This document shows positions 1 through 64,000 of a stretch of 64,000 nt of DNA, piece by piece. Source of the DNA: Sedimentibacter sp. MB31-C6. Its GTDB lineage: Bacteria > Bacillota > Clostridia > Tissierellales > Sedimentibacteraceae. Where the stretch lies: positions 1,798,001 to 1,862,000 of the forward strand of contig NZ_CP142396.1 of NCBI RefSeq assembly GCF_035934735.1, written 5' to 3'. The notes below the pieces were generated by a model. That model did no database searches and was not told the origin of the DNA. It saw only the letters and a program-made list of their open reading frames with translations. Numbering within the stretch: the stretch's first letter is position 1; the number at the start of each line of letters is the position of its first letter. A program made the position numbers and the translations under genes.

Positions 1-192
1 AAAATAAAAGAAAATGTGATTGGTCAGGCTGCAGATGGCTGGGGTGAGTCTTTTGAGCAAAGAGAAATAAGCACAGATATGGGAGATGTATATATAAGTT
101 TTTGGAATAGCAGTAAGAGCTGGTTTATTAAAACAGCAGAAGAAATGGGAATAAATCAAAATCAAATAATGGGAGGCATGAAATTTGAATAA
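1..192 (+). CDS. C-terminal end of an ICE accessory protein (partial)
   Basis: An open frame runs from the first base to a TAA at 190-192, giving about 63 residues of a protein whose start lies outside the window. I do not recognise a domain in this piece. It ends in NQIMGGMKFE, a methionine-containing tail that resembles the ends of several other accessory proteins here. The last codons overlap the ribosome binding site (GGAGG near 171) and the TTG start of the next gene, so the two are probably translated together. YodL or DUF4316-type proteins often sit at this place in related elements, but that is only inference. Confidence 0.55.
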   Translation, partial: KIKENVIGQAADGWGESFEQREISTDMGDVYISFWNSSKSWFIKTAEEMGINQNQIMGGMKFE

Positions 193-478
193 TAGAAATC
201 AAGTAGAAAAAATTAAAAAGATGTACCCTGCAGGAACAAGAATAGAGTTACTTTCAACCATGGATGATCAGCAAGGAGTTGAGAAAGGGACTAAAGGTAC
301 AGTGATTCTGGTAGATGATATAGGAACTATACACATGAAATGGGATAATGGCAGAGGCCTTGGTCTTATTCCCGAAGAAGATAATTTCAAAGTCTTATCC
401 AAACCACAAGAAGAAATCAAAGAATCTGAAGAACACTCCAAAGAACAGTCCCAAGGGATGGGAGGTATGAGTCTATGA
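185..478 (+). CDS. DUF4314 family protein
   Basis: This is a 97-residue soluble protein. Residues 10-70 match the DUF4314 pattern as I know it: a YPAGTRIELL start, a GTKGTV turn, DDIGTIHMKWDNG and a final GLIPEEDNFKVL. It should fold as a small beta barrel. The family occurs in Firmicutes conjugative elements and phages; its biochemical role is unknown to me. The start is TTG, supported by GGAGG about 9 bases upstream and by overlap with the preceding stop codon. The acidic C-terminus ends SQGMGGMSL, a version of the methionine-rich tail seen on other accessory proteins. Its stop overlaps the start of the ArdA-like gene, indicating coupling. Confidence 0.8.
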   Translation: MNNRNQVEKIKKMYPAGTRIELLSTMDDQQGVEKGTKGTVILVDDIGTIHMKWDNGRGLGLIPEEDNFKVLSKPQEEIKESEEHSKEQSQGMGGMSL

Positions 479-1494
479 GAGATTTAAATTATATGTGGAA
501 AAGGCTTGAAGGAACAGAAGAAGAGAAAGCCTATCTAGATAGGCGATTCAATAAAATGTCAGTTAAAGAGCAATATGTCTTAGAAGGTGCAATTCAAATT
601 ATCGGAATATATACTGCAGCAGATATGATTAATCTTACTGAACAGTTAAGCAGTTTTGACTTTTATTATAAAGCTATTGATGAAAAATCCCTTGGAGAAT
701 ATGTGGCTAAACATAAGGAGGATGCATCTGATGAGATACTTCCATTTATAAATACAGAAAAACTTGGCACTGAATACCATGATGACTTTGAAGGTGCATT
801 TACAAACAAAGGCTATATAATTGAAAGGAAAGCTGTAAAACAAATTTATGATGGCTCAAACCTAGATAAGCTGACAGGGGATAATTGGACTATAAAAGTT
901 AAAGTTGGAAGTAAAAAGTATCCAGAGGGCTTATGGATAAGCCTTCCTGATTACGGATCTTTTACTTTAGAACCTGATGAGCTAGATATTGCATTAGATG
1001 TACTTGGGTTAGAGAAGTGGGATGAAGGATATTTATTAGATGCAAAATGTATATTCCCAAATATTACAGAATTAAAAAACCAGTATGATTCCATAGAAGA
1101 ATTAATTGAGAGTGGTAATAATCTAGGTTATGCTTGTGATGAGCAAGATCAAGGGAAAGATTTTTATATGGAACATTTAGAATCAGCTATGGAGATTGAA
1201 GGGTGTAGCAGACTTGATTTTGCCCTTGATATCTCTCAAAATCTTGACTGCTATGACTTTGTACCAAAAGGCGCTAATTTTGAAAAGTACGGAAGAATTA
1301 TGGCAGAGAAACATGGCATCGTAAAGCCAGATTCAATATTAGGAGAAAACTTTGACTATGTAAAATATGCTATGGCAGTTATAGAAAAGGAGGAGTTAGA
1401 GCATTGCAAGCATGGTTTTATTAAAAGAAATGAAGAGAAGTTCTACTATGAATTCAGTAAAGAGCCAGATAGCATGGAAATATCCATGGAATAG
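475..1494 (+). CDS. ardA: ArdA-like anti-restriction protein
   Basis: This is a 339-residue acidic protein. ArdA proteins are elongated acidic DNA mimics that bind and block type I restriction enzymes as conjugating DNA enters a recipient. The C-terminal half, with ALDISQNLDCYDFVPKGA followed by EKYGRIMAEKHG, resembles the last ArdA domain. The N-terminal 45 residues (WKRLEGTEEEKAYLDRRF) are a leader I associate with clostridial ArdA-like proteins. It overlaps the DUF4314 gene by four bases (ATGA). The protein ends SMEISME, a weak form of the shared methionine tail. The assignment is by pattern memory, so a different polyvalent anti-defence family remains possible. Confidence 0.6.
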   Translation: MRDLNYMWKRLEGTEEEKAYLDRRFNKMSVKEQYVLEGAIQIIGIYTAADMINLTEQLSSFDFYYKAIDEKSLGEYVAKHKEDASDEILPFINTEKLGTEYHDDFEGAFTNKGYIIERKAVKQIYDGSNLDKLTGDNWTIKVKVGSKKYPEGLWISLPDYGSFTLEPDELDIALDVLGLEKWDEGYLLDAKCIFPNITELKNQYDSIEELIESGNNLGYACDEQDQGKDFYMEHLESAMEIEGCSRLDFALDISQNLDCYDFVPKGANFEKYGRIMAEKHGIVKPDSILGENFDYVKYAMAVIEKEELEHCKHGFIKRNEEKFYYEFSKEPDSMEISME

Positions 1495-1557
1495 AAAACT
1501 TCTCATAGCTATATTAAGTAACTTGTGATATATTGTGGTGCTTGAAGGAGGTGCACC

Positions 1558-1845
1558 ATGGAAGATATTATTGAAATACTGGAAGAAGCGGTAACTGAGA
1601 GACTGGAAATAGCATATTTTAAATTGATTAAGGAAAATGAGGAAGTAAAGCAAGGAGTAGAAATGGTAAAGGAATTAAGTATAAGGCTATATGGAAATAC
1701 TGATATTCCAAAAGAAGTAAGAAGACAGATTGAAGACTATAAAGACATATCTGACTTTGTAGAAAGGGAGATGCAAAAACATATTTATTTAGAAGGGATA
1801 AAAGATAGTATTAAACTCTTAAGAGAACTTGGTGTACTAAGATAG
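1558..1845 (+). CDS. Small hypothetical ICE protein
   Basis: This is a 95-residue, highly charged and probably all-helical protein with no membrane segment or signal peptide. The start is secure: GGAGG lies seven bases before ATG. The ending (EREMQKHIYLEGIKDSIKLLRELG) recalls small helical proteins of the DUF6809/DUF6664 type found in Firmicutes phages and ICEs, but I cannot assign a family firmly. It is followed at once by two hairpins with T-runs, so it probably ends the anti-restriction transcript that starts upstream of the window. Confidence 0.6.
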   Translation: MEDIIEILEEAVTERLEIAYFKLIKENEEVKQGVEMVKELSIRLYGNTDIPKEVRRQIEDYKDISDFVEREMQKHIYLEGIKDSIKLLRELGVLR

Positions 1846-1869
1846 CGCGGAAGATATCCGTGTTTTTTT
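1846..1869 (+). terminator. Intrinsic terminator
   Basis: A six-base-pair stem (CGCGGA pairing with TCCGTG, one G-T pair) with a five-base loop is followed by seven Ts. It begins one base after the stop codon of the preceding small gene. Confidence 0.5.
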
Positions 1870-1881
1870 ATACCCAAAATT

Positions 1882-1932
1882 AAAAAGGCCGATTGTTAGC
1901 TGATATTACAGCAAAACAGTCGGCCTTTTTTT
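1882..1932 (+). terminator. Strong, possibly bidirectional terminator
   Basis: AGGCCGATTGTT pairs with AACAGTCGGCCT (one G-T pair) across a 16-base loop. The stem is bordered by an A-run on the left and a T-run on the right, so it could stop transcription in both directions. It separates the anti-restriction genes from the HTH/methyltransferase group. Confidence 0.75.
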
Positions 1933-1969
1933 GTGTCCAAAAACATGGAAGGGAAAAGGAGGCAGGGAG

Positions 1970-2308
1970 GTGGAAGAAAAATTTTCAACCTATATAAAAG
2001 AGTATCATACAGGAAAAGAAAAGGCTGTGTCCAGTGCATATCTTCAAAATAGATTATGCATCAGCTCCAGAACTGTCAGGAGACTAGTAAACCAATTAAG
2101 AAATGACGGAAGTCCTATATGCAGCGGTGACAAGGGATACTATTATGCCGCTGACAGAGAGGAACTTATTGCAAGCATCAGGCAGATGACAAGCCGAATA
2201 AAGGAGATATCCAAAGCGAGGAGAGGGTTAATCAAGGCATTGGAACATTTCCCAGATGATAGTGACCAGCTGAAATTGAACCTTGATGATAAAACAGAGG
2301 AGGAGTGA
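1970..2308 (+). CDS. Small HTH DNA-binding protein
   Basis: A longer frame reaches back to a TTG inside the terminator T-run. A GTG at 1970 has AGGAGG seven bases upstream and is the likely start, giving 112 residues. Residues 17-45 (SSAYLQNRLCISSRTVRRLVNQL) form a winged helix-turn-helix of the HTH_11 type, followed by a short wing (GSPICSGDKGYYY). A helical C-terminal half ends with QLKLNL, which matches the hexapeptide pattern QLxLxL for binding the DNA polymerase beta clamp. It sits 18 bases before the adenine methyltransferase and may regulate it or act in element replication. Confidence 0.7.
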   Translation: MEEKFSTYIKEYHTGKEKAVSSAYLQNRLCISSRTVRRLVNQLRNDGSPICSGDKGYYYAADREELIASIRQMTSRIKEISKARRGLIKALEHFPDDSDQLKLNLDDKTEEE

Positions 2309-2326
2309 TGAAATATTAATAGTTTT

Positions 2327-3154
2327 ATGAGTTGGATAGGCGGAAAGAAGGCTTTAAGGGAGTTAATAGTATCAGTATTCCCCCTCTATTATGAACGATA
2401 TATAGAAGTGTTTGGAGGCGGAGGCTGGGTTTTATTCCATAAACCTCCTGGCAATGATTTTGAAGTATATAACGATTTTAATGGACTCTTGACTAATCTC
2501 TATCGCTGTGTAAGGGAAAAACCTGATGAGTTAATAGAGGCACTGCATTTTGTGTTAAATTCTAGGGAGGATTTTGACATAGTAAAGAATGCACTTGCAA
2601 GGGATAGTCCTGCAAGTGATGTAGAAAGAGCCTCATATTTTTATCAGCTGATTCGCTACAGCTATGCATCAGGACTTACAAGCTATGGCAGTCAGCCTCA
2701 TGATATGTGGGTTAATTTCCCCTTAATTGAACAGGCACATAGAAGACTTAGTAAAGTAGTTATTGAAAATAAGGATTTTGAAAAGCTGATAAGGCAGTAT
2801 GATCGCCCTGTCAGCTTTTTCTATGCAGATCCACCCTATTATGAGACAGAAAAATACTATAAGAATGTCGGTGAAGATGGATTCAAAGAAGAGGATCATA
2901 TAAGGCTTCGGGACACCTTAATGGATATAGAAGGGAAGTTCCTGCTTTCCTATAATGACTGTGAGTTTATAAGAAATCTATATGATGCACCAAATATTCA
3001 GATTGAAAGCTTTACCCGTATCAATAATATTAAACAGCGTTATGACAATGGTGCCCAGTTTCCAGAAATACTTATATCAAATTATGATATGCAGGAAAGG
3101 AAGGAAAACAATCCTTCACAAATAAATATATTTGAAATGAACAATGAACTTTAA
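2327..3154 (+). CDS. D12-class DNA adenine N6-methyltransferase
   Basis: This 275-residue enzyme transfers a methyl group from S-adenosylmethionine to the N6 of adenine in DNA. The D12 (Dam-like) hallmarks are clear: WIGGKKALRELI at the N-terminus, the SAM-binding EVFGGGGWVLF around residue 28, and the catalytic ADPPYYE near residue 168. Its length fits the family. In a conjugative element it would mark the DNA against host restriction or copy the host pattern. The last residues, SQINIFEMNNEL, contain a QxxIF pentapeptide like a beta-clamp binding motif. No cognate nuclease lies beside it, so it is probably an orphan methylase. The target site cannot be read from sequence. Confidence 0.9.
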   Translation: MSWIGGKKALRELIVSVFPLYYERYIEVFGGGGWVLFHKPPGNDFEVYNDFNGLLTNLYRCVREKPDELIEALHFVLNSREDFDIVKNALARDSPASDVERASYFYQLIRYSYASGLTSYGSQPHDMWVNFPLIEQAHRRLSKVVIENKDFEKLIRQYDRPVSFFYADPPYYETEKYYKNVGEDGFKEEDHIRLRDTLMDIEGKFLLSYNDCEFIRNLYDAPNIQIESFTRINNIKQRYDNGAQFPEILISNYDMQERKENNPSQINIFEMNNEL

Positions 3155-3172
3155 AATGAGGAGGAATTCCAT

Positions 3173-3673
3173 ATGAAAATTATAAAAGAAAATTCTAATA
3201 GAAATATCATTATACCAATTGAGGTACTAAAGGCTTCAAGTCTTTTAGATAGTGAAGATATTGAATTAAAATCATTGGAAAATGGATTTGTATTAATGAA
3301 AGGAACTATGAATGCAATGGAACTTATTAAACTAGCTGAAGGACTTAAGAGCTTATCAGAAGAGTTAATAGTACATCTTGCAGGAGTTTGCGGAAGATGT
3401 CTTGACTGTTCATACTGTGAAAAATTTGAAGAATATGATGAGATTATGGTACCTGATTATCTTTTAGAAGAAGCAGGAATACCCATTGATGCGAAACTTT
3501 GTGCCTATACAGAAGAAGATAGTGGCGAGGTGGTGGTTATGCAGGCAGATTATGATTATGACATAGCTGATGTACCAAACTTTGTAATTGATATTTTTGA
3601 AATGTCAGGAATCTGTATCAGAGAATTAGAAGAAAAATTAATGACAGATAATATTGTCTATGGAGATGAATAA
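3173..3673 (+). CDS. AbrB/SpoVT-like protein with a four-cysteine cluster
   Basis: This is a 166-residue protein with GAGGAGG upstream of the ATG. It looks like two AbrB-type swapped-hairpin half-domains: residues 10-45 (IPIEVLKASSLLDSEDIELK) and residues 98-130 (VPDYLLEEAGIPIDAKLCAY). Between them lies CGRCLDCSYC, a tight CxxCxxCxxC cluster likely to bind zinc or iron-sulfur. AbrB-fold proteins usually bind DNA as transition-state regulators or antitoxins. The function here is unknown; a regulator of the accessory operon is my inference. It lies 18 bases after the methyltransferase in the same operon. Confidence 0.6.
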   Translation: MKIIKENSNRNIIIPIEVLKASSLLDSEDIELKSLENGFVLMKGTMNAMELIKLAEGLKSLSEELIVHLAGVCGRCLDCSYCEKFEEYDEIMVPDYLLEEAGIPIDAKLCAYTEEDSGEVVVMQADYDYDIADVPNFVIDIFEMSGICIRELEEKLMTDNIVYGDE

Positions 3674-3712
3674 TCATCAGAAAGAGTAATTATATGAGAC
3701 TGGAGGTGTAGT

Positions 3713-4270
3713 ATGAGCAGGATCCATTTAAAAAATGGGCGTATTATTTATTATGGAAATCCAGCAGGTTATGTAGAAGACAATATAGCAACTGTGGACT
3801 TCATATTTAAAAGTGAGGAATTAGAAAACTGGATTCAGCAGAGGAAACTAATACCGAAATGGAAGGAAGGAGTATTTGAAAGATTGTCAGGAAAAGATGG
3901 ATTTAATTTCAATGAAGAAGAATTAATCTCACTAAAGAAATGCCGTATCTGGCAGTTAAAAACCGATGTAAGTCCAGAGAGAAAATTTATAGGATACGAA
4001 GAACTTAAAAGAACCTTTGGTGAACCTGATAAGGATAATTATAGAACTGCCTATGATGGGGAAATTGAAAGCAATGATTTGGAAGAAATCTATACAAAAT
4101 TCAATTTAAATCATCCCTATGGTTTTACTGGTCACTCACTGTCTATATCTGATGTAATCGAGCTTTATGATGATAATGGCAGTAAGTTTTTTTATGTGGA
4201 TAGATTTGGATTTAAAGAAATTGACTTTGAATCCCAGGATCATGGACAAGACATGAATATGAGTATGTAA
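3713..4270 (+). CDS. YodL-domain protein with Met-rich tail
   Basis: This is a 185-residue soluble protein. Residues 80-170 match the YodL domain as I know it: CRIWQLK, then EEIYTKFNLNHPYGFTGHSL, then SDVIELYDDNG and FYVDRFGFKEI. YodL domains are common in proteins of Firmicutes conjugative elements and have been proposed to belong to the polyvalent, transferred anti-defence proteins. The protein ends GQDMNMSM, one of the clearest examples of the shared methionine tail. It has a good RBS (GGAGGTG) and precedes the pilus module by 24 bases. Confidence 0.75.
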   Translation: MSRIHLKNGRIIYYGNPAGYVEDNIATVDFIFKSEELENWIQQRKLIPKWKEGVFERLSGKDGFNFNEEELISLKKCRIWQLKTDVSPERKFIGYEELKRTFGEPDKDNYRTAYDGEIESNDLEEIYTKFNLNHPYGFTGHSLSISDVIELYDDNGSKFFYVDRFGFKEIDFESQDHGQDMNMSM

Positions 4271-4294
4271 AATAAATAAATGGAGGAAAGTAGA

Positions 4295-4525
4295 ATGAGA
4301 AATATGTTTGGTAAAGTAAATGAGTTAAGGTTAGGAAAAGTTACTGCAATAAAAACAGCAGTGAGTAACAATCGTGGAGAAGGCTATATTGATACAGCAG
4401 TAAAGATACTCATTGCTGTAGTATTAGGAGCACTGCTCTTAGCGGGATTATACATGTTATTCGGTGATGTAGTTATGCCGACTTTGAATGAAAGAATCCA
4501 AGAAATGTTCAATTATGCAGGGTAA
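4295..4525 (+). CDS. DUF6133 small membrane protein, candidate Tad/Flp-type pilin (copy 1)
   Basis: The ATG at 4295 has GGAGG eight bases upstream and gives 76 residues, the same length as copy 2. A basic N-terminus is followed by NNRGEGYIDTAVKIL and one hydrophobic segment (ILIAVVLGALLLAGLYMLF). Reading the G before EGYID as position -1 puts an acidic residue at +5, the arrangement of type IV and Flp prepilin signals. A prepilin peptidase gene lies downstream. The family name DUF6133 is from memory; the pilin role is inferred from the motif, size and neighbours. Its last codons overlap an out-of-frame extension of the next ORF. Confidence 0.75.
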   Translation: MRNMFGKVNELRLGKVTAIKTAVSNNRGEGYIDTAVKILIAVVLGALLLAGLYMLFGDVVMPTLNERIQEMFNYAG

Positions 4526-4541
4526 GGGAGGAAGTTTAATA

Positions 4542-7500
4542 ATGAAATATAAATCAAAAAGAATAATTAATATCCTTTTAATAGTTTGTATTCTATTGAC
4601 TAACTTTATAGGATTTGTTTTTGCTGCAAAACATATATTTTCAGATAGTATAGGGCATTGGGCTGAGGAAACAATTAATATTCTTACTGAAAGAGGGGTT
4701 ATTCAAGGATACCCTGATGGACTATCTCACCCGGATAACACTATTACAAGGGGAGAATTTTCAGCACTTTTAGCAAGAACTATGGAGCTTGAGTCCAAAG
4801 ACAGTAGGAGTGTTGAACCAGCATTTGAAGATATTATAGGACATTTTGCCCAAAAGGATATAGAGGCACTTGTTAATGAAGGAATCATTATGATAGAGGA
4901 CTATGGTAACTTATATGTCCCTAACGAGCCTATCAGCCGAATGGAAATAATTAAAATGTTAGTTAGAGCGACAGTAAAAGAAAACCACGATTCAAATTGT
5001 ACTCGTGATACAGGATTTATTGATGAGGATAATCTAACTAAAGATGAAGTCGGATATATTTGTCTTGGAAAACAATATAATATTATTTCAGGTTACCCAG
5101 ACAGAACTATTCGTCCTGATGGTGAATCCACTCGTGCTGAAGCCTTTACAATGCTCATTAGGCAGGAAAAGGCTAAAGAAAAGATAGAGGCAGATAAAGC
5201 TGATAATAAAAACAAACAAGAAGAACCTATAGATAAGGACTCGAATACTGAGAATAGCCCATCTTCAGGAGGAAGTTCAAATTATGTTCCTGCTCCAAAA
5301 TATAGCTTTGAACTTCCCCTTACAGCTTATGTTGATGAAGAAATAGAAATTGTTCCTATGAGTTCAAATGTAAAGTCAGTTAAATGGGAGATTAGTAAAG
5401 ATGTTATCCCTATAGATTTGATTTCAGCTATTGACGGAGAGCTAAGGGCAGATGGCGGTACTATTAAAATTAAATCTGCTGGCAGTTATACATTTACAGC
5501 TATAGCTGCAAATAGCAGAGGGAAAGAGATTAAACATGAACAGAATATGGATATTTATCCCATAGTTTCTGCTGAACTTAAATTACCTAAAACAGTCCAT
5601 ACAGATACTACAATAGAAGTTGACCTAGAGGTTGAAAATTTGGGAGACAGCCTTGTAGCATGGACAGTTCACAGGGATGGTAAGGAAATAGAATTTGATA
5701 CTAATATTACAGGAGAACTTACAAACACTGGTGGTCTGATAATGTTCAACAACATAGGGGAATACGAATTAAAAGCCATTGTAACTGATGAATTGGGGAA
5801 AGAAACTATAGTAAGTGATGTAATTAAAATATATCCTGTGGGGGAAATAAAGTTAGAACTTAATAAAATAACCCATACTGATAAAAATATAACCTTAAAA
5901 ACAGAAACAAAAAATACAGAAGATATGGACTTAGTATGGTCTCTTACTAGGAATGGAGAAGAGGTCAAGGTTTCAGAGTTTATTGAAGGAGATATTTCGT
6001 CAGTTGACAGTATCATAGGTTTTAAAGAAAAAGGTGTATACAATTTAACTCTTTCAGCTATAGATGAGACTGGCAGAACATTTACAGAGAAGGTATCAAT
6101 TACTGTATATCCCGTAGGTTCTGCTGGTTTTTATTTGCCTGAAATATTCCATACAGATGATGAAATAAAAATTGAGACATCCTTTAAGGAAATAGGAAAT
6201 CATGATGCAGAGTGGTCACTTATTAAAGATGGCAAAGAAGTAGTACTTTCAGATTTTGTTAATGGCAACTTAAACAATGAAGGAGGAATAGCTTCATTTC
6301 CTCATAAAGGTGAATATACTCTGAAAGTTTCCTTCACTGATGATGGAGGAAGAATATATGACTATGAGCAAGGTTTTAAAGTTTATCCTGTGCCAGATGT
6401 GGCTTATACACTAGCTGAATATGCCCATACCGACAGCAATGTTAATATCGAGGTAAACAGCACAGAGCTTGATGGACTGGAAATCGAATGGCTTGTAGAT
6501 AATACCTATGGTTTTCAAGATTGGGAAACTTATGTAGATGGAAATCTAAATAATTCAGGTGGAGGTATCAGGTTTAAAAGGGCAGGTGTTTACGAACTTG
6601 TTGCTAGAATCACTGATAATACTGGCAGAATATTTCTCTTTGAATCAGGAGATAAAATAGAAGTTTTACCTATATTAGATATAGGATTTGAACTTCCTAA
6701 ATCAGCTTATACGGACAGCATAATCAATATTAGAACCTATGGAAATAATAATGTAATTCCAGTGGAATGGAGCATCACTAAAGATGGCGAGGCTATATCT
6801 GAAGATCAAGCAATCTCTGGAAACTTAAATGCACAAGGGGGCAAAATTACTTTCCTTACAGAAGGAGATTATACATTGACTGCAAGAATGACAGACTTCC
6901 TAGAGAGAAATTTTTCATATAGTCAAGAGGTAAGAATAAATCCTGTAGTTCAATATAGTTTTACCATGCCTGATTCCATTCATTATGGAAAGGAATTTGA
7001 AGTAAGTACAGTTTCTGAAAATCTTGGAACTAATGAAGTTAAGTGGATATTAGAAAAATTAGGTGAGTCGGTAAATTACAATGGTGAACTTACAAATGAC
7101 GGTGGGAAAATATCAATATCAGATACTGGAGAATTTACTCTTACGGCCTCAATCATAGATGGTGAAGGAAGAGTATTTACTCACAAAGAAAAAATTACTA
7201 TTACCAATACTGCGCCAACAGTAACATTAACAGCCACACCAACAAGAACTGTTAAGGATGGCAAGTTCTTTGTTGATATTAAGGTAACAGTTGCTGATGC
7301 AGACGGAGATGCAACCACCTTGGAATTTGATGGAACAACCAATGACAACTATTATTCAGTAGGCACACATACGGTTCGTGTCCGAGCAAAGGATATAGCT
7401 GGAGCTTATTCTCCTTGGATGGAAAGGAGCTTTACAATAGTAAATTCAGCACCAACAGTAACATTAACAGCCATACCAACAAGAACTGTTAAGGATGGTA

Positions 7501-8729
7501 AATTTTTCGTTGATATAAAGGCAACAGCCAATGATGCAGATGGAGATGCAACTACCTTGGAATATGAGGGAACAACCAGTGATAACTATTATTCAGTGGG
7601 TACGCATACAGTTCGTGTCCGAGCAAAGGACATAGCAGGAGCTTACTCTCCTTGGTCAGAAAAGAGCTTTACAATAGTAAATTCAGCACCAACAGTAACA
7701 TTAACAGCCACACCAACAAGAACTGTTAAGGATGGTAAATTCTTCGTTGATATAAAGGCAACAGCCAATGATGCAGATGGAGATGCAACCACCTTGGAAT
7801 ATGAAGGGAGAACCAGTGATAACTATTATTCAGTAGGCACACACACAGTTCGTGTCCGAGCAAAGGACATAGCAGGAGCTTACTCTCCTTGGGCAGAAAA
7901 GAGCTTTACAATTGCAAACTCAGCACCAACAGTAACATTAACAGCCACACCAACAAGAACTGTTAAGGATGGTAAATTCTTCGTTGATATAAAGGCAACA
8001 GCCAATGATGCAGATGGAGATGCAACCACCTTGGAATATGAAGGGAGAACCAGTGATAACTATTATTCAGTAGGTACACATACGGTTCGTGTCCGAGCAA
8101 GGGATATAGCAGGAGCATACTCCTCTTGGGCAGAAAAGAGCTTTACAATTGCAAACTCAGCACCGACTACTCCTGTAATTACTAGGACACCTAGCGGGAA
8201 TAGTGTTGCTCCTGGTACTAATGTGACCATTACAGCTAAGAGCACTGATGCAGACAATGATCCAATTACCTATGTTTGGGAGGGACGTAATGCAGAAACA
8301 CAAGTCTATCCATTAGGGAAAAATACAGTTCGTGTAAAGGCTGTGGATTCTACGGGTGCAGAATCTCCTTGGGCTGCGATTGTATTCTTTATAGCTGATT
8401 CAAACGGTGGTGGGGGTATGACGCTAACTGGCCCTGATTCAGTGATTCTAGAAAATGGATTGGATGGTGCGACTATTAGTGAATATACATTTACTGTCCC
8501 TCCTGTATCAGGACATAGTGGAAGTGACCATGGACGTGTTCGTGGATATAATGTGTTGACCAGACAATGGGATCAGCTTGACTATGGAACAACCAGCAAT
8601 GGAATAACATTCAGCAGAACTTTAAGTACTGGAGTTTATTCTAAACTAGAATTTTATTATTACACAAACCATAATTGCATGTACAACAAATCAAATATAA
8701 CCTATTCAGTGAGTTATCATTTTGAATAA
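4542..8729 (+). CDS. Giant SLH-anchored surface protein with Ig/PKD-like repeats
   Basis: The open frame extends upstream, but the ATG at 4542 has GGGAGG and begins a clear signal peptide (about residues 1-29, ending FVFAA). The mature protein has three SLH domains (about 31-212; motifs such as GHWAEETINIL and ITRGEF), which bind pyruvylated cell-wall polymers. An acidic linker follows, then about seven Ig-like units of 85-95 residues, then four nearly identical 79-residue PKD/cadherin-like units (891-1206; DADGDATTLE, GTHTVRVRAKDIAGAYSPW), one divergent unit and a C-terminal domain. It probably acts as a wall-bound adhesin or pilus partner in mating contact. It lies between the two DUF6133 genes, inside the pilus operon. 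Confidence 0.85.
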   Translation: MKYKSKRIINILLIVCILLTNFIGFVFAAKHIFSDSIGHWAEETINILTERGVIQGYPDGLSHPDNTITRGEFSALLARTMELESKDSRSVEPAFEDIIGHFAQKDIEALVNEGIIMIEDYGNLYVPNEPISRMEIIKMLVRATVKENHDSNCTRDTGFIDEDNLTKDEVGYICLGKQYNIISGYPDRTIRPDGESTRAEAFTMLIRQEKAKEKIEADKADNKNKQEEPIDKDSNTENSPSSGGSSNYVPAPKYSFELPLTAYVDEEIEIVPMSSNVKSVKWEISKDVIPIDLISAIDGELRADGGTIKIKSAGSYTFTAIAANSRGKEIKHEQNMDIYPIVSAELKLPKTVHTDTTIEVDLEVENLGDSLVAWTVHRDGKEIEFDTNITGELTNTGGLIMFNNIGEYELKAIVTDELGKETIVSDVIKIYPVGEIKLELNKITHTDKNITLKTETKNTEDMDLVWSLTRNGEEVKVSEFIEGDISSVDSIIGFKEKGVYNLTLSAIDETGRTFTEKVSITVYPVGSAGFYLPEIFHTDDEIKIETSFKEIGNHDAEWSLIKDGKEVVLSDFVNGNLNNEGGIASFPHKGEYTLKVSFTDDGGRIYDYEQGFKVYPVPDVAYTLAEYAHTDSNVNIEVNSTELDGLEIEWLVDNTYGFQDWETYVDGNLNNSGGGIRFKRAGVYELVARITDNTGRIFLFESGDKIEVLPILDIGFELPKSAYTDSIINIRTYGNNNVIPVEWSITKDGEAISEDQAISGNLNAQGGKITFLTEGDYTLTARMTDFLERNFSYSQEVRINPVVQYSFTMPDSIHYGKEFEVSTVSENLGTNEVKWILEKLGESVNYNGELTNDGGKISISDTGEFTLTASIIDGEGRVFTHKEKITITNTAPTVTLTATPTRTVKDGKFFVDIKVTVADADGDATTLEFDGTTNDNYYSVGTHTVRVRAKDIAGAYSPWMERSFTIVNSAPTVTLTAIPTRTVKDGKFFVDIKATANDADGDATTLEYEGTTSDNYYSVGTHTVRVRAKDIAGAYSPWSEKSFTIVNSAPTVTLTATPTRTVKDGKFFVDIKATANDADGDATTLEYEGRTSDNYYSVGTHTVRVRAKDIAGAYSPWAEKSFTIANSAPTVTLTATPTRTVKDGKFFVDIKATANDADGDATTLEYEGRTSDNYYSVGTHTVRVRARDIAGAYSSWAEKSFTIANSAPTTPVITRTPSGNSVAPGTNVTITAKSTDADNDPITYVWEGRNAETQVYPLGKNTVRVKAVDSTGAESPWAAIVFFIADSNGGGGMTLTGPDSVILENGLDGATISEYTFTVPPVSGHSGSDHGRVRGYNVLTRQWDQLDYGTTSNGITFSRTLSTGVYSKLEFYYYTNHNCMYNKSNITYSVSYHFE
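7212..8159 (+). repeat. Four tandem 237-bp in-frame repeats
   Basis: The units start at 7212, 7449, 7686 and 7923, and a diverged fifth unit begins at 8160. Each encodes a 79-residue beta-sandwich unit starting APTVTLTA. Units 2-4 are almost identical at the DNA level and unit 1 is slightly diverged. This suggests recent duplication or ongoing homogenisation by slippage or recombination. The copy number could vary between strains. Confidence 0.95.
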
Positions 8730-8746
8730 AGGGGAGGCTAATCAAT

Positions 8747-8977
8747 ATGAAAAGAACGATTAGGAAAACAAATGATTATATCATAAATAAGTTTATAGCT
8801 ATAAAATCGGCAACTAGCAATAATAGGGGAGAAGGATATATTGACACAGCTATAAAAATTCTTATTTCAGTAGTTTTAGGAGCATTACTTCTTGCAGGGT
8901 TATATATGTTATTCGGTGATGTAGTTATGCCAACATTAAATGAGAGAATCACAGATATGTTCAATTATGCAGGTTAA
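8747..8977 (+). CDS. DUF6133 small membrane protein, candidate pilin (copy 2)
   Basis: This 76-residue paralogue of copy 1 keeps NNRGEGYIDTA, the hydrophobic helix and the ending MPTLNERITDMFNYAG; the changes lie mostly in the basic N-terminus. GGGGAGG is 11 bases upstream of ATG. It directly precedes the prepilin peptidase, whose coding region overlaps its last codons. That is the expected place for the peptidase substrate. Two copies suggest a major and a minor pilin, or a duplication that came with insertion of the surface-protein gene. Confidence 0.75.
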   Translation: MKRTIRKTNDYIINKFIAIKSATSNNRGEGYIDTAIKILISVVLGALLLAGLYMLFGDVVMPTLNERITDMFNYAG

Positions 8978-9392
8978 TAGCATCTTACAAGGGGTGCTTT
9001 TTTATTTTCTGCTTTTGGCGGCCTCTTATACAGATATTAAAAGAAGAGAGATTCCAGATATAGTTTGTTTGCTCCTTGTATTAGCAGGATTGATGAATTT
9101 TAGTTATATAAATCTATTGGGAATATTTGTTGCATTACCCTTTCTTATAGCAGCAGTACTGAAAGAAAATAGTATCGGTGGGGGTGATATTAAGCTAACT
9201 GCTTCAGCAAGTATTGTCCTTGGATTTTGGAAGGGGACCTATGGACTAATAATAGGGCTTAGCTCTTTAGTAGTATTTTATTTATTATTTGTACTGATAT
9301 CTAAGATAGAGAAAAAGCAAGTGGCAAAGAACTTATCTATGCCACTTGCTCCTTTTTTAGGGATAGGTTTTATAATAATGTATTTTATATAG
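8967..9392 (+). CDS. Prepilin peptidase, A24 family (CpaA/TadV-like)
   Basis: This polytopic membrane aspartic protease cleaves and may methylate pilin precursors. Both catalytic aspartates are visible: YTDIKRREIP near residue 22 and GGGDIKLT near residue 71. The four to five hydrophobic segments and about 141 residues fit the short Tad-type enzymes, which lack the cytoplasmic methylase loop. The ATG at 8967 lies within the end of the pilin gene and has no obvious RBS, so translation is probably coupled to the pilin; an in-frame ATG at 8940 is the alternative. The 3' end lies at the insertion point of the downstream IS, which trimmed or altered its last codon. Confidence 0.85.
   Translation: MQVNSILQGVLFYFLLLAASYTDIKRREIPDIVCLLLVLAGLMNFSYINLLGIFVALPFLIAAVLKENSIGGGDIKLTASASIVLGFWKGTYGLIIGLSSLVVFYLLFVLISKIEKKQVAKNLSMPLAPFLGIGFIIMYFI
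9376..9389. repeat. IS target duplication, left copy
   Basis: The 14-base sequence TAATGTATTTTATA recurs exactly at 11109-11122 on the other side of the IS. Joining the two flanks at this repeat restores a continuous peptidase end followed by the RBS of cpaB. Confidence 0.75.
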
Positions 9393-11108
9393 GAAATTGT
9401 AAAATGATTTTTTGATAACTGTTGATAGAATCTAATAAAAAATAGCAAAAAAAAAGAAAAACAAGTTAAAGCAAGTGAAATAATTGGATTTAAGGGCAAC
9501 CTTAATACACCTACGAACATTGAAATATCAATAACTTTAAGCATTAAGAAATTATGCAATTAGTGGTTTAAGACTTCTAAGATACTGTGGACAACTTAAT
9601 CTGTGTGCGATAATTGCTGTGAATTGACTAGCAATTCCTGCAATAAGCACATCAGCTTTAGTAGTAAGATGGTCACGAGATTTTCTTCCGGCTATGCACA
9701 TGTTCATTTTAAAATGGTTAATGGCTCTTTCTACAACAGTACGTATTTTATACAACTCATTCCATTCATCAGAATCACGTTGTAAGCCTGGAAACATACG
9801 AAAACTCATATTTTCATAAGTGTAAGTAGTTCTACCTTTTTTGGCAGTGCTGCACGGATTGTCACAATTACAAACAAATTGACCTCTTTCCATATGAACT
9901 TTAGGGCATATCCATTTTATACGGTCGGCACGACCCTTTTCACGGCAAGGCCCACAATATTTCATAACCAAAGAGGAGTCATTTGGACATAATGGATAAC
10001 CATATTCATTGTAACCAACTTTTTTAAGAGTACTTTCATTCCTTGTATTGTAAGGGATAATTGCTTTTTTAAAATTAAATTCATCTTTTAAAAAAGTATA
10101 GGTTTCAATAGTATCAAAGGCGGAATCTCCAAGAAAAGTCGATGGGTGAAAATCAGGATGAAGTTCAAAGAAGTCTTGTAAAACCGGTTTTAATGCAGAA
10201 GAATCACCGATTGATTTATCCTCGTCAGGGGAATCGGATTTCTTGTCAATTTCAATATCTTGATGCTTTTGTTTGAAGTCATCATCCAAGAAAGCAATAT
10301 TACGCACAAGTCCTAAACCATTGGTGATAATAGCAAATTTGTCGGCATAACAGAAATGACCATTAATGTACATCTGTTTAGCATCAGGAGAAGATGTAGC
10401 TTGAGAAGGCATTAGACCATAAGCCATTTTGTATGGATCAACGTTAAGATTATTCTTATAGTAAGTTTTAAGCTGTCTAATGAGAGTATTCAAATACTTA
10501 GGATTGTTTTCTTTAACATATAATTCAATTCCGGAAGTATCAAGTGTAATAATTGAAGCAAGGGTAGAATCGATAGCTTGACAGATAGGTTCAGTATAGT
10601 CAACCATTTTAGAGAACATAAGCTCTAATTGAGGTATAAAGGTCTGTTTAAAACGTGTAAACATAGGGGCGTCAGGCACTTTTGTAAAACCACAGAAATC
10701 ACGCAATTCGCGACATAAAGAAAGTAAATTGATAAGTAAAGCATCAGTAGGAATGGTTAATATCTTCTGCAATATTAAAGCAGATAAAAATCCTTTTAAA
10801 GGATAATCCCTTTTTCTGCCTATTGATAAGTGGAAAGCACAGTAAAATTCCACTGGTATGAAATCACATAAATTAATATGTTCTTCTAATAGTGAGAAGA
10901 ATGTAGATGTGTCAGATGTTAGTAAATCTTGACATTCACTGAAATTTTCAGCAAGTGTTAGCTGAGAGTATTTAATAGACATAAGTTTCCTCCTGTTGTA
11001 GTTTTTGTTTGTTGGTACTTACATTATACCATAACAGGAGAGAAATTTATATATAAGATTAACACTAAACCCATCTAAATCAATGGGTTTGGGCATTTAA
11101 CAAATGCC
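9392..11108 (-). mobile_element. Insertion sequence with a DUF772-type DDE transposase
   Basis: The element is about 1.72 kb and carries one transposase on the minus strand. The ends form an imperfect inverted repeat: left GGAAATTGTAAAATG against the complement of the right end GGCATTTGTTAAATG, 12 of 15 matching. It is flanked by a 14-base direct repeat (15 of 16 if extended). A hairpin with complementary arms AAACCCAT and ATGGGTTT lies inside the right end at about 11069-11092. The transposase architecture suggests the IS1182 or a related unclassified (ISNCY) group. The long target duplication would be unusual for IS1182, so the family is left open. Confidence 0.8.
9552..10982 (-). CDS. IS transposase (DUF772 + DDE domain)
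   Basis: This is a 476-residue transposase. The N-terminal third matches the DUF772 type (DYPLKGFLSALILQKIL, then PDAPMFTRFKQTF). The DDE catalytic residues are probably the aspartates in TLDTSGIEL (about 148) and LGDSAFDT (about 284) and the glutamate in RTVVERAINHFK (about 431). A cysteine-rich insert lies between them (CGPCREKG through CNCDNPC). It starts at ATG with AGGAGG upstream. The frame is full length, so the element may be active. Its insertion opposes the transcription of the pilus operon. Confidence 0.9.
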   Translation of the reverse strand: MSIKYSQLTLAENFSECQDLLTSDTSTFFSLLEEHINLCDFIPVEFYCAFHLSIGRKRDYPLKGFLSALILQKILTIPTDALLINLLSLCRELRDFCGFTKVPDAPMFTRFKQTFIPQLELMFSKMVDYTEPICQAIDSTLASIITLDTSGIELYVKENNPKYLNTLIRQLKTYYKNNLNVDPYKMAYGLMPSQATSSPDAKQMYINGHFCYADKFAIITNGLGLVRNIAFLDDDFKQKHQDIEIDKKSDSPDEDKSIGDSSALKPVLQDFFELHPDFHPSTFLGDSAFDTIETYTFLKDEFNFKKAIIPYNTRNESTLKKVGYNEYGYPLCPNDSSLVMKYCGPCREKGRADRIKWICPKVHMERGQFVCNCDNPCSTAKKGRTTYTYENMSFRMFPGLQRDSDEWNELYKIRTVVERAINHFKMNMCIAGRKSRDHLTTKADVLIAGIASQFTAIIAHRLSCPQYLRSLKPLIA

Positions 11109-11122
11109 TAATGTATTTTATA
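11109..11122. repeat. IS target duplication, right copy
   Basis: This is an exact copy of the 14 bases at 9376-9389, directly outside the right terminal repeat of the IS and 19 bases before the cpaB start codon. Confidence 0.75.
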
Positions 11123-11140
11123 AAATAGGAGGGAAATCAT

Positions 11141-11944
11141 ATGGGTTTTTTAAAGAATAGAACAGTAATCGGAGTGATTTGTATCTTATTATCACTTCTT
11201 ATATGCTTTGGACTTACACCACTGTTTAATAAAGGTATGAGTCAGAAGACGGAAATTGTAAGGGTAACAAAGGAGATTAAAGCAGGGGATGAAATCACAA
11301 AGGATATGGTTCAATCTGTGGAAGTAGGAGGTTTTAATCTGCCTGAAAATGTAATTCGTAGTAAAGAGACAATCATTGGTAAGTATGCCAAATCAGATTT
11401 AGGGATTGGAGATTATATTTTAAATACAAAAGTATCAGACATCCCAGCAGCTGAAAATGCCTATTTATATAATCTTGACGGAAGTAAACAAGCAATATCT
11501 ATTACCATTAAGACCTTTGCCAATGGCCTCTCTGGAAAACTTCAAAGCGGGGATATTGTATCTGTAATTGCACCTGATTATAAAAAACAAGGAAAAACAG
11601 TTATTCCAGCAGAACTTAAATATGTAGAAGTGATTTCTGTAACTGCTTCATCAGGATACGATGCAAATACAGGCGACCAGTCAATTGAAGATGAAAGAGA
11701 ACTGCCATCAACTGTAACTCTTCTAGTGTCTCCTGAACAAGGAAATATTCTTGCTGAGCTAGAAGCAGACTCGAAATTGCATTTATCCTTGGTATATAGA
11801 GGAACACCAGAAAATACAAAGAAGTTTACTGATATGCAGGAAGAAATAATAGAGAAACTCTACTCAGAAGAACAAGAAGAAATAGATGAAGAAGTATCAG
11901 AAGAAGGCATAGCTGAGGATACAAGAGAGGGCGAGGTGGAATAA
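11141..11944 (+). CDS. cpaB: Flp pilus assembly protein CpaB/RcpC (SAF domain)
   Basis: This 267-residue protein has one N-terminal membrane anchor (VIGVICILLSLLICFGLTPLF) and then a SAF domain (VTKEIKAGDEITKDMV near residue 42) and an RcpC-like beta region. CpaB/RcpC proteins are envelope components of Tad pili, thought to contact peptidoglycan through the SAF domain. An acidic tail of about 35 residues ends the protein. AGGAGGG lies before ATG. It opens the part of the operon downstream of the IS and may now depend on transcription reading through the IS or arising within it. Confidence 0.8.
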   Translation: MGFLKNRTVIGVICILLSLLICFGLTPLFNKGMSQKTEIVRVTKEIKAGDEITKDMVQSVEVGGFNLPENVIRSKETIIGKYAKSDLGIGDYILNTKVSDIPAAENAYLYNLDGSKQAISITIKTFANGLSGKLQSGDIVSVIAPDYKKQGKTVIPAELKYVEVISVTASSGYDANTGDQSIEDERELPSTVTLLVSPEQGNILAELEADSKLHLSLVYRGTPENTKKFTDMQEEIIEKLYSEEQEEIDEEVSEEGIAEDTREGEVE

Positions 11945-11945
11945 A

Positions 11946-12755
11946 TTGCTGAATTTCAAGAAGAAGAGTATCTTTGCACGAAAGACAGAGGAAAAAACAG
12001 AAGAAGAAATTCTGCATGGAGGGGTTTTGGCTGTCTGGGGAAGTCCCGGAAGCGGAAAAACAATTCTGGCTGCAAAGCTTGCCAAGTATCTTGCAGATAA
12101 GAAAAAGAATACAGTCCTATTACTATGTGATATGACAGCACCAATGCTGCCTTGTATCTGTCCCCCATCAGACCTTGAACATGAAAAATCCTTGGGAAGT
12201 ATTCTTGCTGCAACCCATGTAAACGAGGCACTTGTAAAACATAATATGATTACCCATAAGAAACTATCATACCTGACGATTCTAGGTATGCTTAAAGGGG
12301 AAAATGAATATACCTATCCTCCTTATACAGAGGTTCAAGCAGGAGATCTGATTGAGAATTTACGTAAAATAGCACCATTTGTCATTATTGACTGCGGTAG
12401 TTATATAGCAAATGATATTTTATCTGCAGTTGCACTTATGGAATCTGACTCAGTTTTAAGATTGGCTAATTGTGATTTGAAAAGTATAAGTTATTTATCA
12501 AGCCAATTACCACTGCTTCGTGACAGTAAATGGGATTCAGATAAGCAATATAAGGTAGTATCAAATCTAAAGCCGCAGCAGAGTGTTGATAATATAAGTC
12601 AAGCACTTGGAAGTGTGGCTTTTAAACTTCCACATTCACAGGAACTGGAAGAACAATATCTTGCAGGAAACCTCTTTGCAGATTTAACAATGAAGGACAG
12701 CAGATCCTTTCGTAAGGAAATTGAGAAGATTGCAAAGGAGGTATTTGGTTGCTAG
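11946..12755 (+). CDS. TadZ/CpaE-like P-loop ATPase
   Basis: This 269-residue soluble ATPase has a Walker A motif WGSPGSGKT at residues 31-39 and a MinD/ParA-like follow-up (NTVLLLCDMTAPM), then PFVIIDCGSY. In Tad systems, TadZ/CpaE proteins of this superfamily place the assembly platform at its cellular site. The Walker A is a plain GxxGxGKT rather than the deviant KGGxGKT of ParA. The start is TTG just after the cpaB stop. It lies between cpaB and cpaF, as expected for this role. Confidence 0.75.
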   Translation: MLNFKKKSIFARKTEEKTEEEILHGGVLAVWGSPGSGKTILAAKLAKYLADKKKNTVLLLCDMTAPMLPCICPPSDLEHEKSLGSILAATHVNEALVKHNMITHKKLSYLTILGMLKGENEYTYPPYTEVQAGDLIENLRKIAPFVIIDCGSYIANDILSAVALMESDSVLRLANCDLKSISYLSSQLPLLRDSKWDSDKQYKVVSNLKPQQSVDNISQALGSVAFKLPHSQELEEQYLAGNLFADLTMKDSRSFRKEIEKIAKEVFGC

Positions 12756-14266
12756 GTAAAAAAAGAAATAAAGCTGTGTTTTTAAAAGAAGAAAACCAAC
12801 AAAATGTCATATTTGGAAATGCTAATTTAGCAGAAAATGAAATTATAAGCAGTGAACCCATAGATAAAACTGTTAGGGATTCACATAAACACAAAGGGGA
12901 GTTAGGTTCTGAAAAGAGAACCCACTCCTTATTTTTTACTCCAGAATCAGAAGGAAGAGATTTCTTTGCAGTTTTAAAAGATGTTCAGGAATATATTTCA
13001 AGCAATTACTCTATTCTCATTACTGATGGAACAGTGAAGGACTCTAAGGAACATTTAAAAAGATATATATCTAAATATATACAAGATAGCAGGATTTCTG
13101 TAAAAGGAATGAACAGCGAAGAACTTATCGATGAGCTCTACAGTGAAATGGCTGAGTTCGGATTCTTAACAAAATATATCTATGGAAAAGGAATTGAGGA
13201 AATAGATATTAATTCATGGAAGGATATTGAGATACAATATTCCGATGGCAGATGCGAGAAACTGGAGGAGCACTTTGATTCACCTGAACATGCCATCAAT
13301 GTGATAAGGAGAATGCTTCATATATCAGGTATGGTACTTGATAATGCCAGTCCCGCTGTTCTTGGGCATTTATCCAAAAATATTCGTATTGCAGTACTAA
13401 AGACTCCGTTGGTAGATGAAGATGTGGGTATATCGGCATCTATTCGTATTGTAAATCCACATAATATGAAGAAAGAAGATTTTATAAATGGGGGAACTGC
13501 AACAGATCCTATGTTGGATTTTCTATCAGAATGTATCCGTTATGGAATTTCTGTCTGTGTGGCAGGGGCAACAAGCTCAGGAAAAACAACCATAGCTGGA
13601 TGGCTGCTGACTACCATTCCTGATAATAAGCGAATATTTACCATTGAAAATGGTTCCCGTGAGCTTGCCTTGGTTCGTGAAAAGGATGGAAGAGTGACTA
13701 ACTCTGTTGTCCATACCATTACTCGTGACAGCGAAAATGAAAGACAAAGAATAGACCAAATTACACTGCTTGATATGTCCCTTAGATTTAATCCAGATAT
13801 TATTGTTGTGGGAGAGATGCGTGGAGCGGAAGCCAATGCAGCACAGGAAGCAGCAAGGACAGGGGTAGCTGTTCTTACCACTATACATTCAAATTCTTGT
13901 GAGGCAACATACAGAAGGATGGTATCCCTTTGTAAAAGGGCAGTGGATATGACAGATGAAACACTTATGGGTTATGTAACTGAGGCCTATCCTATAGTTG
14001 TATTTTGTAAGCAACTTGAAAATAAGGAAAGAAAATTGATGGAGATTATGGAATGTGAAATATTGTCTGATGGCAGCAGAAATTATAGACCGCTGTTTCA
14101 GTACATTATTACTGAAAATAGAATGAAAGATGGAGAGTTTATAATTAAAGGCTATCATGAACAGGTTAACAGCATATCAGAGAGCCTATCAAAGAGATTT
14201 TTAGAAAATGGAATGCCAATCAGTACTATAGAAAAACTTAAAAAGAAGGAGGTACAAAGTCTATGA
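12749..14266 (+). CDS. cpaF: Tad pilus assembly ATPase CpaF/TadA
   Basis: This 505-residue secretion ATPase powers pilus assembly at the cytoplasmic face. The C-terminal motor shows Walker A GATSSGKTT near residue 273, FTIENGSRELALV after it, the Walker B region DIIVVGEMRG near 353 and the histidine box LTTIHSNS. The N-terminal 100 residues are variable. It starts at TTG, overlaps the TadZ-like gene by seven bases and itself overlaps tadB by four bases. This is the most securely identified pilus component. Its order with TadB and TadC separates it from conjugative VirB11, which is otherwise related. Confidence 0.88.
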   Translation: MLGKKRNKAVFLKEENQQNVIFGNANLAENEIISSEPIDKTVRDSHKHKGELGSEKRTHSLFFTPESEGRDFFAVLKDVQEYISSNYSILITDGTVKDSKEHLKRYISKYIQDSRISVKGMNSEELIDELYSEMAEFGFLTKYIYGKGIEEIDINSWKDIEIQYSDGRCEKLEEHFDSPEHAINVIRRMLHISGMVLDNASPAVLGHLSKNIRIAVLKTPLVDEDVGISASIRIVNPHNMKKEDFINGGTATDPMLDFLSECIRYGISVCVAGATSSGKTTIAGWLLTTIPDNKRIFTIENGSRELALVREKDGRVTNSVVHTITRDSENERQRIDQITLLDMSLRFNPDIIVVGEMRGAEANAAQEAARTGVAVLTTIHSNSCEATYRRMVSLCKRAVDMTDETLMGYVTEAYPIVVFCKQLENKERKLMEIMECEILSDGSRNYRPLFQYIITENRMKDGEFIIKGYHEQVNSISESLSKRFLENGMPISTIEKLKKKEVQSL

Positions 14267-15192
14267 GTACCATCTTGTTAATGGCCTGTATTGGAATGAT
14301 TACAGGTTTTTTTATTTTGTTTGATATCTCCCCAATGGAGTTTACGGATAGTATCTTTAAAGGGTTACTGAACAAGCCTAAGAGCATTAAAGATGAGATT
14401 AATGAAACTACTAAACGGAAAAAGTTATCTTTTTTCAGACGTGAAATTGCTGAAGTTCAGGAGATATTAAGAGTAACTGGAAGAGAGAGTAAGTTTCCTA
14501 TGCTTTGTGCCTTATCTCTTTTACTCTTTGCCATAGGAGTATCTATTGCCATTATTCTTGGAAATTTGTTTTTAGTTCCAGTAATGGCAATAGGTTTTAT
14601 GCTTATACCATTTTGGTATGTTCGTATTACCCAGACTCACTTTAAAAAAGCTATATCAGCTGAACTTGAAACAGCTCTTAGTATTATCACAACAGCATAT
14701 CTAAGAAATGAGGATATTTTAACTGCTGTGGAAGAAAATATGAATTATTTAAATCCTCCAGTACTATCTGTATTTAGGGAATTTGTATCTAGAATAAAAC
14801 TTATAAATCCAGATGTTATAGCATCCTTACAAGAGATGAAGGGAAGAATCGATAATGCAGTCTTTCATGAGTGGTGCGATGCTTTAATTGCTTGTCAGTT
14901 TGACAGAAGTTTAAAGACAACACTAACTCCCATTGTAAGCAAATTGTCTGATATGCGAGTAGTGAACGGAGAACTTGAAAATATGGTGTTTGAACCAAGA
15001 AAAGAATTTATTACTATGCAGATATTGGTTATTGGCAATATTCCTCTTTTATATTTTCTCAATAAGGATTGGTATCATACACTGATGCATACAGTCATGG
15101 GGCAGATAATTATATCCGTTTGCATTGCAGCCATTTTTATATCTACAGCTTTTGTAATTAAATTAACTCAGCCAATAGAGTATAGGAGGTAG
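14263..15192 (+). CDS. tadB: Tad pilus inner-membrane platform protein TadB-like
   Basis: This 309-residue protein has an N-terminal hydrophobic segment, a pair of central ones (SLLLFAIGVSIAIILGNLFL, then PVMAIGFMLIPFWYV), a cytoplasmic T2SSF-like helical domain and two C-terminal segments. TadB and TadC form the membrane base on which the CpaF ATPase acts. The start ATG overlaps the end of cpaF, so the two are translationally coupled. Identity rests mainly on topology and position between cpaF and tadC. Confidence 0.75.
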   Translation: MSTILLMACIGMITGFFILFDISPMEFTDSIFKGLLNKPKSIKDEINETTKRKKLSFFRREIAEVQEILRVTGRESKFPMLCALSLLLFAIGVSIAIILGNLFLVPVMAIGFMLIPFWYVRITQTHFKKAISAELETALSIITTAYLRNEDILTAVEENMNYLNPPVLSVFREFVSRIKLINPDVIASLQEMKGRIDNAVFHEWCDALIACQFDRSLKTTLTPIVSKLSDMRVVNGELENMVFEPRKEFITMQILVIGNIPLLYFLNKDWYHTLMHTVMGQIIISVCIAAIFISTAFVIKLTQPIEYRR

Positions 15193-15197
15193 AAAAG

Positions 15198-16070
15198 ATG
15201 ACATTTTTAATTATTATCTTTGGGATACTCCTAGCTCTGGGACTGTTTTTTATAATAGCTGATGTTTTAAAGCTCCCAAGTCTGGCTGCACAAAGGGCAA
15301 TGCAATCTGCAGGAAAGCAGGGAAGCGCAAAGATAAAAAATATAGATATAATGATTCAAGGATGGGCAGTAAAGCTTTCTAAATACATTCCCATTGATGA
15401 GTATAAAAGAAATCGAATGAAAAATACACTGAATGCATCTGGTATAAATATGACACCAGAAGAATATATGGCATCTGCCATAATCAAATCAGGCTTAATT
15501 GCATTGGGGGTAGTTCCCTCCTTAATAATATTACCGCTTTTAGCACCAGTTATTGTATTCTTAAGTGTCCTAGTATATTTTAAGGAGATAGGAAAAGCCG
15601 ATGAAGAGCTGAAGGAAAAAAGAGACAAAATAGAAAGAGAGCTGCCAAGATTTGTAGCAACCATTACTCAAGAGTTAAAGGCAAGCAGAGATGTATTGTC
15701 CATTTTAGAGAACTTTAAGAAAAATGCTGGTGAAGATTTCACAGATGAACTGGATATCTTAACTGCAGATATGCGATCTTCGTCCTATGAGGCAGCACTT
15801 ACAAGATTTGAGGCAAGAATCAACTCACCTATGCTGTCGGATATTACAAGGGGATTAATCGGGGTTTTACGTGGAGATGATGGAACTATGTATTTTCAAA
15901 TGCTCTCCCATGATATGAAACAGCTTGAACTTCAAAGATTAAAGGCACAGGCTATGAAGATACCTCCTAAGATTCGAGTGTTTTCTTTTGTAATGCTTAT
16001 GTGTTTCTTAATGACTTATATGGCCATTATCATATATGAAATTATACGTTCCCTTAGTGGAATGTTTTAG
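15198..16070 (+). CDS. tadC: Tad pilus inner-membrane platform protein TadC-like (T2SSF)
   Basis: This 290-residue protein has an N-terminal helix, a central hydrophobic pair (SGLIALGVVPSLIILPLLAP) and a T2SSF domain with ELPRFVATITQELKASRDVL and a final membrane helix. It is the partner of TadB in the assembly platform. GTAGAAAAG precedes ATG and the gene lies five bases after tadB. The length matches TadC proteins. Confidence 0.8.
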   Translation: MTFLIIIFGILLALGLFFIIADVLKLPSLAAQRAMQSAGKQGSAKIKNIDIMIQGWAVKLSKYIPIDEYKRNRMKNTLNASGINMTPEEYMASAIIKSGLIALGVVPSLIILPLLAPVIVFLSVLVYFKEIGKADEELKEKRDKIERELPRFVATITQELKASRDVLSILENFKKNAGEDFTDELDILTADMRSSSYEAALTRFEARINSPMLSDITRGLIGVLRGDDGTMYFQMLSHDMKQLELQRLKAQAMKIPPKIRVFSFVMLMCFLMTYMAIIIYEIIRSLSGMF

Positions 16071-16081
16071 GGGGTGTCTAT

Positions 16082-16477
16082 TTGTATAAGATTTTAAGAT
16101 CCAAGCAAGGAGAGGGATATATAGATGTGGCAGTACTGGTTCTTTGTGCCATGCTTGTTATTGCTCTTGCAGTTAGAGTATTCCCAGCTTATATTATAAA
16201 ACAACAGGTAGATACCTTTGCTACTGAACTTATGAGAGAAGCAGAAATTGCAGGTAGAGTTGGAACAGAAACTACAAATAGGGAACTTATACTTCGAGAA
16301 AAAACAGGTATTACACCAACTGTCACATGGTCGAAATCAGGAAGAATTCAATTAAATGAAGAGATAACTGTCACCGTCACTTTTGAAACTAATATCGGTT
16401 TATTCGGTGGATTTGGCTCCTTTCCTGTTACCCTAAGAGCTGATGCCGCTGGGAAATCAGAAGTATATTGGAAGTAG
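16082..16477 (+). CDS. DUF4320 TadE-like pseudopilin
   Basis: This 131-residue protein starts at TTG with GGGGGTG upstream. The N-terminus carries QGEGYIDVAVLVLCAMLV, the same GEGYID motif as the two DUF6133 proteins, followed directly by a hydrophobic helix. This fits cleavage by the operon's prepilin peptidase after the first G, with the acidic D at +5. The rest is a small beta-rich domain. I recognise the family as DUF4320 from conjugative elements. It lies where tadE lies in Tad loci. Confidence 0.75.
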   Translation: MYKILRSKQGEGYIDVAVLVLCAMLVIALAVRVFPAYIIKQQVDTFATELMREAEIAGRVGTETTNRELILREKTGITPTVTWSKSGRIQLNEEITVTVTFETNIGLFGGFGSFPVTLRADAAGKSEVYWK

Positions 16478-16485
16478 GTGAAATA

Positions 16486-17031
16486 TTGTATAAACTTAAA
16501 AGAATATTAACCGATAAAAAAGGTAGTTCTTTCCCCTTAATTATTGCAGTGACTTTGTGTCTCGTAATGATTTTCACAGGAATATCTGAATATTTTAGGC
16601 TGATGATCATTGCCCAAGGTGTTCGGGATGCTGTTCAGGATGCAGTAATTTCTACTGTGAATGATAATTATGATGATGTTTATCATGGAGTTCGTGAAGG
16701 CTATTCAGGAGGATATCAGCCTATGGCAGATGACTTTGAAGAATCTCTAGATTATGGGGATATCTATAATAGACTGGATGCAATTCTTGGCTTAAGACAA
16801 AGCGGCGGATATCATAGAAAAACTACATTAGATGGAAAGATGGAGTTTCAATTATGGAATTTAGAAGTAGATATAAGGAATGCGCCATTAGCTTCAGGTG
16901 ATAGAGCAGATTCAAGGTTTGAGGCAGACAGCAGTATAATGCTTGAAGTACCAGTATCCTTTGGGGGAAGACTTCTGCCAAGTATGAGGATGAAAATAAA
17001 GACAAGTGCGGGCTATACCCCTAAATTTTAA
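16486..17031 (+). CDS. TadE/TadF-like minor pseudopilin
   Basis: The frame opens at 16468 inside the previous gene. The TTG at 16486 has AGGTGA five bases upstream and gives about 181 residues. DKKGSSFPLIIAVTLCLVMI near the N-terminus is a class III-like signal: K-K-G at the cleavage point and a helix after it. The usual glutamate at +5 is absent. The remainder is soluble and acidic. TadE/F-type pseudopilins prime pilus assembly. The family match is by architecture, not by a named domain. Confidence 0.6.
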   Translation: MYKLKRILTDKKGSSFPLIIAVTLCLVMIFTGISEYFRLMIIAQGVRDAVQDAVISTVNDNYDDVYHGVREGYSGGYQPMADDFEESLDYGDIYNRLDAILGLRQSGGYHRKTTLDGKMEFQLWNLEVDIRNAPLASGDRADSRFEADSSIMLEVPVSFGGRLLPSMRMKIKTSAGYTPKF

Positions 17032-17126
17032 GAAGTTTAAGAAATAAATAGACTTTTAGAAAATCTTGTGGTAGGGTGTGGCTTATAAGGAATATATATT
17101 TAGATTTAAAAAGGAGGCAAAATCCT

Positions 17127-17693
17127 ATGAATAATATAAATGATAAAACTAAAAGGAGACTAATAGTCTCTGGTGGATTAATAATCAGTTTAATACTTAT
17201 AGTTTTAATAAGTGGCCAGTTTAGGAAAGAACCTATAACAGAAGCGGAATTACCAATTCAAAGTGAAGATTCTATAGATATTATATTAGAAACACCTGAA
17301 ATTACAGAAAAAGAATATGAAATTATAGTACCAGAAATTGAGATTACTGATATAGAAACAAAGGATAATGGAGTAATAGATACTGGAACTGAACAAACTA
17401 TTCAAAGCAATCCAGAAAAACCAAAAGAACCTACAAAGGAACAACTTGAAGATCCAACGAACAAACCTAATGGTGAGAAAGTGGAAATACCACCAGAACC
17501 TGTGGAGCATAATAAAGTAGAGAAACCAGCAGAAACACCTAAAAAGGATGATGAGCCACAAGGCGGAGATACCAATAATAAAGGGCAGACCTACCTACCT
17601 GGATTTGGGTGGATAGAGAATAGTGGGGAAAACCAAGGTACTACAGCTGAAGATATGTATGAGAATGGAAATAAGATAGGAGATATGAATTAA
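17127..17693 (+). CDS. DUF6550 membrane-anchored protein
   Basis: The ATG at 17127 has AAGGAGG ten bases upstream; the longer frame from 17076 lacks an RBS. The 188-residue protein has a single N-terminal transmembrane helix (LIVSGGLIISLILIVLIS), a long glutamate/proline/lysine-rich stalk and a conserved end, YLPGFGWIENSG followed by TAEDMYENGNKIGDMN. That ending is what I know as DUF6550 in Firmicutes ICEs. The stalk would hold the C-terminal motif away from the membrane, in the cell wall. The function is unknown; a link to the pilus base is inference. Confidence 0.7.
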   Translation: MNNINDKTKRRLIVSGGLIISLILIVLISGQFRKEPITEAELPIQSEDSIDIILETPEITEKEYEIIVPEIEITDIETKDNGVIDTGTEQTIQSNPEKPKEPTKEQLEDPTNKPNGEKVEIPPEPVEHNKVEKPAETPKKDDEPQGGDTNNKGQTYLPGFGWIENSGENQGTTAEDMYENGNKIGDMN

Positions 17694-17712
17694 ATAAGAA
17701 TAGCAATGTTAG

Positions 17713-17738
17713 ACACTACAGAGATGTAGTGTTTTTTC
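17713..17738 (+). terminator. Intrinsic terminator
   Basis: ACACTACA pairs perfectly with TGTAGTGT over a four-base loop, followed by TTTTT. It closes the pilus-assembly transcript after the DUF6550 gene. Confidence 0.7.
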
Positions 17739-17757
17739 TTTGCAGAAAGGAGAGAAA

Positions 17758-19449
17758 ATGAAAAGAAAAATTAAGATATTAATAACGCTGATAATGATAA
17801 TTAGCATAATATTGCCCGTTGTTGTATTTGCAGTTGGAGATGGGAATATAGATTCAGGCGGCGGTGGAATGGGAGATGGAACTAGTACTGATAAATGGTC
17901 TCCTGGATATGACGGTGTGCGTGTAACTGTAGTTCGTGCAAGGGATTATTCTGTAGTAACTACTCCTATTGATTTAACTAATAAGCAACCTCCATCTACT
18001 ATGTTTCATTTTGATAAAGTATCTAAGCTTCAATATAACAGTGGGAGAGGTTTGACACCTATGCAAGGGGCATATTCTTATGTTAATCCATCTCAAAGCA
18101 TGCCAAGAATTGTAAGTACAAATGGTAGTAATAATATTGCAGCTATAAAAAGTTATTTTACAGATGAACAAGTAATAAGGTCAATAGCATCAATCACAGG
18201 TATGGATTTTGATATATTAATTGGTGGAGAGTATAAATTACTCTTAGAGCCGATGGCATATTACACATTCCAAGGTGTTATGATTGCCACAACTGCAACG
18301 GAAGCTGCTATGTATGATGAGCAAGTAAACGGACTACTTAGAACTAAGATGACATCTTTATCTCATAAAAACTTGCCCCTTGCTATGTTTCTTGAAGTGG
18401 GTGATTTGGGATATCCTGCATGGAAGGGAAGTACTACAAAAGCAGCATCCAATGCAGATATAAAATCTTCTCTTGGACTTGGTATTGTACGATTTACAGA
18501 ACAACCTGAGCCACCAATTGTAAGTGCATATGATTATGAATATAGAGTAAATACAGAAGTAATCACTTCAGTTATGATTAGCGGAGGACAGTCAGATCCT
18601 GATAGACCGACTCGAGTAAGTTTTATTATTGATGGAAGAACCTATAATGTTGGAAATATATATTATCCAGATGGAGACTCACAGCTTGCATGGGTCAAGT
18701 GGTCAACTCCTGATACAGAGCAGGATATGGTAATTGATGTAGTAGTGAGTGGACCGGGCAGTACAGTAAATTCTACCATCAATGTTAAGATAGTTGACTT
18801 AGATAAAAATCCCCCACCAAATCCAGTAGCTGATGATAGAAATGACTCTTTTTCTCACTCTTCTGTTCCGAATAGAGAAGAGAAAACAACAGCTAAGTGG
18901 AGTATATGGAGGCCTTGGTGGCAGGAATATTGGGTATGGCACAGTACTGGTGAGGATTCAGGTTATTGGTGCGATCATGGATGGTGGGAATTTGACCTTG
19001 AACAATACACAGCAAAACTTTCCAGTGATATGAAAATTACAAACGATAGTAAAAACCCTACTGCAAATGGGAGTACATTTAAAAGTGGATATGGAATCAA
19101 TCAAACCGTCACTGGAAATGTGAGCACTAATCAAAGTTCAGCAATAACCTACCCACAGAATGCTGTTTCCTATTTTCCAGAATTCCAATATGAAACATAT
19201 TGGAGATTATTAGAACGTATTTCAAGTGGTTCAAATGCTAGGTTTGAGTTTAAAAGAAATAATTATTCTACTTACAAGAATAGTACACATTTTACTCCGA
19301 TTTGGATGCCAGATGGGACATATACAGTAAATACTTGGCTTATAGATGCATGGACTCCTGTTGGAATGCTTTCTATGAATCTAACAGATTCGCTTGAAAT
19401 AAGGGGGAACTTATGGCAAGACTGGCATATAGCACCCTTAAAACCCTAA
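17758..19449 (+). CDS. Secreted protein of unknown function in the pilus/ICE operon
   Basis: The ATG at 17758 follows AAAGGAGAG and begins a signal peptide (ILITLIMIISIILPVVVFAV). The mature protein of about 535 residues starts with a glycine-rich stretch. It has a beta-rich central region and a tryptophan-rich patch near residue 385 (WSIWRPWWQEYWVWH). No anchor is visible at the C-terminus. I do not recognise a named domain, though proteins of this kind recur at this place in clostridial elements. A minor tip adhesin or extracellular accessory of the pilus or transfer channel is possible. The lack of cysteines other than one suggests no disulfides. Confidence 0.65.
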   Translation: MKRKIKILITLIMIISIILPVVVFAVGDGNIDSGGGGMGDGTSTDKWSPGYDGVRVTVVRARDYSVVTTPIDLTNKQPPSTMFHFDKVSKLQYNSGRGLTPMQGAYSYVNPSQSMPRIVSTNGSNNIAAIKSYFTDEQVIRSIASITGMDFDILIGGEYKLLLEPMAYYTFQGVMIATTATEAAMYDEQVNGLLRTKMTSLSHKNLPLAMFLEVGDLGYPAWKGSTTKAASNADIKSSLGLGIVRFTEQPEPPIVSAYDYEYRVNTEVITSVMISGGQSDPDRPTRVSFIIDGRTYNVGNIYYPDGDSQLAWVKWSTPDTEQDMVIDVVVSGPGSTVNSTINVKIVDLDKNPPPNPVADDRNDSFSHSSVPNREEKTTAKWSIWRPWWQEYWVWHSTGEDSGYWCDHGWWEFDLEQYTAKLSSDMKITNDSKNPTANGSTFKSGYGINQTVTGNVSTNQSSAITYPQNAVSYFPEFQYETYWRLLERISSGSNARFEFKRNNYSTYKNSTHFTPIWMPDGTYTVNTWLIDAWTPVGMLSMNLTDSLEIRGNLWQDWHIAPLKP

Positions 19450-19478
19450 ATCAAACAGAAAAAGAAAGGTGGTTTTTT

Positions 19479-19820
19479 ATGAATATAAATAGGAAAATAG
19501 CACTAACAATGTGCTTGCTGTTGATTGGCATATTGATGTTTAGCACTACAGTATTAGCTTCTGGAACAGGAGATGTAGCAGGAGCAATTGAAGGGACATG
19601 GAGCGATGCATCAGGACAGATAAAAACAGTTGTAAATAAAGTTGTATTTCCTGCAATAGATCTCATTTTAGCAGTGTTTTTCTTTGCAAAGCTTGGTACT
19701 GCTTATTTTGATTATAGAAAGCATGGACAATTTGAATGGGCGGCACCAGCTATTTTGTTTGCATGTTTGGTGTTTACCCTAACTGCACCGGTATATATTT
19801 GGAGAATACTTGGAATGTAG
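19479..19820 (+). CDS. DUF3852 protein, VirB2/TrbC-like conjugation subunit
   Basis: The ATG at 19479 has AAAGGTGG upstream; an earlier in-frame start would overlap the previous gene. The 113-residue protein has a signal-like N-terminus (LTMCLLLIGILMFSTTVLAS) and two further hydrophobic stretches (FPAIDLILAVFFFAKLG and APAILFACLVFTLTAPVYI). This small two-helix layout matches VirB2/TrbC pilins of type IV secretion systems. I know the family as DUF3852. It probably starts the conjugation gene set, now separated from virB6 by an inserted HNH gene. Confidence 0.75.
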   Translation: MNINRKIALTMCLLLIGILMFSTTVLASGTGDVAGAIEGTWSDASGQIKTVVNKVVFPAIDLILAVFFFAKLGTAYFDYRKHGQFEWAAPAILFACLVFTLTAPVYIWRILGM

Positions 19821-19831
19821 AGAAAAGAAAT

Positions 19832-19861
19832 AGCCACTACATCATACTTAGTGTAGTGGCT
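19832..19861 (+). terminator. Hairpin after the DUF3852 gene
   Basis: AGCCACTAC pairs with GTAGTGGCT over a 12-base loop. It is followed by TTAAAA rather than a T-run, so termination may be weak or factor-dependent. Confidence 0.45.
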
Positions 19862-19967
19862 TAAAACCTATTAGAATAGTAATGTGGACATATTCTACTG
19901 TGCTGTATTTCATAATTGTATTTCTAAATTATATTTCTAGTATATTTGGAACAACTATTAATCTTTC

Positions 19968-20753
19968 TTATTTAAAGTAGGGCATTTGGTAATAATTGTT
20001 TGTCAAAGCATTGGTGTGCTTTTCTAAGTTACATATTTTACAAGAAAGTTGCATATTACAAACATCGTTTATTCCGCCCTGTTCAAGAGGAACTATATGA
20101 TCAAAATGAATTTCACCATCTGGCAATAAGGAGTTGAATCCTGATAAATCTTTACCGCAAAAAACACATTTTCCTCTATCTCTAAAAGTTATAGCTCTTT
20201 TTACCCATTTAGGAATATAACTCCTCTTTTGTATATTGTTTTCAAAAGGCATAGCAAAAAACTTATTTAATTCAAGCAAAAAGGCCCTATTTTGAAAAAG
20301 AATATACTCAACTTCGCAGGCTAATTGATAAGTAAAATTAGAAAACAATCCATCATGGGCTTTGTCGATAAATTCTGTAAATTGGCAATACATATCTAAA
20401 TAATCAATATTGGTATCGTTAAGTTCATAATACTCATCTTTCCATTTTGATAAATTAATTTCATTATTAAAATAGATTTTGATGCCTTGTATTGACCAAG
20501 TGAATGGGTTAAAGTCTAAGTCTGTTTCAACATCTTTATTATTCATGTAATTTGCTTGTTCAAAAAAAACTGTGTCAACTAACCAACAGCAAAAACTTCT
20601 TAGCACCGACTCTTCGCTAAAATTTTCAGGTTCAACCTGATAAAAGCTATCTACAAAAATACAAATAGGATTTCCAATTTCATTGTTCATTACATTATTG
20701 TATGCGAGTTGGCAGAAATAATATACATTAAAATACTTCATATCAAGCATCAT
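19968..20753 (-). CDS. HNH endonuclease-domain protein
   Basis: This is a 261-residue minus-strand gene. The C-terminal 80 residues hold an HNH nuclease: CVFCGKDLSG, IHFDHIVPLEQGG, NMQLSCKICNLEKH. These provide the catalytic histidine and the four zinc-binding cysteines. The N-terminal 170 residues are not recognised and could be a sensor or targeting domain. It starts at ATG with AGAGGTG upstream. It interrupts an otherwise co-directional conjugation operon and has its own flanking non-coding DNA (about 147 and 267 bases). A defence or mobile nuclease cargo is likely. Confidence 0.75.
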   Translation of the reverse strand: MMLDMKYFNVYYFCQLAYNNVMNNEIGNPICIFVDSFYQVEPENFSEESVLRSFCCWLVDTVFFEQANYMNNKDVETDLDFNPFTWSIQGIKIYFNNEINLSKWKDEYYELNDTNIDYLDMYCQFTEFIDKAHDGLFSNFTYQLACEVEYILFQNRAFLLELNKFFAMPFENNIQKRSYIPKWVKRAITFRDRGKCVFCGKDLSGFNSLLPDGEIHFDHIVPLEQGGINDVCNMQLSCKICNLEKHTNALTNNYYQMPYFK

Positions 20754-21020
20754 TTGTTTACCACACCTCTTCAAATAAATATTGTTGTAACTATATAAAT
20801 TCGTTTCTTAAGTGTTAAGTTTTATATCTATTTTTCAAAAAGTTTTTCTCAATAGATATATAGGATATTTGCTGTTATGATACCATATTCTGTTGATGCT
20901 TACAATCAGATTTATGTAAACACGGATTGGCAGATATTTGGTATTTAGTAATTTATAAAGGTATAATTCTATTTACAAATCTAGAATGATGCATATTTTT
21001 TTCAAAAGGGGGTGAATAAA

Positions 21021-21923
21021 ATGTTTATCTGGGATTTTCTCTTAGGTGATGTAATGGATCAAATTATAGATTGGTTTTATGGTCAGCTGGTAGGATTTCT
21101 AGCTGACTTCTTTGCTCAGATGGGAAATATGGGAGTAGAGCTTTTTGAGATGAGTTGGGTTCAGTCAATAGTTTTATTCTTTTCTTATCTTGCATGGTCA
21201 CTCTATGGAATAGGACTTGTAGTGTCTTGTTTTGAAACGGGGATTGAATACCAATATGGCAGAGGAAGTATTAAGGATGCAGCCTTAAATGCAATTAAAG
21301 GATTTATGGCAGTAAGTCTTTTTAATACAGTGCCCATAGAGCTATATAAGTTATCCGTTAATTTACAAGCAAGTTTAACAGCTGGTATTACTGGTTATGG
21401 CAGCGGAATAGGTGAATTGACAACATCTATTATTGGGCAGTTAAATAATGTAGGAGATATTACAAATGTTGGAGGCTCAGGAATATTCGGTGGGATTTCT
21501 ATGATAACAAGTCCGTTTATGGCTCTCTTCATTATTATCCTAATGGGATATGCAGTAATTAAAGTATTTTTTGCAAACCTAAAAAGAGGTGGAATCTTAC
21601 TTATACAGATAGCCGTTGGAAGTCTGTATATGTTTTCTGTTCCTCGTGGTTATATAGATGGATTCGTTCAATGGTGCAAGCAGATAATCGGTCTATGTCT
21701 TACCACATTTCTTCAAGCAACCATATTAACTGCAGGACTTATGGTAGTAAAAGATCATGCATTATTAGGACTTGGATTAATGTTATCAGCAGGGGAAGTA
21801 CCAAGGATTGCTGGAGCATTTGGACTAGATACATCTACTCGTGCTAATATGATGAGCGCAGTTTATACAGCACAGGCAGCTGTTAATACAACAAAAACTA
21901 TAGTACAAGCAGTACCAAAATAA
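21021..21923 (+). CDS. VirB6/TrbL-like polytopic conjugation protein
   Basis: This 300-residue membrane protein has about six hydrophobic segments, including SIVLFFSYLAWSLYGIGLVV and FMALFIIILMGYAVIKVFF. It also has a glycine-rich extracellular loop and an amphipathic end. The layout fits the VirB6/TrbL family, which lines the inner-membrane channel of type IV secretion systems. The ATG at 21021 has AAGGGGGTG eight bases upstream; the GTG at 21012 lies within that RBS and is unlikely. It is the second conserved conjugation gene, after DUF3852. Confidence 0.75.
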   Translation: MFIWDFLLGDVMDQIIDWFYGQLVGFLADFFAQMGNMGVELFEMSWVQSIVLFFSYLAWSLYGIGLVVSCFETGIEYQYGRGSIKDAALNAIKGFMAVSLFNTVPIELYKLSVNLQASLTAGITGYGSGIGELTTSIIGQLNNVGDITNVGGSGIFGGISMITSPFMALFIIILMGYAVIKVFFANLKRGGILLIQIAVGSLYMFSVPRGYIDGFVQWCKQIIGLCLTTFLQATILTAGLMVVKDHALLGLGLMLSAGEVPRIAGAFGLDTSTRANMMSAVYTAQAAVNTTKTIVQAVPK

Positions 21924-21943
21924 AGATAAAATAGGAGGATTTA

Positions 21944-22297
21944 ATGAAACTGATATATGTTGCATCTCCATATAAGGGAGATATTGAAAAAAATATAGAA
22001 TATGCTAAAGAGGCATGCCGTTATGTATTAAATCAAGGCAATGCCTTTTTTTGTCCCCATCTGCTTTATCCTCAGATTTTAGATGATAATAATCCAGAAG
22101 AAAGAAGATTAGGAATTAATATAGGAAAAGAATTTTTAACAAAATGTGATGAACTATGGGCATTTGGAGGACATATTTCTCAAGGAATGTTTGAAGAAAT
22201 TGAGTTTGCTAGAAAGATAGGAATTCCTGTAAAAAGAATTATACAGCTTGATTTTGAAATAGAAGAACAGGAACTCTTAAAATTAGGGATGTATTGA
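21944..22297 (+). CDS. DUF4406 / nucleoside 2-deoxyribosyltransferase-like protein
   Basis: This 117-residue protein starts YVASPYKGD, continues with NIEYAKEACRYVL and contains DELWAFGGHISQGMFEEIEFA. That matches the DUF4406 branch of the nucleoside 2-deoxyribosyltransferase-like fold. The glycine loop near the N-terminus and the SQGMFEEI segment would bind a nucleotide. Such genes are common in phages and ICEs next to DNA methyltransferases, possibly for nucleotide processing or ADP-ribose metabolism. The stop overlaps the start of the C5 methyltransferase gene (TGATG), so the two are coupled. Confidence 0.75.
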   Translation: MKLIYVASPYKGDIEKNIEYAKEACRYVLNQGNAFFCPHLLYPQILDDNNPEERRLGINIGKEFLTKCDELWAFGGHISQGMFEEIEFARKIGIPVKRIIQLDFEIEEQELLKLGMY

Positions 22298-22968
22298 TGA
22301 TTACATTGGGAAGTCTTTTCGATGGGATAGGAGGATTTCCCCTTGCTGCTGTCCATAATGGAATTACTCCTATATGGGCAAGTGAAATAGAGTCCTTTCC
22401 TATTGAAGTGACTAAAATAAGATTTCCTGACATGCTCCATGTGGGAGATGTTACAAAGCTAAAAGGAGAAGAATTACCTCCTGTAGATATCATAACAGGA
22501 GGTTCACCATGTCAAGACTTATCGGTTGCAGGTACAAGAGCAGGACTTGCTGGTGAACGTTCAGGTTTATTTATGGATCAAATAAGAATAACAAAAGAAA
22601 TGAGGTATGCAGATGCAAAAAGAGGAAAGGCAAATCACCTTATCAGACCTCGATACTTCGTTTGGGAAAATGTCCCTGGAGCATTCTCAAGTGCAGGAGG
22701 AGAAGACTTCAAAGCGGTACTTGAAGAAACCGCAAGAATTGCAGACAGCACCATATTTATACCTAGACCTCCGGGAGGGGTATGGAAATCTGCTGGGTGC
22801 ATATTGGGATACGAATTCACTATTGCTTGGAGAGTTCTCGATGCTCAATACTGGGGTGTCCCCCAAAGACGTAAAAGAATCTTTCTTGTCGCAGATTTTG
22901 GAGGACACACCGCACCCAAAATACTATTTGAGCAAGACAGCATGTTTAGGGATACTCAGGAGAGCTAA
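22297..22968 (+). CDS. C5-cytosine DNA methyltransferase, catalytic part (motifs I-VIII)
   Basis: These 223 residues hold the catalytic half of a DNA C5-methyltransferase: motif I SLFDGIGGFPLA, motif IV GGSPCQDLSVAG with the nucleophilic cysteine, motif VI WENVPGAF and motif VIII WGVPQRRKRIFLVADF. The frame stops before any target-recognition domain or motifs IX-X, which lie in the next, overlapping frame. The arrangement resembles the two-subunit enzyme M.AquI, split at the same place. Other explanations are programmed frameshifting or a recent frameshift. An insert before motif VI (DAKRGKANHLIRP) is where the second frame begins. Confidence 0.85.
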   Translation: MITLGSLFDGIGGFPLAAVHNGITPIWASEIESFPIEVTKIRFPDMLHVGDVTKLKGEELPPVDIITGGSPCQDLSVAGTRAGLAGERSGLFMDQIRITKEMRYADAKRGKANHLIRPRYFVWENVPGAFSSAGGEDFKAVLEETARIADSTIFIPRPPGGVWKSAGCILGYEFTIAWRVLDAQYWGVPQRRKRIFLVADFGGHTAPKILFEQDSMFRDTQES

Positions 22969-24037
22969 AGTAAGAGGCAAGGAACTTCCTAAACAATTAA
23001 GAATAGCTTTAGAAATTCAAGGCGAAGTGGAAGGTGCAGAACGAGAATCTAATGATAATATAATTACTAAATATAAGGCATACCATATTAATCAACGCAA
23101 TGAAGGGATTGATTTAAATGGAATTTCAGGAGCCTTGATGGCAACCCAGAATATGCAGATGCAGACTTTTGTTACAGAACCTATGCTGTGTCTGAATGAT
23201 CAGGGTGGTGATCGAATGGACATAACAGAGAATATCACCTCTACACTAAGAGCCAGCATGGGAGGGAATCAGCCCATAGTAATAGCATCCCAGCAAGATG
23301 GTTCAGAAATATGTAATGGCGCTTACCCAAACATTCCATCAGCAGCAGGAACAAGTGGCAACAATCAACCTATTCTATTCGATAATCACGGTAAAGACTG
23401 CAGATACAATGGTCCTCTTAAAGTAGCACCAACAATAGCTACAACCTATGGAACAGGCGGCAATAATGTACCGCTGGTATCAAAACCGATTAATTCAGAC
23501 AGTTATTGTATTGCAGGAAATACCATAGACAGACAGGATCATAATGGTGGAAATGGATGTGGGTTTCAAGAAAATATCAGCTATACTCTTACTACAAGTG
23601 ATATACATGCTATCTGCCATCCTGAATCTAAAACTTATCAAAATACAGTAGGAGCATTGTGTGGAAGTGATGAAAAAGGCATTGGTAACCAATATGTGAG
23701 CCAAGATAAATGTATTGTGGATAATGGGAAAATGATGTTTGGACAGTCGGAATTTGCTAATTACAAGGAAGGATGTGCAACACTTCGAGCAGAAGGTGGG
23801 GATAACGGAGGAGGAAGTGAAAACCTTGTAACCACAAAGAATCTTGTACGAAGATTAACACCATTGGAATGTGAAAGACTCCAAGGATTTCCTGATGGAT
23901 GGACTAAAATAAAAAAGTCATCTGATAGTGCAAGATATAAAGCATTAGGCAATAGTGTAGCAATTCCTTGTGTAGATTATATTATGCGAGGGATTGCTTA
24001 TTTTATTAGAGAATTCAAGGAAGAAACGGAGGAATAA
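22613..24037 (+). CDS. C5 methyltransferase, target-recognition part with motifs IX-X, overprinted N-terminus
   Basis: This frame (+1 relative to the catalytic part) overlaps it by about 356 bases and then continues alone. The ATG at 22613 has GAGGT six bases upstream, so separate translation is plausible. The first 119 residues are read out of frame through the catalytic gene and contain LSQILEDTPHPKYYLSKTAC. The middle holds a variable recognition region with repeated motifs (GTGGNNVPL, ALMATQ, TSTLRASMGGN). The end supplies motif IX RRLTPLECERLQGFPDGW and motif X ALGNSVAIPC. Only together do the two frames give a full enzyme. Confidence 0.75.
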   Translation: MQKEERQITLSDLDTSFGKMSLEHSQVQEEKTSKRYLKKPQELQTAPYLYLDLREGYGNLLGAYWDTNSLLLGEFSMLNTGVSPKDVKESFLSQILEDTPHPKYYLSKTACLGILRRAKVRGKELPKQLRIALEIQGEVEGAERESNDNIITKYKAYHINQRNEGIDLNGISGALMATQNMQMQTFVTEPMLCLNDQGGDRMDITENITSTLRASMGGNQPIVIASQQDGSEICNGAYPNIPSAAGTSGNNQPILFDNHGKDCRYNGPLKVAPTIATTYGTGGNNVPLVSKPINSDSYCIAGNTIDRQDHNGGNGCGFQENISYTLTTSDIHAICHPESKTYQNTVGALCGSDEKGIGNQYVSQDKCIVDNGKMMFGQSEFANYKEGCATLRAEGGDNGGGSENLVTTKNLVRRLTPLECERLQGFPDGWTKIKKSSDSARYKALGNSVAIPCVDYIMRGIAYFIREFKEETEE

Positions 24038-24040
24038 ACA

Positions 24041-24298
24041 GTGTACATGTACCCAGATAATCTAAAAGCCAAGGCAACTCTATGGCTATGGGAACTAAGA
24101 GACCTTGGCATCATTGGAATAGGTCTTCTTATTTCTGTATTTGCACTATCACAGCTGGGGTTTATGGCCCCAATTGTAATAACAGCAGTATATGCTTTCT
24201 TAACTATAAAATTTGAAGACACAAGTATATTAAATTTTATTCGATATGCCTGTGCCTTTTTTCTTTTAAAGCAGCAAATCTTTGAATGGAGGTTATGA
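24041..24298 (+). CDS. VirB3/PrgI-like small membrane protein
   Basis: This 85-residue protein starts at GTG, with GGAGG about seven bases upstream. Two closely spaced hydrophobic segments (LGIIGIGLLISVFALSQLGF, then APIVITAVYAFLTIKF) and a short basic/aromatic tail match VirB3/PrgI proteins, which lie directly before VirB4 in type IV secretion loci. The next conserved genes are VirB4-related, which supports the call. Sequence similarity alone would be weak at this length. Confidence 0.65.
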   Translation: MYMYPDNLKAKATLWLWELRDLGIIGIGLLISVFALSQLGFMAPIVITAVYAFLTIKFEDTSILNFIRYACAFFLLKQQIFEWRL

Positions 24299-24300
24299 AA

Positions 24301-24891
24301 TTGGCAAGAAAACAGAAACAAAAAGAAAGACAAAAGCAGTCTACTAAAGAACTTATTGGGATTGATGAAATTACAGATTATAGCCTTAAAACTCCATATG
24401 GAGAACTAGTATATTTTATTATTCATCCAACCAATATCTCAGTATTATCGGATGAAAGTGTAAGTGCTAGAATATATGCACTTATGACAGTGTTAAAAGG
24501 AATAGCTGAAATAGAGATGTTATGTCTTAATTCAAAAGAAAACTTTGATGATAACAAGCAATATTTGAAGAAAAGAATGGAGATGGAGCAAAATCCTATT
24601 ATAAGAAAACTGTTACAGCAGGATAGTACTAATCTTGATAGAATGCAGGTGCAGATGGCAACTGCCCGTGAGTTTTTAATTATTATAAGGCTTAAAGATG
24701 AGAAGGAATCAAATGTATTTCCTTATCTTGCAAGGATAGAAAAGAGTTTGAAAGATCAAGGCTTTGTAGCTAGAAGAGCAGACAAGACTGATATTAAGAG
24801 ACTCCTTGGAGTATATTATGAGCAGAATGTAACAACGGAAAGGTATGAAGATTATGATGGAGAGAGGTGGGTGGTATTTGGAGATATGTAA
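24301..24891 (+). CDS. Soluble T4SS-associated protein, possibly related to the VirB4 N-terminal domain
   Basis: The frame opens at 24286 within the previous gene, but the TTG at 24301 has GGAGG eight bases upstream and gives about 196 residues. A lysine/glutamine-rich start is followed by SLKTPYGELVYFIIHPTN and a helical region. The end (ARREFLII-type strand and GVYYEQNV) recalls the non-ATPase part of VirB4/TraC proteins. It lies between the VirB3-like gene and virB4, with two cargo genes now in between. The role is inferred from position; I do not recognise a named family. Confidence 0.55.
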   Translation: MARKQKQKERQKQSTKELIGIDEITDYSLKTPYGELVYFIIHPTNISVLSDESVSARIYALMTVLKGIAEIEMLCLNSKENFDDNKQYLKKRMEMEQNPIIRKLLQQDSTNLDRMQVQMATAREFLIIIRLKDEKESNVFPYLARIEKSLKDQGFVARRADKTDIKRLLGVYYEQNVTTERYEDYDGERWVVFGDM

Positions 24892-24928
24892 ATTTTAGTA
24901 AATGCAAGTTTATTTAATAGAATGTACA

Positions 24929-24937
24929 TGCTATAAT
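24929..24937 (+). promoter_or_regulatory. Extended -10 promoter element
   Basis: TGCTATAAT is an extended -10 box (TG-n-TATAAT), 34 bases before the ATG of the transglutaminase-like gene. No good -35 is visible. It suggests this inserted gene has its own promoter inside the conjugation operon. Confidence 0.5.
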
Positions 24938-24971
24938 ATGTATAAATTAGGAGTTTATCTGGAGGATAGGT

Positions 24972-25433
24972 ATGATGAAAGATATTAAACGATTAGCCAA
25001 TAATTTTCGAAATGCTATAGATATAGCTAGGGAGTTAGGAGAGTTTGAACGGGACCTTTCATTTTGTAATTTTCCACGTGGATGCTGTGGTGATACTAGT
25101 GATTTGTTAGCACAGTTTCTGTTGGAAAACGACATTAGAACATATTATGTTTGTGGTACGTTTAGACGTGGTTCATTTGAAAACGTCCAGTCTCATGCAT
25201 GGTTATTGACGGATAATCAGATTATAATAGATATTACTGGCGATCAGTTCAGAAATAATCCGTACTTTTTGAATTATGATAAATCAGTCTATGTTGGAGC
25301 AGAGGATGATTTTCATAGATTATTTGAAGTTGAAGATAGGAATGTTCGTGAAAATATTGGATTAGATGCTTTGGGTAGTTTTTGCCAGCCAAGACTATAT
25401 GGGCTGTATAGGAAGATTATTAAATACATTTAA
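24972..25433 (+). CDS. Transglutaminase/papain-like cysteine peptidase-fold protein
   Basis: This 153-residue protein starts at ATG with GGAGG seven bases upstream. FPRGCCGDTSDLLAQFL near residue 35, SHAWLLTDNQ near 76 and IIIDITGDQF near 86 give a cysteine, a histidine and an aspartate in the order and spacing of a transglutaminase-like catalytic triad. There is no signal peptide, so it acts in the cytoplasm. It has its own promoter-like element and does not belong to the conjugation set. It may be a toxin, a defence effector or an enzyme acting with the methyltransferase that follows. The specific function is unknown. Confidence 0.6.
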   Translation: MMKDIKRLANNFRNAIDIARELGEFERDLSFCNFPRGCCGDTSDLLAQFLLENDIRTYYVCGTFRRGSFENVQSHAWLLTDNQIIIDITGDQFRNNPYFLNYDKSVYVGAEDDFHRLFEVEDRNVRENIGLDALGSFCQPRLYGLYRKIIKYI

Positions 25434-25561
25434 AAATATATAATGTTTTTAAGAGAACCTATAGTATAGTTAAAAAGATAGATTAATATAAACGGATTAT
25501 TGCTATAACTTATGGCACAGGGATTCCTATTGATTAAATCATCAGCATTGAGGTGTGAATT

Positions 25562-26242
25562 ATGAACAAAAATAGTACAGCTAAACAATTTGATAAAGTC
25601 TCATTAGAATATGATTTTGTAGTTTCATTAACTGAGAAAGAGGATGATATTCTTCTTGAAAACATGCCTAAACAAAGAGGTAAAGTGCTAGATATAGGTT
25701 GTGGTTCTGGGAATAGGTGTATTTTATTATCCAGATATTTTGAGCAAGTAGTTGGAATTGATATATCGGATTCATTTTTACAAATAGCCGAGAAGAAGAA
25801 AAATATTAATGGCATAAATAATGTTTCGTTTATAAATATGAATGCTGATGAAATGTACTTTGAAGAAAAGTTTGACATGATTATCAGCCGTACAACATTC
25901 CACCATCTTGATATTGAAAATGTACTTAGCCGTTGCATTTCATTAATCAACAATGGAGGAGTCATATATATCAAAGATAATGTTTCAGAAAACCCTACTC
26001 CTGCCAAATGGACATATGTTGTTGGAGCATTATTGGAGTTTTTACCTAACTGGAGGCGTTATGGGCTAAAGAATGCTCAAAGAGTCTTTTCTCATAGCGT
26101 TTCGAGAGAATGGCTTTCGCATTTGGCTGAAGATAGATATTTATCAGAAAGTGAATATTATAGAATCTATGAAAAATACCTTCCAGGTTGCTTTTTTATA
26201 AAGGAAGGATGGGCGATGAATGTGATTTGGAAAAGTAATTAG
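25562..26242 (+). CDS. Class I SAM-dependent methyltransferase
   Basis: This 226-residue enzyme has the Rossmann-fold motif I VLDIGCGSGNRCILL near residue 43 and motif II VVGIDISDSFL. FDMIISRTTFHHL lies at motif IV and GGVIYIKD at motif V. The class resembles UbiE/small-molecule methyltransferases rather than DNA or rRNA enzymes. The substrate is unknown. GAGGTG precedes ATG. With the preceding transglutaminase-like gene it forms a two-gene island inside the conjugation operon, closed by a terminator. Confidence 0.85.
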   Translation: MNKNSTAKQFDKVSLEYDFVVSLTEKEDDILLENMPKQRGKVLDIGCGSGNRCILLSRYFEQVVGIDISDSFLQIAEKKKNINGINNVSFINMNADEMYFEEKFDMIISRTTFHHLDIENVLSRCISLINNGGVIYIKDNVSENPTPAKWTYVVGALLEFLPNWRRYGLKNAQRVFSHSVSREWLSHLAEDRYLSESEYYRIYEKYLPGCFFIKEGWAMNVIWKSN

Positions 26243-26268
26243 TTTACATGATATATAGTTATATATAG

Positions 26269-26297
26269 CCTTACACTCTAAATGTGTAGGGTTTTTT
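26269..26297 (+). terminator. Intrinsic terminator before virB4
   Basis: CCTTACAC pairs with GTGTAGGG (one G-T pair) over a seven-base loop, followed by six Ts. It insulates the two inserted cargo genes from virB4. Confidence 0.7.
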
Positions 26298-26332
26298 AAT
26301 GTATAAAAAAGAAAGGGAGGCAAGAGAATGTT

Positions 26333-28153
26333 ATGGTGAAAAGGCGAGTATCTATCATCGAAGATGAAAAAATCAAAACCTTTATAGACATGATAGCTCC
26401 ATCCATCATCAAATTTAACACAGACCATTTTATCTGTGGCAATACCTATAGATGTGTATGGGCACTCAGGGAATACCCAACAAGCACCAGTGAGCAAGCA
26501 ATTCTTCGTCATTTAGGGGAGAAGGATGGTGTAACTCTTAGAATATATACTAGGCAGGTAACTCCAAGTGAAGAAAAGAAAATCATTCATAATGCAGCTA
26601 ATAAAAATAGGATGAATACCGATAATACAAATGATTTACAGCAGACTGTAACAGCAGAAAGCAATCTACAGGATGTTGTGACCCTTGTATCAGAAATGCA
26701 TAGGAACAGAGAACCACTACTTCACTGTGCAGTATATATCGAACTTATTGCAAGTGATTATGATAGCTTGAAGTTATTGCAGACGGATGTACTTACAGAG
26801 CTTGTAAGAAGTAAATTAAATGTAGATAGGCTTATGCTCAGGCAACAGCAAGGCTTTTTATGTGTAGGTCCAACGGGCAGGAATATATTTGGAAGCCAAT
26901 TTGAAAGGGTACTTCCAGCATCTTCCGTTGCCAATCTTTATCCCTTTAACTATTCAGGAAAGACTGATAGCAATGGCTTTTATTTAGGCAGGGATAAATT
27001 TGGTTCAAATATTATTGTAGATTTTGATAAAAGAGATGATGATAAAACTAATCCTTGTATTCTAATCCTTGGAAATTCAGGACAAGGGAAAAGTTATTTA
27101 TTAAAGCTGATATTATGCAATATATTAGAATCAGGAAAGAATGTCATATGTCTTGATCCAGAGCATGAGTATGTAGAACTAGCAGAAAATATAGGTGGGT
27201 GCTTTGTGGATTTAATGAGTGGAGAGTATATGATAAATCCATTAGAACCAAAAACCTGGGATGAAGGAGGAAGTCCGCATGACAAGGATGCCCCTATAGC
27301 ATTCAGACAAGCCACCAAACTAAGCCAGCATATAAGCTTTTTAAAGGATTTCTTCCGGTGTTATAAAGATTTTGATGATAGGCATATAGATGTAATAGAA
27401 ATTATGCTTGGCAAAATTTATAAGAAATGGAACATCAGTGACAGCACCAATTTCAGTCAATTAGAATCATTTGATTATCCTATTTTATCAGACTTATATA
27501 CCTTGATAGAGGAAGAATACAAAGGCTATGAAAAGGGAAAGTATCAGCTCTATACAGCAGAACTATTACAAGAAATCTTACTAGGACTTCATTCAATGTG
27601 CCAAGGAGCGGAAAGCAAATTTTTCAATGGACACACAAATATAACTTCAAATAGATTTATTGTATTTGGTGTAAAGGGGTTATTACAAGCCAGCAAAAAT
27701 GTAAAGAATGCATTGTTATTTAATGTATTATCCTTTATGTCAGATAAACTACTTACAGAAGGAAATACTGCAGCAGGGATAGATGAGCTATATCTGTTCC
27801 TTACCAATCTTACTGCAATAGAATATATACGTAATTTTATGAAGCGAGTGCGAAAGAAAGAATCAGCGGTAATACTTAGCAGTCAAAACCTTGAGGACTT
27901 CAATATTGAAGGAATTAGGGAGCTGACAAAGCCACTGTTTTCTATTCCAGCACACGCTTTTTTATTTAATGCAGGAAACATTGATAAGCATTTCTATATG
28001 GATACTCTACAGCTTGAAGAGTCAGAATACAATCTGATTAAATTTCCTCAAAGAGGGGTTTGCTTATATAAATGCGGCAATGAAAGATATAATTTGGCTG
28101 TCCATGCTCCAGCATATAAAGAAAAATTATTTGGAAAGGCAGGCGGCAGATAG
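26333..28153 (+). CDS. virB4: VirB4-family conjugation ATPase
   Basis: This 606-residue ATPase energises the type IV secretion channel. The N-terminal 230 residues are the VirB4-specific region. The P-loop is ILGNSGQGKSYLL near residue 246, followed by NVICLDPEHEYVEL. The Walker B region is AAGIDELYLFL and a later stretch is ESAVILSSQNLEDF. There is no membrane helix. The start ATG overlaps no gene; GGGAGG lies about 12 bases upstream. The stop overlaps the GTG start of the next gene. This is one of the firmest assignments of the conjugation module. Confidence 0.9.
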   Translation: MVKRRVSIIEDEKIKTFIDMIAPSIIKFNTDHFICGNTYRCVWALREYPTSTSEQAILRHLGEKDGVTLRIYTRQVTPSEEKKIIHNAANKNRMNTDNTNDLQQTVTAESNLQDVVTLVSEMHRNREPLLHCAVYIELIASDYDSLKLLQTDVLTELVRSKLNVDRLMLRQQQGFLCVGPTGRNIFGSQFERVLPASSVANLYPFNYSGKTDSNGFYLGRDKFGSNIIVDFDKRDDDKTNPCILILGNSGQGKSYLLKLILCNILESGKNVICLDPEHEYVELAENIGGCFVDLMSGEYMINPLEPKTWDEGGSPHDKDAPIAFRQATKLSQHISFLKDFFRCYKDFDDRHIDVIEIMLGKIYKKWNISDSTNFSQLESFDYPILSDLYTLIEEEYKGYEKGKYQLYTAELLQEILLGLHSMCQGAESKFFNGHTNITSNRFIVFGVKGLLQASKNVKNALLFNVLSFMSDKLLTEGNTAAGIDELYLFLTNLTAIEYIRNFMKRVRKKESAVILSSQNLEDFNIEGIRELTKPLFSIPAHAFLFNAGNIDKHFYMDTLQLEESEYNLIKFPQRGVCLYKCGNERYNLAVHAPAYKEKLFGKAGGR

Positions 28154-28665
28154 TGATTATTGAAAAAGATCAGTGGTTTAAAACGCAGGAAAAAATTGAA
28201 TCTTGTAGAAAAGGAAAGCAAGGCATTATGGATGATTTGAGGGTATGTATCAGCTACACTCCAGATAAAGATAATGACTTGCTTTGTTTTATGGAGCAAT
28301 ATCTAAAGGCAGAAAAGAAGAATCGACCAAGATTATTGAAACAGATAAAGTACTGTATCAATGGTGAGGAATATGAAAATCCATTCCTTGCATATAACCA
28401 GTATGGTGAAGGGCATATTGATAAGTTCAACAGTATTCTTAATGAATATATTGACAAACTAAAGCTCTCTGATGGAGATCCCATGAAGATATCTAAAATT
28501 ATTGAAAGCACTATATTAAAGATAAATGAACTCCATGATCTATGTCATGGTCAGCTTATAGATGCTTGGAGGAATGAAAGACTCACAGAATATATTATAA
28601 CTGTTTCTCAATATGCAGGGTTTCAAAATGCTAAGGACATCATCGAAGGGAAGAAACAATGGTAA
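28153..28665 (+). CDS. Hypothetical helical protein of the conjugation operon
   Basis: This 170-residue protein starts at GTG, which overlaps the virB4 stop. It is rich in lysine, glutamate and isoleucine, is predicted mostly helical, and has no signal peptide or membrane segment. I do not recognise a domain. Its tight coupling to virB4 and the amidoligase gene suggests a cytoplasmic role in the transfer apparatus or in the modification pathway that follows. Confidence 0.6.
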   Translation: MIIEKDQWFKTQEKIESCRKGKQGIMDDLRVCISYTPDKDNDLLCFMEQYLKAEKKNRPRLLKQIKYCINGEEYENPFLAYNQYGEGHIDKFNSILNEYIDKLKLSDGDPMKISKIIESTILKINELHDLCHGQLIDAWRNERLTEYIITVSQYAGFQNAKDIIEGKKQW

Positions 28666-28677
28666 GGTGGTGGATAT

Positions 28678-29721
28678 GTGGATTTAAGAGAGCAGAAGAT
28701 TGGAATTGAAGTTGAAATGACAGGCATAACAAGAAGGAGAGCTGCTGAAGTAATTGCTGAATATCTTGGCTCTACTGTTAATCATGAAGGAGGGGGTTAT
28801 GGTACTTATAGTGTAAGAGATAATGAGGATAGGAAGTGGAAACTTGTAAGTGATGGTAGTATTAAGTGTCAGAAAAGGGTGGGAAATAGAAAGCAATTAG
28901 CTGACAGAGAATATAGTGTGGAGCTTGTCAGTCCTATCTGCAGGTATGAAGATATAGAAAAGGTACAGGAGATGATACGAAAACTAAGAGAGGCTGGAGC
29001 CTTCAGTAATAAGTCCTGCGGAATCCATATTCATATCAATGCGGCACCATTTGAAGCTTATCAGCTTAGAAATCTTGTGAATATTGTAGCAGCAAAAGAA
29101 GATATGATATATAAAGCATTAAAGGTAGATTCAGAGAGGGAGAATCGCTATTGCAAAAAGATTGATAAAGATTTCTTGGAAAAACTGAATAAGCAGAAAC
29201 CAAAAACAATAAGTGGAATTCAAAGTCTTTGGTATAAGGGAAGGGATGGAAGCCATCAGCATTACCATGACAGCAGGTATAGATGTTTGAATCTACATTC
29301 AGTTTTTCAAAAAGGAACAATAGAGTTTCGTGCCTTTAATGGGTCTTTACATGCTGGAAAATTAAAAGCATATATACAGTTTTGTATGGCAATAACAGCC
29401 CAAGCTTATAACCAAAGGTCTGCAAGTCCAATAAAAACTGTATCTGAAAATGAGAAATATACATTTCGTGTGTGGCTTCTTCGTTTAGGGATGATAGGAG
29501 ATGAATTTAAGACAGCAAGAAAACATCTCTTAGATAATTTAGAAGGAAATATAGCTTGGAAATCACCAGAGCAGGCAGAAGCACAAAAAGAAAGACTAAG
29601 AAAAAAGAGAGAAGAAGAACTTTTAGAAGAGGAAGAAATTATGGAAAATGAAAATAATAATATGGAAATAGCTGAGCAGGAGGAAGAATCTCCTGCTTTT
29701 ACTATGTCTATGAATCAGTAG
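28678..29721 (+). CDS. Putative amidoligase (COOH-NH2 ligase fold)
   Basis: This 347-residue protein starts at GTG behind GGTGG. Residues 5-240 match the amidoligase family related to glutamine synthetase and gamma-glutamylcysteine ligase: KIGIEVEMTG at the start, WKLVSDGSI, EYSVELVSPI, SCGIHIHINA and GTIEFRAFNGS. The glutamates and histidines in these motifs would bind metal and ATP. Such enzymes form amide bonds between a carboxylate and an amine, on peptides or proteins. A charged helical tail ends PAFTMSMNQ, carrying the shared methionine motif. A gamma-glutamylcyclotransferase gene follows nine bases later, a pairing noted for this family. Confidence 0.8.
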   Translation: MDLREQKIGIEVEMTGITRRRAAEVIAEYLGSTVNHEGGGYGTYSVRDNEDRKWKLVSDGSIKCQKRVGNRKQLADREYSVELVSPICRYEDIEKVQEMIRKLREAGAFSNKSCGIHIHINAAPFEAYQLRNLVNIVAAKEDMIYKALKVDSERENRYCKKIDKDFLEKLNKQKPKTISGIQSLWYKGRDGSHQHYHDSRYRCLNLHSVFQKGTIEFRAFNGSLHAGKLKAYIQFCMAITAQAYNQRSASPIKTVSENEKYTFRVWLLRLGMIGDEFKTARKHLLDNLEGNIAWKSPEQAEAQKERLRKKREEELLEEEEIMENENNNMEIAEQEEESPAFTMSMNQ

Positions 29722-29730
29722 GAGGTCAAG

Positions 29731-30267
29731 ATGGAAGAAACAAAGATAGATAAAGACTCAACTCATAAACTATATATTGCCTATGGAAGCAACCTAAACT
29801 TAAATCAGATGAAACACAGATGTCCTACTGCGGGAGTCATTGGAACATCGGAACTGAAAGATTATGAGCTTGTGTTCCGTGGGTCAAGACATAATGCAGT
29901 AGCAACTGTAGAACCATCTAAAGGAAGTACAGTACCGATTTTACTATGGAGTATCAAGCCTGATGATGAGAAAGCACTTGACAGATATGAAGGATATCCA
30001 AGTTTTTATGAGAAGGCTGGAGTTGATATCACCATAGGTGATCACAAAACTACAGCGATGATTTATATAATGACAGCAGGGCATAAGCTGGGGAATCCAT
30101 CAGAAAATTATCTAAAAACCATAGAGGAAGGTTATATTGATGCAGGATTTGATACAAATATTCTTCATAGTGCAGTAGAGAAAAACCAAAATAAAATAGA
30201 AGAGTTCAAAGAGATGGATGAATACGAACCTAAGCAGGTAGACATATTTGGAATGAGATGGTGGTGA
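29731..30267 (+). CDS. Gamma-glutamylcyclotransferase-like (AIG2/GGCT) protein
   Basis: This 178-residue enzyme starts LYIAYGSNLNLNQMKHRCP, the substrate loop typical of GGCT proteins. LDRYEGYPSFYEK near residue 88 supplies the catalytic glutamate region. The family opens gamma-glutamyl amide bonds and releases 5-oxoproline. Next to the amidoligase it could remove or trim what that enzyme adds. TAGGAGG precedes ATG. The end, KQVDIFGMRWW, contains a QxxIF pentapeptide like that of the D12 methyltransferase. Confidence 0.85.
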   Translation: MEETKIDKDSTHKLYIAYGSNLNLNQMKHRCPTAGVIGTSELKDYELVFRGSRHNAVATVEPSKGSTVPILLWSIKPDDEKALDRYEGYPSFYEKAGVDITIGDHKTTAMIYIMTAGHKLGNPSENYLKTIEEGYIDAGFDTNILHSAVEKNQNKIEEFKEMDEYEPKQVDIFGMRWW

Positions 30268-30273
30268 TGAAAA

Positions 30274-31383
30274 ATGGCAGATCCTGCTTCAATGGGAGTT
30301 ATTGCAAAGGCAGGAATATCGGCCTTGTCAGATGAAAGACTGAGAAAAGGAATCGGATGGACTATTGCAGCAATCCTGTCTCCTTTTATATTAATCATTG
30401 TTATTCTATGCGGGTTACTTTCAGGAACAGCAAGTCATAACAATAATGCCTTATACTTATCCTTTAATGAATCCAGTATATCAGGGAATATTCCTGAAGA
30501 ATACAAGGGACATATAGAAGATATGCGTAGGAGCTTTTTAATACTTGATGGGAAGATGGAGGAGGTAAACAGCCAAATAGAAGATGGAAATAGTCTAGAC
30601 TCAATCAGAGTTAAGGCTATTTTTTATTCCTTGTATTTCGGCGAAAATCATCCATCTAGGGTGAATCAAGGAAAGTATATCGATTGCTTTGTTACTTATG
30701 AGGAACGAACAAGAACCATAACTGATTCAGAGGGTAATGAGTATGAAGAAATTTATATAGTGGCTATCCCAATAACAAATCTATCAGAAATATATAAGAA
30801 TATAGAATTAGAGATGGGGAATGCAGTGAACTATGAAGATATGGCAAATGCCAATGAGATCTATTATAGGATAAAATATGGAACTCCTGCACCAAGTGAA
30901 GGCGATAGTTTTGCTGAATGGGAGGACTGGATACAAAGCCTTACTCCAGAAGAACTGGAGAATTTATATAATGATTTGCCAGAAGGAGAGAAAGGTTCTG
31001 AAATATTGAGACTTGCCATGTCAAGACTAGGGGATCCTTATTCACAAGAAAGAAGGGGACAAGGCAGATATACTGATTGCAGTTATTTAACCCTATGGAG
31101 CTATCGTCAGATAGGCATTAATCTCCCGCCAACTGCAGCAGAGCAGGCAAGATTCTGTGTAAATAACAATCTTACTGTTTCAAAAAATGATTTAGTACCT
31201 GGAGATTTAGTGTTTTGGAGTCATCAGCCAAATGGAAGATTTATGAATATTACTCATGTAGGAGTCTATGCAGGAGGTGGTAAGGTTATCGATGCTTCTT
31301 ATTCAAAGGGCAAGGTAGTGTACCGAAATTTATTTGATTCAAATAAACAGGTGCTGTATGGGAGACCACATATTTTAAAATAA
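30274..31383 (+). CDS. Membrane-anchored NlpC/P60 peptidoglycan hydrolase (VirB1-like)
   Basis: This 369-residue protein has one membrane helix near residue 30 (WTIAAILSPFILIIVILCGLL). An extracellular region of about 200 residues follows, then a C-terminal NlpC/P60 domain: GDPYSQERRGQGRYTDCSYL with the catalytic cysteine and NITHVGVYAGGGKVIDA with the histidine. In Gram-positive conjugation this kind of enzyme opens peptidoglycan for the channel. It lies six bases after the cyclotransferase, so the amidoligase, cyclotransferase and wall hydrolase are one translational unit. Confidence 0.88.
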   Translation: MADPASMGVIAKAGISALSDERLRKGIGWTIAAILSPFILIIVILCGLLSGTASHNNNALYLSFNESSISGNIPEEYKGHIEDMRRSFLILDGKMEEVNSQIEDGNSLDSIRVKAIFYSLYFGENHPSRVNQGKYIDCFVTYEERTRTITDSEGNEYEEIYIVAIPITNLSEIYKNIELEMGNAVNYEDMANANEIYYRIKYGTPAPSEGDSFAEWEDWIQSLTPEELENLYNDLPEGEKGSEILRLAMSRLGDPYSQERRGQGRYTDCSYLTLWSYRQIGINLPPTAAEQARFCVNNNLTVSKNDLVPGDLVFWSHQPNGRFMNITHVGVYAGGGKVIDASYSKGKVVYRNLFDSNKQVLYGRPHILK

Positions 31384-31397
31384 AAGGGGGACTCTTT

Positions 31398-31976
31398 ATG
31401 TTAATTACAAAGGCAATATTACAAAGAAAAATATCTGAATTCAATACACAAAATTGTGTAATTGAAGGTATTGAATTAATGAATGGGGATGAGTTTGAAG
31501 AATTTAGTAACAATTTATTAGAAGACAGGGACTTCATTATAGAAAGAAAAGAAGAAATGTATAGAGACTCTGAAGGACAGATCCATGTATTATTGGCACT
31601 TGATAGGGAAGGTGGAGATGGGATTTTAATTGATAGTCAAGGACACAATTATGCAAGGTATACCGCATTTATGCCAAATATAATGCCCTATATTGAACAG
31701 CAAATTTCAATAGCTGCAGGACAAATAATAAAGGAAGCTGCAGAAAATTCATCCAATGATAGCTGGGCTATTTACTTTGATGAAATAGAAGAAAACCATG
31801 GGTTAATAGTAAAAGAAAATAATGGAATAGGTACAATGCTTTTAGATGAACTGCATAGAAGAGAAGAAATTGCAGAGATTGAAATTGAAGACGAATGCTT
31901 TGATATTACCTTATATCTTGATTACTGTATTAACTTAGATGAAGAAATAAATCCAAGTCAAAATATGAAAATGTAG
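31398..31976 (+). CDS. DUF6329 family protein with Met tail
   Basis: This 192-residue acidic protein follows the pattern I know as DUF6329: IEGIELMNGDEFEEFSNNLL, then IHVLLALDREGGDGIL, then NYARYTAFMPN and GIGTMLLDELHRREEI. The family is confined to conjugative and related elements and has no known function. It ends SQNMKM, a short version of the shared methionine tail. AAAGGGGG lies before ATG and the next gene follows after 12 bases. Confidence 0.75.
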   Translation: MLITKAILQRKISEFNTQNCVIEGIELMNGDEFEEFSNNLLEDRDFIIERKEEMYRDSEGQIHVLLALDREGGDGILIDSQGHNYARYTAFMPNIMPYIEQQISIAAGQIIKEAAENSSNDSWAIYFDEIEENHGLIVKENNGIGTMLLDELHRREEIAEIEIEDECFDITLYLDYCINLDEEINPSQNMKM

Positions 31977-31988
31977 GAGGAATTGCAT

Positions 31989-32369
31989 ATGGATAATATA
32001 GAAAAGACAATTCGTATTTTAAAAATTGAACCGCAGAAATTACCTTATGAAAAGGAAATAAATAATGATTTGGAAGGTATCCAAGGAGAAGTTGAAGGAC
32101 TATTTGAATGCATTTATCTAGATGATAATTGCATATTAGTATGTAATGAAGAAGGAAAACTAAATGGAATGGAGTTAAATCGAAGGGTTGGTAATGACAT
32201 TATTGCCGGTCCTTTTTTTATTGCAGGAGATAGTTGTGATGGAGAATTTATCTCCCTTACTGATGAACAAGTAGAACAATATACAAATGAATTCAGTAAA
32301 ATTCAAGAGTTTACTGGTGAAGAACCTGAGGCACAGCCGAGAATGGAATTTATAAGCTTTGATTTTTAA
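31989..32369 (+). CDS. DUF3846 family protein
   Basis: The frame opens at a TTG at 31983, but that lies too close to the RBS; the ATG at 31989 has GGAGG seven bases upstream, giving 126 residues. It matches DUF3846: IRILKIEPQKLPYEKEI, FECIYLDDNCILVCNEEGK and NDIIAGPFFIAG. This family is frequent in phages and ICEs and is one of the proposed polyvalent anti-defence components. It lacks the methionine tail, ending MEFISFDF. Confidence 0.8.
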   Translation: MDNIEKTIRILKIEPQKLPYEKEINNDLEGIQGEVEGLFECIYLDDNCILVCNEEGKLNGMELNRRVGNDIIAGPFFIAGDSCDGEFISLTDEQVEQYTNEFSKIQEFTGEEPEAQPRMEFISFDF

Positions 32370-32385
32370 AGGAGGGAAATAGAAC

Positions 32386-32772
32386 ATGGAAAAAGTAACA
32401 CTGCAAGTGACTTTTCCAAAAGAAAAGTTAGATGCCTTAAGATTTTACATGAATGAAAAGCAGTTGACTGTTGAAGAGGAACTACAAAAGCATATTAAAA
32501 ACACCTATGACAAATATGTTCCATCTGCCACCAGAAGATACCTGGACAGAAATGATAATGGCGAGGAAATGGAAAGAGAAATAGTATCTAGAACAAATGA
32601 AAACACGTCAGAAACTGTCTCTGGAAATACAACAACTAGAGGAAGGAGAAGGGCTGGGAGAAGTCAAAGTGCTGAGGAACAAGAAGAGACAGAAACAATA
32701 AATGAAGTAGAAATTGAAGAGACATCAGACCAAACTGAGGAACAAAATCAAGGGATGACAATGAGTATGTAA
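32386..32772 (+). CDS. DUF6103 family protein with Met tail (copy 1)
   Basis: This is a 128-residue protein. The first 60 residues (TLQVTFPKEKLDALRFYM, then VEEELQKHIKNTYDKYVP) form the conserved DUF6103 core, which looks like a ribbon-helix-helix unit. A long disordered acidic and arginine-rich tail follows and ends NQGMTMSM, a clear example of the shared methionine motif. GGAGGG precedes ATG. It is one of two DUF6103 paralogues upstream of the candidate oriT, so relaxosome or DNA binding is plausible. Confidence 0.75.
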   Translation: MEKVTLQVTFPKEKLDALRFYMNEKQLTVEEELQKHIKNTYDKYVPSATRRYLDRNDNGEEMEREIVSRTNENTSETVSGNTTTRGRRRAGRSQSAEEQEETETINEVEIEETSDQTEEQNQGMTMSM

Positions 32773-32819
32773 TAGGTTTTAAATGAATTTTGAGGAAGAT
32801 AGAAGGAGGAAAAGTTTAG

Positions 32820-33074
32820 ATGAAAAAGGACGTAGTTAGGATTAGTGTTGATGCTGAAAAGCTGAGAGCTGTTAAAAGATATATGGAGAAAAAGGAAGTG
32901 GACTTAGAAGTTGAATTAGCAGACCAGCTACAAAAACTATATGAGAAGCATGTACCTATTAATGTAAGGGAATATATTGATGAGAAACAAGAAGAGGAAA
33001 TTAAGGCTAAAAGACCTAAAAAGTCAGTTAAAGCTAAGGCAGTAGATGATAATAACTCTATTATACAAGAATAA
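32820..33074 (+). CDS. DUF6103 family protein (copy 2)
   Basis: This 84-residue paralogue of the preceding gene has the same core (VRISVDAEKLRAVKRYMEK, then LADQLQKLYEKHVP), a short lysine-rich tail and no methionine motif. GGAGG lies 11 bases before ATG. It directly borders the non-coding repeat region upstream of the relaxase, which fits a DNA-binding role there. Confidence 0.75.
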   Translation: MKKDVVRISVDAEKLRAVKRYMEKKEVDLEVELADQLQKLYEKHVPINVREYIDEKQEEEIKAKRPKKSVKAKAVDDNNSIIQE

Positions 33075-33084
33075 GACAATTTTT

Positions 33085-33451
33085 GAGGGCGTACTTGCCC
33101 TTGTGTGCCATTATAAAGAGGGTGATGGCATAGTATTATACCTAATCTATAGCTAATCAAGTTTTAGGGCAAATGTGCCGACTGGCCATAGGAGAACAAG
33201 AATGGGTAAATAACTTGAGTTTCAGCTATATAATATCACAATAATTAGGATGAACCCCCCTATTGATTTTAGTGCAGGATAAAGGAAGGTGGTCAAAAGA
33301 TTCCACCTTCCAGCCACATCGCCCGGCAGTGCCGTGCGATTGAAAGAAATAAGGGAGGTGGTCGAAAAAGGCATTTTATGCTCTTGTAGGTGGTCGTAAA
33401 TGATATAAAGCCAATAAAATAGGGATTTACAGATGTCACATAGAGGTGGCC
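33085..33451. other. Candidate origin of transfer (oriT)
   Basis: About 410 non-coding bases lie between DUF6103 and the RHH/relaxase pair. They hold a perfect 9-bp inverted repeat (GGAAGGTGG at 33284-33292 with CCACCTTCC at 33303-33311), a GC-rich palindrome CGGCAGTGCCG near 33324-33334 and short inverted repeats at 33086-33101 (AGGGC/GCCCT) and 33106-33130 (TGCCA/TGGCA). Four AGGTGGTC-like iterons start near 33287, 33356, 33388 and 33444; the last reads AGGTGGCC. Read on the minus strand, 33096-33085 is AAGTACGCCCTC, close to the R1162/RSF1010 nic region TAAGTGCGCCCTC. Position and repeats support oriT; the nick site is inference. Confidence 0.6.
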
Positions 33452-33487
33452 AAGCTGTAAAACATGGGATGTTGAGGTGAGAATAGA

Positions 33488-33910
33488 TTGGCAGAAATAA
33501 AGAGCAAAGCAAAGAAACGGACAGCAGTATGGCTCTATCCTGAAACAATAGAGAAGATGGATGGACTGATTGAAAGAGATAATTGCAAAAGCCGCAGTGA
33601 ATTTATAGATAAGGCTTTAAATTTTTATATGGGGTATCTGGTAAGTGAAGATACTACAGGATATCTATCTAAAATACTAATCTCAGCTATGCAAGGGATA
33701 CTTAAAGAAACGGAGAATAGAAATGCTAATAATTTATTTCGTCTATCCGTTGAAATGAGCATGATGATGAATATACTTGCAGCTGGATTAGAAATTAGTG
33801 ATGAAGAACTTAGGAGTTTAAGGGGAAGGTGTGTACAACAGGTAAAAAAGACAAGAGGTAAAGTATCTATGGAGGAGGCGATAAAGTTTCAGCAGGGAAT
33901 TGGAGAGTGA
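33488..33910 (+). CDS. Ribbon-helix-helix relaxosome accessory protein (MobC-like)
   Basis: This 140-residue protein starts at TTG behind GAGGTGA. Residues 10-50 (RTAVWLYPETIEKMDGLI, then CKSRSEFIDKALNFYMGYL) are a ribbon-helix-helix DNA-binding domain, followed by a helical C-terminal half. Such proteins bind oriT and help the relaxase nick. It lies between the candidate oriT and the relaxase gene, with six bases to the latter. Confidence 0.8.
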   Translation: MAEIKSKAKKRTAVWLYPETIEKMDGLIERDNCKSRSEFIDKALNFYMGYLVSEDTTGYLSKILISAMQGILKETENRNANNLFRLSVEMSMMMNILAAGLEISDEELRSLRGRCVQQVKKTRGKVSMEEAIKFQQGIGE

Positions 33911-33916
33911 TAAACT

Positions 33917-36586
33917 ATGGCAAGACTGATATTAAAATGCCCTTATCTAAAAGGTGGCAGTGATAAAACATCAGCTCATCTTGAAAACTTAGTGAATTAT
34001 ATTGCTACTAGAGATGGTGTAGAAAAAATAAAAGTTGAAAATAAAAATCTTTCATCTACAAAAAAACAAGAAGAATTAATTGCTCAAATAGTTAAAGAGT
34101 TTCCAGCTACTAAAAATTTGTTTGAGTATGAGGACTATATTGAGAATTCCACAATAGAAAATGCCTCTGAATTTATTTCCATAGCAATAGAAGAAAACCT
34201 CGATAAGATTGGCAAACGTAAAAACTATGTAGATTATATTGCAAATCGACCAAGGGTGGAAAGGATGGGAAAGCATGGGCTATTTACTGGTGGAGGTGAT
34301 AGTTTAGTTCTTAGTAGGATTGCAGATGAAGTTGCAAATCATGAAGGAAATGTGTGGACTCCGATTATCTCCTTAAGGAGAGAGGATGCTGTAAGACTTG
34401 GTTTTGATAATGCTGAAAGCTGGCATAATATGCTTTCTTATTATGCCATAGACATAGCTGAATCTTTAAAGATAAAGCCTGAGAACTTTCGTTGGTATGC
34501 TGCCTTTCATAATGAGGGTCATCATCCCCATATTCATATGATTTGTTACTCTACAGATTCAAAGGAAGGATATCTGACGAAAAAAGGTATAGAGAAAATG
34601 AAATCAGGATTTGTAAAAAATATCTTTGGTCAGGAACTAGAAGGAATTTATATAGAACAAAGTAAAAGAAGAGATGAACTAAAAGAAGAATCAAGGAAAG
34701 TATTATTGGAACTAATATCAGAAATGAAAAAGGATACTTTTCAAAATAGTAAAGTAGAAGAACAGTTTATAGAATTCGCTGAACGATTGAAATTCAGCAA
34801 GGGTAAAAAACAATATGGATACTTGCAGCCAAAGCTTAAGGCAATGGTAGATGGGATTGTAGATGAACTAGCTAAGGAAGAAGGAATAAGCAAGGCATAT
34901 GATCTATGGTATGAAATGCGTAACGAAGTATTGCACAGCTACATGGATAATCTGCCAGAGCCTCTGCCCTTATCTAAGCAAAAGGAATTTAAATCAATTA
35001 AAAATATGATTATTAAAGAGGCAGATAATTATAATAAAGGGATCTTTTCCTTTGAAGAAATAGCAAATGATGATATTGATATTACAAATGAAGAAAGAGA
35101 AAAAGAAACAGAAGATATAATTGGAAATGATATAGATTTTGTCGAAATGGAAGGGAATGCTTTAGATTTACCTGATGAAACAGAGGTCAATGACAATATA
35201 ACTGAAGATGTTTATGTCAAGTGGAGTGATGATTATAAGAGGGCCTGTGAATTCTTATTTGGCACAGATGATATAGTTCAGGATTTTGAAGAAGCTTTTT
35301 ATTTATTTCAATTAGAAGCTGAAAAGGGAAATGCCCTTGCCATGTTTAATATGGGAAGAATATTTGCTGATGGTCTTGGTGTAGAATTTGATATAGAAGA
35401 ATCCTATAAATGGTATGAAAAAGCACTTAATGCTTTTCATAAAGTAGAAGATAGAAAGCCTTGGAATTATACAGAGTACCGTATAGGTAAAATATATTCC
35501 CAAGGGCTTGGAACAGAAATAGATTATGAAAGAGCAGTCTACTGGCTTACTTTATCAGCAGAAGAAAGATATAAGTTTGCAGAGTATTCTTTGGCTGGAC
35601 TCTATTATAATGGTCAAGGCGTAGATCAAAGCTATATAAAAGCATTTGATTTGTATTTAAGATCTGCTAAACAGGGTTTTCCATATGCTAGTTTCGAAGT
35701 CGCAAAGATGTACCGTGATGGAATTGGAACCAATATGAATGAAAAAGAATCAAATAAATATTTCCGTTCAGCATTCATAGGTTTTGAAAAATTAGAAAAG
35801 CAAAGTCATGACGATAAAATACAATATAGACTTGGATGGATGCTTGAAAACGGAGTTGGTATAGAAAAGGATATAAGGAGAGCAAAGAAATACTATGAAA
35901 AGTCAGCAAAACTTGAAAATACATTTGCCTGTTATTCACTCGCAAAATTAATCCTTGCAGAAGATAATCCAACTATTACAGAGATAAAAACAGCAATTGA
36001 ATATTTAGAGCAGGCATCCACAAGTGGTAATCAATATGCACAATATTCTCTTGGCGTACTTTATCTTAATGGAAAGTATGTGGAGAAGAATATTTATAAA
36101 GCTATAGAATTGTTTGAACTATCTTCAAAACAAAGTAATGAGTACGCAGCATATCAGCTAGGCAAGTTATTCCTTAAGGGTGAAGATATAGAGAAAGATA
36201 TTCCATCAGCAGTTAAATGGTTTCTTATATCTGCAGAAAAAGGAAATCAATACGCACAGTATTTACTAGGGAAAATATATTTTATGGGTGATGGTGTTAT
36301 AGAGAATAAAGAAGAGGCAATAAAATGGTTTACTATATCATCCGAGCAAGGAAATGAATATGCTCAATTTTTTCTCGATAATATGGATAGGTTTCAAAAT
36401 CCCTCTGTTTCACTTACAGTATCAAGGATGCTTCACCATATGAGTAGGATATTTGAAGATAATGTTCCTCTGAAATCATCAGGAGTTGGAATTAAGATTG
36501 ATAGTAAGCTTATGAGAAAGTTAAGGGAAAAGAAAATGGCACAGGGACATAAGAAAAATGAGCAGGAGCAGAATATTGAGTTGTAG
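33917..36586 (+). CDS. MobP-type relaxase fused to Sel1-like repeats
   Basis: This 889-residue protein is the DNA-nicking transesterase that starts conjugative transfer. The N-terminal 330 residues are a relaxase domain with the HUH metal motif NEGHHPHIHMICYS near residue 199. The candidate tyrosines are in the first 120 residues (for example NLVNYIATRDG and KNYVDYIANRP). The second half (about 455-840) is a run of roughly nine Sel1/TPR-like repeats such as AMFNMGRIFADGLGVEFD, each 36-40 residues. The pattern matches the MobP3 group of Firmicutes relaxases. The repeats probably bind a protein partner such as VirD4. Confidence 0.85.
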   Translation: MARLILKCPYLKGGSDKTSAHLENLVNYIATRDGVEKIKVENKNLSSTKKQEELIAQIVKEFPATKNLFEYEDYIENSTIENASEFISIAIEENLDKIGKRKNYVDYIANRPRVERMGKHGLFTGGGDSLVLSRIADEVANHEGNVWTPIISLRREDAVRLGFDNAESWHNMLSYYAIDIAESLKIKPENFRWYAAFHNEGHHPHIHMICYSTDSKEGYLTKKGIEKMKSGFVKNIFGQELEGIYIEQSKRRDELKEESRKVLLELISEMKKDTFQNSKVEEQFIEFAERLKFSKGKKQYGYLQPKLKAMVDGIVDELAKEEGISKAYDLWYEMRNEVLHSYMDNLPEPLPLSKQKEFKSIKNMIIKEADNYNKGIFSFEEIANDDIDITNEEREKETEDIIGNDIDFVEMEGNALDLPDETEVNDNITEDVYVKWSDDYKRACEFLFGTDDIVQDFEEAFYLFQLEAEKGNALAMFNMGRIFADGLGVEFDIEESYKWYEKALNAFHKVEDRKPWNYTEYRIGKIYSQGLGTEIDYERAVYWLTLSAEERYKFAEYSLAGLYYNGQGVDQSYIKAFDLYLRSAKQGFPYASFEVAKMYRDGIGTNMNEKESNKYFRSAFIGFEKLEKQSHDDKIQYRLGWMLENGVGIEKDIRRAKKYYEKSAKLENTFACYSLAKLILAEDNPTITEIKTAIEYLEQASTSGNQYAQYSLGVLYLNGKYVEKNIYKAIELFELSSKQSNEYAAYQLGKLFLKGEDIEKDIPSAVKWFLISAEKGNQYAQYLLGKIYFMGDGVIENKEEAIKWFTISSEQGNEYAQFFLDNMDRFQNPSVSLTVSRMLHHMSRIFEDNVPLKSSGVGIKIDSKLMRKLREKKMAQGHKKNEQEQNIEL

Positions 36587-36606
36587 AATTCAAAGGGAGG
36601 TAATCT

Positions 36607-38106
36607 ATGGCTACTTATATTCATTTTACAGATGAACAGAAACGAAGGGCAAATTCAGTTGATCTTGTGGATTTCTTGGAAAGACAAGGAGAGAAGCTAT
36701 TGCGTTCTGGAAGAGAAAAAAGACTTGCTAATGATCGAAGCATTACAGTAAGGGGAAATAGGTGGTATGATCATGAAACAAGAGAGGGAGGATTGGCTAT
36801 TGATTTCTTGCAGAACTTTTATGGATTGAGTTTTCCAGAAGCTGTAACAAGATTGCTTGATGAACAGGGAGAAGTAATATATAAAACAGCAGATATAAAA
36901 GAGCAGGAGAAAAGAAAACCTTTTGTACTGCCTCAAAAACATTCTGATATGCGCAGGGTTTTTGCATATTTAATTAAACAAAGATGTATTGATAGGGATA
37001 TAATAAGTTTCTTTGCTAGGAATAAAATGCTTTATGAAAGCTGTGAACTATCCCGAGATAAAACAAAGGAATATCATAATGCAGTATTTGTAGGTATTGA
37101 TGAAAATGGAATTCCTCGTCATGGACATAAACATGGAATATATACGAAAGGCAAAAAGTTCAAAGGGAATATAGAAAGCAGTAATCCCGGCTATAGTTTT
37201 AACTATATTGGAAAGAGCAATAAGCTTTATGTATTTGAAGCACCAATTGATATGCTTTCTTTTATTACAATGTATCAAAAAGATTGGCAGCATGGCAGCT
37301 ATGTATCATTATGCGGAGTATCAGAACAGGCGATGTTAAAAATGATTGAATTGAACCCTCATCTTAATCATGTAATACTATGTCTGGATCATGATATAGC
37401 AGGGATTGAAACTGGTGAAAAATTCTATGATATATTGATTGATAGGGAAATAAGATGTGATAAACTTATGCCTGAATATAAAGATTGGAACGAGGACTTA
37501 ATGGCGAGTCTTAATCTCTCTGCAATACCCGCAGAGGAACATCCTCAGTATAACTTACGGGATAAAATCTGCACAGAGATTTATGAACTGACATCTGAAT
37601 TTAAAAATACAGATAAATCCCTATCAAAATTAAATAATCTATTCCAGAAATGCAAAACAAATAGCAGTGAGCAGGTAGTTGAAACGTTAAAACAACTATC
37701 TGCTTTTTCTTTGCTGTTAGCAGAGAATGAATATAGACAACTAGGATTTAATCAAAGTATTGGTGCTCTTAAAAGGAAGTTATACTCCGAATTTAGGGCA
37801 TACGAAAATCGAAACAGACTTAATAGCCGATTAGATATGATTGGACAGGAGATCTCAAAAGTCAGTAAATATCAGGGAATTCTATCTAAGAAAGAAAAAG
37901 AAACTATTGCAAACAGTTATGAGTTTATTGCTCAGCATAGTTTAAAAGCAGTTATTTTGATTGAGCTGCAAGAGCTAAGACAGGAGCAAAAACAGATAAG
38001 AGAAATGGCTATGCAAAAAGAAGAGGGAGATAGACTAGCGGATGGAATTCTTAAAGTAATGGAAGGGGGCTCTGAACTATGGAATCACAAGTATATTTGC
38101 TTGTAG
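36607..38106 (+). CDS. Toprim-domain primase-like protein (DUF3991)
   Basis: This 499-residue protein has an N-terminal zinc-ribbon-like/DUF3991 region (RSITVRGNRWYDHETREGG, then DFLQNFYGLSFPEAV). A Toprim domain follows, with the glutamate in LYVFEAPIDMLSF near residue 213 and the acidic pair in VILCLDHDIAGIETG near 260. The C-terminal 170 residues are coiled coil. Proteins of this kind prime the complementary strand of transferred DNA or help element replication. It starts at ATG behind GGGAGG and its end overlaps virD4 by 28 bases. Confidence 0.8.
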   Translation: MATYIHFTDEQKRRANSVDLVDFLERQGEKLLRSGREKRLANDRSITVRGNRWYDHETREGGLAIDFLQNFYGLSFPEAVTRLLDEQGEVIYKTADIKEQEKRKPFVLPQKHSDMRRVFAYLIKQRCIDRDIISFFARNKMLYESCELSRDKTKEYHNAVFVGIDENGIPRHGHKHGIYTKGKKFKGNIESSNPGYSFNYIGKSNKLYVFEAPIDMLSFITMYQKDWQHGSYVSLCGVSEQAMLKMIELNPHLNHVILCLDHDIAGIETGEKFYDILIDREIRCDKLMPEYKDWNEDLMASLNLSAIPAEEHPQYNLRDKICTEIYELTSEFKNTDKSLSKLNNLFQKCKTNSSEQVVETLKQLSAFSLLLAENEYRQLGFNQSIGALKRKLYSEFRAYENRNRLNSRLDMIGQEISKVSKYQGILSKKEKETIANSYEFIAQHSLKAVILIELQELRQEQKQIREMAMQKEEGDRLADGILKVMEGGSELWNHKYICL

Positions 38107-39893
38107 GTATGGCAGCTCTTATGTTTATAGTAATTGGAGGAATTTCACTGATTTCACACTACTACACCTTAAACGGAATCAAGTCAAAAACTGTTGGCGA
38201 TGGTCAGCATGGTACTGCTAGATTTGCTACTAAAAAAGAAATTTTAAATACTTATAAGCACATACCGTTTAATGTTTCAGATTGGAGGAAGGGAAAAAAT
38301 TTACCGACAGAGCAAGGAATTATAGTTGGATGCAAGGGGGTTAAAAATAATGTAACAGCACTTGTAGATACTGATGATGTTCATTGTCTTATGATTGGAG
38401 CGGCAGGTGTGGGAAAGACTGCATTTTTCCTTTATCCAAACTTGGAATATGCCTGTGCAACTGGTATGAGTTTTATAACTACTGATACAAAAGGTGATCT
38501 TGCCAGAAACTATGGAAGGATTGCTAAAGAATGCTACGGATACAATATTGCAGTTATAGACTTAAGAAATCCTACAAGAAGTGATGGAAATAATTTATTG
38601 CATCTAGTTAACAAATATATGGATAAGTATAGAGAAGATAACAACAATATTTCTGTAAAAGCAAAGGCTGAGAAGTATGCAAAGATTATTTCTAAAACTA
38701 TTATAAATTCTACAGGTGACAGTTCTGCTTACGGTCAAAATGCTTTTTTCTATGATGCAGCCGAAGGACTTCTCACAGCTGTTATTTTGCTTATTGCAGA
38801 GTATCTCCCACCTACTGAGGAAGAAGGTGAAATAGTAGATGTAAGACATATCATAAGTGTGTTTAAAATGGTACAGGACTTAATGGCACCAAGCAAAGTA
38901 AAGGGAAAAAGTCAATTTCAGTTATTAATGGATAAACTTCCACCAGAGCATAAGGCTAGATGGTTTTCAGGTGCAGCACTAAACTCTGCTGAACAAGCCA
39001 TGGCATCAGTTCTATCTACTGTATTATCAAGACTGAATGCCTTCTTAGACACAGAGATGGAGCAGATTCTATGTTTTGATACAGAAATTGATGCTGAAAC
39101 TTTCTGTAATAAAAAATCTGCAATCTTTCTTATACTCCCGGAGGAAGATAATACGAAATATTTTATGGTTAGTTTATTCTTGCAGCAGTTTTATCGTGAG
39201 ATGCTAACAGTAGCAGATGAAAATGGGGGCAAGCTCCCAAATCGTGTCATGATTTATGCAGATGAAATCGGTACAATTCCAAAGATAGAATCCTTTGAAA
39301 TGATGCTTAGTGCAGGCCGTTCCAGAAAAATATCATTGGTCCCTATAATTCAGTCATTTGCACAGCTAGATAAAAATTATGGTAAAGAAGGCAGTGAAAT
39401 TATAACAGATAACTGTCAGCTTACTATATTTGGAGGGTTTGCACCTAATTCAGAAACTGCTCAAGTTCTATCCAAATCACTTGGCAGCAGAACTGTAATG
39501 AGCGGAAGTATCAGCAGAGGTAAAAATGATCCTTCACAAAGCCTGCAGATGATGGAGAGACCACTACTAACAGCGGATGAGCTAAAGTCTTTACCAAAGG
39601 GAAACTTTGTTATTATGAAGACAGGAGCTAATCCAATGAAGACAGTACTTCGTCTGTTTTTAGATTGGGGCATTTCTTTTGGGAAGCCATATATTATGGA
39701 GGAAAAGTCACATCGCAAAGTAGCATATGCAGATAAGGAAACCTTGGAAGAGAATATTATACTTGATATGGGGAAAAATGAGGAATTGGAATCAGATGAA
39801 GAAAGAAGAATAGGAGGTATGGTAAATACACAGAGCTTATTATCAAAAACTGAAACAGGAGAAAATAAACGAAGGCCGACATTGAGAACATAG
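38079..39893 (+). CDS. virD4: VirD4/TraG-family type IV coupling protein
   Basis: This 604-residue ATPase links the relaxosome and protein substrates to the secretion channel. One N-terminal membrane helix (LVGMAALMFIVIGGISLISH) is followed by GTARFATKKEI and Walker A MIGAAGVGKTAF near residue 107. FITTDTKGDL and a Walker B stretch VMIYADEIGTIPKIESFE lie further on. The usual second N-terminal helix of TraG proteins is absent, as in many Gram-positive coupling proteins. It would be the expected reader of any C-terminal translocation signal on accessory proteins. Confidence 0.9.
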   Translation: MESQVYLLVGMAALMFIVIGGISLISHYYTLNGIKSKTVGDGQHGTARFATKKEILNTYKHIPFNVSDWRKGKNLPTEQGIIVGCKGVKNNVTALVDTDDVHCLMIGAAGVGKTAFFLYPNLEYACATGMSFITTDTKGDLARNYGRIAKECYGYNIAVIDLRNPTRSDGNNLLHLVNKYMDKYREDNNNISVKAKAEKYAKIISKTIINSTGDSSAYGQNAFFYDAAEGLLTAVILLIAEYLPPTEEEGEIVDVRHIISVFKMVQDLMAPSKVKGKSQFQLLMDKLPPEHKARWFSGAALNSAEQAMASVLSTVLSRLNAFLDTEMEQILCFDTEIDAETFCNKKSAIFLILPEEDNTKYFMVSLFLQQFYREMLTVADENGGKLPNRVMIYADEIGTIPKIESFEMMLSAGRSRKISLVPIIQSFAQLDKNYGKEGSEIITDNCQLTIFGGFAPNSETAQVLSKSLGSRTVMSGSISRGKNDPSQSLQMMERPLLTADELKSLPKGNFVIMKTGANPMKTVLRLFLDWGISFGKPYIMEEKSHRKVAYADKETLEENIILDMGKNEELESDEERRIGGMVNTQSLLSKTETGENKRRPTLRT

Positions 39894-39905
39894 GAGGGAT
39901 GAGAC

Positions 39906-40172
39906 TTGAGTTATTTTGGAACAATTTATTCCTACTCTTATAATGAACTACCAGCTCGTGCGAAAACAGTATACATGTACTTAAAAGATAGAAGTGATAC
40001 AAAAGGTGAATGCTGGCCAGCCATAAATACTATTGCAAGGGAAACTTCTATGTCAAGGAGTACTGTAAAACGAGGCATAGCTGATCTTATACGTTGTGGT
40101 CTGCTTACTAAGGAAGTACGCTATAGGGAGAATGGAGGAAATACTTCCAATCGATATTTTTTGAAAAAGTAG
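39906..40172 (+). CDS. Winged-helix (HTH_36) DNA-binding protein
   Basis: This 88-residue protein starts at TTG behind AGGAGGG. ARAKTVYMYLKDRSD, then CWPAINTIARETSMSRSTVK and RCGLLTKEVRYRENGG form a winged helix of the HTH_36 type found in replication initiators and element regulators. It is the last gene of the conjugation transcript and is followed by a terminator. It may regulate the operon or assist replication. Confidence 0.8.
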   Translation: MSYFGTIYSYSYNELPARAKTVYMYLKDRSDTKGECWPAINTIARETSMSRSTVKRGIADLIRCGLLTKEVRYRENGGNTSNRYFLKK

Positions 40173-40185
40173 TTTAAGATATATT

Positions 40186-40226
40186 AAAAGGACATGCTAT
40201 CCACCAAGGGGGTAGTATGTCTTTTA
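40186..40226 (+). terminator. Terminator at the end of the conjugation module
   Basis: GACATGCTATCC pairs with GGGTAGTATGTC (two G-T pairs), bordered by AAAAG on the left and CTTTT on the right. It marks the boundary between conjugation genes and cargo. Confidence 0.65.
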
Positions 40227-40342
40227 AATGAACTAGGGTGGAGTTCATGGTGAACTCACAAGAAGGACTCACTTTAAGAATATATTTAACATCAGAAAAA
40301 GAACAAGACATATACCCAGATAGTATTATTGGATTCTACAAC

Positions 40343-40393
40343 TTGACAGTTTATATGAATTTGTTCTATAATACAATTGGACAGCCGTCCGAA
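40343..40393 (+). promoter_or_regulatory. Promoter with TetR-type operator
   Basis: TTGACA at 40343 and TATAAT at 40367 are separated by 18 bases. Directly after the -10 lies TTGGACAGCCGTCCGAA (40377-40393), an inverted repeat with GGAC/GTCC arms. It covers the start-site region 20 bases before the TetR gene, the usual layout of TetR autorepression. Related GGACGTA/GACGTAC sites occur before the third TetR and second DegV genes. Confidence 0.7.
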
Positions 40394-40413
40394 CTATATT
40401 GGAGGAATATTAG

Positions 40414-40995
40414 ATGGATAATAAACTAGAAAATTTAAATCAATCTCAAAAAATACTAAATGCAGCATTTAAATGTATATCTGAAAGAGGATACGCAAGC
40501 GTTTCTTTAAGGGATATTGCTGACGAAGCAGGAGTTGTACTGAGTCAGCTTAATTATTATTATAAAAACAAAGAAGGATTATTTACTGAGATAATAAAAA
40601 CACTTACACAGCAATATTTGAATGAAATTGAAGATAACTTAAAAAAGGGAGATACAGAAAAAGAAAAGATGATGCACTTAATTGAATATTTTCAGGAAAT
40701 GTTAAAAGAAAAACCCGAATTATTCAAACTACTTTTTGATTTAACCAGTATGGCACTTTGGTCAGAATCTTTTAAAGAGCTTTTAAATGATCTTTTTAAT
40801 AATGTAGTCAACTTAATAGAAACATATATTATTAATGATTTTTCTGATGAAAGAATATTAAAATATAAATCTCCTGTTACACTATCTAGGATGATGTTAG
40901 GCACTTTGTTTGGAATGTCTATACAAGTAATACTGGCTAATGGAGAAGAGGACATGATTGATTCGCTGTCGTCATTAAAAGCGTTATTTGAATAA
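40414..40995 (+). CDS. TetR/AcrR family regulator (paralogue A)
   Basis: This 193-residue repressor has the TetR HTH at residues 10-56 (QKILNAAFKCISERGYASV, SLRDIADEAGVVLSQLNYYY, NKEGLF), then a helical ligand-binding domain. It is closely similar to the TetR at 49365, including FKLLFDLTSMALWS in the ligand domain, so both probably sense related ligands. It has a good promoter overlapped by an inverted repeat, which suggests autoregulation. It opens the membrane/lipid cargo region. Confidence 0.9.
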   Translation: MDNKLENLNQSQKILNAAFKCISERGYASVSLRDIADEAGVVLSQLNYYYKNKEGLFTEIIKTLTQQYLNEIEDNLKKGDTEKEKMMHLIEYFQEMLKEKPELFKLLFDLTSMALWSESFKELLNDLFNNVVNLIETYIINDFSDERILKYKSPVTLSRMMLGTLFGMSIQVILANGEEDMIDSLSSLKALFE

Positions 40996-41057
40996 AATAG
41001 AACCGTGTATATACAGCTTAGTAAAAAAGGGTACACTAATTTAAAGGGTGAATTATT

Positions 41058-41276
41058 ATGGCTATTATTATAAATTTAGAAAACTTGCTGCTACAAAAAG
41101 AAATAAATTCATCTGACTTAGCAGCAAATATAAATATCACAAAATCAAACTTATCTGTTTTAAAAAATAACAAGGCAAAATTAATACGATTCTCGACACT
41201 TGATTCAATATGTAAAACGTTGAATTGCCAGCCCGGTGATATATTAAAGCATGTTCCTGATGTAAAAATCATATAA
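41058..41276 (+). CDS. Small XRE-type HTH regulator
   Basis: This 72-residue protein is little more than a Cro/XRE helix-turn-helix of the YozG-like type: LLLQKEINSSDLAANINITK, then LSVLKNNKAKLIRFSTLDSI and CKTLNCQPGDIL. GGGTGA precedes ATG. It lies on its own between two TetR genes. The target is unknown. Confidence 0.8.
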   Translation: MAIIINLENLLLQKEINSSDLAANINITKSNLSVLKNNKAKLIRFSTLDSICKTLNCQPGDILKHVPDVKII

Positions 41277-41612
41277 TTTGCTTAAACAAAGATTATTTTT
41301 AAATTTATAACTAGCAGGTAATATTTTTATTAGAGTGATAAAGTCTTAAAAGTTCTAATAAAAAGTGACCATCAAATTGAGTAATAAGAATAGAATTTGA
41401 TAATTAATTAATGCATAGTTTTTTACTAATTATGATAACACGTGCATCTGAGTTACAAGGACCAGTAAGAATAAAATTTGGTCACACTGCTGAAAAACAA
41501 AGTATTAAATTTATTTTTTAAATGTAGTTTCGGTAAAGCTGATTCTATCCATCGAAGTCTATATTTTGTACATATTAACAGTTTTCCAGTATTTTGTTAA
41601 GGTAATAAATAT
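41277..41612. other. 336-bp gene-free stretch
   Basis: No ORF or RNA is evident. The stretch holds two similar segments, AGAATAGAATTTG near 41389 and AGAATAAAATTTGGTCACAC near 41468; GTGACC also occurs near 41366, so GTGACC and GGTCAC face each other about 100 bases apart. It could be decayed coding sequence or a scar of rearrangement between cargo blocks. I see no clear terminator. Confidence 0.4.
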
Positions 41613-42191
41613 TTACATATCTTTTTTTGGCAGCAGTTTTTGAAATCCGTAGAATGCTGCTGTTCCCACAATATTAGCAACCTCTTTCTCAGTAAGATTT
41701 ACTTCATTCTTTAGCCATGAAAGATAAGCAGAAGTCACACCTGCAGAATAGAATTCAGCATATAATTCGAGTTCATTATGAGACATATTTATTTCAGTTG
41801 CCATAGCTTCTACTGCGACACTTTTTACGATATTTTTAATCTCTTCCCAAAACGGGGAAAAGGATGGCATTTTTACTATATGGCGATAAAGTTCAATATC
41901 CTCACCTATGAGGAGGTTTAGCGATTCAAACAAGGAAGTGATGTCAAAAGAGCGGTCAAAAAAATCATTCTTTTCTAATATCAGGAGCAATTTGCTAGTT
42001 ATCTCCTGATAAAATTCATTTATAAGATCTTCTATAGAGTCATAGTGCAGGTAAAAGGTCTTCCTGTCAATATTGGCTTGTTTTGCAATTTCTGTAACAG
42101 TAATTTTGGGTGCATTTTTTTTCTTGATTATTGAGATAAATGCTTCCCTAATTGCTGTTTTTGTTTTGGCAATTCTGCGATCCTCTATCAT
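41613..42191 (-). CDS. TetR/AcrR family regulator (divergent from patatin)
   Basis: This minus-strand regulator of about 192 residues starts at an ATG behind GGGGTG; the frame also reaches a TTG at 42209. The HTH covers TKTAIREAFISIIKKKNA, ITVTEIAKQANIDRKTFYLH, with YDSIEDLI after it. The C-terminal part resembles the TetR_C_33-like group with SAGVTSAYLSWLKNE. It is not close to the other two TetR proteins here. It is divergent from the patatin/radical SAM/DegV operon and a perfect palindrome lies between, so it probably represses that operon and itself. Confidence 0.88.
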   Translation of the reverse strand: MIEDRRIAKTKTAIREAFISIIKKKNAPKITVTEIAKQANIDRKTFYLHYDSIEDLINEFYQEITSKLLLILEKNDFFDRSFDITSLFESLNLLIGEDIELYRHIVKMPSFSPFWEEIKNIVKSVAVEAMATEINMSHNELELYAEFYSAGVTSAYLSWLKNEVNLTEKEVANIVGTAAFYGFQKLLPKKDM

Positions 42192-42305
42192 AAGACACCC
42201 CACTTTCAATAATTTTGTTGATTAAACCACACATGAAGATAAGCTGGCAATTGAATACTACATTACAGCATATTATAATACACATATGAGGAATAATCAA
42301 CACAT

Positions 42306-42321
42306 GTCTATTCTAATAGAC
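42306..42321. promoter_or_regulatory. Palindromic operator candidate
   Basis: GTCTATTCTAATAGAC is a perfect 7-bp inverted repeat with a two-base spacer, 115 bases from the TetR start and 50 bases before the patatin frame. It is the only strong dyad seen in the divergent region. Confidence 0.6.
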
Positions 42322-42370
42322 CATAAATATGCAAAAGTTAGGATAAGTTATGGATTGTTTTTTGCAATAA

Positions 42371-43336
42371 GTGACCCGCATGACGAGGTTTCTGAAATTT
42401 AAAGGAATATTTAACTATAAGGGAGTGATTGGTATTGATAAACAACTATATCAACCCAACGGGGTAGGGCTGGTCTTAGAGGGCGGGGCTCTCCGGGGCG
42501 TTTTTACAGCAGGTGTGCTGGATTATTTCATGGAAAAGGGACTAAAATTTCCTTATGTGGTGGGAGTATCCGCAGGAGCATGTAACTTATTGGGATATGC
42601 CTCACATCAAATTGGGTATACGAAAAATTGCATGATTCAGGGAGAGGCTAAAAATCACTATTTTGGTGTTAATCAACTGATTCATGCAAAAACGATAATC
42701 AATTTAGATCGAATTTTTTATGAATATCCTTACAATCAACTTCCATTTGATTTTAAAGCTTTTTTTAATTCAGGTATTCGCACTGAGTTTGTCGTGACTA
42801 ATTGTGCCACAGGAAAAGCGGAATATCTTCATGAAAACCGTGATAATTATCGGCTTAGCACTTTGGGAAAAGCCTCTGCCAGTGTGCCGCTGTTTTCTAA
42901 AATGGTGGAGCTGGATGGAAAAAAATATTTGGATGGCGGGTTATCAGACTCTATTCCTATTGAACGTGCAGTTAAACAGGGTTATTCAAAAAACATAGTC
43001 GTTTTAACTCGCCGACTTGGAGACATGCCAACGATGAATTACTATCAGAGGATACTGTATCAAACATTTTACAAAGATTTTCCGAAACTACTGGATGCAA
43101 TTTTTAATAGGGCAGAAATGTATAAACGACAGATTATATTGCTGGAATGTCTGAAAGAAGATGGAAAAGTGTTTATAATCCGACCTGAGCTTCCAGAGAT
43201 AAAACGCTTTGAAACAGACCCTGACAAATTAGAATCATATTATAATCATGGTATAGAAATTGCGAAATCATGCTGGAAAGATCTCCAATCCTATTTATCA
43301 AATGATTTATATGAAAGACCAATGAGAGAGTATTAA
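42371..43336 (+). CDS. Patatin-like phospholipase
   Basis: This enzyme of about 300 residues has a Ser-Asp catalytic dyad. GLVLEGGALRGVFTAGVLDY gives the oxyanion loop, VVGVSAGACN the nucleophile elbow GxSxG, and YLDGGLSDSIPIERA the catalytic aspartate (DGG). Patatins release fatty acids from phospholipids. The start is uncertain: GTG 42371 and ATG 42380 lack an RBS, while GGGAGTG just before 42432 would suit a start near residue 21, where no standard codon is in frame. It leads an operon with a radical SAM enzyme and a fatty-acid-binding DegV protein. Confidence 0.9.
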   Translation: MTRMTRFLKFKGIFNYKGVIGIDKQLYQPNGVGLVLEGGALRGVFTAGVLDYFMEKGLKFPYVVGVSAGACNLLGYASHQIGYTKNCMIQGEAKNHYFGVNQLIHAKTIINLDRIFYEYPYNQLPFDFKAFFNSGIRTEFVVTNCATGKAEYLHENRDNYRLSTLGKASASVPLFSKMVELDGKKYLDGGLSDSIPIERAVKQGYSKNIVVLTRRLGDMPTMNYYQRILYQTFYKDFPKLLDAIFNRAEMYKRQIILLECLKEDGKVFIIRPELPEIKRFETDPDKLESYYNHGIEIAKSCWKDLQSYLSNDLYERPMREY

Positions 43337-43379
43337 ATAAATTATAATTATTAATTATATTTTGAGAGGAGAATTATAC

Positions 43380-44756
43380 ATGAATATTAATGATAAGGTA
43401 AAAGCTTTTGGTATTACACAAGCTATCAACTATCTGGAAAAAGATCCTGAAAGGAATATCCCTAAGTTGATGGAAATGGCAGACCGTTTTATGCCCAACG
43501 ATGAGTTTATCCAACAACGTGATGCAATTAGGGCATCAATCGAAAAAAAAGATAATTGGTATCAATTAATTATGAGAATATATGAGCTGGATAATGGGGC
43601 AAGATCTACTTTCTTTAGCAATTTTATATTGAACGAAAATGTATTTGGGTGGCCACAACAGGAAAAAAACCGTGAAAAATTTAAGTGCAATATTCCATGG
43701 ACTATTTTGCTGGATCCCACTTCTGCATGCAATCTGAAATGTAAAGGATGCTGGGCTGCAGAATATGGTCATAAACTCAACCTGTCCTACGATGATATAG
43801 ATTCAATTATTGAGCAGGGTAAAGCTTTAGGTATATATTTTTATATTTATACCGGTGGTGAACCATTAGTTCGCAAACAAGATTTAATGCGTTTGTGTAA
43901 AAAACATTCTGATTGTGTATTCCTATGCTTTACAAATTCCACATTGATTGATGAGGAGTTTTGCCAAGAATTACTGAGGGTAAAGAACTTTATTCCTGCG
44001 ATTAGTTTGGAGGGGTTTGAAGAAGCCAATGACAGCCGACGTGGAGAAGGTGTTTACTCCAAAGTAATGAAGTCCATGCAGCTTTTGAAAGAAAACAAGT
44101 TACCCTTTGGCATTTCGGTTTGTTATACCAGCGCTAACTATAATGATGTCACCAGTGAAGAGTTCTATGACAAAATCATAGATATGGGAGCTCTTTTTGC
44201 ATGGTTCTTTCATTATATGCCGGTAGGAAAAAGTGCTATACCGGAATTAATGGTAACACCTGAGCAAAGAGTTGAATTGATGGAGCGAATAAGAAGTTTT
44301 CGTAGGACAAAGCCAATATTTACCATGGATTTCCAAAATGATGCACAACATGTAGGAGGCTGTATTGCAGGTGGACGACGTTACCTTCATATCAATGCTG
44401 CTGGTGATGTTGATCCTTGTGTATTCATACATTATTCAAATGCCAATATTCATGATTGTACTCTGTTGGAAGCACTTCAGTCTCCTATTTTCATGGCTTA
44501 TCACGATGGGCAGCCATTCAATGAGAATATGCTTCGACCATGCCCTATGCTTGAAAACCCTGAAATTTTACCTGAAATGGTCAGAAGAACAGGTGCTCAT
44601 TCAACGGATCCGGAGGCACCGGAAAGTGCAGAAGAATTATGTGCCCGTACAATTGATTATGCAGAGAAATGGGCTCCTGTAGCTGAACAAATCATGTGTG
44701 AGCGCGCTTGTTCTAAAGACTGCTCTCAGTTTTTAAAGGCAGAAGAGAGGGTATAA
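43380..44756 (+). CDS. Radical SAM enzyme with C-terminal cysteine cluster
   Basis: This 458-residue enzyme starts at ATG 43380 behind GAGAGGAG. A helical N-terminal domain of about 100 residues is followed by the radical SAM signature SACNLKCKGCW (cysteines near 117, 121, 124), YTGGEPLVRK and ISLEGFEEANDSRRGEG. Further cysteines (GGCIAGG, VDPCVF, LRPCPM, CERACSKDC) suggest SPASM-like auxiliary iron-sulfur clusters. The substrate is unknown. Position between a phospholipase and a fatty-acid-binding protein suggests lipid or headgroup chemistry, but peptide modification cannot be excluded. Confidence 0.88.
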   Translation: MNINDKVKAFGITQAINYLEKDPERNIPKLMEMADRFMPNDEFIQQRDAIRASIEKKDNWYQLIMRIYELDNGARSTFFSNFILNENVFGWPQQEKNREKFKCNIPWTILLDPTSACNLKCKGCWAAEYGHKLNLSYDDIDSIIEQGKALGIYFYIYTGGEPLVRKQDLMRLCKKHSDCVFLCFTNSTLIDEEFCQELLRVKNFIPAISLEGFEEANDSRRGEGVYSKVMKSMQLLKENKLPFGISVCYTSANYNDVTSEEFYDKIIDMGALFAWFFHYMPVGKSAIPELMVTPEQRVELMERIRSFRRTKPIFTMDFQNDAQHVGGCIAGGRRYLHINAAGDVDPCVFIHYSNANIHDCTLLEALQSPIFMAYHDGQPFNENMLRPCPMLENPEILPEMVRRTGAHSTDPEAPESAEELCARTIDYAEKWAPVAEQIMCERACSKDCSQFLKAEERV

Positions 44757-44758
44757 CA

Positions 44759-45610
44759 ATGTCTTATCAAATTGTTACCGATGCTACAGCTGATATGGAT
44801 TATAGTTTGTTGGATGCTCATGTAATTCCAATGAAGGTGTATATTAATCAAAAGGAGTTTCTATATGGTCCAGATGGTAATATTAGTGTCAGAACATTTT
44901 ATGAAGCATTGCGAGAAGGAACGATAGCCACTACATCCCAAATTACTCCTTTTGAATTTAACTATGTTTTTGAAAAATATATGGCAGAGGGAAAGGATGT
45001 TTTATATTTAGCATTCTCTTCGGGTATGTCAGGAACCTATCAAAATGCTCTTCTTAGTGCAGTTGAGTTAATGAAGAAATACCCACAGCGGCGTATCATC
45101 TGTGTTGATACACTCTCAGCCTCAGTAAAAGAAGGATATCTAGTATATGAAGCGGTAAAGAGAAAGAAGGAAGGAATGAAACTAGATGATTTAGTAAACT
45201 GGGTGATGGAAAAAAGAGTGAAAATACACAATAGATTTATAGTAGATGACCTTGAAACATTGAAAAGGGGAGGGCGTATTTCTAGGGCTACCGCTTTAAC
45301 TGGGATGGCACTTCAGATTAAACCAATCTTGGAAATCAACGAAGAAGGGAATTTGCAGTTTGTTAAGAAGGAAAGGGGCAGAAAAAAATCAATAAGGTCA
45401 TTGTTTTGCTATTATAAAGAAAAGAAGAGAGAATGCTGTGAAGATACAGTTGTAATTGGACATGGAGATTGTATGGACGATGCAATAATACTTAGTGGCT
45501 ATATTCATGAAAAATTTCCTAATACAGACATTATAATTACACCCGTTGGCCCAGTCATAGGAGCTCATACTGGTTCAGGTATGCTATCAATTGCTTTTAA
45601 CAGCGGTTAG
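44759..45610 (+). CDS. DegV family fatty-acid-binding protein (copy 1)
   Basis: This 283-residue protein starts two bases after the radical SAM stop. DegV hallmarks are IVTDATADM, TTSQITPFEF, LAFSSGMSGTYQNA, DDLETLKRGGRIS and GPVIGAHTGSGM. DegV/FakB proteins hold a fatty acid and present it to fatty acid kinase FakA for phosphorylation. No FakA gene is in the window, so it would work with the host kinase. Next to a patatin, it could collect the released fatty acid. Confidence 0.92.
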   Translation: MSYQIVTDATADMDYSLLDAHVIPMKVYINQKEFLYGPDGNISVRTFYEALREGTIATTSQITPFEFNYVFEKYMAEGKDVLYLAFSSGMSGTYQNALLSAVELMKKYPQRRIICVDTLSASVKEGYLVYEAVKRKKEGMKLDDLVNWVMEKRVKIHNRFIVDDLETLKRGGRISRATALTGMALQIKPILEINEEGNLQFVKKERGRKKSIRSLFCYYKEKKRECCEDTVVIGHGDCMDDAIILSGYIHEKFPNTDIIITPVGPVIGAHTGSGMLSIAFNSG

Positions 45611-45734
45611 GGGCATATCTAAAAATAGCAGAACGATCAATAAAAGAATCTATGGTAATAAGGGTATCGTAAATCGAGGAGAGTTTTAATTTAATTAAGA
45701 AAGTATCCTTATACAATAGGAGGAGATTCTCTAA

Positions 45735-46814
45735 ATGACAATAGAACAAAAAAAGAACTTTATTATAAATATTATTTATTTAGGTATAATTACTGGTATT
45801 ATATATATTTTCATAAAGCATATTTTTGTTTTGATTATGCCTTTTTTAATTGGATTTATAGTAGCATTACTATTACGTCCGGCTATACATTTTACAGCTG
45901 AAAAATTTCATATTCCGCATAAAGCTGCTGCAATTTTATTAATTCTATTGTTTTATAGTATATCAGGCTTATTTTTATCATGGATTAGTTTATATTGTCT
46001 TGCTGAAATAAAGGACAGTATTGCTAGGATTCCAGAAATGTATGTGCTATATATTGAACCTGTAATTAATGATCTTTTTACGATTATAGAAGAAGTATCC
46101 ACGGATATTGATCCAAGTATTGTTAGTGTAATCCAAGACATATCAGCTTTCCTATTTAAATCGGTAGATTCACTGGTTTCTAAGATATCCTCAACAGTAA
46201 TTCAGTTTATATCATCATTTGTATCTTTCTTGCCGAGCTTATTTTTAGGAATTGTATTCGCAATAATTTTTTCGTTTTTTATTGCTATAGATTACAATAA
46301 GATTATTGATTATATTTCAGAAAAATTCAAACCCAAAACTCAGAGTTTTATCAATGAAGTTAAAGGGTTTGCTACTGAAATTGGTCTTAAATATCTAAAA
46401 GCATATTTAATTTTAATGGGGATAACATTTGTAGAGCTAGCATTAGGTCTCACTATATTGAAAGTAGACAGAGCTGTCAATATTGCTGCATTAATTGCGG
46501 TCATCGATTTTCTTCCAATACTGGGGACTGGAGGGATTATTATACCATGGATTATTTTTGAAGTTATAAAAGGTAACTTATCGTTTGCCTTTGGCCTTAC
46601 TATATTATATCTTATTATAACAGTTGTACGTAATATATTAGAACCAAAATTGATAGGAGGTCAAATTGGTTTACATCCTATTGTTATGATAATTTGCATG
46701 TATATAGGGCTGAAAAGTTTTGGGTTTGCAGGTCTTATTATTCTGCCTGTAATCATAGCATTCCTTAAGCATCAATATGATACTAATAAGTTCCAATATT
46801 TCAAGCAAGTGTAA
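45735..46814 (+). CDS. AI-2E family transporter
   Basis: This 359-residue protein has about eight hydrophobic segments and the family features: FLIGFIVALLLRPAIHF near residue 35, IVFAIIFSFFIAID, then VIDFLPILGTGGIIIPW and LEPKLIGGQIGLHPIVMI. The family exports or exchanges various small molecules; quorum-signal export is one proposed role and Na+/H+ exchange is another. AGGAGGAG precedes ATG. It is separated from the degV operon by 124 bases and probably has its own promoter. Confidence 0.9.
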   Translation: MTIEQKKNFIINIIYLGIITGIIYIFIKHIFVLIMPFLIGFIVALLLRPAIHFTAEKFHIPHKAAAILLILLFYSISGLFLSWISLYCLAEIKDSIARIPEMYVLYIEPVINDLFTIIEEVSTDIDPSIVSVIQDISAFLFKSVDSLVSKISSTVIQFISSFVSFLPSLFLGIVFAIIFSFFIAIDYNKIIDYISEKFKPKTQSFINEVKGFATEIGLKYLKAYLILMGITFVELALGLTILKVDRAVNIAALIAVIDFLPILGTGGIIIPWIIFEVIKGNLSFAFGLTILYLIITVVRNILEPKLIGGQIGLHPIVMIICMYIGLKSFGFAGLIILPVIIAFLKHQYDTNKFQYFKQV

Positions 46815-46992
46815 AACTGAATTAAGACACTGATGTGGGGTCAATATAGATCATTCCATAATTTATTATTAGATTTAGCGATATTAATTTTAAGAATGGA
46901 AATAACAATATAGAAATATTGAAAGTCTTCAGACATAAAATAGTATGATAATTTTCAGTAAGATTAAACCAAATATATGCGTGAGGTAGTAT

Positions 46993-48081
46993 ATGAATAT
47001 AGTAGATTATACAGAATCAAAGATGGATAGTTTTAAAAATGCTCAGTTTAATCAGGTGGATAGCTTAATTCTATCACAGTTTGCCTATGTCTATTTTAGC
47101 AATGTGATACCAGGTATCCAAGACCAAGGAGAACCCATGCCTATTGCAGAATTATTGAAAGCTGAAAATATCCCCAAGATGCTGCATAATGTGCGTGACC
47201 CAAAAAACAATTACAGACTTTTGCTTGCGCTTGGTATGAGTCCACGTTTTAGGAATATTCGTATGTGTTGCTATTCTGACAGCCTGAATATAACTGAACA
47301 GAAACAATTTGCCGCTGTCACTTATCTTATTGATGATAAAAATGCCTATATTGCCTATCGAGGTACTGATTCAAGTTTCGTTGGATGGAAGGAAGACTTT
47401 AATATGGCTTTTATTTCCCCCATACCTGCACAGCAGGAAGGAGTTTTATATTTGAATTCTGTTGCAGAGAAATTTCCACATATGCTGATGATAGGCGGAC
47501 ATTCTAAGGGAGGAAATATTGCAGTCTATTCTGCTATGGAGTGTCATCCCTCAATTCAATCACGGATATTAAAGGTGTATAGTCATGATGGTCCAGGTTT
47601 TAAAGACGAAATATTTACAAGTGAAAAATATGGGCGGATAAAAGCAAAAATACACAAAACCTTGCCACAGTCCTCCTTGGTCGGGATGCTTCTCCATCAT
47701 CAAGAGGATTATACTGTAGTAGAAAGCAAACAATTTTGGATTATGCAGCATGATCCCTTCTCTTGGTTAGTAAATAAAGATGACTTCAAATATGCACAAA
47801 GTATCACTGACGGTGCAGAGCATATTAATATAGTCATAAATCAATGGCTTTCAACCTTGGATGATGAAAAACGAGAACTATTTGTAACTACACTTTATAG
47901 TGTAATTGATTCAATTGGTGTAGTGAATTTTAGTGATCTAACTGAGGACTGGTATAAGAATTCAAATTTAGCCTTGGCTGCCGTTAAGGGAATAGACACA
48001 GAAACAAAGCGTTTTGTTTTTGAGACATTAAAGTCACTTTTTGCCTTATATGTGAAAAATCTCCGTATTCCCCTAAAATAA
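46993..48081 (+). CDS. Mbeg1-like (DUF2974) alpha/beta-hydrolase
   Basis: This 362-residue protein has a lipase fold. AYIAYRGTDSSFVGWKEDF near residue 116 is the oxyanion/loop motif of lipase class 3 relatives, and MIGGHSKGGNIAVYSA near 165 is the GxSxG nucleophile elbow. There is no signal peptide, so it acts in the cytoplasm or at the inner membrane face. The substrate is unknown. It is the second lipid-hydrolase fold in the cargo. Confidence 0.85.
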   Translation: MNIVDYTESKMDSFKNAQFNQVDSLILSQFAYVYFSNVIPGIQDQGEPMPIAELLKAENIPKMLHNVRDPKNNYRLLLALGMSPRFRNIRMCCYSDSLNITEQKQFAAVTYLIDDKNAYIAYRGTDSSFVGWKEDFNMAFISPIPAQQEGVLYLNSVAEKFPHMLMIGGHSKGGNIAVYSAMECHPSIQSRILKVYSHDGPGFKDEIFTSEKYGRIKAKIHKTLPQSSLVGMLLHHQEDYTVVESKQFWIMQHDPFSWLVNKDDFKYAQSITDGAEHINIVINQWLSTLDDEKRELFVTTLYSVIDSIGVVNFSDLTEDWYKNSNLALAAVKGIDTETKRFVFETLKSLFALYVKNLRIPLK

Positions 48082-48245
48082 TCAGACCCTATAAAGTTAT
48101 ATAAGGATGAGTATTGACTTGCAGCTGATTTATTGTATTTATTTTATCTGCAGGAAGTTCTTAAAAGGCATTATAGAAGATGCAAATAAATTTCATGGGA
48201 TAACAAGTTAAAAAATATGTTTATGCGCTCATTAAGGGAGATATT

Positions 48246-49175
48246 ATGAAGAATAAGTTTATATTAACTTTTGTTTTGTTCGCAATAATTTTTGCTTTAT
48301 TATATAAAGGAGTCCAGGACTTGGATTTTATAGATTCTGATAAAAATCAAGAAAGAACAAACTCAATCACCACATATAAAGATAGTACAGAAATTGAATC
48401 TGTCGATAGTGATAATCTTATATTTTTACTTTGCGGAGTGGATTCGGCAGATATTGAAGAGTCAGGTACTAGAACAGATGCTATTATTATTATAAAAACA
48501 GATTTTGATACAGGAGAAATTAGCTTATTATCAATTCCTAGAGATACAAAGATTACTATTAACAATAAAACACAAAAAATCAACTCAGCTCATGCAATTA
48601 ATGGAATGGAATTGACAATGGAAACAGTGAATGATTTATTAGGGCTAGACATAGAGTATTATGTAAAAGTTGACTACAAAGTTGTAATGGATGTAGTAGA
48701 CATTATAGGAGGTGTGGAGATAGAGGTTCCTTTCTTAATGGAATATAAGGATCCTGTAGCAGTACCACCTCTGGATATTTATATTGAAGAAGGTCTCAGA
48801 GTATTAGATGGTAAGAATGCCCACGATTTTTTGAGATGGAGAAAAAACAACTTGCAGACGGTGCAGTATCCTGAAGGAGACTTGGGTAGAATAAAGGCAC
48901 AGCAGTATTTTTTAACTGAGATGATAAAACAAACATTAAATTCCGACAATTTGATGATAAAAATGCCTTCCATTGCAAAGACATATTTTGAAAATATTGA
49001 AACAAATCTTAATATGCAAGCGATATTTAAAGGAATTAGATTAGCTAATAACTTAGATACTGATAATATAGTTTCTGAAGTTTTACCGGGAGAAGGAAGA
49101 TATATTGGAAATGTATCATATTATCTACATGATGAAGAGGAGACCAAGGAAGTAGTAAATAGGCTATATAGATAA
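48246..49175 (+). CDS. LytR-CpsA-Psr (LCP) family glycopolymer transferase
   Basis: This 309-residue protein has one N-terminal membrane anchor (FILTFVLFAIIFALLYKGV) and an extracellular LCP domain: LLCGVDSADIEESGTRTDAI, LLSIPRDTKITINN, KINSAHAINGME and DVVDIIGGVEIEVPF. LCP enzymes attach teichoic acids or other glycopolymers to peptidoglycan. AAGGGAG lies before ATG. In this cargo it points to modification of the cell envelope. It could also affect the polymers to which the SLH protein binds, but this is inference. Confidence 0.9.
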   Translation: MKNKFILTFVLFAIIFALLYKGVQDLDFIDSDKNQERTNSITTYKDSTEIESVDSDNLIFLLCGVDSADIEESGTRTDAIIIIKTDFDTGEISLLSIPRDTKITINNKTQKINSAHAINGMELTMETVNDLLGLDIEYYVKVDYKVVMDVVDIIGGVEIEVPFLMEYKDPVAVPPLDIYIEEGLRVLDGKNAHDFLRWRKNNLQTVQYPEGDLGRIKAQQYFLTEMIKQTLNSDNLMIKMPSIAKTYFENIETNLNMQAIFKGIRLANNLDTDNIVSEVLPGEGRYIGNVSYYLHDEEETKEVVNRLYR

Positions 49176-49290
49176 TAAATTATAATTGTATTATATAAAA
49201 GTAACTAGAAAGATTCTAATTTTACAGATATCTTTAACACAAGAAATAATAAATAGGTAAAAGAGAATAAATAAAATTTAAGTATATGTA

Positions 49291-49340
49291 TTGACATATC
49301 TGTTAAAAAATAATACAATAATTATAAATCGGACGTATGT
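49291..49340 (+). promoter_or_regulatory. Consensus promoter with GGACGTA site
   Basis: TTGACA at 49291 and TACAAT at 49314 are spaced by 17 bases. CGGACGTATGT at 49330-49340 follows the -10, in the same place as the GGAC/GTCC operator of the first TetR. This points to autoregulation by the TetR that starts at 49365. Confidence 0.75.
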
Positions 49341-49364
49341 ATTAATATGTTAAGGAGAAATACA

Positions 49365-49946
49365 ATGCAAGATGAAATGGAAAAAACAAATCAATCCCAA
49401 AAAATATTAATTTCTGCGTTTGAATGTATTTCAACAAACGGATATGCAAATGTGTCTTTACGTGATATAGCAAGTGAAGCAGGTGTCGCTCTAAGTCAAA
49501 TTAACTATTATTTTAATAATAAAGAAGGTTTATTTGTAGAAGTCGTAAAAATGATGGTGCAAAAATACCTGAAGGAGGTAGAAGAGCGTTTAAGAATAGA
49601 TGTTAATCCAAAAGAAAAGATATCAGATCTTATTATGTATTTCATTGAAGTATTAGAAAAAGAACCAAAGTTATTTAAATTGCTGTATGACTTAACTAGT
49701 ATGGCACTTTGGTCAACTAGATTCAGCAATATGCTTTCTGAAATGTTTAAGGATATGGCAGATATAATAGATAAACATATATTGAATTCATTGACATTAA
49801 AAAGTAAATTAAGAAACTATAACTCAAGATCTTTAGCAAGAATGATTTTTGGGGCAATCTTTGGTATTGCAATTCAAGTTATGATAGATTCTGACGAAAA
49901 GGAACTATTAAAAACTTTAAATTCAATTGAATTAGTATTTGATTAA
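49365..49946 (+). CDS. TetR/AcrR family regulator (paralogue B)
   Basis: This 193-residue repressor starts at ATG 49365 behind AAGGAG. The HTH (NQSQKILISAFECISTNGYA, SLRDIASEAGVALSQINYYF) is nearly the same as in paralogue A and the ligand domain is also alike (FKLLYDLTSMALWSTRF). The shared recognition helix predicts overlapping DNA targets. It precedes the degV-yidC operon by about 110 bases, where another GACGTAC site lies. Confidence 0.92.
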   Translation: MQDEMEKTNQSQKILISAFECISTNGYANVSLRDIASEAGVALSQINYYFNNKEGLFVEVVKMMVQKYLKEVEERLRIDVNPKEKISDLIMYFIEVLEKEPKLFKLLYDLTSMALWSTRFSNMLSEMFKDMADIIDKHILNSLTLKSKLRNYNSRSLARMIFGAIFGIAIQVMIDSDEKELLKTLNSIELVFD

Positions 49947-50006
49947 CATAATGAATATTAGAATAATCTGGATAAAAAAACTAATTATTTTTTTAAAAAC
50001 AATAAT

Positions 50007-50018
50007 ACAGACGTACGA
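50007..50018. promoter_or_regulatory. GACGTAC operator-like site before the second degV
   Basis: ACAGACGTACGA contains the palindrome CGTACG and resembles the GGACGTA site near 49331 and the GGAC/GTCC dyad at 40377. It lies 39 bases before the DegV start codon. Confidence 0.45.
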
Positions 50019-50056
50019 TTTATTACTTGGAATATTAAATTAGTGGGGAGATTAAA

Positions 50057-50962
50057 ATGAAACCGATAATTATTACAGATTCTAATTGTGATCTCAATGG
50101 AGATTATTTAACCGACAATAAAATTGCAGTTATCCCTATTAGATTTTATTTAAAAGGCGATAAGATGCCTTTGATTCCATCATATAATTACTTAATTGAA
50201 AAAGACCCAAATGACTTAACAGAGTATATGACTTATAGTGAATTTTATGATGAGATTCGAGGTGATGGAATTGCGACTACTTCCCAGATTTCACCCTATG
50301 ATTTTAAAAGATACTTTAATATCTATGCTTCAAAGGGATACCCAATAATTTATATTGGATTTTCATCAGGTTTGAGCAATACATTAGATAATGCAATTCT
50401 TGCTCGTCAAGAAATTATGGATGAAGATAAAGAAGCTGATATAACAATAATTGACACTAAAAGTGCTACTTCGGGGCAAGGACTACTGGTATATTATGCT
50501 GCGGAAATGCTAAAGGGCGGAAGCACAAAGAATGAAGTTATTAATTGGATCGAAGAGAACTCACTAAAAGTGAATGTATGGTTTACTGTTGATGACCTAG
50601 AACAGTTAAAGAGGGGTGGCAGGATTTCACAAACTACTGCTAACTTAGGCACTTTATTGAATGTTAAGCCTGTTTTAAGGATTGATAAATTCGGGAAATT
50701 AGTCCCAACCCAAAGGGTAAGAGGACGAAAAAGAGCTTTAATAGAATTGTTTGAGCAGCTTAAAGCAAATATAGTAAATTCAAAAGAGCAAATTATCTTT
50801 ATAAATCATGGAGATTGCATAGAAGATGCGGAATATTTGAAAAGCTTGATTACTGATAAAATTGAAGTGAAGGATGTAATTATAAATTATACAGGACCGG
50901 TAATCGGAACACATACTGGAGCAGGAATATTAAGTGTCGCATTTCTAGGGACTGCAGAGTAG
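50057..50962 (+). CDS. DegV family fatty-acid-binding protein (copy 2)
   Basis: This 301-residue DegV protein has IITDSNCDLNGD, TTSQISPYDF, IGFSSGLSNTLDNA, DDLEQLKRGGRIS and GPVIGTHTGAGI. It is a different paralogue from copy 1, so the two probably prefer different fatty acids. GGGGAG lies before ATG. It starts a run of five closely packed membrane/lipid genes (degV, yidC, CmpB-like, HD, lipid kinase). Confidence 0.92.
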   Translation: MKPIIITDSNCDLNGDYLTDNKIAVIPIRFYLKGDKMPLIPSYNYLIEKDPNDLTEYMTYSEFYDEIRGDGIATTSQISPYDFKRYFNIYASKGYPIIYIGFSSGLSNTLDNAILARQEIMDEDKEADITIIDTKSATSGQGLLVYYAAEMLKGGSTKNEVINWIEENSLKVNVWFTVDDLEQLKRGGRISQTTANLGTLLNVKPVLRIDKFGKLVPTQRVRGRKRALIELFEQLKANIVNSKEQIIFINHGDCIEDAEYLKSLITDKIEVKDVIINYTGPVIGTHTGAGILSVAFLGTAE

Positions 50963-50981
50963 TTGAAAGGAAGGGATTAAA

Positions 50982-51761
50982 GTGTTTGATTTTGTTGCAT
51001 ATCCAATTGGATACATGTTAAATCTGGTATATAACAGTCTTGCATTTCAAAATTATGGAGCAGCAATAATTATAGTGACCTTAATAATAAAGCTAATTCT
51101 GATGCCTCTAGTAATAGGGCAGCAAAATTCTAGTTCTAAACTCAACAATATACAACCTGAATTGAAGAAAATACAAGAGAAATATAAAGACAATGCTGAA
51201 AAGTTAAGCCAAGAAACTATGAAGTTATATAAATCACAAGGGGTAAATCCATTTACTTCAATAATGTCTGTTTTTATACAGATGCCAATTTTGTTTTCAA
51301 TGTACCATGTTGTTTCAAATCCGATGAAATATATGATGTTAGATAAAAATGAGTTATTAAATATGAACTTTTTTGGAATTAATCTGGCAGCAACGCCTAC
51401 CTGGAGTTATGACAAGTTATTTGGAGCTAATATTAGCAATGAAAATTTAATCTTACTTATAGTTCCAATAGCTGCAGTAATTACAAGTTATATTGCAACC
51501 AAATATTCAACGAAACAGACATCTGGAAATAATACAGATCAGATGCAAAGCTCTATGATGAGCACCATGGCTTTAATATCACCAATTATGACAGGAATCA
51601 TCACTTTTACTGTACCAGCAGGGCTGGGTCTTTATTGGATTGTTAGCAATGCGTTCCAAATAGTTCAGCAATTTTTAATAAATAAATTCATTAATAAGAA
51701 AAATTCAAGTTTGGATTCAAAGTTGAAAAAGAGAATTGCAGGTATAATATCTGGCTTATAG
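50982..51761 (+). CDS. yidC: YidC/Oxa1 family membrane protein insertase
   Basis: This 259-residue protein starts at GTG behind AAGGAAGGG. It has the Oxa1 fold: GAAIIIVTLIIKLILMPLVI, the coiled coil ELKKIQEKYKDNAEKLSQE, NPFTSIMSVFIQMPILFSMY and the glycine-rich last helices. The positive residue of the insertion groove is lysine here (TLIIK) rather than the usual arginine. No lipoprotein-type signal is visible at the N-terminus. The canonical host yidC normally lies by rnpA and jag, so this is an extra insertase for specific clients or stress. Confidence 0.9.
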   Translation: MFDFVAYPIGYMLNLVYNSLAFQNYGAAIIIVTLIIKLILMPLVIGQQNSSSKLNNIQPELKKIQEKYKDNAEKLSQETMKLYKSQGVNPFTSIMSVFIQMPILFSMYHVVSNPMKYMMLDKNELLNMNFFGINLAATPTWSYDKLFGANISNENLILLIVPIAAVITSYIATKYSTKQTSGNNTDQMQSSMMSTMALISPIMTGIITFTVPAGLGLYWIVSNAFQIVQQFLINKFINKKNSSLDSKLKKRIAGIISGL

Positions 51762-51819
51762 TTGAATGGTAGATATTTAGTTTGAAGCTTATATATAAAA
51801 CAATGGGGAGCATGAATTT

Positions 51820-52545
51820 ATGAATAATTTTTTAAATTTAATATTATTTTTTACTATATATTCTTTTATAGGGTGGACAATGGAAACAATATATGCAAGC
51901 AAGATCAATAAAGAGTTCGTTAACAGAGGGTTTTTAAACGGACCATTTTGTCCAATTTACGGATTTGGTGCCATCTTAGTTATACAAGGATCGAAATTAA
52001 TAAGTACAGCAAATCTAAATTACTTTGCAGAATCTATAATCATAATATTGTTTTCGATAATTATAACTACCATAGTTGAATTTATTACAGGCTATATTTT
52101 AGAAAAAATTTTCAACTTAAAATGGTGGGACTATAGCGGTGATGCTATGAATATTAAAGGATATGTCTGCTTGAAGTTTTCACTTCTATGGGGAATCTTA
52201 GCATTTCTTTTGATGCAGATTGTTCATCCTATAGTAGATAATTTAGTTTTTTTAATGCCTGAAAAGATTAAGGTATATATACCAATTATTTTATTATATT
52301 TTTTAGTTGATACTATGAAATCAGTATCTGATATTTTGGATTTAAGAAAAACGATTATTAATCACTCAAGTTTATCAATTCATAAATATTATATAAAAAT
52401 ATTAAAATATGAGAGGTATTTTCTAGCGTTCCCTCGCCTACTTATGTTAAACGCAGGGATAATAAATCGGGATGTAAGGAAGATATTGAATGACAGGATT
52501 GACAAAATCAAAATTGAAATTAAAACAAGATTTCAGAGTTTATGA
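51820..52545 (+). CDS. CmpB-like membrane protein (putative ABC-transporter type IV)
   Basis: This 241-residue polytopic protein starts YSFIGWTMETIYASKINKEF, then VNRGFLNGPFCPIYGFGAI, and has TGYILEKIFNLKWWDYSG. This pattern belongs to the family named putative ABC-transporter type IV (CmpB). Its function is not established. There are about six hydrophobic segments and a basic C-terminus. The 3' end overlaps the HD-domain gene by 56 bases. Confidence 0.8.
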   Translation: MNNFLNLILFFTIYSFIGWTMETIYASKINKEFVNRGFLNGPFCPIYGFGAILVIQGSKLISTANLNYFAESIIIILFSIIITTIVEFITGYILEKIFNLKWWDYSGDAMNIKGYVCLKFSLLWGILAFLLMQIVHPIVDNLVFLMPEKIKVYIPIILLYFLVDTMKSVSDILDLRKTIINHSSLSIHKYYIKILKYERYFLAFPRLLMLNAGIINRDVRKILNDRIDKIKIEIKTRFQSL

Positions 52546-53035
52546 TGAATATAAAAAATGCATTTGCGATTTAATCCGAGATGAAGCTGTTCTATCTATG
52601 AATAAACATATACAGCATAGTGATATAAGCTGTTTTGAACACAGCGTTAATGTGTCACATATAAGTTATTTGATATGTAGATATTTAGGATTTGATTATA
52701 AATCAGCAGCTAGAGGGGGCTTGCTTCATGATTTTTTCTTATATGATTGGCATAATACAAAACCGGAAAATGGACTACATGGATTAGTTCATCCACGGAT
52801 TGCTTTAAATAATGCTAAGGAGAGATTTACTTTAAATGAAATAGAAATGGATATCATAGAAAAACATATGTGGCCTTTAACTATAAAATTACCTAAATAT
52901 AAGGAATCCTATATCGTATTATTAGTAGATAAATATTGCTCCATAATGGAAATAATTAAATTCCATAACAGAAGAAACATTATTAAGGTATATGATATTT
53001 CTTATTCAAGACAATTAGGCAAGAAAAGGGAATAA
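52490..53035 (+). CDS. HD-domain phosphohydrolase
   Basis: This is a 181-residue soluble protein. FEHSVNVSHISYLI gives the first histidine, GGLLHDFFLYDW the HD pair and HGLVHPRIALNNA plus KHMWPLTIKLP further metal ligands. HD enzymes hydrolyse phosphate esters of nucleotides or lipids. AAGGAAG lies before ATG, inside the end of the preceding gene, so translation is coupled. The substrate is unknown; a phospholipid or signalling nucleotide would fit the operon. Confidence 0.85.
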   Translation: MTGLTKSKLKLKQDFRVYDEYKKCICDLIRDEAVLSMNKHIQHSDISCFEHSVNVSHISYLICRYLGFDYKSAARGGLLHDFFLYDWHNTKPENGLHGLVHPRIALNNAKERFTLNEIEMDIIEKHMWPLTIKLPKYKESYIVLLVDKYCSIMEIIKFHNRRNIIKVYDISYSRQLGKKRE

Positions 53036-53056
53036 AAGGAGACTTACAAGATAAAG

Positions 53057-53953
53057 ATGAAAAAAGTAAAATTTATATATAATCCTAGTGCTGGAAGAGG
53101 TGTAGTGCAAAAAAGGTTGGATGACATAATAAAGATTTATCAGAAGAGTGGATATATAATTAACCCTTCAAGGATAGATGAAACAGCAAACCTTAAAAGA
53201 ACATTTGAGGATATTAGTGATGATTATTCCCACATACTAATTGCCGGTGGAGATGGAACTGTCAACGTAATGGTAAATCAGATGATGAAGCTTAAAATTG
53301 ACTTGCCAATAGGTATCCTTCCAACTGGAACAGTTAACGATTACAGCAATTATATTGGAATGCCTAAAGATATTGTGGATTCATGCAAACAGATACTTTC
53401 AAATGACCCTGTTAGGATGGATTTAGGAAAAATCAATGACAGATACTTCGTAAATGTAGCAAGCAGTGGATTTTTTACAAATGTATCACAAGATGCAAAT
53501 GACAACATCAAAAATTCTATGGGCAAAATTGCTTATTATCTTAAAGGAATTGAACAGATACCAAAATTAAAACCGATACCTATAAAGATTATTTCTAATG
53601 ATATGGATTATCAGGGAGATATCTATACAATACTAGTTTTTAATGGAAGAACTGCCGGAAATTTTAAATTAGCATATAGTGCAAAAGGAAATGACGGTAA
53701 ATTAGATGCTATTATTTTGAAGGGAGAATTAGGAGTTGATTCAGCTGCATTGCTGATTAAATTTATGAAAGGTGAGCACTTGGAAGAACCTGTGGGGCTA
53801 CTGCATTTTCAGACTGATGAACTTTATGTAGATTCCCCGCTAAAGACCCTTACAAGTGATACCGATGGAGAAAAGGGACCGGATTTTCCCTTAAGGATTA
53901 CTTGCTTGCATGAAGCGATAACCGTTTTGGGGGTAAATGAAGATAATCTATAG
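53057..53953 (+). CDS. YegS/BmrU/DagK-family lipid kinase
   Basis: This 298-residue protein starts KFIYNPSAGRG. It contains the nucleotide-binding ILIAGGDGTVNVMVNQMM and GILPTGTVNDYSNYIGMP motifs of diacylglycerol kinase catalytic domains, then a C-terminal beta domain with SSGFFTNVS and FNGRTAGNF. The family phosphorylates diacylglycerol or related lipids. It ends the degV-yidC operon. Recycling of diacylglycerol made during lipoteichoic acid or lipid turnover is a likely role. Confidence 0.9.
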   Translation: MKKVKFIYNPSAGRGVVQKRLDDIIKIYQKSGYIINPSRIDETANLKRTFEDISDDYSHILIAGGDGTVNVMVNQMMKLKIDLPIGILPTGTVNDYSNYIGMPKDIVDSCKQILSNDPVRMDLGKINDRYFVNVASSGFFTNVSQDANDNIKNSMGKIAYYLKGIEQIPKLKPIPIKIISNDMDYQGDIYTILVFNGRTAGNFKLAYSAKGNDGKLDAIILKGELGVDSAALLIKFMKGEHLEEPVGLLHFQTDELYVDSPLKTLTSDTDGEKGPDFPLRITCLHEAITVLGVNEDNL

Positions 53954-54219
53954 AATAGAATATACAGTTCAAAATCCTAAATATTACAATAAATTTTGAA
54001 TTATATAATACCAACTACAATATTTTGGACAACAAGAAGTTTTCTAGAAAGATTAGTATTATATTGAATTATAAATAATAATACATTTTTAACAGCACAA
54101 GGGTTAATTTCCAGGAATAACCTGATTATAAATGAGCAGATATGCCTTAAACAGTTGAGTTAATATTCTCGCTTGGTACTTTAAGGTATATTTCATCTGT
54201 AATTCTACGAGGTGATAAG

Positions 54220-55326
54220 ATGTTTCGAAAAATGATGAGATTTATAGTGGGGGTTGCTGGAATTATACTAGGATTTAGTATGATAAACATTTCAGGAGCC
54301 TTAAACTTGATAAAAATATCTAATATTAGCTGGGTAGAGTTATCTATCAAAATAGGCTTTCCTTTTTTAATTGGAATTATATTTTATTTGTTTTCTTATA
54401 AGATAATAGGATTGTGGAAAAGACTAATTCAAATAATAGAAAATGAATTACAAAAAGTCCCTTTTCATGAAACTGTTTTAGGCACCATGGGATTAATAAT
54501 AGGTCTTTTAATTGCAAATCTATTTAGTAAGCCTTTGGATATCGTAGAACTTCCATATTTAGGATTTATAATTCGGGTAATTTTGAATGGACTATTAGGC
54601 TATTTTGGGATATTGATTTTCACTAGGAAAAAGGAAGAGATTTTTACTGCAGTGAGCAATGTAACTTTAAATATAAAATCCAATAAAGATAAATTTCAAG
54701 TATTTAGTAACAATTCCTGCCCTAAGATATTAGACACTAGTGTTATTATCGATGGAAGAATAGCTGATATTTGTAAAGCAGGATTTCTAGAAGGACCTTT
54801 TATAATCTCAAAATTTGTTTTAGTGGAGCTACAAAACATAGCAGACTCTTCAGATGATTTAAGAAGAGATAAAGGTAGAAGAGGATTGGATATACTCAAT
54901 AAAATTCAAAAAGAATTAGGAGTAGAAATAATAATTAACGAGGAAAAGTTTGAAGATATAGGAGAAGTAGATTCAAAATTATTAAGGTTAACTCAATTAC
55001 TAAATGGAAAGATAGTTACAAATGATTATAACCTGAGTAAAGTTGCAGAAGTTCAGGGAATAGAGGTTCTAAATATAAATGAGTTATCTAATGCTATAAA
55101 ACCAGTTGTATTACCAGGAGAAGGAATTACTGCATTCGTAATGAAAGATGGAAAGGAACGTGATCAAGGATTAGCATATTTGGATGATGGAACTATGATA
55201 GTAGTAGAATTAGGCAGAAAATATATTGGTGAAACAATAGATGTGGTAGTAACATCAGCTTTACAAACCACAGCGGGGAAAATTATATTTGCTAAGCCGA
55301 AAATGATAATTGAGAAAGCTGTGTAA
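54220..55326 (+). CDS. PIN-TRAM domain membrane protein (YacL-like)
   Basis: This 368-residue protein has four N-terminal membrane segments in two pairs (residues 5-75 and 90-130). A PIN nuclease domain follows: CPKILDTSVIIDGRIADI near residue 167, FVLVELQNIAD, DSKLLRLTQ and GKIVTNDYNLSKVA. The C-terminal TRAM domain has PGEGITAFVMKDGKERDQGL. The acidic PIN residues (aspartates and glutamate) are intact. It resembles Bacillus YacL and would act on RNA at the membrane. GAGGTGATAAG precedes ATG. It is monocistronic. Confidence 0.88.
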   Translation: MFRKMMRFIVGVAGIILGFSMINISGALNLIKISNISWVELSIKIGFPFLIGIIFYLFSYKIIGLWKRLIQIIENELQKVPFHETVLGTMGLIIGLLIANLFSKPLDIVELPYLGFIIRVILNGLLGYFGILIFTRKKEEIFTAVSNVTLNIKSNKDKFQVFSNNSCPKILDTSVIIDGRIADICKAGFLEGPFIISKFVLVELQNIADSSDDLRRDKGRRGLDILNKIQKELGVEIIINEEKFEDIGEVDSKLLRLTQLLNGKIVTNDYNLSKVAEVQGIEVLNINELSNAIKPVVLPGEGITAFVMKDGKERDQGLAYLDDGTMIVVELGRKYIGETIDVVVTSALQTTAGKIIFAKPKMIIEKAV

Positions 55327-56142
55327 GACTTGTAAATCTCATATCAATTTATATAAGAGTCAATGTAAAAATAATAGCTAAGACATAGGCTATCCGAAAC
55401 AGCTATAACAATAAAGCATGATTTTAAAAATCATATATCACCTTTATATGTCTTGATAAATATGATTGAGAAGAATTATTGAATCATTTATTAAGGAAGA
55501 TAGAAGCGTTTGATGATAGAGAAAAAATAGATATATAAAAATTATAATAAATATATAAAGGTGATGACTAATTTTAAGGTAGAAAATTTCTTTAATGGAA
55601 TCGTTATCCGGAAGGTATTATTTACACCACCAATAGTGATAAAAACAATCATAATTTGAGGTGGATGGGGATCTGTCTGTAACTGGTATTTAAGTGGCAG
55701 GTTATAACTATCAGTTGCAAATTTATTACCTATTTGAAGGTTCATTTTAATACTGGATAAAAATTGAACTGAGTACCCCGATCATAACAGTGATAGAAGT
55801 AAGCCGTTATTATGGTTTGTTCGAACTTTAAGTAAGTTGGTGATCATAAATGAAAAGCGAAATCATATTAGAGATGTTGAAATAGTAGTTTTATATAGAG
55901 GTACATATATCTTAATTGTATTGAATAAATTACGATTACAAGCTATCTCACAATTTAATATTTATCAAATACCCCCAAAAACCGCAATTTGCAATAAGCA
56001 AGTTGCGGTTTTTTTATTGACAAAATACCTGTTTTTACGACCGATAATCCTAAAAACATTTTACATACTTCTACATTTTTTTAAGATGGACAAGCTTTAT
56101 CTTCTTCAACTTCTAAAATACTCATTTGGCTGCCGTTCTCCC
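55327..56142. other. About 820 bp without a convincing gene
   Basis: The stretch between PIN-TRAM and the integration module is very AT-rich. It has only short frames on both strands with no RBS or recognisable domain. Some segments (for example near 55640-55800) look like decayed coding sequence. A good terminator lies at 55977-56016. This marks the boundary between the cargo and the integration module. Confidence 0.5.
55977..56016. terminator. Intrinsic terminator
   Basis: ACCGCAATTTGC pairs with GCAAGTTGCGGT (one G-T pair) over a five-base loop, with As on the left and Ts on the right. It could act in both directions. Confidence 0.75.
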
Positions 56143-56187
56143 CCTCTGTTTCTGATTTTTTCAAATTCAAAAATCAGAAAACGGAGG
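56143..56187 (+). promoter_or_regulatory. Long hairpin that pairs the RBS of the sigma-like gene
   Basis: CCTCTGTTTCTGATTTTT can pair with AAAAATCAGAAAACGGAGG (one bulge, one mismatch or G-T pair) over an eight-base loop. The right arm includes GGAGG at 56183-56187, the RBS of the gene at 56195. Folding would hide that RBS. Confidence 0.6.
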
Positions 56188-56194
56188 AAATAAG

Positions 56195-56668
56195 ATGGGT
56201 TTTAATTATAGTAAAGAAAAATTTATTTTTGATAGAGAATGGGAGAAACTACGTGAACAATATATCACGGAAGGCATAAGTGAAGAGGCAATACAGGAGT
56301 TATATGATTTTGACTGGAGCTGGTTTCGTGCAAGAAGAAATTACGAAAATCGTGTACAAGCCCTGCCGGAAGAAGAAATAGATGATCAGAAGGCTGAAAC
56401 ACGTTCTGTTTTGTTTCGGAAGTTTACATCCTTATCTGCAAGTTTTGATGAAACGGAACTATCAGGCAGATACGCATGGATAGATACTATATCTGATGAT
56501 GTACTTTCTAAAAAGTTAAAAAGGTTAAGTGATGATGAATTAGAGCTTTTAACTTTATTGGCTATAGAAGGATATACACAGCGTGAAATTGCAAGGAAAA
56601 TGCATTGTTCACAAAATGCAGTATCCAAGAGATTAATTAAAATTAGAAGGATTTTAAAAGAAAAATAA
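56195..56668 (+). CDS. Sigma-70-like regulator of the integration module
   Basis: This 157-residue protein has an N-terminal helical, aromatic region (EKLREQYITEGI, then WSWFRARRNYENR) and a C-terminal sigma region 4-like HTH (LLTLLAIEGYTQREIARKMH, then CSQNAVSKRLIKIRRIL). No complete region 2 is visible. Such proteins are common near recombinases of Firmicutes conjugative elements and probably control excision or transfer genes. Translation may be limited by the hairpin over its RBS. A terminator follows. Confidence 0.75.
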   Translation: MGFNYSKEKFIFDREWEKLREQYITEGISEEAIQELYDFDWSWFRARRNYENRVQALPEEEIDDQKAETRSVLFRKFTSLSASFDETELSGRYAWIDTISDDVLSKKLKRLSDDELELLTLLAIEGYTQREIARKMHCSQNAVSKRLIKIRRILKEK

Positions 56669-56694
56669 CATTTTTTTAAAAAATGGTTGTCAAA

Positions 56695-56735
56695 AAGGTC
56701 TTCTCACTGCCTACACAGTGAGGGGATCTTTTTTC
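56695..56735 (+). terminator. Intrinsic terminator
   Basis: CTCACTG pairs perfectly with CAGTGAG over a six-base loop. The stem extends partly through GTC/GATC pairs and is followed by a T-run. Confidence 0.7.
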
Positions 56736-56745
56736 TTCTCTAATT

Positions 56746-57035
56746 TTGGACTTTGAAAAATTAATATCCGATTTCATAAATACCTTAGCTGATAAGCCAG
56801 AAATGGAAAAGCGACAATGGAAGATGCGCCAAGACCACCTGTATAAGCAGATATTTTTCTCTTATATAAAAGTCGGCCTTCTAAGGTGCAGAGCGGTACC
56901 CATCTGCTCCATAAAACAATCCATGGTAGATTGTTCGCCATAACCTTATCAGCCTATAATGATACTTCTGCCCAGCCACAGACATCGCAATGGGGGCAGC
57001 CAGCGGAGATCCCGGTGGAGGTGAAATTCCTATGA
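56746..57035 (+). pseudogene. Probable frameshifted gene remnant
   Basis: A frame starting TTG at 56746 reads about 45 plausible residues (LISDFINTLADKPEMEKRQW). It then becomes unlikely, while another frame from about 56883 to a TGA at 57033 reads plausible sequence (LLHKTIHGRLFAITLSAYND). Two partial frames in a row with no RBS-led full ORF suggest a decayed gene. The parent family is not recognised. The rest of the region to 57298 is non-coding. Confidence 0.4.
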
Positions 57036-57298
57036 TGCAATATAACCAATTGCAGTTTATGAAATCGCCCTATAAGCCTTTTATTGGGCTTTGTGTGTTG
57101 GGGATAGTAGTGTCTAAGTACAACACAACTTAATAAATTTTATAATTTTTAATGTTAGAAGCAATGGGGATTACTTTTTTATAGCAAAAACTTAAATATT
57201 TTATTTTACAAATATGATGGTCCCTATTTTTGTGATATTAAGAAGAAAAAAGAGATATAAAGAATAAAATAAAAATTACATAGAATGGAGGAATTAAT

Positions 57299-57460
57299 AT
57301 GACAAAGGAGCAATCATCTATGGAAGTAGAATATAAAATGTCTTTGAAGCTATTAAATATACTGCTTAACAGAGGAGTTATAACGGAGGAAGAATACATA
57401 AAAATTGATGAATTGAACCGTCAGACCTTTTCTCCGGAACTTTCTGAAGTATATGTCTAA
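57299..57460 (+). CDS. SHOCT-like small protein before the recombinases
   Basis: This 53-residue protein starts at ATG behind GGAGG. MSLKLLNILLNRGVITEEEY, then KIDELNRQTFSPEL fits the SHOCT (short C-terminal) helical motif. Small proteins of this type often sit directly upstream of large serine recombinases in clostridial elements and might act as directionality or regulatory factors. The stop is followed by 77 bases before the first recombinase. Confidence 0.7.
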   Translation: MTKEQSSMEVEYKMSLKLLNILLNRGVITEEEYIKIDELNRQTFSPELSEVYV

Positions 57461-57537
57461 TAACAATAGCTATATATGATTTTCTGTGGTAGTGTATCTT
57501 GCTAAGAAGCAGTAATATGAGAGAAAGGAGGTTGACC

Positions 57538-59127
57538 ATGGCAAAGAAAGTTAGAAAAATAGAGCCTATACACCAGAAAGTCATGCTGGAATTACAGCCT
57601 AAAAAAAGAGTATGTGCTTATGCAAGAGTCAGTACCGATTCAATAGAGCAGCAGGATTCCTTTTACTATCAGGTAGAGTATTATAAGAAATTTATAGGTA
57701 AAAGAGATGACTGGGAATATGCAGGAATCTACTCTGATGAAGCCAAAAGCGGGACTCAGGTTAAAAAGAGAGATGATTTTTTACGTATGCTCAAGGACTG
57801 TGAAGAAGGCAAAATTGATATAATTATAACTAAATCAGTCACTAGATTCGCCAGAAATACAGTAGACAGCATAAAGGCAATAAGAAAATTAAAGTTGCTG
57901 GGAATAGGAGTATACTTTGAAAAGGAAAACATCAATACCTTATCAGAAAAAAGCGAGCAGATGCTTACCATATTAAGCTCCATTGCACAAACTGAATCAG
58001 AAAATATTTCTGCTAATACAAAGTGGGGATTTAGAAAGCAGTTTGAAGATGGAAACTTTAAGATAAGCACTCCTGCCTATGGATATATGAATGATGAAAA
58101 TGGGCAGCTGATTATTAAAGAAGATGAAGCTAAAATTATCAGAAGAATTTTCAATGAATATTTAAGTGGTAAAGGCTGTTATATAATTGCTAAGAGATTA
58201 AATAAAGATAATATACCAACTATAAGATATGCAGAGGAGTGGCAGGAGAGTGTAGTTAAAGTAATATTACAGAATTCTGTTTACGAAGGAGATTTATTAT
58301 TACAAAAGACATATAGAACTGAGGCGATTCCTTTTAAACAAAAGACTAATAAAGGGGAATTACCTCAGTATTTTATTATGAATAATCATGAGCCCATCAT
58401 TACTAGGATAGAGGGACAGACTGTACGTGAGATATTTGAGTACAGAGGAGGTCAGATTGAAGCTGATGATAAAAGCAAATATCAGAATAGATATGACTTC
58501 AGCAGTAAAATTATCTGCAGTGAATGCGGAGGTACCTTCCGAAGACAAAAGATTTATATAGGAAAAGCAAATGAAAGAGTCCAGTGGTGCTGTATTCAAC
58601 ATATAAGAGATATAGAAAAATGCAGCATGAAAGCCATAAGGGATGAGGTTGTAAAAGAAGCCTTCCTCACTATGTGGAATAAACTAGTTACAAATTGCAC
58701 AGATATTCTGTATCTGCTGCTTGAATCTTTAAAGAACTTAAGAACTAATGAAGAGCAGGAGAAGGAAATAAAAGAACTGAACAATAAAATAATGGAACTA
58801 ACAGAGCAGAGTCAAATCCTAAGTAGAGTAGTATCGAAAGGGTATATTGACTCTGCTGTTTTTATAGAAAGGCAAAATGCACTGACTATAGAAATTAAAG
58901 AAATTAAGAAGAAAAGAAACCAGATGCTGGATAATAACGGTTTTGAGAAGGAGATAGAAGGAACGCTGCGATTACTTGATATTATTGGATGCAATCAGGA
59001 GATTATGGAATACTACGATGAAAATTTATTTGTCCAAGCAGTTGACAAAGTCATCATTGGAAAAGGTTTTGAGATTACTTTCAGGCTTATTAATACATTA
59101 GAGCTGACAGAGTATGGAGGAAAGTGA
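57538..59127 (+). CDS. Large serine recombinase 1
   Basis: The ATG at 57538 has GGAGG with good spacing, giving 529 residues. The N-terminal resolvase domain contains CAYARVSTDS with the catalytic serine near residue 32, and ITKSVTRFARNTVDSI with the catalytic arginines. The recombinase domain follows, with PAYGYMNDENGQLIIKEDEA. A zinc ribbon (IICSECGGTFRRQ, WCCIQ, CSMKAI) and a coiled coil complete it. This is the full architecture of site-specific integrases of the large serine class. One oddity is a shortened segment around residues 265-310 with an out-of-place TRIEGQTVREIFEYRGGQ. Confidence 0.92.
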   Translation: MAKKVRKIEPIHQKVMLELQPKKRVCAYARVSTDSIEQQDSFYYQVEYYKKFIGKRDDWEYAGIYSDEAKSGTQVKKRDDFLRMLKDCEEGKIDIIITKSVTRFARNTVDSIKAIRKLKLLGIGVYFEKENINTLSEKSEQMLTILSSIAQTESENISANTKWGFRKQFEDGNFKISTPAYGYMNDENGQLIIKEDEAKIIRRIFNEYLSGKGCYIIAKRLNKDNIPTIRYAEEWQESVVKVILQNSVYEGDLLLQKTYRTEAIPFKQKTNKGELPQYFIMNNHEPIITRIEGQTVREIFEYRGGQIEADDKSKYQNRYDFSSKIICSECGGTFRRQKIYIGKANERVQWCCIQHIRDIEKCSMKAIRDEVVKEAFLTMWNKLVTNCTDILYLLLESLKNLRTNEEQEKEIKELNNKIMELTEQSQILSRVVSKGYIDSAVFIERQNALTIEIKEIKKKRNQMLDNNGFEKEIEGTLRLLDIIGCNQEIMEYYDENLFVQAVDKVIIGKGFEITFRLINTLELTEYGGK

Positions 59128-59138
59128 GGTGAGCATGA

Positions 59139-60056
59139 ATGCGAAGACATATACCAATAGGCTACAGGATGATAGATGGAAAAATAGTCTTGGATAATAA
59201 AAAAGCAGAAATGGTAAAGAAAATTTTTAAAAATTATTTAAATGAATCATCTACTCATAAAATAGCACAGAAGCTTACAGCTGAAGGGTTTCTCAATGCA
59301 AACAACAAACCTAGTTGGAATCACGGATCCGTAGGGAGAATATTAGAGAACACTAAATACTTGGGGGATACTATACACCCTCAGATTATAGACGAGAAGA
59401 TCTTTGAATTAGTACAGAAACGAAGAAACACTGTGGCAACAAAGCTTGGCAGAGATCCACAACTAAACAGCATGAGAAATCAGAGAATATTCAGCAATAA
59501 ATTGAAATGCGGAGAATGTGGTGAAGTTTACCGAGAATACATTGAGAATGTCGGCAAGGCATCAGAGATAAGAAATTGGAAATGTAAGAAGTATATTCAT
59601 CGGAATAAAGTATGCTGCAGAAATCTATTTTTAACAAGTGAAGAAATAGAAAACATATTTATATCAGCAACTAATAAACTCCTATCAAGAATGTGGATGT
59701 TAGATAAAGAAAAGAAAAAAGAACCTCCAAAGATAAATATGGAAATTAGAAATATTGAAGAAAGAGTCAAAGAACTGGAGGAAGAAGAGCAGTATTCCTC
59801 AAAGGAACTGGCAAGATTAGTTTTTAAAAGAGCACAAGCCTATTACAATAATTCTAAAGCAGATGACTATGATTGTAATACACAAAAAATCAAAGAGGAA
59901 CTTATGGATAAAAAATGCCTCGAAGAATTTGAAGAGGAACTATTTATAAAGATAGCAAATCAGATCCTAATTTATAGAGATGGAAGAATCATAGTTGAAT
60001 TTATAAATGGAATTACTATGGAGGAGGATTATGAAAATATAAGAAAGGATGAATAA
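59139..60056 (+). CDS. Serine recombinase-like protein lacking the catalytic domain
   Basis: This 305-residue protein begins directly in the recombinase (DNA-binding) domain: HIPIGYRMIDGKIVLDNKKA, then WNHGSVGRILENTKYLGD. It continues with a zinc ribbon (LKCGECGEVYREY, WKCKKY, CCRN) and a coiled coil. The whole N-terminal resolvase domain with the catalytic serine is absent, and no remnant precedes it, since the previous stop is only 11 bases away. It is therefore not simply truncated by a frameshift. It may act with one of the flanking recombinases as a DNA-binding partner or directionality subunit. Confidence 0.88.
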   Translation: MRRHIPIGYRMIDGKIVLDNKKAEMVKKIFKNYLNESSTHKIAQKLTAEGFLNANNKPSWNHGSVGRILENTKYLGDTIHPQIIDEKIFELVQKRRNTVATKLGRDPQLNSMRNQRIFSNKLKCGECGEVYREYIENVGKASEIRNWKCKKYIHRNKVCCRNLFLTSEEIENIFISATNKLLSRMWMLDKEKKKEPPKINMEIRNIEERVKELEEEEQYSSKELARLVFKRAQAYYNNSKADDYDCNTQKIKEELMDKKCLEEFEEELFIKIANQILIYRDGRIIVEFINGITMEEDYENIRKDE

Positions 60057-60058
60057 GG

Positions 60059-61717
60059 ATGGCAGTAGCAGCAAAGAAAAACGTAGCAGTAATTCCTGCA
60101 AATACAATTTACAACAGAGGAATCAGGTCAGAATTAAAACACTTACGGGTAGCAGCTTATTGCAGAGTTAGTACAAAGCTAGAACAGCAGGAAGGCAGTT
60201 ATGAGGCTCAGATATCCTATTACACAGAAAAGATAAAAAGCAACCCTAGCTGGAAACTAGCAGGAATCTATGCAGATGATGGTATATCAGCAACTAATAC
60301 GAAAAAAAGAGACGATTTCAATGCGATGATAGAAGACTGCATGGCAGGAAAAATAGATATGATAATCACCAAGTCCGTCAGCAGATTTGCAAGGAATACA
60401 GTGGATTCTCTGCAAACAATAAGAAAGCTAAAAGAAAAGAACATAGCAATATTATTTGAAAAAGAAGGCGTAAACACCCTAGAAGGTTCAGGAGAACTGC
60501 TAATAACTATTCTAAGCAGTCAGGCACAAGAAGAAAGCAGGAATATAAGTGAAAATACCAGATGGGGAATAACAAGAAGATTTGAAAATGGAATTATAGC
60601 AGTAAACCATAAGAAATTCATGGGATATACTAAGGATAAGAAGAGCGGCGAATTAGTCATAGTACCTGAACAAGCAGAGATAGTAAGAATAATTTTCAGA
60701 ATGTATTTAGAGGGAAGCAGTATTCTAGAGATTACTAGAGCCTTAGAGGAAGATAAAATCAAGACGGTTACAGGAAAAGACACATGGCATCCTGGAGTAA
60801 TAGAAAAGATGTTATCTAATGAAAAGTATATGGGAGATGCTCTGCTGCAGAAAACCTATACGGTAGATTTTCTAACCAAGAAAAGAGTGAAAAATGATGG
60901 AATCGTACCTCAATATTATATCGAAGATAACCATGAGGCCATTATACCAAAGGAAATATTTTATAAAGTACAGGAAGAAAAAACCAGACGTGCAAACCTA
61001 AATAAGGCAGCAGTCACAAGGAAATCAAATAAGCTAAAGAAAGAAAAGAGTAAGTATAGTTCAAAATACGCACTGACAGAAATCTTAATATGTGCTGAAT
61101 GCGGACATCCCTATAGAAGACAAGTCTGGTCAAAATATGGGCAGAAAAGTGCAGTGTGGAGATGTGAAAACAGACTTAAAAATGGTGCAAAGGCAACTTG
61201 TAAGAACTCACCTACTCTTAAAGAAGAACCACTTCATAATTCAATTATGACAGCCATTAATAATATAGTGGAAAACAAAGGAGACTTTATAGGGGCATTC
61301 AGAGAGAATGTCATCAGGGTAATCGGAGATTATTCTACAAAGAATATTCCTACTGAATATGACGAAAAAATAGAATCTTTGCAAAGAGAAATGCTGTCCT
61401 TAATCGAAGAAAACGCAAAACAAGGGGCTTTAGCAGAAGACTTTGATGATGAATACAAGAGGATATCCGAAGAGATAAATGAGCTGAAAAAGGCAAAAAT
61501 AAGGCTTGTACAGGAAAAGAAACAAGCAGAGAGCTTTGGAGAACAACTAAATGAAATGGAAAGCACATTAAAGACTGTAAAGCCTTATATAAAAGAGTTT
61601 GACGAAGACTTGGCAAGAAGGTTGATTAAGACAATCAAGGTAAATAAAGGAGAAAGGCTGGAGATACAATTTGAATCAGGGATAGTGATGGAACATATGG
61701 TAGACTATTATGACTAG
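60059..61717 (+). CDS. Large serine recombinase 2 (third gene of the set)
   Basis: This 552-residue protein has the complete large serine recombinase architecture. AAYCRVSTKLEQQEGSYEAQ holds the catalytic serine near residue 38 and ITKSVSRFARNTVDSLQTIR the arginines. The recombinase domain shows KKFMGYTKDKKSGELVIVPE and the zinc ribbon CAECGHPYRRQ, WRCENR, CKNSP. A long coiled coil follows. The start overlaps the RBS region two bases after the previous stop, so the three genes form one transcript. Confidence 0.92.
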   Translation: MAVAAKKNVAVIPANTIYNRGIRSELKHLRVAAYCRVSTKLEQQEGSYEAQISYYTEKIKSNPSWKLAGIYADDGISATNTKKRDDFNAMIEDCMAGKIDMIITKSVSRFARNTVDSLQTIRKLKEKNIAILFEKEGVNTLEGSGELLITILSSQAQEESRNISENTRWGITRRFENGIIAVNHKKFMGYTKDKKSGELVIVPEQAEIVRIIFRMYLEGSSILEITRALEEDKIKTVTGKDTWHPGVIEKMLSNEKYMGDALLQKTYTVDFLTKKRVKNDGIVPQYYIEDNHEAIIPKEIFYKVQEEKTRRANLNKAAVTRKSNKLKKEKSKYSSKYALTEILICAECGHPYRRQVWSKYGQKSAVWRCENRLKNGAKATCKNSPTLKEEPLHNSIMTAINNIVENKGDFIGAFRENVIRVIGDYSTKNIPTEYDEKIESLQREMLSLIEENAKQGALAEDFDDEYKRISEEINELKKAKIRLVQEKKQAESFGEQLNEMESTLKTVKPYIKEFDEDLARRLIKTIKVNKGERLEIQFESGIVMEHMVDYYD

Positions 61718-61725
61718 AAATATAG

Positions 61726-61760
61726 GAGCAGTAACAAGGAAGTAATGAAAGTTACTGCTC
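61726..61760 (+). terminator. Perfect 10-bp stem after the recombinase operon
   Basis: GAGCAGTAAC pairs perfectly with GTTACTGCTC over a 15-base loop, nine bases after the last recombinase stop. There is no T-run, so it is either a weak terminator or part of the attachment site at the element end. Confidence 0.5.
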
Positions 61761-61846
61761 TGATGGTAAGTGAATATGTTAAGATTAAAGTCCTCGAAGG
61801 ATACTGAGGATTTTAATGTTGGCATATAAGTATAATTTCCTGTATA

Positions 61847-61908
61847 TTGCAGCGAAAAAGCAGCAAAATTAAAATATTGTTGCGTTATCGCTGCAAATGT
61901 GGTATACT
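61847..61908 (+). promoter_or_regulatory. Promoter and operator of the restriction-modification locus
   Basis: TTGCGT at 61880 and TATACT at 61903 are spaced by 17 bases. A perfect 9-bp inverted repeat, TTGCAGCGA at 61847-61855 and TCGCTGCAA at 61888-61896, flanks and overlaps the -35/spacer region. This would let the HTH protein encoded 33 bases downstream of TTGCGT's repeat arm regulate its own transcript. Confidence 0.65.
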
Positions 61909-61928
61909 CCTATCATGGAGGTGTTATA

Positions 61929-62279
61929 ATGAATTCAGTAGGTGCGTATCTTAGAGGACAACGAGTTAAGCTTTCTTTAAGTTTAAACGATGTATATGAG
62001 CAAACAGGGATAACAAGCACCCGTTTAAGCAGGATAGAACTAGACCAAATAAATGAACCTTCTCCAGAGGTATTAAAGAAGCTGGCAGAATTATATCAAA
62101 TTGATCTGATTTATTTATATAAGAGGGCAGGATATTTGGATGATACAGACGTTTTACCGCAATTGAAGCCTTTTGAAAACTATGAGGTATTAAACGATGA
62201 AGAACGTAATTTTGTTCAGCAAGCTATTGATATTTTAGCTAAAAATCATTTGTCAGCAAATAGGGAGGTCATATTATGA
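61929..62279 (+). CDS. XRE-family regulator of the restriction-modification locus
   Basis: The ATG at 61929 has GGAGGT upstream, giving 116 residues. The N-terminal 65 residues are a Cro/XRE helix-turn-helix: LRGQRVKLSLSLNDVYEQTG, then ITSTRLSRIELDQINEPSPE. An acidic helical tail follows. Its stop overlaps the methyltransferase start by four bases. It is a good candidate for a controller protein timing expression of the methylase and nuclease. Confidence 0.85.
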   Translation: MNSVGAYLRGQRVKLSLSLNDVYEQTGITSTRLSRIELDQINEPSPEVLKKLAELYQIDLIYLYKRAGYLDDTDVLPQLKPFENYEVLNDEERNFVQQAIDILAKNHLSANREVIL

Positions 62280-63334
62280 AATATAGATTAGGGGAGTTGT
62301 TCTGCGGACCGGGAGGCATAGCGTATGGCGCGATGGAGGCTCGAAGTTCAGACGGTAAATATTCAATTATCCATGAATGGGCAAATGATTATGATAAAGA
62401 TACCTGCGCTACATATAGGTATAATATCTGCAATGATAATCCGGAAACTGTATACCATGAAGATATTAGAAAATTAGACATGCACAAATTATCTCCTATA
62501 GATGCATTGGCGTTTGGATTTCCATGCAATGATTTTAGCATTGTAGGTGAACAGAAAGGTATGGATGGAGTATATGGTCCGCTTTATTCATATGGAGTTG
62601 AAGCACTTAAAATTTTCAAGCCGGACTGGTTTCTGGCAGAAAATGTAGGCGGATTACGAAATGCTAATGATGGTAATGCGTTTACTAAAATTTTATCGGA
62701 ACTTAGGGAAGCGGGTTATGTTGTTACCCCTCATTTATATAAATTTGAGGAATATGGAATTCCTCAAGCGCGACATCGTATAATAATTATTGGAATAAGA
62801 AATGATTTAAGTGAAAATACAATTTTTAGGGTACCTTCACCTGAACCATATAAAGGAATTGATAATACATGCAGAACGGCAATTGAAAAGCCGCCAATTC
62901 CTAAAGATGCATTTAACAATGAATTGACAAGGCAATCTGAGACTGTTATAGAAAGACTGAAACATATTAAACCTGGTCAGAATGCGTTCACAGCAGATAT
63001 ACCTTCCGAGCTGCAGCTTAATGTACGGGGAGCTAAAATGAGTCAAATTTATAAAAGACTTGAACCTGACAAACCTTCATATACTGTTACTGGAAGCGGA
63101 GGCGGGGGAACTCATATTTATCATTGGGAAGAAAATAGAGCCTTAACTAATCGAGAAAGGGCTCGGCTCCAGACTTTCCCTGATACTTTTAAGTTTATGG
63201 GTTCTAAAGAAAGTGTGCGTAAGCAGATTGGGATGGCCGTTCCTCGTGAGGGCGCAAGGATAATATTTGAAGCCATTTTAAATAGCTTTGCTGGTATTGA
63301 TTATGAGAGTGTGCCTGCAAACATCAACGAATAG
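62276..63334 (+). CDS. C5-cytosine DNA methyltransferase (type II modification enzyme)
   Basis: This 352-residue enzyme has motif I GELFCGPGGIAYGAM, motif IV FGFPCNDFSIVG (catalytic cysteine, with PCN instead of the usual PCQ), motif VI AENVGGL and motif VIII GIPQARHRIIIIGI. A recognition region follows, then RLEPDKPSYTVTGSGGGG, LTNRERARLQTFPDTF and motif X KQIGMAVP. It is complete and unrelated to the split methylase at 22.3 kb. It should protect the site cut by the nuclease that follows. Confidence 0.93.
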   Translation: MKYRLGELFCGPGGIAYGAMEARSSDGKYSIIHEWANDYDKDTCATYRYNICNDNPETVYHEDIRKLDMHKLSPIDALAFGFPCNDFSIVGEQKGMDGVYGPLYSYGVEALKIFKPDWFLAENVGGLRNANDGNAFTKILSELREAGYVVTPHLYKFEEYGIPQARHRIIIIGIRNDLSENTIFRVPSPEPYKGIDNTCRTAIEKPPIPKDAFNNELTRQSETVIERLKHIKPGQNAFTADIPSELQLNVRGAKMSQIYKRLEPDKPSYTVTGSGGGGTHIYHWEENRALTNRERARLQTFPDTFKFMGSKESVRKQIGMAVPREGARIIFEAILNSFAGIDYESVPANINE

Positions 63335-63348
63335 GACGGTGAATGGCT

Positions 63349-64000
63349 ATGTTTAATTCGGAAATTGTAGATAAAGTATTAATTGACCCTATAACTAGGG
63401 GAGCACAGAAATTACTGGTGCTTTCCGGATATGCAACACCGACAATGGCCTCATGGCATATTATGAAAATAAAGGAGCTTAAAATAAATCCTGTTGATAT
63501 AAAGCTAATCGTTGGTATGACTAATTATGACGGATTGACAATAAATGCACATGAAGGGTTTAAGCAGCTTGTAGATTCTCATAACGGATCAAATTTTTCA
63601 AAATTTCAATGCCAGTATATATGCGAAGGAGCCCCTGTGCATAGCAAACTTTATATTTGGCTGAAGGGCGATATTCCTATTGAGGCATATACAGGATCGT
63701 CTAATTATACACAGGCTGGCTTCAGCACCGGGAGAAGGGAATATATGGTTCCCTGCAATCCTGAAAATGCTTTTAACTATTATAATCAAATTGAAGGTGA
63801 TTCTATTTATTGCAATCATTCCGAAGTTGAGGATAATATAATATTTACACCTTCACATCCAGTATTAGATTCGGAGGGTGGCTACACTCAAGCTCTTGTA
63901 GGTAGGGGAATTCAACCTGTAAAATTATCTCTTTTAGCGAGAAATGGTGAAACTGGGACTAGGTCGGGACTTAACTGGGGACAGCGTGAGGGAAGGGAAC
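63349..64000 (+). CDS. NgoFVII-like PLD-family restriction endonuclease (partial)
   Basis: The gene runs off the window; about 217 residues are visible. LVLSGYATPTMASWHI, IVGMTNYDGL and PVHSKLYIWLKG with IEAYTGSSNYTQAGF give the HxK...S/N phospholipase D-type catalytic motif of the NgoFVII-type nucleases. LSLLARNGETG followed by GLNWGQREGRE begins the expected DNA-recognition part. An ATG at 63343 is an alternative start. With the preceding methylase it makes a type II restriction-modification pair. Confidence 0.85.
   Translation, partial: MFNSEIVDKVLIDPITRGAQKLLVLSGYATPTMASWHIMKIKELKINPVDIKLIVGMTNYDGLTINAHEGFKQLVDSHNGSNFSKFQCQYICEGAPVHSKLYIWLKGDIPIEAYTGSSNYTQAGFSTGRREYMVPCNPENAFNYYNQIEGDSIYCNHSEVEDNIIFTPSHPVLDSEGGYTQALVGRGIQPVKLSLLARNGETGTRSGLNWGQREGRE

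Follow-up and report, generated by a model that had tools for sequence, protein, structure and literature searches.

Otherwise unrelated accessory proteins of clostridial ICEs were found to share a short methionine-rich C-terminal tail, and sequence comparison makes it likely that this tail is an element-class-specific recruitment signal for the type IV secretion system (T4SS) of the ICE itself. It probably serves as an address label by which proteins are delivered to the recipient during conjugation. The secretion-signal reading is favoured because the tail accompanies one clade of VirD4 coupling proteins and occurs on the primase and, weakly, on the relaxase, and because it is absent from the phage homologues examined and replaced in several ICEs whose coupling protein belongs to another clade.

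Form and enrichment of the tail

The window (the whole stretch of DNA analysed, 64,000 nucleotides from Sedimentibacter sp. MB31-C6) contains the following features.

1..192, + strand: C-terminal part of a 486-aa ArdA-domain protein whose start lies upstream of the window; tail IMGGMKFE at 166-189; Pfam ArdA 2e-8
185..478, + strand: DUF4314 protein; tail QGMGGMSL at 452-475; Pfam 1.6e-29
475..1494, + strand: ArdA-like protein; tail DSMEISME at 1468-1491; 6.6e-5, below the curated cut-off
3713..4270, + strand: YodL protein; tail GQDMNMSM at 4244-4267; 3.9e-38
26333..28153, + strand: VirB4-like ATPase; tail absent, last residues KLFGKAGGR
28678..29721, + strand: Amidoligase_2 protein; tail AFTMSMNQ at 29695-29718; 2.7e-82
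31398..31976, + strand: DUF6329 protein; tail NPSQNMKM at 31950-31973; 2.3e-15
32386..32772, + strand: DUF6103 protein; tail NQGMTMSM at 32746-32769
32820-33074: second DUF6103 copy; tail absent
33917..36586, + strand: MobL relaxase with Sel1 repeats; weak tail EQEQNIEL at 36560-36583
36607..38106, + strand: DUF3991/Toprim primase-like protein; tail-like KQIREMAMQ at 37990-38016, then 29 residues
38079..39893, + strand: VirD4-like coupling protein (T4CP); basic C-tip KRRPTLRT at 39867-39890; proposed reader or part of the reader

The seven C-termini quoted in the initial annotation proved exact, and they do belong to seven proteins, but to six families rather than seven, since the products of 1-192 and 475-1494 are both ArdA-like. 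The ArdA match of the former lies above the cut-off and was scored on the full 486-aa protein (L011:39-1499). Each of the seven carriers has one Pfam domain. The elements are called ICEs from their gene content, and we label them Tn1549-like on the assumption that the name fits. The pilus genes of the window, which we take to be of the Tad type, gave matches to T2SSE, RcpC/CpaB and Peptidase_A24 that support this name, while the protein presumed to be MobC-like gave only a weak RHH_1 match (0.057).

Besides the window, Met-rich tails occur in a second element of this genome and, throughout Clostridia, in related elements; they are borne by proteins of the ArdA, DUF4314, YodL, amidoligase, DUF6329, DUF6103, Toprim primase and other families. 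The consensus is about Q-G-M-x-M-S-M, an alternation of hydrophobic residues, mostly Met, following an acidic, Gln-rich linker; L, I or F replaces Met at unchanged spacing. When 17 amidoligases were aligned, the MSM end was conserved and the preceding linker hypervariable. In the structure model of the window amidoligase (mean pLDDT 75.7), the end of the linker and the tail (residues 323-347) had pLDDT below 50.

At least two Met in the last six residues (the two-Met rule) were found in 107/1372 ICE-region ORFs compared with 3/375 control chromosomal ORFs (Fisher p 1e-8), the ORFs being called by a greedy longest-ORF script, so that some are not genes. The DNA pattern ATGNNNATGAGYATGTAR matched 44 times in 393 genomes of the class, and the reversed pattern seven times. 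Read in frame, 29 of these matches (loci L048-L076) were mostly short chance frames; of the seven exceeding 100 aa, five were DUF6103-type ICE proteins, one was FliE-like (L066; taken to be FliE from its look) and one, in genome G321 (L064), is unexplained. Two ORFs with tails lie at the edge of a contig in G321, where a coupling protein is absent.

A motif-free comparison of C-termini took those ORFs of ICE loci that lie on the majority strand and encode at least 90 aa (1192 with controls; 18 Met-class and 20 other-class groups; window cut at 41000). Among non-homologous pairs, a score of at least 18 was reached by 0.48% within the Met class and by 1.49% within the other class, whose 20 groups had been picked after their endings were seen (8 of the L237-L256 loci and 12 groups from L187-L206). 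The proportion was 0.16% between the classes, 0.13% between the Met class and the chromosomal control, and 0.13% against internal segments of the Met class. At the looser cut of 14 the separation was weak (1.61% within the Met class versus 1.17% within controls). Chance or composition was rejected as the origin of the tail because of the control regions, the reversed pattern, and the internal and N-terminal controls.

The first two genes of the window overlap the start and RBS of the next gene, as would suit a tail that is a by-product of translation signals or of low-complexity drift, an origin to which we give almost no credence. AGGAG or GGAGG was found within the last 27 nt of only 10/96 unique tails, Ser and Gly are encoded by their full sets of six and four codons, and the substitutions by L, I or F keep the spacing of the replaced Met. 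Translation signals were rejected as the source on the variety of codons and the small number of SD-like tails, in agreement with the initial annotation.

Carriers and non-carriers of the tail

Loci were fetched by alignment of the coupling protein, with the tail unused: 80 loci, near-copies included, listed from 484 VirD4 relatives. Counting only the 50 loci of at least 19 kb (the 30 shorter ones being left out), at least one tailed ORF was present in 45/50 and at least two in 37/50 among the matches listed, and 5/50 had none; 1/20 chromosomal control loci had two. A further set, L077-L136, was picked for DUF6103 or DUF4314, and G321 was added because of the DNA pattern. Under stricter clustering, 40/687 clusters had at least one tailed member, some surely by chance; the count of 24 from single-linkage clustering (E 0.01) was discarded, because several Pfam families had been chained into one cluster. 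Neither of the two refuting conditions set in the initial annotation came about: the tail is kept by most homologues in related ICEs, and the motif is seldom seen in the control regions of chromosomes. Near a contig end of G174 lies a tailed DUF6103 protein, and a VirD4 of the Met-class clade is absent from that assembly.

For the 80 of 484 relatives, the two-Met rule was satisfied by amidoligase in 22/23 cases, DUF6103a in 14/14, DUF6329 in 11/24 and primase in 36/72, half of the primases thus lacking the strict form. None passed among VirB4 (0/19), VirD4 (0/80), NlpC (0/49), MobC-like (0/52) or orf88 (0/63) proteins, and GGACT, which adjoins the amidoligase, was tailed in 0/27.

The relaxase is the classical T4SS substrate; none of the relaxases passed the two-Met rule (0/68). 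Among the coupling-protein loci listed, 40/66 relaxases end in the weak form [MIL]xL, which is absent from the other 26/66 and was found in 7/375 control ORFs and in 1/290 ORFs of six non-carrier families. The window relaxase (EQEQNIEL) has this weak form, and its relatives end in EQTMSL or EQDMKL. The initial annotation, which had denied the tail to relaxases, was only half right for the window and wrong for many relatives. In the window primase, the 29 residues after KQIREMAMQ are absent from the near relatives L257 and L260, which end at about that point.

Homologues encoded by phages were without the tail, both amidoligases (0/8) and DUF4314 proteins (0/8), as were the shorter second amidoligase-like ORFs in those phages. 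These counts come from 14 records fetched out of 96 with amidoligase and 157 with DUF4314, and leave out the L340 amidoligase and the L348 DUF4314 protein, both missed by the ORF caller. L350, labelled a phage, encodes VirB4 and a tailed amidoligase and was treated as an ICE fragment.

The initial annotation had raised a site of modification as one option, and the phage results bear on the form of it in which the amidoligase/GGACT pair of the ICE modifies the tail covalently. An amidoligase, itself tailed in the ICEs, is present in 18/19 genomes, which is what such a role would lead one to expect. Tails in their loci were the reason for choosing these genomes, which also served for the Tad ATPase and VirD4 checks. 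The amidoligase/GGACT pair also occurs in the phages examined, which have no such tails, and other ICEs end in a different one. Moreover, the element with the most tails, G170 (13 tailed ORFs within 40 kb), shows no amidoligase in the 40 kb read, and its genome has only a weak match (3e-5) on another contig. We consider modification extremely unlikely; of the functions suggested initially, the comparisons favour secretion.

Coupling-protein classes and their tails

A tree of 33 Met-class VirD4 proteins (20 drawn at random from the 80 and 13 from further genomes) and 22 other coupling proteins placed the Met class on one side of a 100/100 branch, so that the tail-bearing elements share one VirD4 clade. 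Their C-tips also differ: the mean charge of the last 30 residues is +1.2 in the Met class (78 unique) and -6.7 in the other class (22 unique, comprising all its long coupling proteins), although 11/78 Met-class tips are net negative (L119, -7). In the cargo, drawn from ORFs filtered as for the motif-free comparison, residues -30 to -7 have a mean charge of -3.8 in 100 Met-tailed ORFs, and the 516 remaining ORFs of these regions average -0.2. Acidic cargo linkers go together with VirD4 tips that are mostly basic, and the tips of the other clade are acidic. Each VirD4 class is a single clade, so few independent events underlie the joint variation of charge and tail type.

Tails of the other class were sought in all 40 loci L187-L206 and L237-L256, some proteins being counted under two domains. 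The YodL, DUF4314, primase and relaxase proteins of several elements in this clade carry, for the most part, K-rich tails ending in ER or LEV. An Arg end was found in 5/5 Toprim primases, 7/7 DUF3846 proteins and 10/17 relaxases; the sole DUF4314 protein ends in KDMER, and 13/18 YodL proteins end in LEV/MEV/REV, LERS or Arg. Because the 45 ER/LEV ORFs were selected for the way they end, the basic mean charge of these ORFs (+1.9) partly reflects that selection. Of the 20 loci around other coupling proteins, only about eight each have a tail that their proteins evidently share; by eye, none was evident in the other 12 (L237-L245, L247, L251, L254), so a tail of its own is not a feature of every ICE class.

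Short hydrophobic C-termini can be protease signals, and the tail could in principle be a degron or anti-degron that is read by a host protease adaptor and times the life of the protein. This is disfavoured, and we regard it as very unlikely, because a host-read signal should be uniform within one host, whereas G000 carries two elements of the Met class alongside a third whose VirD4 has an acidic tip and neighbours ending in KEGRDR, DKGER and NEKER. The lack of tails on phage homologues also speaks against a degron.

The distribution that favours secretion would equally suit a tag by which the proteins dock, in the donor, onto an element-encoded scaffold, a chaperone or a relaxosome assembly and stay there. 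A conserved short end after a disordered linker is what a docking peptide might look like. Against retention in the donor, the tail follows the VirD4 clade and differs in elements with another VirD4, and ArdA, YodL and LPD28 also occur in polyvalent proteins that have been proposed, in the accessible text of PMC5512222, to be delivered with DNA. We therefore judge donor docking unlikely.

Candidates for the reader were considered among other components of the elements. A Tad-like pilus machine seems not to be needed, because G130 (one genome) has tails and two VirD4s of the Met-class clade while its best match to the window Tad ATPase is 28% identical; the pilus is thus an unlikely reader. The small gene after VirD4, orf88, was rejected as a dedicated chaperone, as it encodes an HTH_36 protein. 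In the predicted fold of the window VirD4, the tail is disordered (residues 566-604, pLDDT below 50) and no binding site was found.

Proposed recruitment and comparison with known systems

Under the secretion-signal reading, the Met strip would be bound by the VirD4-like coupling protein, either unaided or together with an adaptor, and attraction between the acidic linker and the basic, disordered C-tip of VirD4 may contribute; a chaperone or adaptor may be the direct reader of the tail. In this way the relaxase, the primase and a set of anti-defence or establishment proteins would be recruited jointly and enter the recipient alongside the DNA. Both binding to VirD4 and translocation are predictions of this model. 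More broadly, we lean somewhat towards an address code among clostridial ICEs, in which classes of VirD4 would have their own tags: an acidic linker and Met strip for the basic-tipped clade, and Lys-rich ER or LEV ends for several acidic-tipped ones. Families captured from phages or other elements would gain the tag of the element they join.

If this is correct, the tag lists gene by gene the proteins injected with DNA by a Gram-positive element and could predict many uncharacterized anti-defence families. A tag readable from sequence would yield a list of delivered proteins with a simple test, suggest the recipient as the site of action of many DUF families, and provide an entry point to how VirD4 selects its substrates in Clostridia from the gut and the environment. 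Within the open-access literature searched, neither a defined protein-substrate signal for Gram-positive conjugation nor the Met tail was found described.

The C-terminal tip of SSB and encapsulin cargo peptides are short hydrophobic docking peptides that follow a disordered linker. The tail resembles them in layout and differs in sequence, reader and context.

Polyvalent proteins of conjugative elements and phages have been proposed to be delivered with DNA by T4SSs (Iyer et al. 2017, PMC5512222), and the accessible text shows that they have YodL, ArdA, LPD28 and Toprim-type primase domains in common with the tail carriers. They are defined by at least two distinct domains, unlike the one-domain carriers of the window. 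The accessible text of that paper does not describe a shared C-terminal tail, its main text is without the word methionine, and amidoligase is not mentioned there. For the F plasmid conjutome and pED208, VirD4-dependent transfer of relaxase and establishment proteins has been reported; according to the accessible text, the signals vary in place and charge, and a shared motif is not reported (PMC11288057, PMC8406263).

Close parallels are C-terminal T4SS translocation signals, the Arg type of Agrobacterium VirB/D4 and the E-block of Legionella Dot/Icm, which on the description accessible in PMC10025392 are alike in their C-terminal place, their presence on unrelated substrates, and their charged or hydrophobic residues. 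The Met tails likewise sit at the extreme C-terminus, in a disordered region (one protein modelled), and are common to otherwise unrelated, presumed substrates. Glu makes up 23-34% of positions -9 to -12 in the Met class, and the Dot/Icm motif, by description of its effectors, is Glu-rich like this linker; the tip here is Met, and host and machine are unrelated to Dot/Icm. As far as those descriptions go, the present tail differs from both types in its alternating Met tip, in its occurrence in Gram-positive ICEs and in its weak presence on the relaxase. The basic C-terminus of the Arg type is not found in the Met class, given its mean charge of -3.8 at residues -30 to -7, whereas the other ICE class has the opposite charge, and its K-rich ER tails are nearer to the Arg type as described.

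Methionine-rich C-termini in the window and across related elements

The seven methionine-rich C-terminal tails quoted in the initial annotation were all exact on re-reading. Its count of about seven unrelated proteins stood for the proteins themselves and was reduced to six for the families, as Pfam places the two ArdA-like proteins in a single family; among the window carriers, DUF4314, YodL, Amidoligase_2, DUF6329 and DUF6103 gave Pfam matches above cut-off. The window lies at C1:1798001-1862000 of a 3.02-Mb genome, which contains another, similarly organised element (with DUF4314 at 1709042 and DUF6103 at 1741459 and 1741912) and, in it, a coupling protein at 1750394 that is 83% identical to that of the window. 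This second element has the same tails as the window (e.g. QGMGGMSL, QDMNMSI, AFTMSMNR, PSQNMNM, QGMVMSM), among them also QGMEMKM at the end of a DUF5688 protein and EQDMKL at that of its relaxase.

Other features of the window
4280-4525 and 8747-8977: DUF6133 copies (Pfam match for the first)
4488-8729: protein of 1413 aa carrying SLH (S-layer) and Ig-like repeats, flanked by the two small DUF6133 copies
9552-10982, minus strand: DUF772/DDE transposase, between the type IV leader peptidase and the RcpC/CpaB pilus gene
19968-20774, minus strand: ORF for an HNH endonuclease, oriented against the T4SS gene run in which it lies, immediately upstream of TrbL
22294-22968 and 22607-24037: C5-cytosine methyltransferase in two overlapping frames (Pfam match for the second only, first by eye)

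Across 393 class genomes, an MxMSM-stop pattern gave 44 matches versus 7 for the reversed pattern, and it was matched in 8/20 genomes with DUF6103 versus 26/373 others (Fisher p 8e-5); short chance frames made up the majority of the 29 matches whose frames were read. At least two Met in the last six residues (the two-Met rule) were found in 107/1372 ORFs of ICE regions versus 3/375 in control regions. Because these ICE regions had been picked mainly via two tailed families, the count was repeated on loci picked by the VirD4-like coupling protein only, using the 50 of at least 19 kb out of 80 named loci. Here the check on enrichment proposed in the initial annotation found the tail to be commoner in these loci (120/1185 ORFs) than in chromosomal controls (5/375) or in 20 loci fetched around other coupling proteins (9/353). 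At least one tailed ORF lay upstream of the VirD4 end in 45/50 named loci, the exceptions being L272, L301, L322, L335 and L336, and at least two in 37/50; at least two were present in 1/20 chromosomal control loci and in 1/20 loci around other coupling proteins.

Position composition was determined from 94 non-redundant tails. Met frequency was 46% at -1, 60% at -3 and 35% at -5, partly by choice since the tails were picked for Met, while the Glu/Gln and charge figures are unaffected by this selection; the most frequent residues were Ser at -2, Gly at -6, Gln at -7, and Glu and Gln at -9 to -12. Amidoligase ends are conserved (SPAFTMSM, SPGLSMSM and like) behind a linker variable in length and sequence (alignment, n=17), and in an AlphaFold2 model of one such protein the tail end had pLDDT <50. 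Because Ser and Gly codons in the tails vary freely and a Shine-Dalgarno-like sequence lies inside just 10/96 tails, selection most likely acts at the protein level, in agreement with the earlier statement that translation signals do not explain the pattern.

Carrier families and their phage homologues

Carriers were counted by family in the 80 named loci using the two-Met rule and, in addition, a looser rule. Tails were found on the amidoligase (22/23), the first DUF6103 copy (14/14), DUF6329 (11/24; 17/24 by the looser rule) and the DUF3991/Toprim primase (36/72; 47/72), and on the second DUF6103 copy in 1/24 (2/24). Machine parts lacked the tail (VirB4 0/19, VirD4 0/80), as did NlpC (0/49), GGACT (0/27), orf170 (0/14), MobC-like proteins (0/52), orf88, the small gene after VirD4 (0/63; 1/63 by the looser rule), and DUF3846 (0/18; 4/18). 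The initial annotation had excluded VirB/VirD4 proteins and the relaxase alike, which is correct for VirB4 and VirD4. Under the two-Met rule the relaxase scored 0/68, but the window relaxase ends EQEQNIEL, and an [MIL]xL ending of this kind closes 40/66 relaxases of >250 aa (e.g. DDHEQTMSL, DEHEQDMKL, DHEQQNIEL) and 7/375 control ORFs. Further tailed proteins match SpoVG, DUF7768, DUF3991/Toprim, DUF5688, DUF4240, DUF1281_C, LPD28 and DUF7659, and one element (G170) has 13 tailed ORFs within 40 kb.

The window primase (36607-38106) runs 29 residues beyond the stop point of near relatives and overlaps the VirD4 start. Family-specific C-tips were seen in two further window proteins: GGACT (29731-30267) ends ...KWW in almost every relative, while DUF3846 (31983-32369) frequently ends ...FIGFDF or similar.

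Phages frequently encode homologues of amidoligase (96 records) and of DUF4314 (157 records), and 14 phage records were fetched, in which 8 amidoligases and 8 DUF4314 proteins were readable. None of the 8 phage amidoligases carried a Met tail, the chain stopping at most 8 residues past the matched body. A Met tail was likewise missing from all 8 phage DUF4314 proteins, four stopping within 20 residues and four extending 34-60 residues with other sequence. GGACT is also present in seven of these phages. In the phage loci (L337-L347) the genes for amidoligase, GGACT and DUF4314 are often clustered, with a terminase near in several, and nine fetched phages are labelled candidate order Heliusvirales.

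A second tail type in other elements

YodL was found in 40/393 genomes. The short YodL of ICEs with Met tails (the Met class) ends in the Met type or a related hydrophobic form, and the long YodL of another ICE class, presumably Tn1549-like, ends KNHELEV, KKDLEV, QDLERS, AEMER and like. Endings of this kind recur in some loci around other coupling proteins; in L253 they occur on the relaxase (KSRYEQRW), a DUF3801 protein (KPKTKER), a 1518-aa protein (KEKSYER), a weakly matched ArdC-like protein (RSKDYER) and a primase fragment (NEER). Across all 40 other-class loci, in counts where several proteins entered under two domains, Arg was C-terminal in Toprim primases (5/5), DUF3846 (7/7) and relaxases (10/17; others are near, e.g. 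EQERG and EQRW, excepting L194, L202 and L248), YodL ended in LEV/MEV/REV, LERS or Arg in 13/18, and the one DUF4314 protein ended KDMER. C-terminal Arg was found in 58/259 proteins of chosen other-class groups, 21/317 controls and 47/616 of the Met class. By inspection, 12/20 loci around other coupling proteins lacked an evident shared tail, and the second tag is therefore a property of some elements, not all.

A motif-free test agrees with class-specific tails at the strict cut: the share of non-homologous pairs scoring at least 18 was 0.48% inside the Met class and 1.49% inside the other, versus 0.16% between classes and 0.12% within controls, and it was 0.43% (Met) and 0.72% (other) when the two members of a pair came from different elements of one class. 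With the cut lowered to 14 there was little difference (Met class 1.61% versus controls 1.17%).

Five loci (L205, L253, L255, L256, L189) have K-rich ER/R tails on up to eight different proteins each, the relaxase among them in most. Four ORFs of G441 (L206:3081-10869), ending ILDLTEEQNNTRK, ILDLTAQDENVRK, ALDIIQEQNNARK and LDLTDDELNSGRK, represent a possible further tail type, or could be paralogues.

Link to VirD4 and a candidate recruitment signal

The initial annotation had asked if the tail tracks with one VirD4 clade, and in the tree Met-class coupling proteins occupy one side of a 100/100 branch, with some long branches on the other side. This VirD4 was present in 18/19 tail-bearing genomes checked and missing from G174; the G321 assembly lacks a coupling protein, and in both G174 and G321 the genes with tails are located at the end of a contig. 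On G321 contig C11 (L136:40-1151), two ORFs ending GMGMSM and MGMSMQ adjoin chromosomal-looking genes at the contig edge.

The last 30 residues of VirD4 had a mean charge of +1.2 in the Met class (78 unique, 11 negative) and -6.7 in the other class (22 unique, 21 negative). The basic tip is unusual, because a review gives all T4CP C-terminal domains Glu/Asp-rich regions (PMC7434980). Met-class cargo linkers are acidic (mean -3.8 versus -0.2 in the remaining ORFs of those regions), and cargo with ER/LEV tails, picked by these endings, is basic (mean +1.9). From these charges, it is a reasonable conjecture that the VirD4 tip contacts cargo.

The simplest account is that the tag would act as a signal, specific to each class, that recruits proteins for type IV secretion, with proteins meant for the recipient carrying the tag of their own element. 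Such a signal would account for the tail on the primase, on accessory families and, in weaker form, on the relaxase, for tail-free machine parts and phages, and for the different tail in other elements. We infer that tagged proteins may be translocated into the recipient. Searches of open-access papers in PMC found no description of a Met-strip signal, of its Gram-positive setting or of tails that differ on the same families. C-terminal T4SS signals as such are of a known kind, as described in PMC10025392.

Follow-up and report, generated by a model that had tools for sequence, protein, structure and literature searches.

Why should one DNA methyltransferase be spread over two reading frames that share hundreds of bases? 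The locus lies in the window, the whole 64,000-nt stretch of Sedimentibacter sp. MB31-C6 DNA analysed here. The earlier note, made from the letters of the sequence, had placed motifs I–VIII of a C5-cytosine methyltransferase in one frame, and the recognition region with motifs IX–X in the +1 frame. Profile matching agreed: ORF1 matched positions 3–129 of PF00145 (E 2e-35) and ORF2 positions 239–321 (E 5e-12), both over the cut-off. The pair is thus a C5-methyltransferase by its PF00145 motifs, carried by two ORFs with the break after motif VIII and before motifs IX–X. The PCQ, ENV and QRRKR motifs are all in ORF1, which ends directly past the linker that follows motif VIII. The claimed overlap of ~356 bases also stood when counted from the ORF2 start given in the table; a second in-frame ATG lies upstream, at 22607, and 22613 appears the more likely start of the two. 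We use the name F2 for the overlapped part of ORF2.

Features of the split methyltransferase locus (window coordinates)
Feature	Start	End	Strand	Description
Upstream gene	21944	22297	+	DUF7768, deoxyribosyltransferase-like; stop overlaps ORF1 start (TGATG)
ORF1	22297	22968	+	ATG 22297, TAA 22966-22968; 223 aa; catalytic half, C5-cytosine methyltransferase motifs I–VIII
ORF2 Shine-Dalgarno and start	22602	22615	+	GAGG 22602-22605, 7 nt before ATG 22613; inside ORF1
ORF2	22613	24037	+	+1 frame; ~474 aa; F2 domain fused to variable region and motifs IX–X
Dual-coding overlap of ORF1 and ORF2	22613	22968	+	356 bp counted from ATG 22613
F2 core element LSQILEDTPHPKYYLSKTACLGILRRAKVRGKELPKQLRIAL	22883	23020	+	Homologous to in-frame post-motif-VIII segment of ordinary C5-methyltransferases
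Motif IX RRLTPLECERLQGFPDGW	23849	23905	+	In ORF2; from PF00145 match and sequence
Motif X ALGNSVAIPCVDYI	23942	23985	+	In ORF2; from PF00145 match and sequence

The upstream DUF7768 gene and ORF1 are probably translationally coupled through the TGATG. Genes for TrbL, T2SSE, a MobL relaxase and a VirD4-type coupling protein make the neighbourhood of ORF1 and ORF2 that of a conjugative element. Elsewhere the window holds a complete, ordinary C5-methyltransferase (62276-63334) and a D12-class N6-adenine methyltransferase (2327-3154).

A sequencing error or single indel was ruled out, because two copies in the same genome and one from another species agree. The second copy (L002, G000:C1:1729836-1731257), ~90 kb away, is 91% identical to the window in ORF1 and 88–89% in ORF2; L099, from a second species of the genus, has a 90% identical ORF2. 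Both frames are open in each. ORF1 ends at the same codon in all three copies, with TAA or TAG depending on the copy; these differing stops, and the deletion needed to join the C-terminal half, also speak against a single indel. Between the window and L002, dN/dS was 0.05 for ORF1 upstream of the overlap (dS 0.59) and 0.10 for the C-terminal half of ORF2 (dS 0.58), while within the overlap frame-1 dS was as low as 0.09. Selection thus acts on both halves, and where they overlap both frames are constrained. L002 also has TrbL and deoxyribosyltransferase-like genes upstream, suggesting two related conjugative elements in this genome. The 223-codon length of ORF1 recurs in L002, L099 and L100; in the last, from the same genus (G017), ORF1 and F2 are intact and the methyltransferase C-terminus of ORF2 has been lost to unrelated sequence.

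The earlier note had itself argued against a simple error, and had named what would overturn that: most homologues with one continuous frame, and this one differing by a single indel. The first half turned out true in a way that changes its meaning. In most homologues the methyltransferase is indeed continuous, yet the second frame is kept as well, as an ORF nested within it. The second half was not borne out: compared with its nested relatives in the same genus (L121 in G008 and L120 in G021, each a continuous enzyme with nested F2), the window has a frame-1 stop plus a deletion or rearrangement that joins the nested ORF to the C-terminal half. An overlap of this kind is thus not peculiar to the window gene, nested F2 being common in homologues.

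Phages, plasmids, viral contigs and genomes all gave F2 matches in the +1 frame of a C5-methyltransferase. Among the first loci gathered, 241 of 247 matches lay inside a C5-methyltransferase at +1. The other six were the de-overlapped L005 and L027/L231, a truncated locus, a long methyltransferase outside profile coverage (L245) and a stretch of a conventional enzyme matched in its own frame (L149). Usually the methyltransferase frame is unbroken, and the F2 nested in it is an ORF of ~130–160 codons that stops shortly past the conserved end of F2. A free-standing F2 family was ruled out among these 247 matches, none of which was a free-standing gene. To keep F2 itself from steering the choice of loci, we retrieved four sets through the methyltransferase frame alone. 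F2 was present in 79/80, 41/42 and 79/80 loci of three sets (the first count omits L256, a de-overlapped copy with a weak match; 37 matches in the last are partial); the fourth set, made up mostly of another methyltransferase clade and taken as negative control, had it in only 13/80. The hosts named in our tree are Pseudomonadota, Myxococcota, Chloroflexota, Verrucomicrobiota, Nitrospinota and Bacillota, and phages and prophages from at least six bacterial phyla have conserved the F2 frame. Phage records from Corynebacterium and Mycobacterium contain it too, as does a P1-like Dmt (SJ46).

Existing annotation appears to have passed F2 by. It was not listed as a separate gene in any annotated phage or plasmid record examined, and no Pfam or NCBIfam family, HNH included, matched any of 90 F2 members. 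The family phrog_16143, labelled DNA methyltransferase, matched the F2 frame in 45 of these 90, so its label probably comes from overlapping or chimeric gene calls. An earlier scan of viral contigs with ORF2 alone gave no matches, its patterns being too specific.

Several F2-bearing methyltransferases look circularly permuted (L017, L019, L052, L056, L064, L075, L078, L133); their frame begins around motif IV, and the segment bearing motif I (SLFDGIGGFPL...WASEIEEFPIAVTK) is C-terminal, after motif X. In L007, L056 and L078 (L030 is similar), the methyltransferase N-terminal part and the F2 core share one frame, with motif VIII and the C-terminal half in another; this layout reflects either a further rearrangement or sequencing indels.

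Is the second frame a gene, or an accident of the first? We made 40 synonymous shuffles of the methyltransferase frame for each of 170 non-redundant nested homologues and scored the +1 frame with an F2 HMM. Real F2 frames averaged 136 bits against 36 bits for shuffles, and the real frame scored above the best of its 40 shuffles in all 170 loci. Only 12% of shuffles left the +1 frame open, ruling out chance openness. Synonymous variation in the methyltransferase frame dropped where F2 starts: synonymous codon identity among homologues was 0.353 upstream of F2 (0.326 shuffled), 0.543 in the overlap (0.327 shuffled) and 0.72–0.85 at the overlap's end. Nucleotide variability had the periodicity of methyltransferase codons in the N-terminal part of F2, and that of F2 codons in its core. 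The overprinting of catalytic sequence that had been read from the one locus is thus genuine by shuffles and synonymous suppression, and the test for purifying selection in homologues that the earlier note had recommended finds the overlap constrained in both frames.

The internal ATG and ribosome-binding site first noticed in the window have conserved counterparts in nested homologues. A Shine-Dalgarno match of at least 4 nt stands at a fitting distance before the start codon in 137 of 170 loci. Where the methyltransferase has the EMR..NG block, its Asn is AAT in 36/36 loci (45% gene-wide) and its Arg AGG in 36/36 (11% gene-wide), choices demanded by the ATG and the Shine-Dalgarno of F2. The putative F2 start codon and Shine-Dalgarno are, then, fixed through codon choice.

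In one locus the two frames have come apart. In L027, which shares its element neighbourhood, including the upstream TrbL gene, with the window, two consecutive genes encode first the methyltransferase half and then F2 plus C-terminal half, and overlap by 4 nt. The second gene opens with the retained F2, and stops have arisen in the former +1 frame of the methyltransferase half, precisely where the core used to lie. Together with the shuffles and the codon periodicity, this rules out F2 conservation as a by-product of the methyltransferase frame. Purifying selection acts in both frames and F2 has initiation signals of its own; at the level of sequence comparison, these results establish F2 as an old, widespread and genuine overprinted gene.

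What, then, does F2 encode? Its core has the consensus LSQILE..P.KYYLSxKACxGILRRA. A full-length profile of conventional C5-methyltransferases aligned best at this core (score 37, E 6.5e-5; reversed control, score 11), the homology covering ~28 aligned residues. A set of in-frame segments picked by regular expression gave 94% probability but is circular, and we relied on the full-length profile instead. In ordinary C5-methyltransferases, including the solved structures PDB 3lx6 and 3me5, the homologous segment follows motif VIII in frame and in the same chain, unlike F2. The segment was found in the methyltransferase frame of 0/146 nested enzymes and 27/48 conventional ones; the latter count is partly circular, since the training set of the segment HMM shares members with the 48, and the former is not. 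These comparisons show the predicted F2 core to be homologous to the post-motif-VIII segment, and the putative LSQILE...KYYLS peptide to be a displaced piece of C5-methyltransferase. Core homology and the absence of the segment from all 146 nested methyltransferase frames indicate that it has moved to the other frame in F2-bearing enzymes. We read the result as a double overprint, in which F2 was laid over the catalytic frame upstream and, at the core, the methyltransferase linker was laid over F2.

The rest of F2 is less easily placed. Its N-terminal ~85 residues are far less conserved than the core and have no confident AlphaFold fold. Mean pLDDT was 62 for F2 and 50 for ORF2, the confident parts being the two C-terminal core helices of F2 (pLDDT 81–95) and the motif IX–X end of ORF2. 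Near the N-terminus, 39 of 170 F2 sequences have a QLxLF-like motif, which resembles the beta-clamp-binding motif; ~0.8 was expected from synonymous shuffles, and none occurred elsewhere in F2. The window has a weak version, QITLSDL, within 22613-22650. This hints that a subset of F2 may bind the sliding clamp, which we treat as a lead.

Since F2-bearing enzymes lack the segment in their methyltransferase frame, its most likely source is F2, acting as a separate subunit. The explanation we consider probable is that F2 is a methyltransferase subunit acting in trans in most phages and, in the window, fused to the recognition half of a two-chain enzyme. An ancient F2 would lie at +1 over the catalytic half of a phage- or ICE-type C5-methyltransferase. 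Translation of F2 would begin from a Shine-Dalgarno and start codon of its own, as the conserved signals suggest; its core would be the segment that opens the variable region in ordinary C5-methyltransferases, and in nested phages F2 would return this displaced segment in trans as a separate subunit. In the window lineage, a frame-1 stop and a deletion after F2 would have joined F2 to the recognition half; ORF1 (motifs I–VIII) and ORF2 (F2, variable region, motifs IX–X) would then be translated separately and assemble into a two-chain methyltransferase. We infer translation of F2 and ORF2, assembly and catalysis (methylation) from the sequences. As nested enzymes retain both motif IX and motif X in frame 1, they may be active without F2.

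Fusions like that of the window, with motif X in ORF2, were found in L236, L193 and L137. On the tree the label changes to split or de-overlapped at least five times, always among nested enzymes, so that this state would have arisen at least five times from nested ancestors. By themselves the fusions are no proof of shared function, as any suitable frame change at this place yields a fusion of F2 and the C-terminal half.

F2 could instead be a real overprinted protein with an unrelated phage function, such as host take-over, replication or anti-defence, for which the methyltransferase gene is simply a home. The N-terminal part, unlike methyltransferase, would fit this, as would the clamp-type motif. 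On the other hand, a free-standing F2 was never found among the 247 matches, the core is homologous to just the segment missing in frame from nested enzymes, and de-overlapped and fused F2 copies remain joined to the methyltransferase C-terminal half; we judge such a function unlikely. Decay is a poorer account still, and quite improbable to us: the window gene would be a pseudogene of a nested enzyme, its ORFs no longer forming an active methyltransferase. While the split state is derived, and L100 shows an ORF2 whose C-terminus is unrelated sequence, the low dN/dS in both halves at dS ~0.6, the intact catalytic motifs and the similar splits that keep motif X in ORF2 (L236, L193, L137) argue against decay. 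Programmed +1 frameshifting into one full-length enzyme, offered by the earlier note as an alternative to separate polypeptides, suits the frame order and split position, and the joined order would be motifs I–VIII, core segment, variable region and IX–X, but we hold it very improbable: F2 has its own conserved start signals; nested homologues, whose frame 1 continues open over hundreds of codons, would be truncated by a shift; shifting ahead of the core would cost the ~20 residues by which motif VIII is separated from the segment in conventional enzymes; in L027 the two parts are adjacent genes; and no shift site was seen on inspection by eye.

Two separately translated chains, the reading we prefer, have precedents, and two-chain C5-methyltransferases as such are already known. 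In M.EcoHK31I, the small subunit is encoded in an alternate frame within the large-subunit gene. This naturally split enzyme, recognizing YGGCCR, is reported to consist of two polypeptides, of which the small subunit has motif IX and the large one motifs I–VIII, the variable region and motif X (PMC3404938, PMC3439449). F2 differs in lacking motifs IX and X, and ORF2 of the window in holding both along with the variable region. F2 as a motif IX subunit of the M.EcoHK31I type was ruled out, since nested enzymes with a complete frame (e.g. L004) have a motif IX of their own there, along with motif X. M.AquI is likewise a two-polypeptide C5-methyltransferase (PMC3404938): the earlier note had likened the split position to that of M.AquI, and in both the break falls between motif VIII and motifs IX–X. 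The larger subunit of M.AquI, however, also has part of the variable region, whereas in the window the gene for the second chain overlaps the first by 356 bp and opens with an overprinted domain of which hundreds of phage loci have nested homologues. It is by analogy with M.AquI and M.EcoHK31I (PMC3404938) that we propose assembly of two chains in the window.

A second protein out of frame inside a phage DNA methylase is known from mycobacteriophages, where the ShiLan-type HNH endonuclease is a mobile insertion of patchy distribution (PMC11855218). F2, by contrast, overlies conserved catalytic motifs and is kept across phyla, and an out-of-frame HNH insertion of the ShiLan kind was ruled out for it, with no HNH match among the 90 members. 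A search of the literature for a nested or overprinted gene family in C5-methyltransferases returned nothing relevant except ShiLan.

F2 therefore appears to be an overlooked conserved second protein inside a well-known family of DNA-modifying enzymes. To a wider proposition we give slightly better than even weight: that a conserved overprinted family in phages, prophages and ICEs encodes a displaced piece of methyltransferase, giving two interacting subunits; that some members may be tethered to the clamp through QLxLF; and that several lineages have resolved the overlap to a fused two-chain enzyme. Few overprinted genes can be compared, as F2 can, in the nested, the fused and the de-overlapped state, which makes the fate of overlapping genes directly testable. 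The results suggest that many phage C5-methyltransferases, P1-like Dmt included, have an unrecognised subunit, which would bear on the expression of these enzymes from recoded genes.
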